DNA from: Tribonema minus
Taxonomy: Eukaryota; Sar; Xanthophyceae; Tribonematales; Tribonemataceae
DNA: 64,000 bases
NCBI GenBank assembly: GCA_017506865.1
Contig: JAFCMP010000346.1
Location: 682,001 to 746,000 of the forward strand
Reading direction: 5' to 3'
The translations under genes and the position numbers were made by a program. Below the pieces are notes generated by a model. It saw only the letters and a program-made list of their open reading frames with translations. It was not told the DNA's origin and made no database searches. Shown here one piece after another: positions 1 through 64,000 of this stretch; within the stretch, counting starts at the first letter, position 1, and each line of letters begins with the position of its first letter.

Positions 1-75
1 AAAAAAAAGATCCTCTACAGTGATCGATTTCACACAATGGCACCAGCTTCACAGATGGTATACTTTGTCACTTAC

Positions 76-3000
76 CTCTCCGAGCGACTGATAATACTCC
101 GTGAACGCTTCCGCAGTGACCTGGCCCTGAAGTTTGCGTCGAGAGCGCGGGAAGGAAGGGGAAGGAAGCGCGAAAAGGGGGCCAGGGGGGGAGAGGGGGG
201 ATTGAGAGGAGCTTTAGCATTGACATTGACATTGACTGCAGCATTGAAATGCTTGCTGCAGCCGTTGCAACTGACACCAGGCCCAGCCGCAACCAATCTC
301 TACAAAGAAGTGGCAGTTCCCGTACCTAAGTGACAGCACATGGTCACAATGACTACACACCGGTCACGGATGCAGCGCGCCGACGCACCAGTAACCGCGG
401 AACGCGAATGCTGGAGGTATCTTGCAGCGCCGGTGCGCAAGCTCATGGGGTGCAGCGCAGACCAGGAGCTACTGCAGCATACCACTGTAGCATACAACGT
501 CACGGTGACGAAAGCAAACACCTCCAGCCTCTCTTTGGCCCTAACTATCATTCTTGCACTCTCTGGCCAGCCGCAAGCCTTGGGCATAAGCGCAAGCAAG
601 AAAAGCTGTGTGTGTTAGGGTTGGAGGTAGTCTACCGTTGGGGCTTAGGCTCAAAGCTGAGGTAAAACGTGCAAGATCAGCTGTTGCAGAGGCAGCAGAC
701 TCACGCTGTGCTTCTCCTCAAAGAACGCCTTGAAGTCTTCGATGACCTGAAGGCGGGCAATGACGTAGAGCGCATGCAGCAGCGCACACATGCGCAGAAG
801 CAGAACTGTCAGGTTCATACACCATGCTTGGAAGACATAGTGCAGCATGCATGCCACAATACAATGACATCAGATAATCACTCGCATATAGAGCCTTGCA
901 CATGCGTTACAGTTACATAATGGCGGTGTGTGCACGCACGGTTGCCATGTCTGACAGGCGCAATGCAGCGTGTCATCACAACGTGTGACACGTGTACGCG
1001 GTCACTGACTCTGTTGGCAAACATGCCGTCTCCACAACTTGCAGACTAGACCACATTCGGGCAATACACTCCGAAGTCAGCCGAAGTCAGCTCAAACTCT
1101 AGCCTAAACCATCTATGTAGGGGGCATTGACGCACAGGAAGCATGGCGACACTGTCAAGCGCTATTGGGCAAGGCTTGCTGGCTAAATTCATACATACAC
1201 GCCTGCACAATGCAGCGGTGCTCATTGTGCTTCAACCCAGGCATGTGAAATCCACGCAAGAAGAGCCGAGTTGTTACCTGATCCGCAGTGAGCTTGCCGC
1301 TGATAACCTCCGGGTGCGTGACGGCCGTGCTGCGCAATACGGCAAGGGCGCTCTCCAGGGGCACCGTACCTTTGCCTGCGCAGCAAGCAAGAAAGGCCCA
1401 TACGCAGGCATGAGTGCAGCACTTCTCAGGCGCAGCCATACTTCTACACGCAAGTGCAGCAGCTGAAGAGGTTGCAAATGATGACTGCATTGGAGGGCTG
1501 CCCAAAACAGTGTCGGCTGCAGGTCTAACTCTAATGATCACGTGATGACACAGGCGCGCAGCGCAGGGAGTTGCGGCTCGTGCTGAGCCTTGGCGGCACT
1601 GGTCCTGCCGGCTGCGGTGAGCCTGTTGCACCGCCAATTCAATGGCACGCATTCTTTGTTGCATCATGATATATGTCTGTCAGGCCCTGACCTCAACGCA
1701 GGGTCATCTTGCTGGCAAATGTCTACATACATAGAGCTCCATCGTCATTCAGTGAGAAAATGCCTGCCGCGCCAGCCCTCATATTGCGCATTCGATCAAC
1801 GGTCCACATCTTTGAATACTTTGCCCAGGAGGTTCGAGTCACAGGAGCAGGACAAGATGCTTCCTTTGGGTTCTCTGCGTACAGACAGGCCGGTTAGGGT
1901 TAGGGTTAGGGTCCCTTCATGATCTGCGCATCAACCTATCGAACTTATGTACAGTCAAAGTGCAACATGTACTCTACTAGAAGATTGCGCATGCAAAAAA
2001 CTGCGTCTTCGGTATTGAAAAATGGGCTACCTAGTGAATGATGGCAACGTATAGCAGTATTGTGGCTCGTTTTACCTGCAGTGTCGAGTGATTTGAAGGC
2101 TGCATCCACCACGCGCCTGCGCCTCTCATTCAGAGGCAGCTGCAACGCCTGCATGCACAGACGTATGCATCCAGATTGGAGCATGCACATATGATAAAAT
2201 AGTGAGGTAAGGTATGGAAATATCTAACGATGGAAGTCACACGATTATATCATAAACACGTCCCATGTATACGTCGTGCATGGCATACACATGAGATCTC
2301 ATTGTGCGCTAAGGCTTGCGATAAACGCTGTTGGCGAAACACTTGCTGACAACGTTTCGCATTGACACACAGCAGAAATGAGTGGGGAAAGGAGCAACCT
2401 CCAGGCGATCAGATGTCAGGTCAGGGCACAGAATATCGCTTGCAACAGCGCAAGAAAGGACTTGGCACACAACATCGGTATCAAAGGTCAGGACAAGGAA
2501 AGCCCAGACACTGCAGCGCAGTTACTCCAACCTCAGCCCCGCTTATGCAATTGCCGTGACTGCATCTGCAAAGAACACGCACAAATTACTTCAACCTCAG
2601 CCGCGCTTGTGCAATGGCCGTGACTGCACAACTGCAAAGAACACGCACAAATTACTTCAACCTCAGCCCCGCTTATGCAATGGCCGTGACTGCACAACTG
2701 CAGCTGCAAAGAACACGCACAAACAACAAGCATGCGCCACGCAAAGGCCCTAGTTCCAAAGCAGCGCACAGCTGCACTTCAGGGAGAATTGATCCTGAGT
2801 GTTTCCAGCGGCCACAAGGACCTAACCCTAACCCTAAACCTAACCCGACCATCAAATCTAACGTTACTTGGTACCATAAGCCTCAGTACTACCTGCAAAT
2901 GGAGGAGCTGGCAATGGCTGAGACCTAACTTCAATCCTAGCCCTAGCTTTAACCCTCAGTACATAAGCCCTTTAAAACCATGCGCAATGCGCACCTGCCT

Positions 3001-6000
3001 TGCGGACCCATGCGCAATGCACACCTGCCTTGCGGACGCCACTGCGCAAGCTAACTTGCCTGTTGGTGCAAGAACCGGGCTCTTCATACGGCCTTTGGAA
3101 GTACCGCAATGCCCTCATGGCCGCAGGATGGAGGAAGCACCCTGCATTTGCCACATTCCGTCAGACGTGTTACCATAGCTTGGACTTCACCTCTGAATAC
3201 GATGGACGCCTGGCTGAAACTACGCGATGTCAGATCTGTTACCTGAGTTTGGAATATACCTCTGAGGTACGATGGACTGAACACAGAATCGCGTTTGGCT
3301 GGGATTATGCAAGCCCGGCCCACAAGACCTACAGTACCTGGCAACGTCTTTGCGCGCTCTCTGGCTGTCAGGGTTTCAACTGGTACGCACCCACCGAAGG
3401 TCTGAGACCATGTGCTGCCACCCCCACCGCTTACCTACGCCTAGACAGCAGTTATGCGATAATTGCATGTGAGATGGTGATAATGCTTGTGTAAACTGAC
3501 GAAATAGACAATACACCAAACCAACACCCCCCTGCCAACCATGCTTACAGTAGTTCTTACCAGTAGACCCGAGGGAGTTCTCACCTGCAAAAAAGCGGGG
3601 TAGCTTATACGCTCCACCACCGCTTTCGGCGCCGGAAAAGCCCTCATGAGAGAGTTCACTTCGTAGAGCTGCGCAGACACACAAACACACGCACGCAAGG
3701 AACATATTTGGCGTCATGTAATCTGATGGTGCCTATATATTGCTGATCATCATCATCGTCATTGGTGAGCATGTGCATTTCTTATGGGAAAGGGCCTCAT
3801 GAGAGTATTGGCTAGACTGCTAAGACTGAGCCCCCAGTCCAAGCATCTCAGCAACAAGAAAGGCTCCTGCAGTGATCAGTTGAAGTGCACCTGGTACTGT
3901 TGCTTGTTCTCAATGGCAAGGTTCACAACAGCAAGACCAAGTGTGCGGACCTGCATAGAGAAACATACACATACACACCTGCACCGGTTTGCGGGCCGCC
4001 TTCGACGTGTCTTGCATAGGCGGAGGCACGTCATGTGTACACTCTCGCAGCATGAGCAGCAATACTGCTATCAATGGCAGGGTTGTAGTGTGCATGTTTG
4101 TGATGAGAAGGCATCGAGGCTCACCGGTAGGTATACTCCCGCTTGCGCTAGAGCTGCCTCAAAGGTGCTCTTGATCATGGTGCCGGACCCATCCTTGTCC
4201 AGCTGCCTGAACACCTCGCGCACGCCCGTGGGGCCTGCAAGTATACAAAACCTCAACTGTGACATTCCGTTACCATCTACTTCACTTTTCCCGTTGAAGG
4301 TTGACGCATGACCACTCACGGTGTAAGATTGCAAGATGCAGATGAGCATCTCCAAGTGCACTCGTGACGCACCCGCTCCAGTGCAGTGCACAGTACATGA
4401 ACTTGACCTTGTACAAATGGCAATGCTCACTTGTGAAGGACCTCAAGCGTATGGGTATCTGAGTGCTGCAGACACGGGCACGAAGGCGTTTAGACGGCGT
4501 GTGCAGCCTGTGTGTTGCAGGGTGCAACGGCGGCGCATGGCCCATCAACATGCAGATTTCACAATTTGAATAGCCCTGAGTGCTACTGGCCATATGCAAT
4601 ACCCTTGTAAATGAGCACTTCACCACGTCACAAAGTGGACCCTGGGGTTGAGGAACGCAGACGCCATTGTCATGACAAGCAGATCGCACCGGGCGTTAAA
4701 CCACGGCAACTTTCGTGTTGTTCTCAGCTTATCAATAGCCTCAAAGCATATTCTTTGCTGACCCCCGCAATGACAGCAACAGTTACACCAAGTTCAACTT
4801 CAATTCTTGTTCGGGAGCGTCACCTGTAGGGCGTCCCGCTAGTCCGTGCGCAGCGAACAGCTGCGACCTGATCTTGAAGCAGATCTCCGTGAGGTTGGAG
4901 GACGGCGCCACGAACTTTCACAGACAGAGTTCAACAGACAGAAGAGGGCATTATGTGAGCTAAACGATGGTGCTTGTGCATGGCAACAGTGCATTCTGAT
5001 GCAGCTGCAGCATATGTATCTACACCTTTAAATAGAATGTGCCAAATGATCGTGTAGGCGCAGTGTGATACATTGTGTGCAGTCGCAGGCAAATGTGTGT
5101 GGGTGTAGGAAAGATGGACATGGACGAGTGCGTCTTGAAATATCCAACAAGGTTCATGGCTAGTACTTGCTACGAATGTGCTAGCCATTGACACTTTGAC
5201 GACCAATCATGCGTACGACTTGCTCAGAAACGCTTTAGAGGGTGTTTTGGTAAGTTTTAGGGCTGGGTGCTTGAGCTGCTGCACTAATGACAAGCATATT
5301 GTACATCGCATGCCTGCACAGTGTTGCTAGTGTTGCTTACTCCTGTACTTCAGGGTAAAGTTTGGTGGCTCTCATGTCATTTATTCGTCGGCAAGCTGCA
5401 ATGAGCTTAGCACTGGACATGCAAAAGCCAGGCGCAGCTTGATGGCAAAATCAAGCACACCTACGGCTTGTGCACGTGCGACTCTGCATCAAAACCTTTG
5501 ATTCAAAGGTCGACCTGCTGTGCTGAGTACGGCGTCACGTGCAGGCTCTCCAACACATGTGCCCGTGGAACACGCCCTCTTTCACTGGGCCAGCGTGCCT
5601 CGTGATTATGTAGTTGACTGACGACCATCAGTGATGGCATTGGATCTTGCATCAGCAGCAGCCTTGCTTTCAAGCGCAAGATTCGGACATGGGCATATGA
5701 CATGCCCGCCCCTCCACTGCGATGAAGGATGCATGCGTCATCACGGTGTTGCGACAGAGCTCATCTGAGATTTCATCCAGATATTGCAGATGACATGACT
5801 CTACCACGATCCATGGCACAGCAACAGCAGCGAAGGATCTGCCGGACCGACTGCGAGCGAAGCTACACACCATCATTGCGACTTGATAAGGAAGTCACGA
5901 GTGTTGTAAAATCATCACAGTCGCTGCTGTGCAGCCTCATTCAGTGCCCTCAACTCTGCATTTCAGGGCTGGGCGGCATTTAGCCGACGCGGTGTCGGAG

Positions 6001-6368
6001 GCTGAAGCTGGATCTTTCTGAAGCTGCTTTGTTCGAGTCGGGCCAGAGCATGTAAGACAGTGACGTTCGAGCAGCACGCGACTTCATTGAATCGATGTCT
6101 GCATCTGGCTTCAGCGAGGCTTCGTTTACATCAGTGATACATGCAAAGAGAGGTCGCCTGAGGGCAATCCGACAATATTTTTTTCAGCCTTCTTCTTGCA
6201 GCTGGAAGCAGCAAACCTGGTTGAGATGTAGTCGCAAGACCGCAACGACAATACCAATACGCCTATTCGGCTTTGGCATGCCGCTGGCTGGCTCGACACG
6301 CAGGGGCGGGATGTCTGGCGAGTCACTTTTTGGACGGAACTCACAGGATTGTTCAAGAAGTCCGCCAT
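76..6368 (-). CDS. Calcyphosin-like EF-hand protein, 3' end beyond the window
   Basis: Exons in transcript order: 6368-6345 (start ATG, least certain), 4914-4824, 4234-4125, 3668-3585, 2148-2076, 1375-1278, 746-705, 126-76. All junctions are GT-AG and phases are compatible, giving 191 codons with no stop before the left edge. The protein aligns by eye with the calcyphosin/CAPSL family: a first EF-hand with loop DKDGSGTMIKST, then ISYPAFL, ERRRRVVDAAF, a HPEVISGKLTADQ segment matching the family's HP...W/S-EEQ insertion, and a final QVTAEAFTEYYQSLGE hand. Only the first loop is near-canonical, and even there position 12 is Thr instead of Glu; the other loops lack most Ca2+ ligands, so calcium binding may be weak. 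The family is cytosolic or ciliary calcium signalling; the exact role here is unknown. The first exon (MADFLNNP, 24 bp) was chosen for its clean donor and correct phase and could be wrong. The gene is head-to-head with LAMTOR3. Confidence 0.82.
1893..1912 (+). repeat. Short interstitial telomere-like repeat
   Basis: About three units of GGTTAGGG within the EF-hand gene intron between exons 2148-2076 and 1375-1278. It is too short and isolated to be a telomere. Confidence 0.8.
2500..2730. repeat. Three-copy tandem repeat in an EF-hand gene intron
   Basis: Three adjacent copies of a roughly 65-75 bp unit containing CTTCAACCTCAGCC, then GCAATGGCCGTGACTGCA, then AAAGAACACGCACAAA. It lies in the intron between exons 3668-3585 and 2148-2076 and does not touch an exon. 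It is typical of the short local duplications found in most introns here. Confidence 0.85.
2820..2847 (-). repeat. Short interstitial telomere-like repeat
   Basis: About four CCTAACC/CCCTAA units, one with an extra A, inside the EF-hand gene intron between exons 3668-3585 and 2148-2076. Confidence 0.8.
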
Positions 6369-6549
6369 CTGTGCTCTCAGCTAGGGGCAAGTCAATCGCC
6401 AGTCGCCGTTTGCCGCCGCACTCGCCGACTCCTCAAATTCCAGGGTGGTGGTGAGCTGTGTGCTGTGCTTCACTCAACCCATAGCCTGAAATTGAAGTTT
6501 AATCTTGCCAACTTCCAAGAAAATCGTTTTGACGGAACCGGCTTACATC
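6369..6549. promoter_or_regulatory. Probable bidirectional promoter, EF-hand gene / LAMTOR3
   Basis: These 181 bp separate the proposed start codons of the minus-strand EF-hand gene and the plus-strand LAMTOR3 gene. The interval must hold both 5' UTRs and core promoters if both starts are right. I see no clear TATA box. The call rests on geometry only and fails if the tiny first exon of the EF-hand gene is wrong. Confidence 0.4.
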
Positions 6550-8802
6550 ATGGCTTCAGAAGTGGTGAGCGAGAATTTTCATCTGTAAACCCTCTTGCCT
6601 CGCTAAGAACAGCCCTCTCAAGCCGCGCTGTGCTGTGCCTTAACTGTTTTGCTGATTCTTTGTTCCCTCGGCAGCACTCGTCTTTGCAAGAGCTATGCGA
6701 CCGCGTCATGGCCAGCTGCCTGGACATGCTGGCCATAGTGGTCAGCACTGGAGATGGCGTTCCGCTGTGCAGAGGTGAGCACTGTGAGAAGTGACATGAT
6801 GCATACCATGCTGCTGCAGGATGGCAACACTCTTGCAGCGATGAGTACTTGCTGGCTAAGCTCTCGTAGCGAGGAGCACCTTTGAGGTACGACGCCATGC
6901 GACCACGCAGTTGTCACAGCCAAAGCTCGGGGAAATATGTGAGGTATCACACCTATAGATTCAGACAATATGTGGGCACAACATGAATGCACGCAAGACC
7001 CAGTGAGTCAAGGTCACATTATGTAATGTGCACCTCTCTGTGTGTGGTGAATGCATATGCTGCATCGCCTTTAATCAACCGTGCATGGTGCTGATGAGCT
7101 TTGCCTGGAAATTATGTGCACCTGGGGCTCGCCTGCATATGTAGGTGAGAGCCATGCCTTGCCCTCTCTTACACTTTGAGTCACCATCACTGTTGTCAAT
7201 GTTGAGATTCCGATAAGCGTTGTACCCCGACGATTTGCATATATCTGTATGCTGCCGTCATGCTGATTTTTCTGATGCACCACTTACTGAGCCCCGTTCA
7301 CTGCAGAAGGACAACATGTCATCAGCAGTGAGTTTTTCTGATGCCAGTCACTGCTTCACTGTCGCTGCTGTGATTCCACCCCATTGCAGCCGTACGACCA
7401 GGCGCAGCTGTGGAGCCGGAAGCGTTAGCAGGCATTGAGCGGAGGCTGTCGCACTACTGCGCGGCGGCAGCGGAGCAGGCGCAGAAAATGGGGCTGGGTC
7501 CTCTCAAGGCAAGTCAAGCCATGGCAGTGGGCTGAGGACTGTGGGCGGGGTTCAGGGGTAGCTAACCCTATTCCTAACCCTAATACTAGGTCACAAACTT
7601 GGGGTTGAGGTTAGGCCTTGTGACTAGCTCACCGCCGCTGACCCTCTTCAAACAACACGTGCTGCTCACTGGCGCGTGATGTGCAAAGGCTGTTTGTTTT
7701 CACTTCATCAATTGTCTGGGCAAAAACCAGCTGCAGGTGCTTTGTGTTGTCATTTCATCAATTGTCTGGGCAGCATGTCATCATAGACTATACTGCCGCT
7801 GCAACGCACCAACGGCTGTGTGACCGTGGTGATGCTTGGCCCATACCTTTTGTACTCATGCCTTGAAATCGACTGTTATGCGCGAATCGCCAAATACTGC
7901 ATGACATCATAGGCGCCTGGCCGGTGACTCACTGTGACACTGTGCAGGTTACAACCACGCTTTACGACAAGCTGTGCCTGGTCCACGTGTACATGCTTCC
8001 GCTGGTCATCACCTGCGTACACAGCCCCGACAGGTATGTACAATGAAACAAAAACACTCTCTCACGCCCATGCCACACTCACCTGATGGTGGTGTTAGGG
8101 TATTGGGCTAGGGTAGTCCTGCTTCGTGGCTGTCATGTAGAAGGTGTTTTGTGCATCAGGCCTTTGAACTTGCGCTACTGTTCCATTCATGCCTCAAGTG
8201 CTGCCTTGCGGCAGATGAATGCTGCACGGCCAAGTCAACATCATCACATGAAATGGAAGTTGTTTGAAGTCTATCAAGCCTGCTGAGGATTTTGCCTGCA
8301 TGGCCTTGAATCAATTTCTACAGTATACTTCAAGTTTTGACAGGACAAGTCATCTCAGCGACGTGCACTTCATTATCAAGCATGCGGTTGCTGATGTCCG
8401 CTCTGTGTCCCCTGTTCTCGGCTGTAGGTGCGTTTGCTCCCTACGCGCAACGACCAAAGCTATCTGTCAGTCGTGTGCCAACTGCTGCCCACTGCCTGGC
8501 CAAATTGCCCACATTGCATAGAGCGCTGAGTGACCAAGTGAGCACTTGTGTACAATCACTTGCTGCCGGCACTCATGGAACATGTCATGTCGGGCCCGAG
8601 CTTGCAATGCTGCTGCATAGCAACACAACAAACTCCTTGAACTGCCCTTTGTCTGAGCGCCGACTGTCCCTCCTCTCTTGTCCCCCGCTCGCGCAGCAAC
8701 TGCGGCACGACGCTGGACATAGTGCCCGAGCTGCGCGAGGCGCTTGACCCCATCCGCGCGCAGGTGCAGGCCGTCTACGACAGAGAATTCGCGGGGCAAT
8801 AG
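6550..8802 (+). CDS. LAMTOR3: LAMTOR3 (MP1) homologue, Ragulator complex subunit
   Basis: Five exons: 6550-6564, 6675-6774, 7390-7508, 7948-8033, 8697-8802 (TAG stop), joined in phase to a 141-residue protein; human LAMTOR3 is 124. It has the roadblock/LC7-type fold order: a helix (SSLQELCDRVM), the first strands (LDMLAIVVSTGDGVPLCR, matching the family's HAIVVSDRDGVPV), a central helix ending AEQAQKMGL (family: QGSKLGL), a strand pair VTTTLYDKLCLVHVYMLPLVI (family: YNTYQVVQFNRLPLVVSF), and a C-terminal helix PELREALDPIRAQVQ. In known systems LAMTOR3 pairs with LAMTOR2 on lysosomes to scaffold Rag GTPase/TORC1 and MAPK signalling. Intron 3 starts with GC instead of GT (7509), the choice that keeps phase. 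An intronic tandem duplication of about 63 bp containing TCATCAATTGTCTGGGCA lies at about 7700-7775. Confidence 0.9.
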
Positions 8803-9517
8803 TCGCTACTTCAACCACGCAGACCTCTGTCACAAGGAAGGGCAAATTTCGTTTCAGTCACAAGCTGCTTGCTCAACAGATGACGCAGGGCCACACAGCA
8901 GACACCAGAAGCAGGGGCCCAGTCAGTGCTTCAATTGCCGGCGCACTGGTGGAGATGCATTGAAGTGGCTCGTTGCCCCTTGGCCCCGCTTGGCAAAAAA
9001 GCCAGAGGTGATATTTTGGCGGACCCCGAAACGTTTCACCTGACGTACCGCTGTGCGGTCTGGCTGGCACGAGCCAGCAGGAGCATGTCGCATGTCGCAC
9101 AGGTCTTCTTGAATATGGCAAGTCACACGCCAATGAAACTTCTGCCTCCAGGGCAAGCCTTCATGAACTCTTGTCTGCATTTCTGTACGTCATGCTGTAG
9201 TTGGCAAAGCACTCTCTGTGATTTTAAAATGTCTGTTGCTCTGCACCGTGCCAAGTTGACAGCCGCTGCACCTGGTGCATGGCAGTGCAATTTCAGCGGA
9301 AAGATTGGGAGCTGAACTGTGCATTTTGTATGATGACCGGCCTGATCACGAGTCTTTCAGGCGGGAACGTCTGATGCGCGACATGTTTCACTCATGTGTA
9401 ACGACGCAAAGTTCAAGTTGGAACTTCAACGGGGGGTATGTAGGTATGGTGCGGGCCGTTGGTGGTGATACCCCATTTGCTTTGGCACCAAGGAGCTAGC
9501 TACGACCGGCAGCGGCC
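8803..9517. other. Intergenic region, LAMTOR3 to DUF2009 gene
   Basis: This 0.7 kb must contain the LAMTOR3 3' end and the DUF2009 promoter and 5' UTR. No ORF with family resemblance, repeat or RNA gene is visible. The DUF2009 start codon lies in a GCGGCCATGG context. Confidence 0.6.
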
Positions 9518-12500
9518 ATGGTGGAGCCACTTGATGCAATGGTGGATTCATCAGCGGCCCCCGAGGAAGCCGCGGAGTTTCCTGCTGCAGACCAGCAGAC
9601 AGGCAACGATGTCGCTGCTGCCAAGCGAGATGTTAGCGCTGGCGATGCCTTGGCGTCATCAGCAGCCAACGGCATGCCAGAGCCCATGCAGGAATCAACG
9701 GAGCCACCACCCTCCTGCACGGAGTGCGAGGACCAACACGCTGAGCTCACTTGCCTGACATGCGAGGAGCATTACTGCAGGCCCTGCTGGGACAGCTTGC
9801 ATAGGAGAGGCGCTCGCAAAGAGCATAGGACTCAGGCTTTGCTGGGAGCCTTAATGCCAGCTCCTGCCACCCTGCCAGAGCCCAGCTTGGCTCCAACAGC
9901 TGCTGCAGCCGAAGTTGACGACGATGACATGCAAGAACGTGCCATTGCAGAGGGTGCGGACGACAGCAAGGCTGCAGCAGCTGTTGCAGAACCAGAACCT
10001 GTAAGCGACGACGAAGCTGATGGCGATGGAGCCAGAGCGCATCAGAAGCTTTCGGGACTGGTAGAGGCTTGCAGGTACATTCCCTTGCGGTTGACGCCGG
10101 AGGAGAGGCAGCTGCTGCACTTGCTGGAAAGCGCATTGAACGTCAGCGAATACACAGGTACGCATGGCAGCTGATTATATGTGTGCATATGATTGGAGTG
10201 TTTTTTGACATTTTTTGACAACATGAGGTGCTGCCTCTTTGAGGTGATGCGGTGAATGCCAACACTTCGATCACACGATGCCGTTGCCTTGACTTCAACC
10301 CAAAAAACTTTGCAACTGTGCAGGCAGGCAACTGCTGTACTTGCTGAAAAGAGATGCAGTCAGTGTCTAATCACTTTATGATGCCCACAAGTAATATCAG
10401 GACACCGGCTGCCTTCCTTGCGATTGTGCAGACGACAGGCATGTACTCAGCTCAGGGCAGCTGGGGTGGCCTGTGAATGCAACTGAGCCACACCACACTA
10501 TTCTGATCACTTTTGGCGGTGCGCTTTGTTGTGCTGTCAGTGTGTTTCGCTGGCACACATTATTGCTGGCGTGCCATTGCGCGCGCATGTTTTTTGACCT
10601 GCACCGAGCGCTGTGTCGTTGTCTCAGCGCTCAGATCACATAAGCATAACTGTCAGGTCGGCGGGGGTATACCAGAACCGTCCTCAGGAGGACGCAGATG
10701 CGGATTGCGTAGTGCACGATGCTCAGTTAACGCTGCAAGCAAAGCACGCTGCGGTGCTGGACATTAGATCACCATTGGTTCCTGAGGAGAGTTTGAACTG
10801 TAACGATGCTCTTGCATTGCTGCCATGATGCACCAGAACCGCCCTCAGGAGGTGTTGTCTTACACGTGCTTGCCATTGCGACAGCCCAGTAGTCCAAGTT
10901 CGCATGACGGTCATGAGGTACGCTGATAGTGAGCAAGCAACATTTCTTGAAGAGAAAGAGCTGCTGGCGCTGCTGCTGCTGCCCCTGCTGCGGACCACGG
11001 GGATTGAAGTTGTACGCCGCCGCAGCAGAAACGTTGCGTCGAAGGACAAGCAGCAGAACTAAGTGTCGGGCGAGTCCCCTTCTGTCATCATTGCACCGAC
11101 ATGGGGTGATGTCCGACCACCCTGTAACCGCATATTGTACGTGCGTGTGCACTGCATGGGCGCGCCGCCTCAGTGCTGCACCAGACTCTTGCTGTCACTG
11201 ACCTGCGTGTCATCAACAGGAGTCGGCACTATAATGGCATCAACCACAGCAATACTCCGTGTACATTAAAGTATACATTGTTATGCTTATGTGTGTGCGC
11301 CGCATGGCTGGTGCAGATCGCGTGGACGTGTTCACGCGCCGCAGCAAGCGCGCCGTGATAGAGGAGGAGCAGAGCGCCATGCTCACCACCATGAGCGGGC
11401 TGGCCATAGCGGGGCACGTATGCGGCGGCGAGCGGCTCGTGGGAGACACGCCTCTGGCGGACAACGCCGCGTTTTTCGCGCGCGCATTCGAGGTATGCGC
11501 AATCCTCCGCCTGCTGATGCGGTATGTATGTACACTATGCAGCGCCGTTGGAATCAAAAGGCGGACAACGCCGCGTTTTTTGCGCGCGCATTTGAGGTAC
11601 GCGCGCCGTCGCACTGAGCCGCTTTGTGCCATCAATGCACTTGAAGTATGCAGAGTAGGCAGCGCCGTCGGATCCAAAACGACCATTGGCGGACAACGCC
11701 GCATTTTTCGCGCGCGCATTCGAGGTACGTGCGCGTCGCGCTGTGCCACTTGCGCCTCCGACTGCCGATGATGTATGTAACTAGACTAACCAGCGCCGAC
11801 GGATCCGAAAGCGACCATTGGCGGACAACGCCGCGTTCTTTGCGCGCGCATTCGAGGTACGTGCGCCATTTCACTGTGCCACTTGTGCCATCGATGCACT
11901 CGAAGTATGTACAGGAAGCAGCGCCGTCGGATCCAATGCGCGTTTCACTGATCAAGTCGCAACAAGTGCTTGCAATGCTTTGCTGCACTTCAACTTTATT
12001 GGGTTCAGGTCACGACGTCATCGCTTATGCCTTCCTAGACGCGCACAGTCGTTGTTGCCTTCTGACGACACCTCTCTCAGCTGTGCGCGACGCGACAGAA
12101 CTGTGTCCATGTCAACTGAGCCCCGGCGCAGTTTAAGCTCAACCCATCACGTTCGAGGACGCAGCTGGGACTGTAGTGCATGTATTAGGTCTAGAATTAC
12201 TACGGGTATGCAGGCAGCAAGGCACCATCAAATAAACTATCACTGATCTAATGAGCCATTCATTTTCGCAGTATCAGGTGCCGACCACTGACGATGCCCC
12301 ACCTCCCCCCCCCCCCCCCACCCCACTCGCGCGCAAGCATGTCGGGCGGCGCTACAAGATTCGTCAGAACTGTGTCCATGTCCACTGAGCCCATGTGCAC
12401 TTCAACTTCAACTCTTCGCGCTCCAGGCGCTGATCGCTGACACCCCGCCCCACCTCACTCGCGCGCAGGTCGGCCGGCGCTACAAGATCTCCAACCCCGC

Positions 12501-15210
12501 CAAGTTGCGCGCGACGTACGGCAAGATGATGTTCCTCCTGCAGGACGCCGTCGCGCTCAGCACCAACCTCAAGTCGCGCCCCCCCGCGCTCGTCTCCCAA
12601 CTTCAAATGGTGACGCCCTTCCTGGAGGCGCGCGGCGCCGCGGCGCTGCTCAGCGATGCGCGCGTTCTCGCCGCGACTGCGGAGGTAACGGAGCGCAAAG
12701 TGGGGCGCGGCGGGCTCGCAGCAGCGCTCAGGGCCAAGGGCGAGGCGCGCGCGGCGCTCGTGCGCGCGCACGCGTCCCCAACGCTCAGCGCAGCAGATGT
12801 GGAGCGCGCGCTGGACTCCATCGCGGACGCCAACTCGTACCTGGAGGCGAACGTGCAGCCCGTCGCGGCGGCGCTGCGCTGCCTGCGTGCGCACTTCACA
12901 CGCTCGAAAGCGGAGGACCCGTACTCGCTGCGTCTCGTGGCCGCGCGCCACTCCTTCCGCAGCGGCAGTTACTATGGCGGCGGTTTCGGGGGGCTGGGTA
13001 TGTATGACGTGGGGGGGTATGGGGGGGGGGGGGACAGGGGGGGGGCGAAGCTGAACCACGACCACCCCACGCAGTACACGTTTGTGGAGCAGTCACTGCG
13101 GCTGTGGACGGAGGCCATGGCAGCCATGTACCGCCTGTGGATCGCTGCCGACGGTGAGTCAACTTCAAGCAAAAAACACTGCTGCAGTATACGACTTCAA
13201 GTAAATACTGCAGTTGTGCCGCCTGTGGATCTCTCCCGCTGGTGAGTGCTTGCTGATGTGTAGCGGGGGGTTAGGGGCGCTATCAGGAACATAACACAAC
13301 GAGCACTTTGCGTAGCATGTACGCAGTGATTGTGACCTCTTGAACGTAAGCATGGCAGCAGTATCTCAAAACCTGTACAGCTACAACGTAGCAACAGCTT
13401 GCAAAGCAGAGAGACTTGAGCAGGCACGTGCTGCTCTGGATCTGCTGCTGGTAGGCACAAACCTCACGTGGAAGCACCATGTTTTGATGCCTGCTGCTGC
13501 CCTGACCGCATTGGAGGCTTCACAAGCTTTCAGCCACAGTTGTAACCAAGTAGTATTGAGGGTTCATAGAGCACACTTGCAACTGGTGGCCTACCCACAC
13601 AGCCCCGTAAGCTCTGCCGTAGCTGCGCAGTGACACACACATGCTGCACCACACTCCTGCGTGCGCACTCGTGCACTGCGCGAAATGCCCCCCATCAACC
13701 TCTGCGCAGCAAACCGTCGTTTGTTGAATCGTGTAACCGTTTCACCCCCCCCCCCCCCCCCCCCCCCCGCCGCCATGCGCCACCTCAGCGGGCGCGCCAG
13801 CAACGTTTCTTGAAATTTTCAACCATTTTGCGCTGCCCCCCCCCCTCCCCGGAGACCACACACCTGTGCGTGCAATTGCGTACCCCGCACACCAATCCTC
13901 GCTGCCTCCACGCGATGCTCGCTCCTTCACCATCACATGAAACGTAGCCATGACTCGGCCCTGCCTAACCCCAACCCTAACCCCTCCGCGCGAGCGCACA
14001 GGCGACCTCCTCAGCGGGCGCGCGAGCTACCGCCTCTGCAACACGGGGCAGGGCCTCAACCGCGTGCAGAACTGCCCGAGCGTGAGCGCGGTCATGCGCT
14101 CCGTCCTGTCGCGCGTCCAGTCCGAGTGCGGCGCGTGGGTGGGGCTGAGCGTTGTGCACCTGGGCGACCGCGACGTCCCCAACGCGCTCGCCTTCATCGA
14201 CAAGTACGCGCAGATACCGCGCATCCTCGCGCCGATACGCGACGTTGTCGAGGCACTAGATCCCGTCACTGGCGAGTTTGCGCGCGGCGGCGGCGGCGGC
14301 AGCGGCGTGTATCCGGGGCTGCGCGAATATGTGGAGGAGCGCTGGGGGGGGTTCAGGGAGTTGAAGATGGCCATTCTCGCTGACTACTTCAAGCACGGCT
14401 TTGACGGCGACGGCGATGACGGTGAGCGCTGCTGCTGCTGCTGCTGCTGCTGGCGCTGCTGGCGGCGCCGGCATTGTGCATGTGTGTAGATGGTGGTGAA
14501 GGTTGCGGCTACGGTGTTTTCGATGACTTGCGAAGCATGGCAGTGGGCTGCTGTGAACCAAACTCACCTTAACCTTTAAGCGGTTTCACCCTAGAGGAGC
14601 TCTGAGCTGCGTCACCGTGCCACTCGTCATGATGACCATCTTCACTGCTTACCTCTGTCACGCGCCTACCTACCTGCACATTGACGCTGCAAGGGCGCAG
14701 GTGTAGCGATGGGGGGTTGGCTGCTTGCTGTGATGATGATCAACTCACTTGAAACCCAAGCCAGAGGCGCTGTCGGTCTGCAAGGTGGTTGAGCCTCATT
14801 GTCTTTGATTGGTTTGCTCGTAGAGCAGCACGGAATTTCATTGGCCGGGTGTTGTTGCGACATTGTACATACAGCTGACCACAGCGGCCGAGGTCACCCA
14901 CGGTCTCAAGCAGACACAACGAGTCTTGCGGCTTTTAAAAACATGTGTTGCTAGGAATGATTCCTGGAGGACTGGTACGCAAATCGTGTACCCTATAAGC
15001 AAGGCAGCCGCGCAGGATACAGCATGTTTGCTCGACCCCTGACCTTTGTATGCGCGCATTTGCTTTTTTTGGTTGCATAACGCAGGCGGTTCGTGCATCG
15101 ACGGGCGCCTGACGAGCACCTGGAACTGGTGCAGCAAGATTGGCAAGAAGGATTACTACCACATATTCATGCTCGCCGGCTTCCAAGGGTTTGACGGCGA
15201 CTGGCGGTGA
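9518..15210 (+). CDS. B-box zinc finger plus DUF2009 (UPF0652) protein
   Basis: Five exons: 9518-10157, 11317-11492, 12469-13153, 14002-14421, 15086-15210 (TGA), in phase to 681 residues. An acidic Ala-rich N terminus is followed by a B-box zinc finger at residues 67-103 (CTEC, CLTC, HYCRPC, then H95 and H103). The DUF2009 domain runs from about residue 180 to the end. Its landmarks include RYIPLRLTPEERQLL, LNVSEYTDRVDVF, VGRRYKISNPAKLRATYGKM, THE KLNHDHPTQYTFVEQSL block, YRLCNTGQGLNRVQNCPS and the tail SCIDGRLTSTWNWCSK with GFDGDW. DUF2009 (PF09418) is annotated in databases as a non-canonical E2-like C-terminal domain; its biochemical role is not established. Exon 3 holds a Gly-rich insert (about 12960-13050) with a long G run, which is prone to length change. 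Introns 2 and 3 carry copies of the adjoining exon edges. Length and order match full-length family members. Confidence 0.95.
11457..11870 (+). repeat. Exon-2 3' end plus 5' splice site copied three times into intron
   Basis: The last 36 coding bases of exon 2 (peptide ADNAAFFARAFE) and the donor are at 11457-11500. Three further copies start at 11561, 11689 and 11821, spaced about 104, 128 and 132 bp. Each keeps all 12 codons and is followed by a GTACGC or GTACGT donor. The five base differences from the exon are all third-position and synonymous. The sequence between copies is also partly repeated (GCGCCGTCGGATCC). Confidence 0.95.
12306..12400 (+). repeat. Decayed copy of the exon-3 5' edge upstream of the real exon
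   Basis: A sequence reading CACTCGCGCGCAAGCATGTC followed by GGGCGGCGCTACAAGAT resembles the true 3' splice site and first codons of exon 3 at 12455-12490 (CACTCGCGCGCAG, then GTCGGCCGGCGCTACAAGAT). The copy has lost the AG. A neighbouring segment (GAACTGTGTCCATGT) occurs both here and near 12098, so the duplication includes intron sequence. Confidence 0.8.
13745..13768 (+). repeat. Poly-C tract (24 C)
   Basis: An uninterrupted run of 24 C lies in intron 3 of the DUF2009 gene, about 230 bp before the acceptor. Similar runs are at 12305-12319, 16368-16400 (interrupted once by G) and 19020-19030. Confidence 0.95.
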
Positions 15211-17718
15211 CGCTCCTTCTTCAAGACAAACTTGAAGTTTACCCCGTCAATTTACATCAAATATATCAACTGTCCCTGAACATTGGTGTGGCCGGTCTTC
15301 TGGGCTTATGCGGCGCTTGCGTGCTGTGTGCTGACAAACTTGAAGCAGTTTACATCAAAATAGGTATGTCAACTCTCCTTGAAGATTCGTGTGGTAGTTG
15401 TCCTTGTTTATGCGGCGCTCATATTCTGTGTCAGCGCGCAATGATCCACGCAGCGTTGTGTTTGGCGGAGCAACCTCTAGCTGCTGCGTGGGGCATGAGG
15501 AAGTCTGCTCGTCGGCTCCTGTGATGCGTCGTCGGATCTCGGCTTGCGTCGCACTTGCGCACTTGACATTGCATTCAGAGTGGGCACAAAATAACGGATC
15601 ACATGCATGCCTTTGCTTTATGTTGTGCTTGCTGTGTCACTTTCTGGACTAGGTGGGGGCGACGCAGCACTTGCCAAACAGTCGGCACAGCGCGCACAAG
15701 CAATGCTGTGTCCCATGCGGCCATGTGATGACAAATATGGAGCACGTCTGTGCAATGGCTGCCTCTTGTGTGGAAGCATTGTGATGACAGTGGTGGGGTC
15801 TAAATGGCCACTACCGTAGCTCGCCCCTTTCTCAACACCCCCCTGAACCCCCAATCCGTCAGATGTCAGCTAAACAAGCTCCGCTTTAGGGTTAGGGTTA
15901 GCGTGTCAAGTCTCCTGGTCACTGGACAGCTTTGCTCACCATGACTGCAGTAAGCTCGTGCTGCGTGTTTGCCTGTATTAGAGACTCTCTATTTGGGAGT
16001 GGTTTGTTGCTGTATTTACGTTGACGCATGGCCGAAAAGAGATAGGCTAAACCAAACCCTAACCCCACAGGGGTTGATAGCTATTCAATATGCCATTGCA
16101 CTCACGAGGTGTCAGATACTATGCACAGCATGGCAAACAGCAGCAACATGTTGCCAACGTTGCAACAAGATGCCAACACTGGCACATCAAGACACACGCA
16201 TGGAACACCTCGAACACACGTCATCAATTAATGGCGGTACGTGATAAGCGCACAAACCGACCGTCGCTCTTCTGCCTTGAAGATTGCAGGCACGCGAGCG
16301 CAGCATCGGAACAATTGCATAAGCTGCCAGACATGAAGAACACAGAACAGAACCCGAACACTGAAATCCCCCCCCCCGCCCCCCCCCCCCCCCCCCCCCC
16401 GTTGCCACATGTGGTTGCCCACTGCTCTTGCGCGAAGTGTGAATTGCAAGGGCAGAAGGAGGGGGTGCCTCTGATCTGCTGAGCAATGCTTTCCAATCAA
16501 GAGGGGTCGCCGGCGCGCAGAGAGAGGAAGGCTCGCCCGACACACGGACACACACACTGAAGACGCCTTCACGGCTGCCCGTTGAGCGCTGCTGCTGCTG
16601 CTGCTGCTGCTGAACTTCAACTGTTGCTCGCGCAGCAAGCGCGCGGCGCTGAACTTCAACGCGTCGCTAGTAGCAGGACCTGCCATCACTCTCACATGTG
16701 AAGTTTGACAGTGCGCCCTCCCTTCCTTTTTGAGTACTGTCGAAGCGTATAGACACCAAGAGTAAAGCGACCCCCAGGCGGCAGAGTGCGTGCACGTCGA
16801 GCGTGTGTTTGCGCGTAGTTGAAGTTGCTGCTGGGCGTTGGAACGTTGAAGTTACTGCCTGTGGCTCTAGTATGTAGCGGCCTAGGCGGGTCTTGTGCTG
16901 TTTCTGAAGGCGGACAAGCCCGTGACCCATGCGCTCACGTCAGCCTGCAGCGCGGGAGTGGGGGGATAGCAGTTGAAGTTGAAAACGTGAAGGTGACCAG
17001 GGCATCCGAGTAGAGTAAGATTTGGGATGCCTATGACATGTTTACGCGCCACAGCATTCAAGTCACCATGATGCACTCAAGCTGCTGAGCATGGCGCGCC
17101 TGGTCATCTGGAGGTTCGAGCAGTACACCGTGTGTCTGATGAACCTGGCTGGCGTTTACTCGCAAGTACTACGTTGAGTAGCAATTTGACAACCAGGGTC
17201 AGCAGCAAACCCTACCCCGGCCCTACCCTTCATGCGCGCATGTATGTGCCTGTGAGAAATGGCAAGACAAGCCCAAACAAATCGTCCGCCTGCTGTGAAT
17301 CAGATTCTCGATGCGGTAGGTAGCAATTACATGCATAAGCAAGCCACGGCTTCGAGAGCCTCTTGGCCGTACCAGACAGTGCAAGGCTCTGAGCTATCAT
17401 TTGCGCCGCATTGACACAGCATTAAGGACCTGCCAATTGGTCGAACTTGAGATGTCAACTGCAGAGAGCACAGGCTCTGTTTCACCGACACATAGTATTG
17501 GAGCCAAATGCCAGGAGCCAGCCGGGGGACGAGAGAAGGGGCAGGTGGCGGCAGTCTGGGTGTGCACAATCACACGCAGAGTTACCTCTTCCAGACATGC
17601 AGCAAATCCTGCCTTGATTCAGGTAGCATGTGGGCACAGCTTAGGGCAAGGGTTGTGGCGTCACATGCTACTTGATGAGGCGTGCGCATGAGTTCACCAC
17701 GAGTTCACCGCAGGTTGA
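15211..17718. other. Convergent intergenic region, DUF2009 gene to GH26-A
   Basis: Both flanking genes end here, so it should hold two 3' ends. I see no convincing gene. Contents: a two-copy tandem duplication of about 100 bp at 15228-15430 (each with ACAAACTTGAAG and TTATGCGGCGCT), a TTAGGG doublet near 15887, a poly-C tract at 16368-16400, and a CTG-type run near 16587-16612. A short ATG-led ORF at 17091 (about 28 residues) has no recognisable family. Confidence 0.6.
16368..16400 (+). repeat. Poly-C tract interrupted by one G
   Basis: Ten C, one G, then 22 C, in the convergent intergenic region. Confidence 0.95.
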
Positions 17719-20700
17719 TCATGAGTTGACCTGTGTGTTCAGGTCCCAGTCCACGTTTGGGTCCGTCTTGTTCTCAAAGAACCTGCGGTTATAGGAGCAC
17801 GGCAAGCAGGTGTTGGCCGTTAAACCTCGCCCCGACACAAAGGTTACAACCATAACTTTAACCCCAGCTCATTATTGCTGACAGCACCTTCCGGGTATGA
17901 GATTATGCAGATGTAGTGGCACATGTGAATGCGGAAGCGCCAAGGACCGCATTGCGGACTCTCATGTACTTGTGAAGCGACACCAAAACTGTCTGAAGTG
18001 ATGGAAGTACGTGATTGCGCCCCCAAGTGCATGTGCAGCATAAGTCACTGCGAGCAGTCACCTCTGCAGAATGCAAGGACGCAAGGTACCACTGCTGATG
18101 GCCTCACCCTGTACAACTACTTGATTGCTGCCGGCTGCCTTGACGCACTTACATAGCGATCAGGTGTGATTCCATTGTAGCTGGTGCAGGTTGCTGCAAG
18201 TGTGGCTTTGTATTGCAACAACTAGGGATGCTTGAAGTCTGTGAGTGCTGTGCAGCGGCAACTTAGGGTTAGGGTTAACCCTAGGGTTAGGGTTAGCCCT
18301 AACCCTAAGCACTGAGGCACCGGCAATGCAGGAGGGAGCACTTGCCAGTCAACGAACGTGTGACGGTTAACCCTAAAATCAGAGTTTTTGGCAATTTTGG
18401 GAAAAACTGGGGCCAAAACAACTCTTTTAAGCTTCTGCTTCTCTGCACCACCTTGCTCGGTTGCATCCTGCTGCAGTCTGAACCCTTGCTAGCTACCTTG
18501 TTTTAACCCAAACCCCAAGTGACTCACCAGTTAACGGTAGTGACGGCGGTGAACTGGTAGGCCAGAGAGCTCCACGTGTTTGTGATCCACTGGGGCTGCG
18601 GAGGCAGGCAGATGCATGAGCAGGTGTGAGTGATAACGCAAACAACAGGACAGAAGAAATGCAGCTACAATGAGGGTTAGGGTAGGGTTCAGAGCTGAGG
18701 TCGGGAACAAAGAGATGAGGAGTAGGAGGTATGAGCAAGCTAGGCTTAAAGTTTGGGGGTAGGGTTTGGGACCAGCATGGACCGCAAGACATGGAAGTGC
18801 ATACACAGTGAATGTCTCACTTATGCATGAGGGTCGTCGGGCAGCTGGCAACAGAGACATGAGGAGTGTTGAGGGTAGGGTGTGTGAATCAAGATTGGAG
18901 ATTAGGGAGTTTGAGACCAGCATGGACTGCAAGACGTTGAAGTGCACATCGTGATGTTGAGGTGCACAGTAAATATCTTATCTTCATACCAGGTTTATCG
19001 GGCACCATTGCAGTAGACACCCCCCCCCCCGCAGACACTGAATGCCAAGAGAGCATAGATACAATTGTTACATGCAGCCAGCACGGCAAGGCGTGTTGAC
19101 TCGCCACTGCGGCATGAGTGCGGCACCAATTCAGAGTTCAACATGATCAATCGGGCTCTGCGCCACAACACCATCAGTACCTCCACATGGTCTGCAACAA
19201 CAAGTTGAGGTTTGTCTGACTGAGCACGCATCCACGGACAGTGCAGGCTCTGTTGACTAGGCGCAGTTGTAAGTGCTTTTGACCTATTCAGGGTGGACCA
19301 GGCTTCAAGTGGCAATGCGAACGGCGCGGTGGCACGCACCTTGTCGCCACCGTAGCTGGTGGTTGACATCTCGGCCAGGCAAAGAGGCTTACGAGTGAAC
19401 GACGTCAGCTGCAGCAGCAACAATCAGTAGCAACAATCAGCAGAAACTTGTGGGTGGATGTGTAATTACGATCATGTATGTATGCATGTATACATGGCTG
19501 CGCACCAGCTATGCGCGCAGCATTCAGCGCAGGGTGAAGGCATTTTGTGTCAGCATATCATAACGACGTCAGGTGCAGCGGCAGTGGTCAGCAGACATGT
19601 GAGCACGAGAAGTTGTGCGGGGCGGTGCCCCAACTCTAACCCTAAGCCTGTGCATCAGCAATGGACACGGCATAGCGAAAACACGGTGAAGGCACCTTGT
19701 CAGCATATCAGCAACGGCCATCGTGCTCAACACCTACGGCGCAACGAGCAATATGGTTCTCGTGCGCAGCATTGCTCTAATCCTGATTCTAGCCCTAATC
19801 CAGTGCAGCAATGGACACAGCATCACAATAATGCAGTGTTGGCAGCTTGTCAGCATATCAGCAGCAATACTCCACGGAGAACATATGAAATGCAGTAAGG
19901 AACAGAGAACTCAGACGCGCATGCGACCTGACGATCACAAACCTGACAGTCACAGCTACTCATACAGCGTTATACCTACAAGAGGCCGACTGGCAGTACG
20001 CTTCGTACTGTAGAACACTTGTACTGTAGTGCACTGGCAGCACCCACCTGTGCATACGCGTACCCAAAAATCTCCGCAAATGACTTGTTCTTGGAGTACC
20101 GCACCCCCACCATGTTGTACGCCGATACGCAAATCTAAGGGAAACCAAAGAGGGAGGCAGTGCAGGTGTGATTGTGAGCATGATATCAAATGATGAGGCT
20201 CAAGCATTCATGACGTCTACAGATGGCGCAACCATGCACGGCCAGCCAGCTATGCCACGTCTGACCGGCAAAACGGGAGTAACAGTGTCAACGGTCCACT
20301 GCCATCAGGTCATCAATCTAACCCCAACCCAAACCCTAAGTGCCATGAGTGCACTGCAAGAGAGGTGACCTTCCACGTGTCTCAGGCCTAACCTGCACCC
20401 TACCTTGAGCTCTAACCCTATTCCCAACTCTACCCATAACTCCACGGTCATGACGACAGCGGTGTCGATCCTGTATCAATAAGATGGCATCTGTGTGCCT
20501 TAAGACAACAGAAACTATTCACAAAGTCACATATGGATGGGAGCGGCGCTGATCTGATTCTGATTCAGGCAGTAACTCCCGTTGCCGAGCTTTATACGCA
20601 GCGCTCACACAGGTAAAAGTGGGCATGCCTGCGTCCGCTCGTACTTTGAAAAACGCGTTTGACACAAAGTAGAATGATCAGCTGGTAATACTTCTACTTC

Positions 20701-23700
20701 AAGTATATACATACTGGCATGTGTGTCGTCAACAGTACGTGCGCATGACACCATGCCTGAACCCTGATCCCCAATCCTAACACTGAGTGCAGTATATCTC
20801 ACGCATGCATCCCATCATCTCACATACCTCAAAGTACTTCGAAGCACTTCAATAAAGAAGGGTACAGACACGAGCCTCATCTCGTAAAGCGATTCAAGCC
20901 GCATCGGGCCTTCCCTGTGTACATTCACAAGCGAGAACACCACTATTAGCAGCATGCACATGTACCTGATCGACGTAGTCATCCCCTGCGTAGAAGTCCA
21001 CAAACTTGGTGGGGTCGCTGTTCGCGTTAGCAACGTTGTATGACTGCTGATACCTGTAAGTGTCGCAACGCAGCAACAGCACAGCAGCACATGTGTTTGA
21101 GTAAGAGATTGAGTGAGAAATTGCGTGAGTGGCTAGGAAGCTCGGACCTTTCCCTTCCTCTAATCCTAGCCCTAAGAACAAGCGACCATGGCTTCAAGGT
21201 GGCAGCAAAAAAACTGGAACTCCTACCGCTGCAGCAGGTGCAAGTGACCAGTGCAATTATGCATTGGAGCATCTTTCGTGAGCTGCTGATTAGTGCTGGC
21301 CTACAGCAGCTCAGGGTTAGGATTAAGTTAGGGTTAGAGTAATGCGCTTGCTGATCGCTGGCACTATCTGAAGGCTAAGCTTGGGGTAGCAGGGGATGCA
21401 ACCAAGGGGCCTGATGTCCTATTCTGGTGCACACATCCATACTCACTCAAGTGCTGCTATGCCAGGCAGCTTACACACAGACATGCATGCAAGCCGGCTT
21501 GGCAATCACAGATGTGAATGCATGCATTGCTCACCGGAACGGTGCGTTCATGCTCCTGAAGAGGTCGACCACGTGCTTGTAGGCCGCTTTGTAGTCTGCC
21601 AGGGTGTTGCCCGGTACAAAGATACCCCACGGGTACCAGTCGCCTGCTCACATGACCACGTGGAGGAATGAGGGAGATATACAGGCATCAGCTTACATAG
21701 TTTATACGGGTGCCAACCTGCCAGAAGAGCGCACCCTAACCCTGAGTATGGGGTACCGGCCGGTATCAGGGTATCAGGGTATTGGCCGACATGAGGGTCA
21801 TTTCACTGAAAGGCGTATTTGCTGAACGCACAGCACCGGTGGGCGTCCCCTGCTCACATGCCCGTATGACGGCAGAAGAGTAAATCATAAGAGTCACTGG
21901 CAGACCACTGTGTGCCGAGAGTCATACTGTATCAGGACACCGACGCACGTCCCCAGTATAATGTACCAGTCGCATGCCATACAAACACCGTCGTGGTTGA
22001 AGTTATAGCAGGTGCGAATGGACCTGCACTGGCAATGCCTCTATGTGAACACACACTATGTGAACTAGTTTGAAGTACAGTCCATGGATGCCGCATACAT
22101 GATGTATATGACGTGAGCATTGCTGTTCTCAACAAATGAACGTGACAAACAACTCGTTTCTCACTCAAAATCCAGTTGGAGCTCTGTGCATATTTGACAG
22201 TTGTGATCAATCTTCTCGCAGTGGAGTCAGTGTTGGGCTATTTTGGACATTGTAAGGGGTATCGGACCAGGGTGTTGAGCACAATCAACAGCTATACAGT
22301 AGCTGCAAGGGGTGCAGGCCAATGGTAGTGAGCAACTCAGCTCTGGGCTTGTGCAGTGGCTGAAAAAAACTCAAATGATTGATCATCGCAAGCGAGCAGC
22401 TACAGCCAGCCCAGGCTGCAGTTAGGGCTGCACTTCAAGGCCAGAATTGGCGTGAGTGGACATTTGAGGCCACAGGCTCATCGTTGAACTTGCGCAGAGC
22501 TCAAACGTGGAGAGCTTTGCCCTAGCCCTAACCCTACTTAGTGCTCACCGTTGAACTCGTGCAGTGGTCTGATGGAGATGGTTCGCCCATCTGCCACTGC
22601 GGCCTTGGCCAGGCTGTAGAGGTAGATGTCATACTTGCCAGCGGCCACCATGCTGCATGTATGTACAGAACCAACAGAGAGCAAGTTGTAAAGTGCAAGA
22701 ACGGCCGAGACTGATACGATGCTCAGATCACTACATGCAGGATGACCTGCGAAGCATCGTGATAAGCTTACACAAGGTGCGAGAACACACGAAATGCAAC
22801 AGTAGCGCACAACAGTTTGAGAAGGACGCTTAGAGCTCGTTCCTCTCAAAATACTTTTACTGCTTTACTTTGTTGAAGCATGCTGTAACAGGTCCAGATG
22901 AAGCCTCCTGAAATGGTGCTTCTGCATGATAATGAACTTCAACAACTGCTTCATGTGCATCACTTCTTAGAGCTCGTTCAGCTTAACACATATTTTACTG
23001 CTGCATGCTGTTGAAGCATGCAGTATGTACGAGGTTGAGATGAAGCCTTATAAAATGGTGACTTTCGCGTGATCACAAACTTCAACAACTGCTCCTTCAT
23101 TTGCGTCACTCCCAGCAGTTCTGCACCACTGATGCCCACACCAGGTCAGCAGTGAATACGGGGCTTTGCGCAGCAGATGGTGAGCCCAGAACATAATGTG
23201 CTGTTGCATGTGCTACGTGCGCCAACAGGCATCACTCAAAGGTGACCATATATTGGTTTGTTGCGGAATCGGGTGCTGTTTCAGTGTTCCTTCGTCCTTT
23301 CGCATCATTGTGTATGTGCATCTGGAATGCATGCGAATGCACAGCTACAAAGCTCATCCACCAAGACCATACATAAATGAGCACTCACAAACATGTCAGA
23401 ACTATACGGCAAGGCGATAGCTCAAATTGGCTCAGGCCAACTGCATTTGAAGATTCACTCTCAACTGGGACATAGTATGTCCGACATACACTCAGACGCA
23501 GTTTGCATTTGCCAAATAGGTTGCACACTCACGCGAGGTTGGCAGTGCTGTCCACAAACTCAATGACCAGTTGAACTTGAACGCCCTTGTTGAGGTAGCC
23601 CTGCACCCAGCTGTACACAACCCTCTGTCACAAGCGCGAAGGAGCAGAAGCACGTAGTACAGTTACATACGCCACGTCACAGTCATTGAAATGCAAGCTC

Positions 23701-26700
23701 AGATGCATCAAGTGCTCCAACGCTGAAGCACTGTCTTGACATCATGTAATGCTGCAGATCAAAGAAGCACGCACATCCGCATGCGCCATCATGCAGTGCG
23801 TCAAATGCAAGATCAGGGCAATCGTCTTCATGCATCACAACCAGAGGACAAGCCACGAGCTGTCACGAGGGCCCTCACCCCAACCCTAACCTCGACCGTT
23901 ACAGGCATGGTCATGCAGCGATGCAACAGAAAGTGAATGATGATCTGAACACTTTTGGAGCGGTCGGCATGCCGGCCGCCCTTGGTGACCAGCAAGCTAT
24001 TGAGTACTAGACACAATACGCGCAACGCTGAACGCACGTTCGCACCAGTTGCCATGCAAGCTGTATGAATAAACCATCACACGGTGCCTCGTGTCACGCA
24101 AAGTACCCACGCTCATTGCTGCGCACTTCAAGTGCCAAGTTCAATTCAGTTGCAGCAGCGCTCACCTGCACTGGCATGTACATGAGTATAGAGTCCAAGT
24201 CGACTCTGTAGGCGGACTCGCGCTGGTAGTAGTTCAAGTGTCAAGTTCAACTCAGGTGCAGCAGCGCTCACCTGCACTGGCATGTACATGAGTATAGAGT
24301 CCAAGTCGACTTTGTAGGCGGTCTCGCGCTGGTAGTAGTTCTTGGCGGGCCCTGGCAGTACGCCAACCGTCGTGCTGCGGCGGATCTTGCTGTAGTCAAC
24401 CTCAAACACGCTGCGGCAATAACAGAAAAACAACTTTATGCATTCAATGGTGCTCTCTGGTGGTTGAGGTCAAACTCCCTGCACGATACAAAGAGTGTGC
24501 GTTCCGACGATCATGGACTTTTGACTGTGGAAGCAGTGCAAAGCGCGCCTTCACGATGTGATGTGCATGCGCATGATTGGTGCAGCACGGTGAGAGGCCC
24601 CATGGACCGTGGACGCAGCTGGTCGCTTCTGACTGTCCATACCGATACAAAGTGTGCACGAAACAAAGTGTGCATCTTGATGATCGTCACCTTGTGAATG
24701 TGAAAACAGTGCAAAGCACCTTCACGAGAAGGTTGGCATGCGCATGATTGATTGGTGCAGCACGGTGACATGCATCACACACTGTGGTCACTCCTGACCG
24801 TCCATATCGCGACATGCTTTGTGAGCAGGCCACCCATATAATTTACTTCTTTGGAGTGGCGCTGTGTGAATGCCGTAGTGAACCTACGGTGTGGGGTTCA
24901 TCGTGCAGGGGGCAGAGGTCATGTCGCAGGTGTTGATTGTGCACACGTGATTACGCCTGATATGGTTGAGACGTACATAGAAGTACAGCGGCTATCATCA
25001 GAATGCATGAACTGACGGTGTGGGGTTCAGCGTTCAGGGGGCAGACGTCGTGTCGCAGGAGCGAGCATTGTGCATACACAATCTCACGGTGTATGTACCT
25101 TTCAGCAAATATGCAAAGTAATAAATCCATCATCCTTGGTGTGTACGAACTCACGGTGTGGGATCCAGCGTGCAGGGGGCAGAGGTCGTGTCGCAGGAGC
25201 GGCCGGTGTTGATCGTGCACACATGATTACACATGATTGTGCCTGACGTGCCGAGTACACATTACTTTCATGATTGCCAGTACATGAACTTACGGCGTGG
25301 GATCCAGCGTGCAGGGGGCAGAGGTCGTGTCGCAGGAGCGGCCGGTGTTGATAATGCCTGCGGCGCAGCAGTTGGACGCGCCCAGCGGGTCGTAGCCGCA
25401 GTTCGCCTGGCCGCAGTAGATGCAGCCGTTGTTGCAGCACTGGCTGCCGTTCTGCGGTGTGCGGGTGTGCGATGGGCAGCAGCGCTCAGGCGACGTACAG
25501 CAGTGCTCAGGCAATGAGTGCAGCAGCGCTCAGGCAGTGCGCAGCAGTGCTCGGGTGATGGGCATCAGCGCTCAGGCGATGGGCAGCAGTGCTCAGGTGA
25601 TGGGCAGCAGCACTCAGGCAACATGGTGCAGCAGAGCTGAGGCAATAAACGCAGCAGTGATAAGCGAGGCAGCGATGCGCAGCAACGCTCAGGGGATGCG
25701 CAGCAGTGCTCAGGCAAGCACGAGGCAATCGGGTCGCAGAACTTGAACTTGGTGGACGCGTGCTCCTTGACAGATCATGACGGGCTTGACAGGGGGCTGC
25801 ACAGGTGTGCCGACTGTCACTCGGAAGCAACAAGGGCGCTGCCCAGCAAACAGTTCAGACATGCGTGCACGACAGAGGATACACGTGCACAGCAGCAGCC
25901 CGTGAATGACGAGCTACGATTAGATCCACAGGTGCTAAGTACAACACAGGTTTGACGCTCACCGGGTGTGCGATCCCTGACAGGCAGTACGGGTCGGCTG
26001 CAGCGATGAGCAACCGTAGACAAAGGGAAGAGAGAACGCGTTTGATAAGGGGTCAACTAATGCAGTGATGAGGGGACAATGCGTCCCAAGCAGCGGTGCG
26101 TAATTGGTTTGTGAGTCATTGTACGTGAGCAAGGTTCCAGACCCTAGCCCTATCACTAGACTGCATACCAGCAGCAATACCTGCGAAATCAACCCTGCCA
26201 GCCCTTCCCAAGCTAGCTTAGCTCAAATAAATTTGAGCAGTGACCATGTGCGATTTAGTGGATTCGAACTACATCTCCCCATTGTGTGACCCTACAAAGT
26301 CCGAAGTGAATGAAATGGGAAAAATCAGACGGTTGTGTAGGAACCGTCTTGTTATTTGCAGCCTTTCATCATGTTTCGTTTGTGGTTGTGCCTCTAAGTT
26401 GAACGCATTCAGGATTGAGAACAGGTCATCAGGATTGGGAACAGCCTTACTGCACTCAATGCATCACACATGGCCCCCATGACGATGCCTTGCGTGTGCT
26501 GGAATATACAGCATAGGGTATGAGCTAGTATGTATGGGATAATTCACTGGTGCTTGGACAGCGCTGCAGCCAGCCTGTACCAATCATAGCCAGCAAGGCT
26601 GGTGCCCCCTTGACACTATTATGATGATACATGGCTGGAGGGCATGAGGGGTTGTCAATCAAGAGCGAGTGGGCTCCATGAATAATGCAATGCTCCGAAG

Positions 26701-29700
26701 TGCATACTTAGGTTATTGAGGTGTAAACCTACACGGCACCTTGACAATATATATATATATATAGAAGTAAGATTTGATACTTGAAGTAACTTTATGGTAT
26801 ATATACCTACGTACCACCTTGACAAGTGGCCTTAAGACACGTGAAAGCCGTAGGCCACACATGACTAACAGCAATTCGGGAGACCAAGTGATTGCGTTGT
26901 ACGCCAACACAAGTGTGCGGATGAGCACATTCGCAACGCATTCGTTCATGGACTCACGTATTTGGGGACCTGTCGCCATTCGCCAGCGTGACAATGGCAG
27001 AGATGAAACGCGGCAGCGCAGCACACAGAGAACAACCATGAGCATGAGATTGCTGCTCGTCATATGTGTGGTGACTGTAACAGCGTGACTGACATGAAGT
27101 CTCCTCTGAGATTGTGCTAGCACTGCAGCAGGAAAGCAAGCAGTCAATTGCGCATGGCTGCTGGGGCCAGGCCAAAGTAAAGGCTAAGGTGCTGGCTGCT
27201 GCTAACGTGAATACACATGCCATCAACCTTTGCATGCGGTGCATTTACATGCAGAGCAGTTGCTTACAACACCACCAGCACGGCTAGCATGCAACACTAA
27301 TCACAGCCAACAATCAGCCATGAGCCCAGGCACTGCGGACGCTGCTGATTCTCAAGGATGCAGATGCTGGTGAGTGCAGGGATCACAACCGCTGTGAACT
27401 TCAAAAACAGCAGCATGCGGCATTTGCCCTTGCTACAACTATAATTATCATAGGGGTTTAGCAACAGAGCATTGCCAACCTGTGGGCGCGGGCGTTGGTG
27501 CAGGCGTCGGAGGCATCACACAGGGGGCCTTGTACATGGCACACGACTTGGCGGCCGCCACCACAGTGGTGCTGCAGCAGTTGGCAGAGCCCCCGGGCAG
27601 ATCTGCGCAGCCCGTGCCGCCGCACTGACCGCTGCAGAGGTCCTTGGGGCAGCACACATTCTTCCCCTGTGGGACATGGAAATGAATCAAACGATCGTAG
27701 AGCTCTAGGTGACTGTGGGACATATGTGGCGCAGGGGAAGCCAGTTCAGATGGTGCTCGTTCGGGTTAGAAAGGGCCTCTTGTGATGAATAGCAGGGAGC
27801 ATAGTGATGCCCTTGAGCCTGGCAGTGAAGTTTGTGTGCGCGCGCGCATGAGGTCTAGTGCCAGGGGTACGTCACGAGAGTGTCACGTACATGCATGCGG
27901 CGTGTGGCGCATTGTCTGCAGTCTCAAACCCTCATGCCTGAGCACGGAGCAGCTGTCGTGCAGGTGCTCCACAATGTGTGTGTAAGGTTCACACGTCTAT
28001 GCTTCTCGGCCATGCACACCGCGCTTGCACAAACAGATCCACCGCATACAGCGAGTCGCTGAGCTCACGGCACAGACCTGCAGGCGCACAAAAACATTCT
28101 TGCACTAGACCTGGTGACTGACTGGCACGCAAGCCCTCAAATTGAGTGAGCATCTCCGATTGTTGTATGCACCCCATGGTCATTGGCATTGGACAACGCC
28201 AAGGCGAACTCGCCCTTGACAGCCCGACTCTGACTCTGACTCACCGCATTGAGCACGCCCAGCGCGCATGTGGGGTCCCCCGTGCTCGCCACACTGGGCG
28301 CCGCCGTAACCCTAACAGTCGTAGGCGTCGCAGTGGGCGCCGCCGTGAGCACTGCCACCGTCGGCTTCGCAGTCACCACCGCAACGGTAGGCGCCGCAGT
28401 GGGCAACGCGCTGGGCTTCGCAGTCGTCGGCGCGGCAGTTACAACAGGCGTAACTGCTGTCGGCGTGGGGGTAGGGGCAGCGACGAGCGCGCACGGCGCC
28501 TCGGTTGCGGAGCACTGCCTCCCAAGTTCAAGTACGCCAGCGGCGCAGCAGTTGTAGTAGCCGCCGGCGAGGGTCTCGCAGCCGGTGCCGCCGCACTTGC
28601 CGCCGCACGCGATCGTCAGGCAGCACACCGTCGACTCCTGCGGTGTGGCGGGGTAGGTAGATGGGGATGGGGGGGGGTGTAAAGGTAAGCTTGATGACTC
28701 TAGATGAGAAAGCGGTGGTTCGAGCGCATTGCAGTTGAGGTTGCTGGTATCATATCTACTGCTTGAAGTGAGGCAATCGAGTTACATGTATATGTGTGAT
28801 GATTAAAGGCGCCCAGGTAGGCCGGTCCATCGGCACATTTCAGATCCTTTGCTGCAACGTAGTCTGCGGTGGTGAGCAGGTAGAGGGGGCTGCACAAGTG
28901 GTCGATGAGGAATGATGCCACCTGCAAAAATTCAGCAACGATTACATAGGGCTGTAAGGTACTTCTTGAGATGTGGCTCACACCCGCCAGTGTGCAGCTG
29001 ATTTATCCCATTCCACCTGCAGCACACGACACCACTTTGGGCACCGAAGCTCGGTCGGCAAGCCAGCACTGCACCGTACATAACAACGGTTCTTAACAAA
29101 ACGAGTTCACCACGTTCTCACCAGATTCTTTGTGCCGCGGCTACAGGTGGGGTCGCCGATCACCAATACCGTAGGTACGGGCGTCGGTTTGCGAGTGGTC
29201 GGAACCGCTGTGGGCGTTGCTGATGGCTGCGCAGTTGGCGTAGCTGCCAGTGACATTGAATAAATGAAGGACACACGAGAGCACAAGCAGCAAATCAAGA
29301 TCAGAAAGTCGTTGAAGGATGTTTTGATTGCAATGACACAGTGAAATACATACACATATGACAAACATGACCATGCCAAAAAAGAATTGAACTGCGTTAG
29401 TTACAATTTGCTGCCACAGATCAAGACGACCGAAAGTTGGAAGTGAGGAAATACATCATCTGGCAGTCAAATTGCGATCGCAACGTTTGTGATGTCGGCT
29501 TTTGACACAGCACTTCAGGCCAGGGCGGCCATTGTGCGGCTTAAGCAGCATGCTATTTTGTTTCGTCTCTGAGAAGCTGCTTTTGAGTAAGTGCATCGTG
29601 TGGACCTCACAACACAGCTGAGAACATTCAACGCAGTTGCTCTCTTGCACTGCGTTGTATTGTACTCTATCTACCCCATCAGTAGACAAGGATGCAATGG

Positions 29701-32700
29701 CACGCGTCGCCAAGAGCAGCAGCAGGCACAGATATACTGTGAAGTACTTCTATCAAATACGCAAGATCAAGTGGTAGCCTTGAGTACGTTGACATCGTGG
29801 AAGGGTACACATTTCATCTCACACAATCCCGCACCTGTAGTCGGCGCCGCAGTTGTGGGCGCTGCAGTGGGAATTGAAGTTGGTGATGCCGTCGTCGGTG
29901 CCGCAGTGGGCATTGAAGTTGGCCTTGAAGTAGTGGGCGCGGCAGTAGGGGTTGAAGTTGGTGTGGCGGTCGGCTCGGCGGTAGGCGTGGCAGTCGTGGG
30001 CGTGGCAGTCGGAGTTGAAGTCGGCTGCGCGGTGGTGGGGGCCGCTGCAAATGACGAGATTGCAGATGGATGCGAATGAGTACGTATGGACTTGTATATA
30101 TAAAGGCCCAAGGGAGGCCGTGTTGCCTATGCAATCAAAAGCTTGCGTCAACGCAGCAGCCTAGGCTGAAAAGATATACCGCACCCGCGAATGAGTACTT
30201 CAAACAGAAGGATGATAGGCAGCCATCGAGTCGATTGCAAGTGGTTCTTGAGAAACGGCTCCAAACGCAGTCTTGGCTTGAGCCGTTTTCAGTGGGATTT
30301 TTGAGGCGCCAGATGGTTGAAGTTGAAGTTGAAGGCTGCTGGCCGCCACGCCGCGAAGCAGAGAGGACTCAGCTCCACAAAGACGGTGCCCACAGTGCGC
30401 ACATCCGCTGTTGGCAGCGGTCGTTGCATTATACCGCCACCATATGTCATGCCATCGTACTCATTTTTGCTGAGCTGCGTACCACAGGTGAAACATGCAT
30501 ACTTCAAGAAGTACGTGCGGAAATGCAGTGGCAGTGGCCGCCTGCTGTCACTCACCAGCAGCATACAACCCACACTTCGAGAACCACTACTAGTAGTAGT
30601 TGTCACCACATCACCCACATGACAATTCACAAGACATAAATTCAACAAGTGATTTCAGGAAGTGCTCGAAGTACACAGCGGCAGCGCTCACCCGTCGTCG
30701 GCGCCGCAGTGGGAGTTGAAGTTGGCCTAGCGGTGGTAGGCCGAGCTGTGGGCTTAGGCGTAGGTTTGGCAGTGGTGGGCGCAGCCGTAGCGGGCATGGT
30801 GCAGGGAGCCGCAAATGCGCTGCAGAGGCGGTTGAGGCTGTAGACCCCGTTGAGGCAGCAGTTGTAGAAACCGCCGAGCTGGGCCTTGCACGTGGTTGAG
30901 TCGCCGCCACACTGCGTGCTGCACACGTCCGCCGGGCAGCAGATGCTGCCAGCCTGCCATGTGTCACACGATAGGTAGGTACAAAAGGAAAAGAGCGGTT
31001 GATTGAGGGGTGACGGTGCAATGTCCAATCTCCACTTTGAGTTGAAGCTATAGCTGGCCTGCCTTGTCGTTGGTACAGGGCGAGAGAGAGAGCAGGATAG
31101 TACAATACTTGATTGACATGTTGAATTTTACTTGGGATTGAAGTTCAAGGCTGTGTCACGATTGAGTCGCCGCCGCACTGTGTGCTGCACACATTTGCCG
31201 GAAAATGATGGAGTCCGCCTACCACGTACGCAACAGCAGCTTCGTCAGCGCCTTTGAGTGTCACACATACTGTGAAGTGCAGTCTCCCCCTGCTGGGGCT
31301 GAGGTCACTCACTGCCTTTGGCAAGATGTGACGCCAGGGTTAGGGATATCTAGTTCACATGCCCAGCTGTGCAGCTTGCTTGCACGCTGAAAGCGTTTGA
31401 GGCCGGGAAACTGAGGCATACAGCACAATCACACACTCATATGATAGCACTAATCAGGCGGCGTGATCATGGAGCACTAACAACAGCATTTCACCTGCAG
31501 CGTAATGCAATACCACTGCCGTACATGAAAACACTCGTAAGACCAACCAGCCCACATTTTCATGTACAATTTGTATGCCCTCCAGTGTGGGTGCGGGACG
31601 AATTCACCACACCCTCACCCCAGATGAAGCAGTAAGTGCCTGCGTCGTTGAAGAACATGGGGTGTTGCCAGCACACCAGTTCATGGGACCACATATGCGC
31701 TCTGGCCGCTATGGCACAAGTTGATGTTCTAGCGCATACCGACCGCAGCTGCACGCGCGGCCTTCTCCATCAAAAGGCTGCCAGTATAAGTATAAGCATG
31801 CTCGTGGAGTGTGTTTCAGCTAATGCTTACCCTAAGATTGCGACAAACACAGGCACCCCCATGAGATATGACCAGGGCCTGCCGAATCATAATTGCCAGT
31901 CCACAACCTCAACTGCCCAGCTCTTACACTAGTAGTAAACCCAGCTCGAACCCTAACCCTTGTGAAAATGAATCAAAATAGCGTAGAGCTCTAGGTGACA
32001 AAATTGTTGTTAGCCGCCAATGCCTTCCACCAATCACCGTGGTCGCCGCTGCTGCGGCCACGAGTCAAATAGTGCCACCATCATACCCCTGGTTTTTAAT
32101 TAGTAACCTTACCCAAACTCACCGGGTTGAGCTTGCCGCGTGCACACGTAGGGTCTGGGGCTCCGATGGTAGGCTGGGGAGTGACGGGCACGGCAGTAGG
32201 AGTTGAAGTAGGAGTTGAAGTTGGTGTGGCGGTCGTCGGCGCAGCGCTTGGCACCGCAGTTGGCGTCGCAGTGGGCAGGGACGTAGGCTTGGCTGCGCGC
32301 GGTTGCAACAAGTTGCAGGGCCTGGGTTAGTGTCGATCCATAGAATTATTAAGCTGACGGACGGCACGGGCCGACCGCGTGGACATTGAGGTAGGTAGGT
32401 AGGACGCTAGGCACAGCTGAGCGTCATTGCAACAAAGGTTAGGGGTAGGTAGGTGAGTAGGTGGGTTGAGGAGGAAGGTAGGTAGGCACAGCCGAGCATC
32501 ATCGCAATGAGAGTCAAGGGCGGGGGCAGAGTTGGCGCACATCTCAGATTCACTCAGGACGCGATGCCATACAAAGTAACGATCACGTACAAGGTGTAGG
32601 GATGGGGTGAGCCACACCATGGCTCGCAAATGCTGACACAACTGCAACCACTAAGAGATGTATCTGGGACTGAAAGCACTCGATAGATCCAGGACGAGGT

Positions 32701-34885
32701 ACTTCTAAGTACCTACATGAGAACTGTTAACCGCTAAGCGGAAATAAAACAAATTGCAAGTACACCAGCTCGCACTGGGTGCTGTCATGGCAGCGTGCAC
32801 AGCTCATTAAATGGCTGAACCACGGTGCCATACAGCTTTCTCAAGAACCGTCTAGCGAAGTACTTCAAGTACCTGAATCATTACCTATGACAAAATGTCA
32901 AGTAGAATAACCGCAACAACAACTTCAAGCCCGCGACGGTGAACTTATGGTGCAAGCAACAAAGTCTTTTGGCATGCGCAACCAACACGTACGCATCGCG
33001 TCAATCAGCTCGCCTGTCGTCTGTCCCGCAGTGGGCGGCGTTGGCGTCGGCTTTGCAGATGTGGGCGCCACAGTGAACACCGGCGTGGGCTTGGCGGTGG
33101 TGGGCCGCTCTGACGACAGGACACGCGCAGACAAGGCAGGCAATCGTGAGCCATCATCCATTTGCAGTGTGATAGTATGGTCCAACGACGTGTGGCGGTC
33201 AGTACATGTGGGGTGTGGGAGACGACGGGACACGCGCACAGACAAGGCAGGCAATGAGCTGGTATACTCTTGCATTGCGAGCATCTGGTTCAACGCTGCG
33301 CGGCAGTCAGCACACATGGGTGTGGGAGAGTGCGTATCCCCTAAATCTAATCGTAACCCTAAGCATTTGTTGTGCCCGTGAGAAGCAGTGCTGCGGTAGG
33401 GTCGTGAGCTGTCAAATAACGACTTGCGCTGCAAGCATCCATGTACTCCAGCGCCATGTGGCAATCAGCACTGAGAGTTAGGGCTGGGCGCAGGAGTGCG
33501 CACAGATGCAGCAACTCTTCTTTACAGGTGTGTGCTGTGTGAAGCAGTGCCGCGGTAGGGTATGGTGTGCATCTACATACCTACACAGCGGCTGTGCGCG
33601 CGAACTCACAGTACCATCGCAGTGTAAAATGTCCAACTTGAAGCGCCAGCGATGCAGACAACAACACCCGGATGTACGCTCCCTTCAAATTCAACCTTGC
33701 TTTGACAAAGTGTCATCAGGCAAGTTGCCAGTGTTACGCACGTAGGTATGTGCATGTGTCTGCATGCGTTGATGAACACTATGAGCACCCATGCAGGCTC
33801 CGCTGGTGCCATATCTGGTGCAAGAAGGGCTTCAAGCAAACTGCTTGACATCTGAGGCCTCTTCACGTATCCTCTGGCTCTCAGGACACGACCAACCTTG
33901 ATACAATCACATCACATCATATCCTCATGTCTTGCTGTACATACACAAAGTACCCAAGGGTTATCACGACTCCACAATAACTGTACGACTCCGACTCCGC
34001 TCCGCGGAGCTGTGACTTGTGTGCCTACGACTCCAACTCCGCTCCGGGGAGCTGGCCCCAGTCGCTGACGACTCCGACTCCGACTCCCAAGGAGCAACAA
34101 GATGCCCTGAACGACTCCGACTCCGCTTCGGCCGGAGCGAAGTCGGAGCGGAGTCGTCGGCCGACTCCGGGGGTCGAGTCGTGATAACCCCTGAAAGTAA
34201 CCTATGCGCGATGCACATACACTGATGTACTCACCAGTGGTTGGCACCGTCGAAGGCGCAGCAGTAGGCTTGGCCGTAACCACTGCAGCCGTGGGCGTAG
34301 CAGTGGTTGCCACGACGGCAGTGCCTATGATGCACGGCGCATCATAGGTTGAGCACTGCCTGTTGGTAGCAAGCACGCCGCTTGTGCAGCACGCCGCAAC
34401 GCCTCCCGGGAGTGTGCTGAGGCAGCACACAAATAGGCGCGTTGTGTAAGCCAGAAATAGGTGCACAAATAGGTGTGATGTGTAAGCCAGAAGTAGGTGA
34501 GTTGGGCGCAGCGTCAGCGATGCAAGGCGCGTCGCAAGATGAGCGGCTTTCATATATTCGTCCAATGTGATGCTACATTGTACCCCTGAGAGCTATTTCT
34601 ATTGTAGTGTGTAAATGCACACATTTGATCAGTTCGCACATCATTTCAAGGATGTCTTTTGAGTGTAAGACGAGCACCGCGTATCAGCTGCTCAAAGCGC
34701 TGCTGGTGTAGTATCATGGTGGCTGCTCTGCCAGCAGCAGCGCGCAGCACGCGACCAAGTAACCTCAACCCTTACACTGTAACCCAAACCATAATTGTAA
34801 ACCTGGCCCCAACCTCGAGAGCGCACGCCAGCAGCACGAACAACAGCACACTGTGTCCAACGGCGCGTTTGAAGCCGTAGCACAT
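17719..34885 (-). CDS. GH26-A: secreted GH26-like glycosidase with five Cys-rich modules
   Basis: Twenty exons: 34885-34803, 34416-34235, 33109-33014, 32292-32123, 30953-30692, 30044-29835, 29243-29122, 28637-28245, 27666-27480, 25997-25963, 25451-25294, 24410-24272, 23624-23533, 22652-22549, 21643-21535, 21053-20966, 20134-20048, 19408-19340, 18595-18528, 17782-17719 (TGA). Every junction is in phase; 905 residues. A signal peptide (hydrophobic core VLLFVLLACALEVGA, residues 13-27) leads to a partial Cys module, then four full modules (DPxC..G..N, CC, C..CGG..C, PGG..CC, GR.C, APC) joined by Pro/Thr linkers. The GH26-like domain is at about 634-905: HEFNGDWYPWG with probable acid/base E742, FYAGDDYVDQ, VSAYNMVGV, and AEM with probable nucleophile E852. 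This suggests secreted hydrolysis of a beta-mannan or related glycan; substrate unproven. The intron at 33013 begins GC. The Cys module may bind carbohydrate, but I cannot assign it to a family. Confidence 0.9.
18263..18309. repeat. Head-to-head telomere-like repeats
   Basis: TTAGGGTTAGGGTTAACCCTAG is followed directly by more TTAGGG and then CCCTAACCC, so the two orientations meet within 47 bp. It lies in the last intron of GH26-A. Confidence 0.85.
18655..18985. repeat. Two-copy degenerate intronic tandem repeat
   Basis: Two copies of a roughly 130-150 bp unit contain GACCAGCATGGAC, GCAAGAC and a GAAGTGCA segment, with GGGTAGGG stretches. It lies in the GH26-A intron between exons 19408-19340 and 18595-18528. 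Confidence 0.7.
19512..19875. repeat. Three-copy degenerate intronic tandem repeat
   Basis: A unit of about 145-170 bp with TCAGCATATCA, CAGCAATGGACAC and a CTAACCCTAA-like stretch recurs three times in the GH26-A intron between exons 20134-20048 and 19408-19340. Confidence 0.7.
22830..23108. repeat. Two-copy intronic tandem repeat (about 139 bp unit)
   Basis: Two adjacent copies share TTAGAGCTCGTTC, GTTGAAGCATGC, GATGAAGCC and AACTTCAACAACTGCT. It lies in the GH26-A intron just upstream of exon 22652-22549 and encodes nothing. Confidence 0.85.
24163..24340 (-). repeat. GH26-A exon 3' end plus donor duplicated in the intron
   Basis: The last roughly 65 coding bases of exon 24410-24272 (ending ILMYMPVQ) and the donor GTGAGCGCTGCTGC are repeated about 99 bp downstream in the gene, at about 24163-24232. 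The copy keeps the frame but carries two amino-acid changes (T to S, K to R) and an intact donor. Confidence 0.92.
24470..24812. repeat. Two-copy intronic tandem repeat
   Basis: Two roughly 170-190 bp copies share GATACAAAG, CAGTGCAAAGC, CATGCGCATGATTG and GTGCAGCACGGTGA. It lies in the GH26-A intron between exons 25451-25294 and 24410-24272. Confidence 0.75.
24888..25330 (-). repeat. Cys-module exon 3' end plus donor present four times
   Basis: The true end of exon 25451-25294 (peptide ...APCTLDPTP, then GTAAGT) is followed in the intron by three copies whose ends lie near 25151, 25014 and 24894. The first intronic copy differs by one synonymous base (ACG to ACA) and has a GTGAGT donor. The second has a TGC to TGA stop and a GTCAGT end. 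The third is shortened and ends GTAGGT. The copies look progressively older. Confidence 0.92.
25475..25726. repeat. Array of about 21-bp repeats next to a 3' splice site
   Basis: About ten to twelve imperfect copies of GGCAGCAGYGCTCAGGYGAT lie in the GH26-A intron, starting about 25 bp from the acceptor of exon 25451-25294. On the sense strand the core reads CCTGAGCGCTGCTG, close to the GTGAGCGCTGC start seen in several introns. Confidence 0.85.
26240..26300 (-). other. Possible tRNA-derived (SINE-like) fragment
   Basis: On the minus strand GTAGTTCGAATCCAC resembles a polymerase III B box (GGTTCGANTCC). No full cloverleaf can be drawn, so this is not called a tRNA gene. It lies in a GH26-A intron. 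Confidence 0.25.
33967..34195. repeat. Hairpin-forming GACTCCGACTCC repeat cluster
   Basis: Several GACTCCGACTCCGCTCCG-type units appear in both orientations, including a near-perfect hairpin around CTTCGGCCGGAGCGAAG at about 34127-34165. It lies in GH26-A intron 2. It resembles the short self-complementary repeats common in eukaryotic introns and does not look like a gene. Confidence 0.8.
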
Positions 34886-37800
34886 CCGGTGCACAGCCGA
34901 GTGGTGTGTGTTGGGCTGCCAACTTCAACTTGAACTTCATATGCACCCCATGCAGAGATTGAGCACGGAGTCATGGTGACTAGGGGTGCAACTTCAAGCC
35001 AGCTGATTTAGCGGCGACAGCGTCTCAGGAAAGAGGTAGGCCTTGACCTAAAGCTAAAAGTAAAGACCCTGACCTAACCTAATCTAACCGAACCCTAACT
35101 CTATCCCCACCTCTAAACACTAGATTAGCATAAAGAAGCTGAGCAGTGCCTGTTTTTTGCTGCCTTGGGATCATGGATAGGGTTAGGGTTCACAATTGGA
35201 TAGGGTTAGGGTTCACTCTAACATTCAAACATATGACCAAACCCTCAAACCCCTCCTCAATTTCAGCTGAGAGATAGCTGACGGCAGTCCTCATTATCAC
35301 ACTCTTAACGCGGTACATACTTTCTGTTACTTCTTGCTTGGAGCGCAAACAAGCCCACATGATTGATGTCAAGCTTGCTACATTCCAGAATCTACATGTA
35401 AGTTGTCAAAGCGTCTCAGAGCACATTAATGATCACTTCCGTGCTTGACCAATACATTTGAAAGGTGCTCATGCGTTCAGATTGGGTTAGATGGAAGTAT
35501 CACCATGTGTGATTTCGAGAAGGAGTATGAGCGGAAGTTGGCGCATGGCTTGAATTAGCAGGTGCTGGAAAGACTGGGATTGGCTCTCAGAGTCAATGGG
35601 TAGCAGAGGTGCGACTAGTTGCATCTTGAGGTCTTATGCCAAGGCGCGTTTTGAAGCTACAGTTGCAGAGCAAGTGTGCGACACCAGCACACATGACATT
35701 TCATGTAGAAACCTCCCTGCTTATAACAACAGGATGCACTGCGTCAGTGCACCAAGCAGCCCTGAGACTTTCAACCGAGGACAACTGCAAATTCCTTAGA
35801 TAGGCATCCAACGTCAGTGGTGGTCTACCTTATGTTGAAGTTGCGCCCAAGGACCTCACCAGCTCTAGCCCTAGCTAGCTCTAGCCCTGACTGTCAGCAA
35901 TAGCAGTGTAAGCGGCCAAAGCGACCATGGGTCCTGACTGTGTGTGTCATTGATACTACTTGACAGCACGCCAGAGACGTCTGTATGGGCAGACTTTGGG
36001 CCTTTGGTCAGAACAAAGCCTCAACTGCCCACAATGTGATGGCAGCGACCGGTGCACTGGTCTGCGACATATGCCCGCATCAGCACCGTGAGGAAACAGT
36101 GTGCCGTTTGTGTTTTGCACTGATAAAACTGGCCTGTTGAGGGGGCATCGTGATCAAGCTGATGAGAAAAGAAGTTCGTAGCTCGGAAGCACGCCTCAAG
36201 GTAGGCACGTAGGCATAGATGAATGCATACGTACTGCCACAACGGGCCTGCAGCGCGGACACTATGTGGGCCATGACCAAAACCACTTTCTGTTTCTGGC
36301 CATTTCTCACATTGATCCTAGCCAGGATTGCCAACTTTTGCCTGATGCTGCACCAGATTTTTGGCGGCAGGCATTTCATCACCGGGCTGATGCGTGTGTG
36401 CTTCCAGCACCCACCGCATGCTACTAGGCTAGAAGTTCTTCAAAGCGTCATGTCATGATTGCAAGAGAGACGCTTCTGGCCGCTCGCATGACTTGTGGGA
36501 CATTGGTGGTAGATTGAGCTTTCTGCTGCAAAGTCTGATTGTGCAAATGCGCTTGACAGTACTATAACCTAGCTTAATAAATTAGATCGCCGACATGCAG
36601 ATCTTATCAACTTTGGGAATTGTTTCATGCACAAGGACTCACTCGCATGCCGCGCCCCCGCAGCGTGTGCACGTCACTGGACAACAAGCCGTCCCCTCCT
36701 GTTGTATAAATCATGCCGATGGCACCAACGCCAGCACCAGTGTAAGCGCCACCAGCAGCAGCGCCCCCAAAAGCACCAGCAGCAGCGCCCCAGATCCACC
36801 AGCAGCAGCGCCCAATCATCAGCAGCGCCAAAGGCGGAGCGCCGTCGCCCCAACAACGAGTTTGGGGTGGCAGAAGTCACAGCACACAGACAGATCATCA
36901 TGATCTTGAACATATGTGATGTAGTCATGCAGCAGCAACACGAGCTATCGAGTCGATCTGCAGCGTTGTGACTATCACATGGTGCACTTGCGCCTGCTTT
37001 CTGTCTGTTTGAGCCGTGTCCGTTTGACGAAGACGGTGTGCTGCGAGGGACAAAGTCAGCGCACCTTGCCGCTTCACAACTATCACAGTCGACCTTCGCC
37101 ACAATAGAGTCGGTGCTTGCATCTTGCTCACAACCATGGAGCTATCTGATTTGAAGGCAGTGATGCTGGGATGCGACCAACAGATAAAAGCCGGTACAGA
37201 GCCACAAAACTGGCGATCACATGGCATGTGGCAGCTCAATCATTGCTTCCACGTACCAGATTTTTGATGCCTCGTGCGCATGACGCGTCCGCCGCCTCAG
37301 CTGTGCCTGCTGCGAGGCAACCCGCCAGCACCGCAGCTGTAGCGTGTGCCCAGAGCATGACCGCTGTGCTGCAGCAGCCAAGCCCTCAAGCACAGCACCT
37401 GGATCACAAACTCTCCTTCCAGCTTCTGCTGCCTCCCAACGGTCTGGCCACTTTCTGCTTCCTGAGCTCACGCAAAATGTGTAACTGAAAAGAATCTCAC
37501 CAGCCACTGCAACGGGTGTGCTCTTAGGGTCCACTTCAGGCGGAGAAAAGGAGCTCGAGAGGAGAGAGAGAGAGAAGGGCCAGGAAAGCATGGCTGCAAT
37601 CCTCTCGTCAACACCAAGCAGACAACATCTGAATAGGTCCTTGCAGTCACCAACAAGCAGACGATATAGGTCCTTGCAGCAACCAACATTTTTGTAAACA
37701 AAAGCGATGAATGAGTGAGCATACTGAATGATGCACTGAACTGAAGTAATCCTACGACACAGTCACTAGCACGCATTGCACAAGGCACAGGCACAAGGCT

Positions 37801-39766
37801 CTCCATGATCATTTAATCTTGACAGCAGCACAGGAAACACAAATACAGGTGCAAGCAACACACAAGTTTGTCATGCATGCATGCATGCCGGCCTCGATGT
37901 CCTTCATATCGTCAGTGTTGATCATCACATGAGGGCAGCGTGCTGCGAGAATTATGGCTGCAATCCAACATATTTAGGCATCCCCCAGAGGCACCAGAAC
38001 ACCTTCTTGTAAGCAATATTCATGTGGTCATCACTTCACGTGCACTACGGATGGTACGGCCACCATATCAAACAGATCTGACATCAACCTGAGGTCCCCA
38101 CATGTGTACAGACTGCTCGTTAGCACCGAGAGGTGCGGCAGCACTCGCGGTGGCGCTGATGGTGGCGAGGGTGCATCAGGCAGCAAGGGGATGGGAGATG
38201 CTGGCTGTGAGCAGGAGCTGCGGAGTCGCGTGTGGTGAGGATACGGCTTTGGGCAGCAGCAGGGGATATTGGAACATGGGGATACGGATAGCATCAGGGC
38301 ACACTGTAGATCGTTTGCTTGAACACGCAAGAAAGAGAACCTCGGCCAGGCACGTCAGCGGCGTGCTTAGGCAAGGAATCGAGGACCGGGCGCCTCTGGC
38401 CCAAATGTATACTAGAGGCATAACCGCGGTCCTCCGGCGTTTTCGCTCAAGAGATGGAGACATCGGCTACGATAGGTGTGGCTCAGACTGGGTGCCGCTG
38501 TGTCTGCCCCCCATGAGTCTAGTACAAGCCTGCAACGCAGGGCTCTAAGGGCCCGTCCGATTTTAGTTTTTTGCATTCTTATCCAACGCATCAAGCCCAC
38601 CTTGGGGCTGCTATAAATACAAGATCATAAGTACATACCGTATGCTTTGCAATCAGAGCTTGGTCGCGCCTCATGGGGCTTACAATTGTGTGGGCTGCCT
38701 TGCGCACTTGCCCGCACTGCTTCCCAGCTTGCTAATTGCTGCTTGCACACATGGAAGTCGCTAGCACTGTCATAGCGTATTGACTGACGCTTGCTCGCAT
38801 GTTGGCCCCCATTGATGTTCTGTGATGATGCGCCATGACCTGTGATTAGATGTGAAATAGGGGACAAGGTGATGCCGCTGAACATACTGCACAGTCACTG
38901 TGTCACTTCAATTCTGGCATCAACATGCGTAGAAGCGCGCAATGGCTGTGCAACAAAACTAGCGAAGGCGGTACGCACGCCTGCGTGCCTTCATGATGCA
39001 GCTCCCACAAATTTTCGACTGCAGTTGCTCACGCGGGGCAAGCGAAAGAGACGAGCTTAGCCGCTCGCGCCTCACAACATATGAAACAAGCATGACCACA
39101 CACCGGCAAATGAGCAATGTACCATTAGATGCATGTCACGTAGCAGGACAGCAGAAGCTGGACGAAGACATTTCCAAAAGCAAGTAGGACAAAGATATGT
39201 AAGAGGTTGGAGCAGCTCTGGTATAAAACATCAATTATGATAATACAGACAACCATATGATGATAATCGGCGATGCTTCTCAAGGGGTAAGCGCGCATTG
39301 GCTGTGAGAGGAAATCGGTTCACGCGGAAGGCAGCGTGCCATGGCACTGCACCCGTCCGGAAACCTCTGGCTTCCGCTTGCACGCAACGCATGCCCGCCG
39401 TCATGTCTTAGATCCAAGGACCCGGACACACACTGCCCCACCGTCGCAGTTGGTGACCTGCCAACTTCAAGTTCAACTACCCATCGTCAGGTTCAACTTG
39501 ACGGCGCTGGTGCAGCAGCCCTGGGGCGCCGTGTGCTTGCGGCAGACCCCAGGGAGGCACGGGCCAGACAAGTCACTGACCCCCTTAACCCCCATGCATG
39601 GCTGTGCGCATGCACAAAAACCCACCGCAAAGAAAGCCACAGATTCCGCCGGCAGCCGGAACCGCGTCGTCGTCGCGCGTCCCTCTGTTGAAGTTTCAAC
39701 AAGTCCTGCGTGAAGTGTGTGGTACCTACAAGTCCTGTGTTGAAGCACTGCGTCTTGTCGCGTTGG
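34886..39766. other. Intergenic region, GH26-A to GH26-B
   Basis: This 4.9 kb should hold the GH26-A promoter and the GH26-B 3' end. No gene is supported. Contents: TTAGGG doublets at 35178-35213, a CCAGCAGCAGCGCCCC low-complexity run at about 36745-36830, and an open 148-codon plus-strand frame at 38102-38548 without family resemblance. On the minus strand at about 39535-39485 a short GCCTSAV stretch recalls the Cys modules but is not in a convincing exon. Confidence 0.55.
35178..35213 (+). repeat. Two telomere-like doublets
   Basis: TAGGGTTAGGGTTCAC occurs twice, 23 bp apart, so the motif has itself been locally duplicated. It is intergenic. Confidence 0.85.
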
Positions 39767-42700
39767 CTAGACCTCGACTGGTACATCTTGGCGGCGGCGG
39801 ACATCTCTGTTCTTCCTCTGCACATAACGCTTGTTGCCCTTGCCAGGCTTGGAGGGGGGCTTGATGGGAGTGGTCTTGCTCTTGAACTTATCGTAGCCGT
39901 TGTGGAACGCCTTGATCTCCGCCTGCGCTCGCACAGCAGCACCGCGTGCCCAAACCGCTTTAGCACTTCAGTGAAATGAGGCAACCGTTGGGCAGCGCTG
40001 CTGCTGCTGCTGCGCGTGGTTGGCTGTCGTAAAGCGCTGCCGTGAGATGCCCGCAGCATGAAGTGAACGCAATCACATGACTGAAAGGTGTTGATCTCCG
40101 CCTGCGCTCGCACAGCAGCACCGCGTGACATATCCGATTTTAGCGCTCCAATAAAATGAGGCAACTGCTGATGGAGCAGCGCTTGAAAGGCCTTGATCTC
40201 CGCCTGCGCTAGCACAGCAGCACCGCGTGACATATCCGCTTTAGCACACTTCAGCAAATCAAGGCAACTGTTGAGCAGTGCTGCTACTGCTGCTGCTGCT
40301 GCGCACACTTGGCCATCGCAGAGCACTGCTGCGAGGTACCCGTAGCTGTGAACGCCGTCACACGACTGACAAGCAGGTGACGTGCTGGTGCTCCAGCCTC
40401 TGATAGCATCTGATTGCATCGCATTGTCTTGTCCAGTGTCAGTCAAGCAGCCGTGGGGCGTTGACAGCGCTGACTGTCACACAGTATAAACCTCGTTTCT
40501 GCCAACCGTTTGCAATGTTGTAGTTGCTGTGGTGCACCCATGCCTGGTGTACTACAATCTCACGATGGTTGACTACTTGAAGTCTGTCATTGGTTGTATG
40601 CATGTAAGTCTGGAGGTGCCCCGCTGTCTGCCTCCTGTAGGCAGCCACAGAGCATTTGCCGGACAAAGACTGGTTTGGCTAACCCTTCACAAAAAAACTG
40701 TACCAATCGATACAGTGGGTGATGGCATTTCTTCCGGAGTAAGATGCTTTGTTTGTTTGCTTAATGCAGCTGACCCCCCCTCTAACTTCATGTTTGCGCC
40801 TCTACTGGATTCAGCCATCCCAACAACTACATGGTTGGGTCTTACACTGTAGGGCTAACCTTAGTCTTCAGGTCCCAGTCGCGCTTATTCTGGGGCTTGT
40901 CCTCAAAAAACCTGCAGCAGAAAACGCAGTCATACACTTTATCCACTCGGCTAGCAGCATGAGAGGAAGCGCAATTTTGTGATGCACGATTCATCAAGGC
41001 ATGCACCTCACCATGCAGGACTCTGACCATGCAAAGCAAAGGCATATGCTCAACAGCAGCATTGTACAGTGTACATGATGGAACAAGGTAAGTTATACTT
41101 CAACTGTGGAGCGTACACGATGGAACAAGATAAGTTATATTGCAGGAGCTGGGCTGCAGGCACTTGTGCCAAGCTCAGAGTGCCATGCTGCACCTGAGGC
41201 TCCAATTATGGGACCTACCAGTTCATGCTGCTGCTGTGAGTACTGTACAGTACAGTGTACATGCTGTACAGTACAGTGTACATGATGGGTACAGTGTACA
41301 TGATAGTAGTGCAGTAGCTGGACTGCACCTGAGGCCCAACTATGGCACCTACCAATTCATGATGCTAGTTAGGATGATGCTATGCATGTAGTCTCAAAGG
41401 CGGTCCTGCCTGAAGCAAGACAACTGCCCGCTTCCTTGAGATGCAAAACACAACTTCAGAGTTTAATGAAAAAAAAAGCACGGAGGCAATTGCACCGTAT
41501 CACTGGACAGTGTTCACACACGACGCTTACCAGTTGAGGTGGTGACCTTGGGAAAGGTGCCGATGAAAGCATTCCAATGACATAACAGTACCCCTGATAC
41601 GGAGGCAATTGCACTGTAATGACATAACAGTACTTGTGATACGGAGGCAACTGCACTATATCACTGGACAGTTCACACAACACACTTGCCAGTTGAAGGT
41701 GGTGACCTTGGGGAAGGTGCCGATGAGAGCATTCCAGGCCCTAAAGTGAACTGTAACTACCGCCTTCAGCGGAAAAACAAGAGCTGATGACAACATGCCA
41801 TTACTCGCGATAGGGCAATTGCACCATATCACTAGACTGTTCACACACACGACACGTACCAGTTGAAGGTGGTGACCTTGGGGAAGGTGCCGATGAGAGC
41901 ATCCCAGGCCTCTGTGATCCACTGAACCTTGCTGCCAGGGCCGCCGCAGTTGCCAGTGCTGCCCATTTCCGCAACCCCAATGCCCTTGGGCTTCTTCTTG
42001 GTCATTGCTACAAACTGCGGTCAGAGCGACACAAAAGGGAGGGCAACGACAGGTCAGCTGCTGGATCACAGCAGACCATGAAATGTACAACACCCAAACG
42101 AGACTGATCGAAAGCGGCGTCTGAAACATGCGTCGGGCTCTGCTACTGCGGTATATCATGCCTGCAATATGCATGTGGAACGCTGTTGTCGGCATTTCCA
42201 TCGTCACGGCTGCTGATGCGGCAGGTGCAAAGGGTGGAGGCGGTATGGTACAGTCCACCATGAACTGCTGTACCGTGAACTGCAAGCAGCACATATGAGT
42301 GCGCACCTGTGCAGTGTACTGAGTGCACGTGTACCGAGTACAACCAGGAACGTATGGTTTCATCCAAATGGACGTAGTTGGCCAACTGCTGACACCTGCG
42401 GGCAGCAGCTCCTTGCTGACTTCAACCCTACAGTAAGGCCTCAAAGCACATTAGCACCTCCTTGCTAACTTCAACCCTATAGTTGAAGTTAAAGCCTCAG
42501 CACCTCCATGCTAACTTCAACCCTACAGTAAGGGCTCGGAGCACATCGCGCCTCGAGTATACACCATACCCCACATTTCCTGCAAGACGTGGTCGTGACA
42601 TTGTCAACATTGACAAGACACACTCTCAAGCACCGCTTTGAGTATTGAGTGAAGAAACAAGATTCAAAGTAACTAAGAGGTCCGGATGACGGCTGTTACG

Positions 42701-45700
42701 GTTGCCTTTACCTGATCGTACCACGGCCTGAAAAGCTTTGTGAAGGACATGTTGGAGCCGGTGAAGTCCTTGGCACCGCACAGGTTGTACGTCGAGACCA
42801 TCACCTGCACAACATACATCACATCGCACCGCAGGCAAAGTTGCCGAAATGTCAGCACATCAGTATGCTTCACAAGAGGTACACTGTTCCTTGGCGCCGC
42901 ACAGGTTGTGAGCTGAGACCATCACCTGCACAACATACGTCACATCGCACCGCAAACGAAGTTGCTGACACGTCAGCACGTCAGTGTATATCAAAAGACC
43001 TTTGGGAGAAAGAGTACTCCATTGAGATTGGATGAAAATTCGTGCACTTGCATCGGGCGTTTCATGCAGCTGGCAGCGCCTGCCACTGCAAAGGCGCAGA
43101 TGCAGCTGCGTATTGGCATGTATGGCGCATCAAACTGAAAAAAAGAGATATAAAGCACACACACTTGACGGCTGGCTTTGCACGTTTTCCCAGTCGCGTG
43201 GCATTGTACGGCGGCAGAGGCTCAGAGGCTGAGTGAGCAACACGCCATCGCGCAGAAAATGGTCGCTGCAACACTGTGATTGGAGGTTGAGCGCTGCAAA
43301 AAGCGTCTGCCTCTCAGGTTGAGCGCTGCAACACGCGTCTGCAGAAAGGCTGAGCGCTGCAACACACGCACTTGCTCAGAGGCTGAATGAGTAAATACGC
43401 CATGCGCACAGGCCGACCGCTGCAACACACTGGTTGACGTGAGCGCTGCAACACGCATCTGCTCAGAGGTTGAGCGCCGCAACACATGCACGTGTTCAGA
43501 GGCTGAGCGCTGCAACACGCTGATTGACGGCTGAGCGCTGCAAGAAAGCTCAGAGGTTGAGCGCTGCAACGCGCTGATTGACTGTTGAGCGCTGCCATAA
43601 ACTCAAGAGGTTGAGCGCTGCAACGCGTCTGCTCAGAGGTTGAGGGTTGCAACACGCGTCTCTCGTAGTGCGCGCTGTATGAGAGCCCCACGGCGTTGGC
43701 ACAAGCGCTGGGCAGCGCGTAGATGCACCTGCGCAAGTCGAGTCTCAAGTCGAGTCTCGAGAGGCAGCTGGCCGATTTTGCCACACTGGCCGTGCCCCTG
43801 CAACATGTGCACACATGCGGGTGTGCCGATCGATGGGTGCTCGGACAAAGACGTCGTCGAACCCTAACCCTAACCCTAAGCAAAAAAGAGGAAGTTCCAG
43901 ATAATTCCTGTGCGTGCTCACCTCATCCACGTAATTCTCAAGGCCCTTGTAGAAGTCCGCCGCAGGCGTGTCGTAACGCTCCGTTAGGCTGCCGGGCTTG
44001 AGGCCGTTGCGCATGGCGTAGCTGCACACATACACGCACACAACACACCACGACCGTTAAGCAAGTGTGACACACACGTCCTTGACGAGGCTGAAGGCAA
44101 AAACCAGCACTGATGGTAGTCTAGTAGTCAGGTGCAAGCTGGGACGAGAGCATGCATGGGGTGCGCATGAAGACAAATCTTTTCATCGGTTGCTGTAGCT
44201 AGTTGTTCTTCACGCTCACGCATCATGTGTTGGCTGGCAGAACCAGTACTGCTCCCGCCTGCACGCGCCTGACGCTTGCTTGCCGGCCTACTACATCGCG
44301 CGTGGTAGTGGTGCTCGCTGAGGCCTCTTCACTGAGTTCTGGCTCTTGCGAAATTTTCAGCAAAGGAATTTTCAGCAAAGACTCGTCGAAAACTCGGACT
44401 TCTCTAGTCGCGCAAGTTTCTAATTTTTGCTCTAGAGTATGCGGACACCCTATAATGTGAAGTGTCAAAAAACGCCATGCAGCATCAACTACTGTGGGGT
44501 TCGCGCAAAATCGTGTGAATGAACAGAGGTCGCTGCTGCGCAGCCACTAGACGCGTGTGTCCTATCCGCTCATCGGTCAAAGGATTGCGAGTATGGCTAG
44601 GTCGATCGTGTGCGCAGTCGACTGGTACTATCAGGCGGCTGCTTCGTGTGCGTTCTCTCTCTCAAGAAAAACCTTCAGGCTGATTGCATGCAGCCGTGTG
44701 TGAGCGGGAAGGGAGTCAGGGTGCACAAGACAGCATGACGTTCCACAATAGAGCTGACAATCGCTTGCTGCATCTCGCGCGCAAACAAGACGGTGCAGGC
44801 CTGCGTTGGCTCACACGCGTGAGTCACGGTACCAAGGAGCGACTGAATGCACGGAGCGACTGAATGCACACCCATGCCGCCCACTGCACACGCCAACCTC
44901 GCGTCAGCCGTACTGGATAGCCCTGCCAACAGTACTACAACCTCCCCTATGCTTACATGGCACCAGATTGCGCTCGTGTCACGCGCACGAGGCTTTTCTG
45001 GAGTGCACGCCCGGCGCTTGTTTCTAAAGAAGCTCCAGAGTGTTTCACACCTTAGACGACGGTCCGTCGTGACGGAGTCGAGCAGCACGACAGCCAATCT
45101 GACCAAGGTGTAATGACGGAGTCGTAGAGACGACAGACTTTGGTGTGACCGTGCGCGACGGTGCTGACAACGGCAACAATATATCGAGCAGCGGCAGGTC
45201 GACGGAGTCGTGCAGACGACAGAGATCCCAAGCTCCGACAGCAACAGACCGTCGCAAACCGTCGACTGAGTTGAACATGTTGTTGAAGTTAGCTATGGCA
45301 CCGTGAAGCACTTTCTCGCATAGCGCGGTCACTTCGTAGCCAACGCCTTGCACGAGCAGCGTTGCAACGAGCAGCGTTGCAACAAAACTATCAGTTTTTC
45401 GGTACATTTAGTTCTCCGGAACCGACAGTTCTTCGGTGAAACCTGTTCTTCAGAACGTTCCTGATGCGAAACCACCAAGAAAGAGCAGGGCACTTGCAGC
45501 GCTACTTCGCATGCTGCAGCCCCGGGCCTGGCGGTTGATAGCATACGGCACAGCAGGCTCTGGCACCCACCAACCTTGAGTGTCTGTACTACTGCGGAAC
45601 CCCAAAACAAACAGCAGCTCAGCTCCCCATAGGTAGCGTAAGGTATTTGGGTAGGTGCCTTTGGCCACAGCTGCTGCCGCAACGCGCTCGCATATAGTTG

Positions 45701-48700
45701 AAGTGAAATCAGCACGGCATCAGGTAGCGCTTCTTGAAGGGAAGTGGTTGCACGACGGTGCACGACGGAACGGAACGTGCTGGCGGCAACCATGCGCAAC
45801 AGACGTCGTGCAGACGACGGAAAGTGCAGCATCCTTGTACGACGGTGTCGTGCAGATGACAGCAAGTGCGGCACTCATATGCGACACTGGCGCGACAGAG
45901 TTTTCACTAGGGCTGTCGCGACGGACCGTCGCGACTCCGTCGTCTACGTTGCTCCGTCGTCTAATGTGTGGAGTGTTTGATCACAAAGAAGAGTGCTCTC
46001 CCACTCTAAAAACAGAAATAGAGACGATTTCTAGAAAAAGCAAGATGAACGGCCGAGTCGAGACTCGTGCTTCTCTAGAAATTGATTTCTAGTTCGAAAA
46101 TAGAGAACTCGGAAACCCTCTATTGTGCTTCCCGTAGGAATTGAACTCGCGTTCAAGGCCTTATCAGCCCCACAAGTGCGCGGCTTAAACCAATCTGTGT
46201 CAGACTTACCCATCGCTAACCCTAAACCCAAAATCAGAGGCGCCTGCTTGCATAAAGGTCAAAGCATAGGTCAAAGCATACCCCGGACCAAATCAAAAAC
46301 TGCTGTGGTGCCTGTCTGGTCAAATTCCAAACTCTGAAAGTCAATCATTGTTGAGATTGCGCAGAGTCCATGGCACTGAGAATGCGCACCTGAACTGGAA
46401 CTTGAAGTCCGCCTTCGTCTTCCGCAGCACGTTCACCACGTGCTTGTAGGCCTGCTTGAAGTTGGCCATGGTGTTGCCCGTGTTGGGCGCGTAAACGCAC
46501 CATTTGTACCAGCTGCCTGCTCACGGAGGAAGGGGGGTAGGTACGTATTGAGGATTGATGGCAGAGGGTATGTATCGGTGTGAGTACCAGCTCCTTGCGT
46601 ACGAGCAGAAAAAAGACACGAGTTCCGTTTGAGCGCAAATGACTGAAGACCCTCCATCGCGATCGCTCCAAGTCAACGCGTCAGAAGGCTACATCACGGT
46701 GTACACCACACTGCAGCGTTGCATGCAGGCGCTACACGAGCAGATCCCGTCGGCACCCGAAACGCTTTTGTGCGGCTCACTGATCAACCTTCACCCAACA
46801 CGGAGATCCATGCCAGAGGAGGGTGTGTGAGGCTGGCAGCATTGCCCTTGCACGGCGATCGCAACACTTCATCAGGCACTTCATCAGGAGCATAATCAAG
46901 ACATCACATCATTGACTATAATGAAATAACAACTGTCCATCAGAGCCGAGTCCATTTTGTAGACTTTAAAGACAACATCAAGTGCGTTCATAAACACATC
47001 CCTTCGTTCAACTGAAGTAGAAGCCACAACATAAAGTACACTCCACCCCCCTGTGAACCAGGAAAAGCAGCTTTTAGACCTGAAAACCAGACTCCAAGTG
47101 CAGCTCACCATTGAATTCGTGAAGCAGCCTGAGTGTAACCTGTTCCCCTGCCTCCCTGGCCTTTTTCCCAAACACCCTCAAGCGCTTGTCATACTTCTTC
47201 TTCAGGATGTTTCTGCGCGACACGAGACAGGGGCAAGGCACATGGGTGACATTCTGAGTGTGCAGAGAAGCTCGCGCGCAATTAGTCAACCCTAACCCTA
47301 ACCCTAGTTTTGAGCAGACGACTCTGGCATAGCATTACATCAGGTCAGCGTGCTACTGCTTCTGGAGGCATGTCAGATTTGGCCAGCAAATAATTTATGG
47401 GATGAGACGGTCGACCCCCCCCCCCCCCCCCCCCCCTCGCCCTCCTTCCCCCCCCGCAAAGACGATTAACTTTGCATGTATGAATAGAATTGACTTCCAA
47501 GCTTTTTCACGACAATACATGAGAATTGGAGCTAGTGCTGTGCACCTATGTAGGGCCAGGGCATGAATGGGTAAGCTAGTCAAGGAGAAGCGCAACAAGC
47601 TGGGGGGAGGTAGCAAACGAGGCACACAAAGCTCGTTCATTCTCCAGCAAACGGCTTTTTACACAACAGCGCAGCACATTTGTGCAAAAACCAGGGGTCA
47701 AATACGCAGGCACACAGTGTCTTTTGGCCAGACTGTGGCGTCCTGAAACCACGCTTTCAGTCACACGCAGCCGAGAAGCACCTGACATCACCACTGTCCT
47801 CCACAGCCAGGCCTGGTGAAGTTGTTTGTTGGTGAAATTGTTGGTGTAGTTCATGGTTGCACAATGGGCCTTTCAGCATGCGTGGTGATAACCGAACCTT
47901 GACCCGGATGCAGGACGCGTGAGGGCTTACTCCAAGATAAACTTTGGCATGCTTGCAAAAGTGAGGTACACTCACGGAAAGGTGTCTCCAAACTCGATCA
48001 CCAGTTGGACCTTCTTGTTGGCCTTGAAGTAGGGCCGAAGCATGTTGAAGTTCAGATTCTGCAGTGAGGGAAAGCAGCAGCAGCAGCAGCAGCACCTGCA
48101 ATCAGAACGGATGACTTTTGTGTAGAGGCAGGAAAAATGGCTCACAAGGTACAATCAACTATACATAGTGGTACCATCATCCATGAATTTGACAGTCCAT
48201 ACTCAGGTGTATGGTATTGCATTCCCTTATGAGCTCTCATTTGCGCACACGATCAGTCGCTGCTCATCACCACAGATGCATTCTCGCTGCCTCAGTGCTC
48301 AGCTCACCCGCACGTCCACGTACAGCAGGATCGAGTCAAACTTGACGTCGTACGCCTTCTGCCGCTCCTTGTAGCTCATCTTGGGGCCCGGCAACACGCC
48401 AATGTCGGTCGCGCGCCGCACGTTGACGTCTGCAACCGGGGGATACAGCATTAGGATCGTGACTAGAGTTAGGGATGCTTTTTGGTATCAGCGTCTCGCT
48501 TGAGCTGACATCAGGCACGCAGTCCAATGTCCGACAGGGGGGTGCAGCATGAGGAGCAGGATCAGGGTTGAAGGTTCTCATTGGATATCAGCGGCTCAGA
48601 GGAGCTGACATTAGGCACGCATGACACATATATACATACATACCACTGACATTGCGGCAGATACATGTGAGAGTGGCAGTGGGGCGACATTTCGCTGCAC

Positions 48701-51598
48701 CACCATGGTGCAGGCTCTCTCACTCTGGCCTAAGTACTATAGCAACTTCCTTTTTGTAGTTCAATCCAACTTCAACAGCATTTTGCCTGCTGCACCCCAG
48801 TGTCAGCAAACGTGTGCCGCTGATGACGTCTGTCCTCTGATGGGCGGAGGCAGCTGCGGTAAGCACGCCACCAGGCCCGAGGTCTGAGCGCTGCTGTTAC
48901 ACCCCAGCGCTGCTGTTAGTGCACACCAGTGCTCTGCATACCGCTGCCTGAGCGCTGCTGCTAGTGCACACCAGTGCTCCGCATACCGCAGCCAGAGCGC
49001 TCAGCCAGTGCTCAGCAGCAGGTGCCGCTGACCTCCGCTCTGTGCCGCTACCCTGTAGGTGCCACAGCGCTCAGCGGTTGCGACATGCGACAGCGCTCAG
49101 AAAATTGAGCGCTGAGCACTGACACCAGCGTGCGAGCGGCGCTTAGCAGCGAGTGCTGAGCGCGGGCACTGCGGTGCCACAGCGCCCAGCAAGGCATCCA
49201 GCAGCTTATCCGACATGAGATTCCAGTGGATCAGCTGGTTAGACCAGGTCCATGTGATGCGAACAACAGAGCCTGCCCAAAACACCCTGCAGTACTTGGA
49301 CGATTTGCACCAGCGACACTGCGAGTCCTGACAGTAGCAAACGCTGCATTCGATGCGTGCAGCAAAGCGTGCGAGTTTGGCGCCAGCCACTGCCGCAGAC
49401 CCTACCGACACACCCAGTTGCGGAAATGAATCAAAATGTTCTAGAGCGCTGGGTGACAAGGTGTGGGTACTCAGCCGACATATTGAATGGTATAGCAGTA
49501 TTGCGGTAGGCCGTCATACTGAATGTTATAGCAGTATTGGGGTTTTGAGCACATCACAGTTTTGAGCGCAACGCGTGGACACTCACGCTTCTTGAGGGCA
49601 CGCTCCACCTCACCCGCTGGCACAGGCGCAGCGGCAACCGCGCAGGGCGCGTCATCTACTGAGCACTGCCTCCCACTGTTGAGCACTGCGCTTGGTCGCA
49701 ACAGCAACATTACAGTTACATGTACGCTTTCGAGCACCCCACGTGGACACTCACGCTTCTTGAGGGCACGCTCCACCTCACCCGCTGGCGCAGGCGCAGC
49801 GGCGACGGCGCAGGGCGCGTCATCTACTGAGCACTGCCTCCCGCTGTTGAGCACTGCGCTCGTGCAGCACGCCTCTGCGCCGCCCGGCAGGGCACTGCAG
49901 CAGCACAATTAGCGGGAAAGGTATGTTGTGAGGTCGGTAGGTATGCTTGACCTAAACCTAGCCCTGACTATGGACCAGACATGGGGGCGCTACGTGCGGC
50001 AATGCAGCTAGTGCATAAAATGTTGGCGAGCACTGTGCTTGGGACGCGGGGTAGCTGCAGCGGTGCTGGCGGCACAGCAAGTGAGAGTGGCGTGGAGCTG
50101 CAAAAATGATCGTGACAAACACACACACACAGAGTGCACCACATGAGCCTAAGTTTGACCCTAACCCCTACTCTTAACCTGAACCAAGAACACAAACCTA
50201 AGAACAGCCTGCAACTCGACCAGAGCGGCCAGCAACATGGGGGCAGCAGAGCCCAATTTGAGCACAGTACTGAACTGCACAAATACATGTATAGCAGTCC
50301 GTGTGTGTGAGTGTGTGCCAGCGGTGAGCTCGAGTCACACCATATTGTGCAAAAGTCTACCACAAGTGGCACCATAGCCTTGAACTCTGTCGTAAAAGAG
50401 ACCAGTTACTGGGCCGCACCGGCTACCCTGCATTCTAATTCAAATCAACAGCAACTACACTACACATTCTTTCACGGGTATGGCGCTGAGGAATGCATGT
50501 ATGTACAGAAGTCTGCAATGAGGTCTGGGGGGCAGCTCAGTGTCTCTGTGAGCTGGAAGTACGACTTACATAATGCTTGTTTGCGTTGCTAGTATCTTCG
50601 GAGGTTGTTACACCCTGATTGCCGCCAGTGGCTCGTTCAATTTTCACATTTCATGCTGAATATAAATCGCACCTAGCGACCACTGTTAATGAAACGCGAC
50701 GACCGTATGTTGGCTGCCTTCTATGTAGTGCGACTACCATAAGGGTGTCGGTCACCAATGGTGCCAATGCGTCACACAGATTGAGCACTGCATCTTCAGC
50801 TCCTTACCCAGAACCCTTCCTCAAATGCATCGCAAACAGGCCAATGAGTCAATTCGTAGTGATGCGAGCACCAGATTCGCATAGTGAACACAACTTGCGT
50901 TTGTCCGGAGGTCTGGTAGTGCTTGTACGGCCGTTGTATCATGCCAGAACCTGATGGAACTATGCAGTCAGTGCGTGCGAACACAAATGACTCACTTGCA
51001 GCCCGGTCCTCCGCATGTGGTGCATTCCAACGGACAGCATGCTGTTTGATCCTGAAGAGTCGTTGTAAAGCAGCCGATGCGTTGGCAGCAGGCGCAGCAC
51101 CACAGCGATCGCCCGGCAGCGCAGGAGGCGAGGACAAACACACAACCACAGCCGGTGTAAGTGCGACGGCCAGAGGCTGCCAACAAACATAAGCGGCGGC
51201 GAACTGCTCTCTGGGAGATGCCCGACCACTGCAGCGCCAGTTATACTTTTGATTGACAAAGCCTCCATACACAGCAATGTGACCGGAGCCCTCTGCGAGT
51301 CTCTTGCAACGCCACATGGAACAGTAATGTTGTGAGGCACCTCAGGAATGAAGCCTCGCCGTTCACGGCTCGTTCAGCTTGCGATACCTTCACACGACAG
51401 GCAGATGCGCTGAGGTATCCTGCACAAACCATCAGCATCTTCCCGCATTATGCAAGTAGTACTTGCAAGCATGCGCCACAGTGAGGAGTCGCTCCTTGCC
51501 TTGTTCAGGATGCCCTGATCACATGTTGGGTCCGCAGCACCTGTACCACCCAGAAGGCAGCAGCCGGCAAGCGCCGCGGCAGCTTGTGCCCAGCGCAT
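39767..51598 (-). CDS. GH26-B: secreted GH26-like glycosidase with one Cys-rich module
   Basis: Twelve exons: 51598-51500, 51051-50996, 49894-49755, 48429-48308, 48058-47976, 47212-47109, 46516-46390, 44021-43922, 42804-42712, 42014-41860, 40911-40860, 39922-39767 (TAG). All are in phase; 428 residues. Residues 1-21 are a signal peptide (MRWAQAAAALAGCCLLGGTGA). One Cys module follows, from DPTCDQGILN through CCPLECTTCGGPGC to APC, then a short charged linker instead of a Pro/Thr linker. The GH26-like domain is at about 100-377: RLLHEFNG (acid/base E199), SWYKW, ENYVDE, VSTYNLCG, AEMGSTG (nucleophile E324) and WFFEDK. The last exon adds a Lys/Arg-rich tail of 51 residues not seen in GH26-A. 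Intron 1 begins GC. The GH26-A intron between GGDK and PQW is absent here. An alternative donor 25 bp inside exon 3 gives the same phase. The final exon is the least certain join. Confidence 0.88.
39901..40375 (-). repeat. 5' edge of last GH26-B exon with its acceptor, three copies
   Basis: The true exon start (GCGAGCGCAG then GCGGAGATCAAGGC) is at 39922. Copies of acceptor plus first codons occur at about 40090-40140 and 40190-40235, each with GCGGAGATCAA after an intact CAG. The upstream intron sequence (GCGGTGCTGCTGTGCGAGC) is repeated too. Together they form three units of roughly 100-175 bp. Confidence 0.9.
41531..41920 (-). repeat. 3' end of GH26-B exon plus donor, three copies
   Basis: The exon end at 41860 (GGTCACCACCTTCAACTG then GTACGT) is copied at about 41691-41745 and 41531-41578. 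The first copy is followed by GCAAGT and the second by GTAAGC. The third copy has lost one base in the coding part. Spacing is about 160-170 bp. Confidence 0.92.
42770..42985 (-). repeat. 5' edge of GH26-B exon with acceptor, duplicated upstream
   Basis: The acceptor and first codons of exon 42804-42712 (TTGTGCAG then GTGATGGTCTC) recur at about 42890-42985, where the reading includes CTCACAACCTGTGCGG. About 95-125 bp is duplicated, including the flanking intron. Confidence 0.9.
43285..43665. repeat. Tandem array on a GTTGAGCGCTGCAACACGCG unit
   Basis: About thirteen imperfect copies of 26-33 bp, each with a GAGCGCTGCAA core, lie in the GH26-B intron between exons 44021-43922 and 42804-42712. 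It contains no supported coding sequence. Confidence 0.92.
43859..43881 (-). repeat. Short interstitial telomere-like repeat
   Basis: Three CCCTAA units, about 40 bp from the donor of exon 44021-43922 and close to the end of the 43285-43665 array. Confidence 0.85.
45052..45964. mobile_element. MITE-like element with TTAGACGACGG terminal inverted repeats
   Basis: The left end reads TTAGACGACGGTCCGTCGTG and the right end, reverse-complemented, begins TTAGACGACGGAGCAACG. GACGGAGTCG and ACGACGG motifs recur in both subterminal regions. Length is about 0.91 kb. I see no transposase ORF, which fits a non-autonomous element, and no clear target-site duplication. It sits in the GH26-B intron between exons 46516-46390 and 44021-43922. 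Confidence 0.7.
46118..46212 (-). other. Possible tRNA-derived (SINE-like) fragment
   Basis: Minus strand: an A-box-like TGGTTTAAGCCG lies about 40 bp before a B-box-like GAGTTCAATTCC, the order and spacing of internal tRNA promoters. Acceptor and T stems do not pair, so a functional tRNA is unlikely. It lies in a GH26-B intron just outside the MITE-like element. Confidence 0.35.
47289..47307 (-). repeat. Short interstitial telomere-like repeat
   Basis: Three CCCTAA units in the GH26-B intron just upstream of exon 47212-47109. Confidence 0.85.
47415..47436 (+). repeat. Poly-C tract (22 C)
   Basis: A run of 22 C, which is poly-G on the GH26-B sense strand, followed by a CT-rich stretch. It lies in the intron between exons 48058-47976 and 47212-47109. 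Confidence 0.95.
48890..49090. repeat. Degenerate GAGCGCTGCTG tandem repeats
   Basis: Repeated GAGCGCTGCTG, GTGCACACCAGTGCTC and GCATACCGC units of about 55-60 bp lie in the GH26-B intron between exons 49894-49755 and 48429-48308. They share the core found at 25475-25726 and 43285-43665. Confidence 0.75.
49585..49894 (-). repeat. GH26-B Cys-module exon 3' part plus donor duplicated
   Basis: The exon end at 49755 is copied about 168 bp further into the intron, at about 49586-49692. The copy covers SAVLNSGRQCSVDDAPC through the charged linker and keeps an intact GTGAGT donor. The reading frame is open in the copy. The 5' part of the exon, including the first CC pair, is not included. Confidence 0.93.
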
Positions 51599-52851
51599 GA
51601 TACTATGGTGGCGGCTACTCTCAATAGCCCTCGTGCCTGACGAGATTACAAGATCAGGCCAGGTCTCTCTGGTTCGGTGTGCGGTCTCGTTGGAACCTCC
51701 GCAACGGCAGCATAAGGGTCTCCATGTATGCGCAATTTTTGATTTCACTCTCGCCGAGGGGGTTCGAACCGTATCCCCCCGGATAGCGGGCATCTGCCTC
51801 GCGTACGTTATACCTCTTAAAACGTGGATTTGGTACGTACCGGTGATCATTGGAAATTTCATCACGAACACACACCACAGCTGTGTGTTGTGTGAGCACT
51901 TTCTGCCACCTGACTGACGACATGCCACTGCAGTCTCCACCAGGCAAGTCGGTCGAGCTTGAAGTTTGCGGATTCCCTCCTCGTTAGGGTTAGGTCAGGA
52001 CCTAATCCTCTGCTTGTCATTTGAAACCCCCCGAAAGCGACCAACCAAACGTGTAGTGCAGGTTTTTATATATAGCCCAGATGAAAGGTTTTTTTTTCTG
52101 TTGATAGGTGGAGCAGTAGAGTTGAAGTATCACTGCATTCAAGTTCACATTGCTTTTCAATTGATCACTGTAGCATGGTTCTGATTGTGTGTGGTGCCCT
52201 GCTGCTTGCAAAGTGCAGTTCTGCTTGCTCAAAAGGCCCCTGGAGTCCACGGTTGCTTCATCCCTGGCCAGCCACGGCACAGTAACACCGACACGCCTGT
52301 ACTACAGCATTCACCCTAGCAGGAGCTGCTGCAAAGCCCAAGCTTCAGGTGAGGCTGCTGCTGGAGCAGCAGCGGCATCAGTGGAGGCAGCTGCTAATAG
52401 GTATACCGTGCCTGTATAGCTGACGCCGTGGAGCGATTGGCGCTTCTGGCTGAGGAGGAGTCAACCAGAGAGAACGTTACCATGCTCAACTGACAGATGA
52501 GCGCTCTACTGGCGCAGCAGAGGGAGCAGACCATTGGACAGCAAAACCGACCAGGCTGGCAGTGCCGCGGTGGAGCAGTCGGAGCGCGATCAGTGCGCTC
52601 AGCACGCCAATGATGGAGTCGCGGAACTGACGTGACAACTGCAGACTCTGATGGTTTTACAGAACCATGCTGCTCGCCTCCGTTTGCACACTGCTCCTGC
52701 GTGCACCAGCGCGCATACGCATTGTAGTCCATGGCGAGTCATTAGTGACGTCCAGCAGATACGCCCTGGTCGATGAGGGGTTTGCACCAGGTCCTGCTCC
52801 ACTGCCGCCGCTGCTGCTTCGCGGCTCCGCTGCGCGCCTGGCGTACCACCG
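51599..52851. other. Region upstream of GH26-B; tRNA-like patch and decayed coding sequence
   Basis: This region should hold the GH26-B promoter. At 51744-51812 (minus) a GGTTCGAACCC box follows a GCCCGCTATCCGGGG hairpin, which is tRNA-like but does not form a full cloverleaf. From about 52400 the plus strand has coding-like but frame-broken sequence (AVERLALLAEEESTRENV) leading into the palindrome at 52852. Confidence 0.45.
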
Positions 52852-53592
52852 CGTGCAGCGCCTGGCAGAGATGGGTGGCCAGCTACTGCAGGAGCGATTC
52901 TCGCAGCTGCTGCCGGGCAAGAGCAAGCCACGGCGCAGCCCCGCCCTGCTGTAGTGGGAGGGAATGACGTTCACTGCCAAGCTGAACATCTGGCGCTCCG
53001 TCTACTCGGCGTCCTTTGAGACAGGAGACCAGTACATCTGCGAGCTCTCAAACTGGAAGGAGGTCTGCCACAGTGCGGACTTCAAGTTGCTGACTAACGA
53101 CCACCGCCCCCTGCGCACTTTGGAGCACCTGCTTGAGCAGATCTGCAACGGCAGCAGAGCAACATTGCACTTCTGAATCAGCCCCGCGCTGGAGCAGCTG
53201 CTCAGCAGCAGCTGCCCTGCGCTCCCATCTGGCGAGCGGGCCCGGGGGGTGGTGCTCCAGTGCGGGGCTGAAGTGCAGTGTTGCCCTGCCGCTGTTGGAG
53301 AACTGCTGGCGCAGGTGCGATAGAGCGCGAAGGGGGTGGGGTTCTGTGATGAGACTGCGGCAGACCTCCTCCCAGTGGGACAGCTCGGAGATGTATTGGT
53401 CTTCTGTCCTGAAGGAGGCCAAGTCTACGGAGCGCCAGATGTTCACCTGGGCAGTGAACGTCAGCTAAGGGCCCCTCCCACAACAGCGCGGCTGGGCCGC
53501 GCCATGGCTGGTTTTTGACCGGCAGCAGCTGCGATAATCGCTTCAGGATCTGCAGCAGCTCGCCACCCACCTCTGCCAGGCGTTGCGCCCGT
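52852..53592. repeat. Large imperfect palindrome with decayed coding arms
   Basis: The left arm (52852-53196) and right arm (53253-53592) are inverted copies separated by about 56 bp. On the plus strand the left arm encodes RVQRLAEMGGQLLQE..QLLPGK and NIWRSVYSASFETGDQY. On the minus strand the right arm encodes AQRLAEVGGELLQ..QLLPVK and NIWRSVDLASFRTEDQY. The frame is broken within each arm. I do not recognise the protein. Coding-like minus-strand sequence continues to about 54002 beyond the right arm, so the source gene was longer than the palindrome. Confidence 0.8.
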
Positions 53593-54840
53593 AGATAGTT
53601 GTGCAGCACCGGGTCTGCCACCTGCAGCATCTGGTGCACCTGCTGCTCGGAGAGGCTTGAGTCCGTGGCCCACGCCTGCCACTGGAAGTGGCACTGGGCG
53701 GTGGTCACCTTAGCGGAGCCTGAGGAGGCTGTTGCCGCCGTTGAGGTCAAGGCGCGGTGTGACGGCAACGGCGGGCACTGCGGCGCTGCTGGTGTGGAGC
53801 AGCAATAGGAGCAGCGTGAGGTTTGCTGCGCTGCCGATGCCGCTGCCGCCGCCACTGTGCGCAAGCAGCAGCGCGGCGGCCAAGGTGGAGGCGGCGACGG
53901 GTTGGAGGCCCTGGGGCGGTGTGAGCGGGGCTGCGCCGCTGCCGCAGCCACTGCTGCCGCCGATGCGGGCCCCGGGGCGCTGCGGCAGTGAAGCGGCTGC
54001 ATTGCATTTGCAGAGAGCGCACGCGCAGAGCATGGTCAGCGTCAGTCAGTGCCACGATCATGGATAAAAATGATATGGTGTGCTTCTGTGTTGCCCGCTT
54101 GCTCCTATCAAGTGACTGTCCTGATGACCGGCTTTTCACGTGTCAATGCCTGTGCTTGGCATGACACTGAATCATTGATGTACCTCATACATTAGTCTAC
54201 AATGAACAATTACATTGTGATTTGTTGATGCAGCAGTGCCGCAGCATCGTCTGCTGTGGGGATATCAAAGTGCTGCTGTATGGCATAGCTTGGCTGACGA
54301 AATTTCCATTAACAAGGAGGAAAAGCATGCGACAATTCCGATATGCTGCGTGTGATCAAGCCATGAATGTGTTGGTGGTCAGCTCATGGCCGGGCGTTCA
54401 ACTTTTAGCTGTGAATTGGTGCGACCCAAGCCGTCTGTGTGCACTGTGATGTTTCCGGTCGCCATTGCTGGAATGGTGTTATGTCCACATCGCAAACATC
54501 TCAAGTGCCAAACTGGCGATTGACAACAGGCATTCACCACTTGAATGGAGTAATTACAGAAGCAGGCTCTGAATAGCACGAGGTGCATGCGGGTACCTGT
54601 TCTTGTTTGCATTGCGTACTGCAGCTAACTACGCATGTATCATTGAATGCACCAGGCTTCCCCACCAAAAATCCACTCATATCTTGGTCAACACGAAGGC
54701 CCCGCACATTACTGTTGCACGACATGCTTCACTGTCGTTGCTTGACAGTCGGTTCAAAGCAATGTACATTGGTTGTCTGATGCTGTGATCCTGGGTGATC
54801 ACTTGCGACATACAGAGACACATTCTGAAACGGATCTCAC

Positions 54841-55255
54841 CTGCATCAAACTCCTCCTCGATCTCGGTTCTCGTTGTTATGTAAGCCATGTGCTGGTGGT
54901 CTTGGGCTGCAGCATCATGGTGGTCGTTTGCTAGCGCATGTTCGACCTCACGCAGCTGGTCCTCGCCGCACCGCCTATCTAGGGGCGTGCCCAAGCGCGA
55001 CAAAAGCGGTGAAGCGAAAGTTGAACTTCCGAGAAGTGTGCCTAAGAACAGCGAACATGTAGCATGCTCCTCGCAGCCCCTGACCCGGCCTGGACGCCTG
55101 ACCATGCCTTTCTCGGAGCACGATGCGCAGTGCGTGTTGCCTTGACCAGGAAAGCCGTAATTGGCGCTCTTGCCGCAGCCACGGCATCCGCTGGCGGCGA
55201 TCTTCTTCATGCCGCGTGTCCTCGCAGCTCTCGCGACCTTTGCCGGGGAAGACAT
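54841..55255 (-). CDS. Small ORF with an EsV-1-7-like cysteine motif
   Basis: An open minus-strand frame starts at ATG 55255 (MSSPAKVARAARTRG) and runs to a good donor (GATGCAG then GTGAGA) at 54841; it stays open to 54677. Residues about 23-49 read GCRGCGKSANYGFPG then THCASC and GMV. This resembles the EsV-1-7 repeat, described in brown algae, other algae and large DNA viruses, although here the spacing is C-x2-C...C-x2-C instead of C-x4-C...C-x2-H. The C-terminal part is acidic and His-rich. The start was chosen because sequence upstream of 55305 belongs to the neighbouring palindrome arm. Later exons were not found. It may be a relic of a mobile or virus-derived element. Confidence 0.45.
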
Positions 55256-55304
55256 GTTTTTTTCGTTGGTGACATTTTTGTGCTGATGCGGATCCGGCAG
55301 AGAA

Positions 55305-56593
55305 GTGTTAGCCGGTACGCCAACAGCATCTTCAGGCAGGCTGCTGGCGCACAGCAGCAGCCCGAGCCGCAGTGTCAGCATCAGCAGCCTGACATTCGCG
55401 GCTGGCACAACAGCGACCTCACCTTGATGATGTGGAATAATGCTGTCGAAAACATGTGTCGCCGCTCGAGTACCGCCGCGTTCTGGTGAGCAGGGCTGTG
55501 TAGGTGCTGGAACTTCTTGAAGCGGCGGCACAGGAGTTGTTCACATACTTGTCTCGCCACAAGCTCGACCTGGCGAATAAGTATGTGCAGCCTCAGTTCC
55601 AGCGCCTCCTAGCTTATACACGATTGCGTGAGTGCAGGCAGCGGCGGCGCCTTGCCTGGAATGGGGTCATGCGGCGCCTTGAGCCAGCAGAATCTGAGAT
55701 TCTGAACCACTGGTGGCACCATCAGCAGCAGATCGGCCAACGCTGGAGCAGTTTCAAGTTGCAGACCAGCACTGCCTCTGCATGATTGGCAACGCAATTG
55801 CAGGAGTCGAGCAGCTGCCGGACGCGCACAACAACGTGAACCCCATCCTCCCGAACAGCATCAGCGGCCATGAGGATCGCCTCAAGCAGCAATATGAACT
55901 GCTTCTGACTGGAGCCCTCCAAGTTGGAGTATGAGGCCGTAGCTTACTTGATGTGAGCCCCGTGAAACGACCAACCCACGCACCGGGAAGAGCTTGCCGG
56001 CCGCGGTCGTGAGCTGCTTGAGGCGATCCTCATGGCCGCTGATGCTGTTTGGGAGGATGGGATTCATGTTGTTGTATGCATCCGGCAGTTGCCCGACTCC
56101 TGCAATCACCTTGTCAATCATACAGAGGCAGTGCTGGTCCGACTGCAAATTGCACCAGCGTACGTTGGCCGATCTGCTGCTGATCATCATGATGGCGGTT
56201 CAGAATCTGTGGGTCAAGGCGCCGCATGACCTCGTCCCAGACAAGGCGCCGCCGCTGCCTGCACGCATGCGAACGCGCATAAGCTAGGAGGCGCTGGAAC
56301 TGCGGCTGCACATACTTGTTCACCTGGTCGAGCTTGTGGCGAGACAAGTATGTTTACCACTCCTGCACTGCCGCTTCCAGCACTCACACAGCACTGGCCT
56401 CCAAGGCGCAGCGGCACTCGAGTGGCGGCACATACTTTCCGACAGCGTTGTTCCACATCACCAACTTGAAGGTGAGGTCGCTGTTGCGCAAGCTGCGAAT
56501 GTCGGGCTGCTGATGCTGACACTGCGGCTCGGGCTGCTGCAGTGCCGCCAGCAGCACCTGCCTGGAGATGCTGTTGGCGTACCGGCTAACACT
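55305..56593. repeat. Second large imperfect palindrome with decayed coding arms
   Basis: The left arm (55305-55892) and right arm (56010-56593) are inverted copies with about 117 bp between. Both encode, outside to centre, SVSRYANSI..RQ, QPEPQCQHQQPDIR, MWNNAV, LSRHKLD..NKYVQPQFQRLL and LPNSISGHEDRLKQ. Frameshifts and stops break each arm. The protein is not recognised. The two arms differ enough that neither is a recent exact copy. Confidence 0.85.
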
Positions 56594-56820
56594 GCTCCCG
56601 CCGCACATCATTCCGCCGCCCTTGCTTTCCAAGAATCGCCATTCACAGTTATATCTGGAGCCCACAAGTGGTTGCTCCGTGAAAAGTGACCAGTATTTTG
56701 GTCCAGAGTGCTTTCCTGAGTTTGAGCTGTGCAGTCCAATCCCAGGGCCTACATTCCTGTTCGAGTCGAAGTGTGCCAGTGGCTGGTGTAGGCTTACTAA
56801 TGGGTTTAGCCTAAGGGTTG

Positions 56821-56940
56821 CAAGGAAAACATGCGTCTGCCAGTGGTGTGTATACATGTTTTCAACAATTGCCTCCGTCAGGAATCGCAATGCATTTGTT
56901 GTTGGACTTCCAGTCATGGTGGCAATAGCACCAGCTGTGT
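56821..56940 (-). repeat. Dispersed repeat, copy 1 (minus orientation)
   Basis: The minus strand reads GSPTTNALRFLTEA followed by a TATACACACCACTGGCAGA-like stretch. A diverged copy in the opposite orientation is at 59417-59528 (GSPTTNLKAFQSLTEA). Both read as peptide-like but are too short to identify. Confidence 0.65.
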
Positions 56941-58697
56941 GGCAGCTGCGTTCAGTCGACTGAATACATTTAAAGGGTGACGATGCGATAATGTGAATCA
57001 ATGCATTAGATCTGATACGTAACCATAATTTTTGCACAGATCTTGAACATGAATGGTGTGCGCGCATACCGTTTTTCAACAAAATGTTTCTGCACATATG
57101 TCAATGAGTGCACCCACAACCCAGCATTCACCAGCGTCAGTGAGGCGAGCTGGCGCACGGATATGCTACAGGGCCCAGAATGCTGAACCAATTGATGTGC
57201 CCATTACGAACGGGGTCATAGGCCACTCACTGACAGGAACATACAGCGTCAATCACAATACCGCACGCACACACATACACACGAATACCGTGCAGGCAGC
57301 CGCCGTGGGGACCCTGCACAGCGCTGCGTGCTGCTATGGTGACTAGCGAGCACACCGGCGTCAAGTGCTGCTGCCATTGCAGCTTTGAACCCTGACACAG
57401 CAGGACGTCCCAACACCAGGGGAGCTACGAGCTTTCAGGAGGGCAGATTCTGACCCCTCAGGCTGCAACAGCGACGCAAGCAGCGCTTACCAGCCGAGCC
57501 GTGCTGCAGGCTGCCAGCAGCGCGGACTCACAACTCTGCGACTAGGGCGCACCTCTCATCTATTGTGGTGCAAGTTGCAACTAGTTGGAGGCCGCCCCTC
57601 TCGGCCTCTGCTGATGCTGAGCAATGCGGTACGGGCGACCAGCACCAGCGTCTGCCTCGCTCTTGGCCAGTGACGATGCGGGCGGCGCGCATCGCATATA
57701 CTTAGTAAACTTGAAGTAAAGGCCGTCAGCGTACTACCAGTAGGCACGCGTACGCAATGCCAGCCCCCCCACACCTCCCGCTGCATCTGAGCACTGCCGC
57801 AGTTTACGCTATTCCCACCGGCCGTCCGCTGATGATCGTTGCTGGACCTTCCTGGTTCTGTGGAAATGGCGCCGCACCGCCTGCTCATGCTGTCTACTGC
57901 GCTAGCGGTTTTGTGACGGCCTCGAACTCGTAATAGCCGTTCGAGCATCTTGAACGCTGCAACGTCCTCCTATAAGCACAGCAGCGATCGGGGGAGGATG
58001 GCGTGACTGTGATCGCTATATAGGCACTGCACTCTCAATAAATTAAATACATTTTGGTAATCATCAAACATATACAGGCAGTATACGCGTGACCAGCTTT
58101 GTGCACAAACATGTTGCAGCACACTTGATCGGGCAGCCTGCATATTATGGCTCTGTGCCAGTGGTTGTTGGCAGATAACAACAGTCACCGCCCACTGTAC
58201 ACAGTTCACCAGCAACTGTGAGCTTTAGCTGTGAAGTAGGATGTTCCCGTGAACCATCTCGTGCGCGCCCCCTTGTACCATGTTTGACTTTTCCTACTGT
58301 CTGGTCTGATTTTGCAGCACAAAACCCTATACAGCCCCTAGACAACAGCAAGATCTGAACCCAATGTTGTCTTTGATGTTTGCAGCATTCTTGCGTTTTT
58401 GTGTGTGTAGCGGTCAGCATTGACTCTATGAACATGTCAGCATTTCCAGGAGGTCACTAATGGACTGCTCACACACATCAATGAGTCTGCAACACAAAAA
58501 TACTGACCACCCAGTCTCCTTGTCTTCTCGTTGTGTTCTGCCCAGTACTTCGCAGTATAGATCCAAGCATGTCACTGGATACTGTTACAAACTTTGATAC
58601 ACACAATTTCTATTGAACTACGTCAGAGCCAATAGCATAGCTGTAGGGGTTCAGGCAAGCTCTCAGAGGCTGCCACAAAACTGTAGCTTCAACTCAC

Positions 58698-58755
58698 CGC
58701 TGTGTTCACTGGCAGGTCCCAATCCACTTTCCAACAAGGTGTCTTTGGCAAATTT
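58698..58755 (-). pseudogene. Orphan GH26 C-terminal exon relic
   Basis: The minus strand reads KVDWDLPVNTA then GTGAGT, matching the end of GH26-C (SVDWDLNTP then GTGAGT) and GH26-A (NVDWDLNTQ). The preceding segment (FAKDTLLE) matches FANKQEL only in another frame, implying a one-base shift. No other exon of this copy is visible nearby. It could instead be an extra exon of GH26-C, but the repeated motif favours a broken paralogue. Confidence 0.45.
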
Positions 58756-59416
58756 GAGAGGGAGTGAACAAACTACAGAAATGTTCATCGAGAGCACAGA
58801 CATGCATGCATATATGTATAGTATGGGGGCGCCACAATAAATGCAATTGTAACAACTCCGTACACGGCATACAGCTGAATCAGATTGACATGCATGAGTC
58901 ATGACGCACGCCCTAGCCTGAGGGTTAAGGTTTGACTGATGACGTACATGAGTGAACGCTGGTCTGAGTCAGGTGAGTAGTACCCTTTACTGGCATCAGC
59001 TCATGGTCTATCACTACACACAAGTCTCAAGGTCTGTGAGCAAGACCGCCCTCCTGAGGAGGTTCCACCTCCGCATCAGCCAGCACCAAGTGCTACAGAG
59101 TATCTGCCCCATTTCGGAGCCACCTCACCACCAGCTGAGCACTCAGCAGGAGCTGTCAGCTGTTCAGGTGTGTGTCTCCAACTCGTTGGCACCTCAAGTC
59201 TGTGTGCTTACTCTGGCAGGACAGAGCACTTAGCCAAGGCAAGGTGTCCCTTGACAGCACGATGGCAACCCTTCATCACCAGCCAGCACATGCGCGGCTA
59301 ACAGCACCATGACACACACACACACACATTGCGTAAACAGCAACTTCAGTGACATAAGAAGCCTGTGGCACACATGTTGTCTGCAGCGTTCACATTTTAA
59401 GTATGTATTCACACAA

Positions 59417-59528
59417 TAATGGTGCTACTGCAGCCATACGTGGAAGTCCGACAACAAACTTGAAGGCTTTCCAATCCCTGACGGAAGCAAGGTATCTGTA
59501 CACACCAGACACATGCTTGCCTTGTAAA
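59417..59528 (+). repeat. Dispersed repeat, copy 2 (plus orientation)
   Basis: Partner of 56821-56940. They share GGAAGTCC, ACAACAAA, CCTGACGGA and ACACACCA in order. The intervening and flanking sequence (56.94-60.4 kb) otherwise shows no gene. Confidence 0.65.
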
Positions 59529-60515
59529 GTAACAGATGTGCGTCATCACTGCAACATTGTCCTGAGCGCTAGGTGTGAACTCTGCTCGCTGAGTTCCATG
59601 GTATCATGACAGCACACAAAGTGTTACTTCAGCTCTTGTGTGATGAGGCGCCAATGCAATACTTGCACTTTGATGCTGATGCCCGCGGGCGGTTGAAGCT
59701 CTTAGGGTTTTGTTCCTTTGCGACCTGCCTTTGCTCGCAGCAACCCCATGTTCGTTTGCCCGTACGAATGCCTCAGCGCTGCTGGCAATGTCACAGTTAC
59801 TGTCCTTCAAATGTGCACATTGCTTTTCCTGTATGCGCCTTCACTCTTTTGTGAGCTCCGCTTCTGGGATAGCCGGCGAGCTTGAGTAACGGCATTGAAC
59901 TCATGGAATCCATTTATCCAAGCTGTTTGGTCCTCCTGCGCATTGCCAAGATATCAAGTCAGCTTGTCAATCTCTTAGGTTCCTATAATGTGAGCAGCAG
60001 AGAGTGAAGGCTGTGCCATGTGGCATACTGCAGCTTTTCTTATCAGCCAGTACGTAGGCAGCAGTACGTAGGCAGCAGTTCCAATGCCACAGTGCAACAT
60101 GTGCGAGTGAAGCCGTGTAGGGATCAAGATGCGCTTGTTGACTTGTGCGGGATCCTCTGTCATGTCCTGCAGCTGCGTGAGTTGCTTCAGGGGTGCTCCG
60201 TGATATCAATTGACCGAATTGACAACCGAGAAGTGCTTGCTGCAGCATCATCAGTGATTCATCACATCGTGAAGTTCAAGTTCTGTTACAGAAACGCGCA
60301 ACAAGCACCCTTTCGGCCTTGCGCAAGCCCTCGGCCTGCCTGAGGTTGTCAAGCACCTTGACCTCCACCTCTCCACCTGATCGCCATCACATGAGTCTCT
60401 CACTTAAAAAAAAAACGAAACGTCACTTGAACTCCGCGGTAACGGAAATTAGGGTGTGTCACTTGAACTCCGCGGTAACGGAAATTAGGGTGTGCTTTGC
60501 GCAAGAGATACTCAC

Positions 60516-62949
60516 CGGTGTATTTAGATCCCAATCCACGGACAACTCTTGCTTGTTCGCGAAGAACCAGTTTATGTTGGTGACGCGTGTGAACTGGTAC
60601 GCCAACGACTGCCATGCGGCAGCAATCCACTCGGGCTGGCCAACAGCAGGGAGGAATGCCAGCAGCAGCCATGTGGATTAGTGCGGTGATGTGCTCGTGC
60701 AGATTCTACTTCGGGAAGTAGCAGACTAAGTGCAGGAAGAGGTTGGTCAATGGCTGCCGAAATGTCACGCAACATGCCTCCATGGTGTTCAATACATAGC
60801 TGCAACTTGAACCCGTCAAGCGCGGCCAGGTAGGAACTTCTTGAAGACAAGCATGCTGCAGACTCACTTTTGCCGTAGCACACCTCAGATCTTGCTCATG
60901 CATTCAGGCAGGATTCCAAATGACATGCTACTTGTGTTACAGGAGCACACTAGATCAAAGTACATGCTTGTTTAATACATACAGCAAGTGCCAGATCGGT
61001 GATGTTGAATGGCAGTTCTGACCTCATTCTATAACGCAGCTAGGCATCTTAGTCTGGTGATTTGATGTGGCTGATACGTGCAGCGATATGCAAACGCACT
61101 ATGTAGCACTTCAAAAGCATTAAAGGCATCATAAAGCACTTGAAGACCATGACAATGAAGCAGTGCCACTGGCACACAAACTTGGCACCGTCCTGCAAGC
61201 GTCACTGGCACAATAAGCACACTCACCTTGCCCCCACAGTAGCCGGTGGTTCCCATCTCAGCCATGCACAACGTCTGATCGCTCGGAATGAATGCGGTAA
61301 CCTACGTGCTCAAGATGCAATAACACAAACAAAGCAGAAGCCCATGTGAATCTGGCAGCACCACCTGCACACGCTGTCAGTGCTGTCAGGTGAAAGTAGA
61401 CTTTCAACCACGTCACTGTGAGCTGAAGTGCCACAGCAGCAAGCAGACCGCAGCAGACTTCAGCACTTGAGGATCAAACATGCATCAAGTCATCATGCTG
61501 CTGTTGCAGACAGTGTGAATGTGGCAGTGGTGTGAATTGTTTTCATATTTGCGCTAGGAGCTTTATCAGTAGATTTGGCGGGTAGTGTGGCCCAGCAAGC
61601 TACATCAGCAGCGCTGTGCACATATTCGCATACTTCGAAGTATGTTTTGAAGTATGTTTTTGCTTTGCCATCTCTTAAGGCGTCATGTGCCTGTGCACGG
61701 TGAGGAAAACTCAGGAAGGCACATGGTCTTGAACTTCTGTCGGTCAACGTGTGCAAAGGCGCTAGCAACATTGGCAGGCTGGCTGTTTGCTCGCCTTACT
61801 GCTGAGACCTCACTTCATTCAGTTAAGGTAGAGGTTGAGATAAGCTCCGCCATTACTGTAGTGCCCCCCTATGGTCGGTGGTGGATATCAAGTGATGGGT
61901 ACGTCACAGGAGGCAGTAAGAAACAGGGCTAGGGTAAGGGTTATGTACAGGTGCTGCTTGATGCATGCTGCAGGCATTGCACCAGCTCCAGTAGTACACA
62001 CGTATATCAGCAGGATGTGCTAGTGGTGCCACAAACATGTCCGTTGAAATTGTCACCTTTGCTTAATTGCTTGAGATGCACATACCTGGTCGTAGAATTG
62101 TCCATATATGGATGCCAGTGGCCTCATGGTAGTGTAGCTGACACCGCACAGGTTGTACGCTGAGACGCAGACCTGCTCACACGCATGAGGAACAGATCAG
62201 CAAAGCGCATTCAGATAACACATTTCACATTCAACACCTCGGAGAGTCTATGTGAAGTAGATGCTCCACATGGGAAGGGGAAATTTAAACAGAATTTGGC
62301 AGGCGAAGCGCCTTCCAGTTTCCAGTTTGTGACAGATGACATGCTTCAGTGACTCGTTGATACGACAGAAGGTGTAGGTGCGTAGTGTACTATTGAGCAC
62401 AGACAAGCAAAAATGGACAGATGCAAATCATCGGCAACACACTGCTTGAAGTTTCCCATACGGCAGCACTTGACTCAATGCTATGCCAAGTATGCTGGCG
62501 TGTTGCAGCATGCACACATTATTGACACACGCATTTAAATTGAGCAGAACTCAATGAATTAACGGCATCACAGCCGTTGGTACTACTATTGGTAGTACGC
62601 TGGCAGTGGTTGTGAAACATGACAACCTTGTCAGAACAACCAACTGCATAAAATCGTGGGCAGTGGCTACCAGTGGGTCGTTTGAGAAAACTGTCTTCCG
62701 CCACATGATGGACATTCAGTGACGGCAAAGGGCCGCAAGGATCATGATGCATGTACTGCTTGGTTACGAGCACCATGCACCACACACAGTTACAGTCAGT
62801 AAGCACAAACAGAGTTCACAAACATGGCGATGACTCTGGTACAGGTGTACTCTGTTTGTCTCGCCTACCTGGTCAACGTACTGTGCGCCCACGTAGAACT
62901 CCTTCAGCGGTGTTTGGTCGCCACCTGAATTCTTCATGGCATAACTCAA
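60516..62949 (-). CDS. GH26-C: C-terminal half of a third GH26-like glycosidase
   Basis: Four exons: 62949-62869 (or acceptor at 62944), 62172-62086, 61301-61227, 60635-60516, together 121 codons, all open. They correspond to GH26-A residues about 781-903: SYAMKNSGGDQ with FYVGAQYVDQ, VCVSAYNLCGVSY, CMAEMGTTGYCGGK (nucleophile Glu in AEM), and PEWIAAAWQSLAYQFTRVTN with WFFANKQ. The exons with the acid/base HEFNG motif, Cys modules and signal peptide are not seen in the remaining kilobase to the right, so they lie beyond the window or are missing. The intron at the W-FF position present in A and B is absent here. If the 60515 donor is not used, reading ends at a TGA 57 bp on. Two direct copies of a 36-bp unit (AACTCCGCGGTAACGG) follow at 60423-60495. 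Confidence 0.82.
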
Positions 62950-64000
62950 CTGCAAAGGACAAAGCAAGGACTAGGATGAAGGGCACGTCAAGGGTTGGTC
63001 GTCGGTGGCGGCAGCAGAGCTTCTTGCACTCAACCTATTGCCGCTGCAGCACTACCTTGATTCATTGCACGAAAACCGTACTGTTCCCACAGAGTTATCA
63101 CACTTCCAATATACATGGACATGCTGGTATTTTCAAGCGGGTATGCATTCGTGCGTATCGTCGCCACTGCTCACCAATCAGCGCACTTCGCTGACTTGCC
63201 CCTCCACATTGGGAACACAAAGAAGCTGCGACCTTCTGGCGCTGCCTCTTCAGCGCGCGTGCGCAGGAAGAGCTTACTGCTTGCAGCGTATTGGCGCATG
63301 GCTAGGGTTGCCGACCAGCGTATAATGGGATTTCCTATATGGCGTATAACGTATAATTATAACGTATATATAATCTATACTGCGTATAGCAACGTGTTAA
63401 TTGGCCAAAATCTGAAGACAACCTCCGATTGAATTTTTTTTTCTTTACGCACAACAGTGCCAATCGTCAAGAGTCCAGAACACCCGTCATATTCTACTAA
63501 TTCAAGCATACCTGGAAGTTAGCAGCATTGCCACTTGTTCAACTTTGCTGCCACACCAAACAACCAGCATTAATGTATGCACCCACGCATTCAGTGTATG
63601 CGCCTTCAGCACCAGATCTCAACACGATGCCAGGCTTGTTCTTGTGAATAAATAATGCACAAACAGTGGTGCTGCAGATGTCATGGCATAGCAATTGCCA
63701 ATGCACACGGTCAGACTCAGGTGCATCACAGCCAGTCACCAGCAGCAGTTCAAACACCCAGTATGTGGCAATGCAGTGCATGCTTTGATTCATCTCAACA
63801 GTACTGTTCACCAGGCATCAAGCGCGACATCAAAATTAATCCCTTCAACATGACTGTTTTTTACATCAATTCCATGGGATTCCATTTTGAATGGCGTTTT
63901 CCGCTGTCAGGGCTTAAGAGCGCGAAAAACAAAATTCAACATTGAGTTGAAGTTCCGGGAAGTTCGGTTCGTCACTTGCACGACCTCAGCACACACGCCA
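62950..64000. other. Right end of window, probably a GH26-C intron
   Basis: No exon matching the expected preceding GH26 segment (WYPW...YKHVV) is found. The only notable feature is a TA-rich self-complementary stretch at about 63315-63395 with repeated GTATAA/TTATAC motifs. Confidence 0.5.

Follow-up and report, generated by a model that had tools for sequence, protein, structure and literature searches.

Intron lengthening is usually attributed to transposons and random indels. In tandem exon duplication and in mutually exclusive exons, whole exons are copied into the neighbouring intron, while introners are dispersed element families that act on introns across a genome. The pattern described here resembles the former in placing exon sequence in the neighbouring intron, but only one edge of the exon, about 20-95 bp, is copied; it would resemble the latter in acting on introns across the genome, but each copy is local and comes from its own exon. 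In plants, patch or paired-nick models explain small tandem duplications by fill-in and end joining, and we know of no report of a concentration on exon-intron junctions under these models.

A tandem duplication across an intron-exon boundary led to an intron gain in the potato RdRp gene (Ma, Lan and Niu 2016, PMC4974935). It copied the 3' splice site and part of the exon in one event, from which an RNA-supported new intron and additional exonic sequence arose. The tandem genomic duplication (AGGT) model of intron gain (PMC3443670) and the near intron pairs of Drosophila (PMC2891723) also involve local tandem duplications that multiply splice signals; there, an exonic piece is duplicated, with the new intron situated between its copies. 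Small tandem duplications arise as well at breaks with 3' overhangs, through Pol alpha-primase/CST fill-in and end joining, a process (PMC8355091) that is not known to concentrate on exon-intron junctions. Both single splice-junction duplications (PMC4974935) and intron gain by duplication (PMC3443670, PMC2891723) have been published already. Unlike the potato event, the duplications studied here affect some thirty junctions, give no sign of a new intron and leave copies that decay. Unlike in the AGGT model, part of what is duplicated is existing intron, and the units at donor edges show no match to those at acceptor edges. The sequence-only reading of this DNA knew of no named system that would fit: we found none for the genome-wide pattern, although the published potato case covers a single boundary-crossing duplication. 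No report with exon edges as the main duplication site of a genome was found in a literature coverage outside which most subscription papers lie, and the pattern had no match in the passages considered of PMC4938644, PMC8469720 and PMC6410037.

Copied exon edges in three genes of the window

The window is a stretch of 64,000 nucleotides (C346:682001-746000) of the Tribonema minus genome (158 Mb, 554 contigs). The sequence-only reading had proposed duplications at eight exon borders in three genes, and self-BLAST of the window confirmed a local direct copy at all eight, five of them checked base by base and three (41860, 42804 and 39922) resting on self-BLAST and alignments (Table 1).

Table 1. 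Exons and their copied edges in the window (/ marks the exon-intron border)
Feature	Position	Strand	Evidence
DUF2009 exon 2, donor GT at 11493	11317..11492	+	PF09418 positions 30-91, gene finder, sequence
Three extra copies of exon-2 3' edge and donor	11560..11936	+	TRF, self-BLAST, sequence
DUF2009 exon 3, Pfam-supported part, acceptor AG 12467-12468	12469..12942	+	PF09418 positions 89-245, sequence
Partial copy of exon-3 5' edge, intron 2	12311..12360	+	self-BLAST against 12443-12488, 84%; sequence
Second repeat pair, intron 2 (12093-12158 and 12362-12427)	12093..12427	+	self-BLAST, 79%
GH26-A exon, donor edge 24272	24272..24410	-	gene finder, sequence
Two-copy tandem duplication over 24272 donor edge	24127..24341	-	period 106, 95% identity
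GH26-A exon, Cys-rich, donor edge 25294	25294..25451	-	gene finder, sequence
Array over 25294 donor edge: exon copy and three intronic	24879..25352	-	self-BLAST offsets 129, 267, 406
GH26-B exon, acceptor edge 39922	39803..39922	-	gene finder, coding look; no homology support
Array over 39922 acceptor edge, two copies	39903..40369	-	offsets 179, 281
GH26-B exon, donor edge 41860	41860..42014	-	tblastn with GH26 open frames L025, L029; gene finder
Array over 41860 donor edge, two copies	41480..41910	-	self-BLAST, alignment; offsets 161, 329
GH26-B exon, acceptor edge 42804	42712..42804	-	gene finder, coding look; no homology support
Duplication over 42804 acceptor edge, one copy	42767..42998	-	period 121, 84%
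GH26-B exon, donor edge 49755 (C/GTGAGT)	49755..49894	-	sequence, coding look; no homology support
Duplication over 49755 donor edge, one copy	49560..49860	-	offset 168, 93% over 133 bp

In the DUF2009 gene, the array behind exon 2 has a period of 132 and 2.9 copies according to TRF, and 11456-11806 aligns with 11560-11934 in self-BLAST. Its exon-derived blocks lie at about 11560-11596, 11688-11724 and 11820-11856, and the intronic copies of the donor edge end in GAG/GTACGC or GAG/GTACGT at 11596, 11724 and 11856. Copies of the 5' edges are present at all three such borders, and the acceptor AG of the DUF2009 exon 3 copy is no longer exact (gcgcaagcatGTCGG versus gcgcagGTCGG). The start of this exon is set at 12427 by the gene finder. 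A B-box zinc finger (PF22586, E 8e-9; 9500-10171, + strand) shares an open frame with the first DUF2009 exon.

Tblastn searches that used this genome's own GH26 open frames as queries back the GH26 identity of the other two genes. A Pfam scan of 20 window ORFs gave no GH26 call, and a genome-wide GH26 search, which returned 26 matches (19 in open frames of 299-554 aa), had none within the window. The donor edge at 41860 was placed at 41849-41851 by the gene finder, whose first run gave the 49755 exon as 49782-49894 and whose stricter run gave no exon there. At the 24272 duplication, the sole one with a clean, readable junction, the two copies overlap by 3 bp. Introner-like elements would form one family inserted at many unrelated loci; a 401-base query over this array, the one array queried, matched itself alone among the genome matches listed, and such counts are lower bounds. 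GH26-like pieces at 60504-60647 and 62857-62955 (- strand, about 60504-62955; tblastn) point to a third GH26 gene within the window.

Other repeats were also present. The window holds a self-palindromic inverted repeat at 52855-53586 (72%), another formed by 55300-55890 with 56013-56597 (arms of about 600 bp, 82%) and a 66-bp tandem repeat at 2522-2702 (2.8 copies, 92%). Longer near-identical tandem duplications, with offsets of 428 and 535 and identities of 97% and 95%, occur at 7722-10000 and 4565-5604 of locus L039 (contig C223). The genome further contains 92 matches to the light-harvesting family PF00504, as a photosynthetic eukaryote probably would.

Placement of duplications relative to exon edges

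Besides the window and the 26 GH26 loci, we read eight loci fetched for Pfam matches over several exons before any look at repeats (five from kinesin and three from mitochondrial carrier matches), ten arbitrary 10-kb stretches from ten contigs, none on the window's contig, and two intron-rich loci of DUF2009 paralogues (C93 and C541). The eight loci have many spread-out exons, a choice that favours long introns. Exons were predicted with a home-made, self-trained gene finder that assumes GT-AG introns. At the chosen setting, it recovered 13 out of 14 listed window exon intervals (one split in two, two fused), a score that predates the final rerun with more loci and includes two intervals taken from the finder's own first run rather than from homology. 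Predicted exons that coincide with copies or lie inside arrays were dropped by hand: L048 5046-5101, L050 4836-4883, L051 4290-4403 and 1791-1927 and, later than these four (after the second-model circular shift), L052 953-1013.

Two null models were used. In constrained placement, clusters of tandem duplications received random positions on the condition that they overlap no exon by more than 100 bp and cover none entirely. The plain circular shift allows clusters over whole exons, a coverage that never occurs in the eight loci or the window. Clusters and pairs of one gene or array are not independent, and the pooled totals of both nulls omit the four clusters that the GH26 loci (88 kb) contain.

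The eight loci were full of arrays, most of them on an exon edge. Under constrained placement, 24 out of 33 clusters were on an edge against 6.5 expected (4.7 and 7.8 with stricter and laxer limits). With the 36 Pfam-supported exons only, a test that bypasses the hand-dropping, 21 out of 33 were on an edge against 4.4 expected, and none of 50,000 draws gave more than 14. The window had six of its 19 clusters on an edge (1.4 expected, p 0.002); the 49755 and DUF2009 exon 3 borders are absent from these six because the gene finder misses both edges. In the arbitrary stretches the count was 12 out of 26 against 3.0 expected, five of the 26 clusters exceeding in reality the limit set by this null. 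The pooled total was 42 out of 79 against 11.1. Chance as the source was, thus, rejected by constrained placement, including with Pfam-supported exons alone, and the edge excess is real in the sample read.

The circular shift also gave an excess in the eight loci (24 out of 33 against 13.5, reached in none of 1000 shifts) and in the pooled set (24.1 expected, again 0 out of 1000). For the window it gave six against 3.5-3.6 (p 0.09-0.11), and for the arbitrary stretches 9 out of 26 against 6.5 (p 0.126) with the first gene models and 12 out of 26 against 7.3 (p 0.017) with the second. The predicted excess over splice junctions relative to random placement is, therefore, upheld by constrained placement in the sample and falls short of significance for the window by circular shift. 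By the latter null, clusters of at least 85% identity were on an edge in 10 out of 18 cases in the eight loci (2.9 expected) and in 3 out of 11 in the arbitrary stretches (2.8 expected, no excess); at 90% or more, the eight loci had 3 out of 9 against 1.2 (p 0.12). Counted per edge, circular shift gave 26 against 18.6 in the eight loci (p 0.03), 6 against 4.8 in the window (p 0.35) and 16 against 12.8 in the arbitrary stretches (p 0.2). Per-base coverage was flat, at 22-30%, across the first 400 bp of intron and dropped only further in.

Clusters numbered 6.0 per 10 kb in the eight loci, 3.1 in the window, 2.6 in the arbitrary stretches, 0.56 in the DUF2009 paralogue loci and 0.46 in the GH26 loci. 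They covered 46 out of 318 predicted splice edges and one out of 51 open-frame ends in the 26 GH26 loci. Open-frame ends are also coding borders and served as a control against a plain conservation effect; this control is weakened because seven of the 26 GH26 frames fall below 240 aa and could each be one exon of a split gene, and the sole covered end belongs to one of these seven. None of the 23 predicted edges in the DUF2009 paralogue loci was covered, and C93 had one duplication on a Pfam-supported exon; these loci are nearly without duplications, so not every intron-rich gene is affected. The proposal of a genome-wide process accordingly gains from the edge excess at other loci and loses from these two; 'genome-wide' is an extrapolation, because the total read was about 0.3 Mb, ~0.2% of the 158-Mb genome.

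An improbable explanation is that ordinary short tandem duplication falls uniformly along the genome and that the excess reflects slower decay on the exon side or an artefact of the gene finder. An exon copy does stay recognisable longer because it is compared with a conserved partner, and this explanation agrees with the clusters in 9 out of 10 arbitrary stretches (many with offsets of 80-180 bp), the weak circular-shift result for the window and the lack of excess in some high-identity subsets. In our simulations, duplications fell uniformly, exons were conserved and introns were neutral; in further variants, the intron parts decayed as much as tenfold faster or turnover was high. The simulated on-edge share was 24-32%, 23-29%, 26-36% and 21-26% in four sets, with a maximum of 36%, against observed shares of 73% in the eight loci, 53% overall and 32% in the window (the last by the gene finder's edges). 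One-sided decay with ascertainment was, thus, rejected as the cause of the excess; its persistence with Pfam-supported exons and the scarcely covered GH26 open-frame ends also argue against uniform duplication.

Structure, age order and fate of the copies

The anatomy of the copies was analysed in the eight loci, the window and the C93 locus. The typical unit comprises roughly 20-95 bp of exon and the splice site, placed in the adjacent intron at an offset of 73-280 bp to the nearest copy. At 33 edges, 18 donor and 15 acceptor, copies included 15 bp of exon or more; the two kinds of edge are affected alike. Among the nearest copies, 13 out of 32 were contiguous and head-to-tail, and nine of the 19 spaced ones retained similarity in the spacer (no call for the other 10), the arrangement of short tandem duplications. 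Introns are lengthened as a direct consequence of the arrays, as had been claimed. Copies differ from their own exon by 0-22%, on several contigs and mostly in an order of divergence, which makes an assembly artefact, a general risk at any repeat, a far-fetched explanation.

Two or more copies were carried by 14 of the 33 edges, and in 13 of these 14 the nearest copy was more similar to the exon than the farthest one (less similar in one). Young pairs comprised 9 edge and 18 non-edge cases, old pairs 37 and 24, while in the simulations edge cases made up roughly a fifth to a quarter of young and old pairs alike, with a maximum of 28%. The higher share among older pairs fits longer survival or re-amplification, and preferential retention as well as preferential formation. 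Duplications might, thus, form evenly, those on edges being re-amplified by unequal exchange with the exon half undecayed and contractions that damage the exon purged. We consider this rather unlikely. The rise of the excess with age speaks for it, as do the multi-copy edges, more numerous than expected for independent rare events, and the position of the youngest copy next to the exon; a first, small simulation of such retention, in which each setting had two runs and each run few clusters, gave 22-50% on edge, short of the 73% observed.

Exon-derived parts diverged from the exon by 0.081 per site and intron-derived parts by 0.247, a difference more unequal than in equal-rate simulations. Between two intronic copies the values were 0.151 and 0.273, with the exon part lower in 21 out of 25 comparisons. 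The exon-derived divergences fit a frozen exon with neutrally drifting copies. The intron-derived parts outpace that neutral clock, perhaps because of low-complexity sequence.

The lower divergence of exon-derived parts, also between intronic copies, could suggest that selection keeps the copies for splicing, as spare or decoy sites or exonic enhancer material, or for coding, although this exon/intron labelling favours well-kept copies. As for the claimed multiplication of splice sites, GT was present in 21 out of 30 donor copies and AG in 21 out of 26 acceptor copies, about the level expected from neutral decay. The nearest copies at 30 edges had 56 synonymous and 56 nonsynonymous differences, a synonymous fraction of 0.50 against a neutral-copy ceiling of 0.446; all 56 pairs had 99 and 120, with three gained stops (0.452 against 0.448). 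Only 3 out of 32 extensions were in frame and open, and 9 out of 32 were multiples of three. Coding or alternative-splicing use was, therefore, rejected, and maintenance by selection in any of these roles seems hardly probable. The copies drift roughly as neutral sequence, without clear coding constraint, and the suggested seeding of new exons receives no backing, given that splicing at the nearest copy would leave the reading frame unshifted and open at three of 32 edges.

New introns fared no better. In the Rogers model, an intron is born when an exonic AGGT segment is duplicated in tandem, which leaves direct repeats at intron ends, and the duplications could be relics of such births. In the eight loci, however, no donor-edge unit matches the next acceptor-edge unit (at least 48 bits, within 3000 bp), contrary to the model's prediction; the three repeats 600-3000 bp apart are far copies of one edge; and donor-edge copies include intron sequence past the donor. 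AGGT intron birth is, thus, contradicted for the eight-locus introns examined and is very improbable as an explanation. Six repeats of the distant class (600-3000 bp apart) also occur in the window.

Possible origin of the junction duplications and its meaning

Our preferred reading, to which we give a probability of about one half, is that recurrent head-to-tail duplication focused on exon-intron junctions builds introns outward. Stretches across the junction, with offsets of 73-280 bp, would be duplicated repeatedly at donor and acceptor edges. The splice site nearest the exon presumably remains the one used, so that extra copies would turn into intron and decay. Fresh events would land beside the exon and push older copies outward, and the intron would, therefore, grow from its edges. 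The events themselves may reflect repair of breaks or nicks by fill-in and end joining, to which the short overlap at the one clean junction points, and the junctions of many intron-rich genes may be hot spots for them, perhaps through DNA damage linked to transcription or splicing.

The introns of the loci read also contain scattered telomere-like words. Interstitial TTAGGG/CCCTAA words were found at 71 sites in about 219 kb (window and L038-L055), of which 67 lie in predicted introns, 39 reading TTAGGG and 28 reading CCCTAA in the sense direction; a decamer form was absent from the 88 kb of GH26 loci and the 18 kb of DUF2009 paralogue loci.

More tentatively, the junctions may themselves be hot spots where, in this lineage, DNA breaks and is re-duplicated in tandem in connection with transcription or splicing (through RNA-DNA hybrids or spliceosome stalling, for example), with introns accreting outward. 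This version is possible but doubtful. Under the hot-spot reading, the telomere-like words in the same introns would be further scars of break repair.

Copied exon edges can fool gene finders and RNA aligners. If the preferred reading is true, an edge-focused process would be a growth zone for introns, and genes would be flooded with surplus splice sites, which the splicing machinery would have to pass over. It would also tie splicing or transcription to genome instability, a link testable in a small genome.
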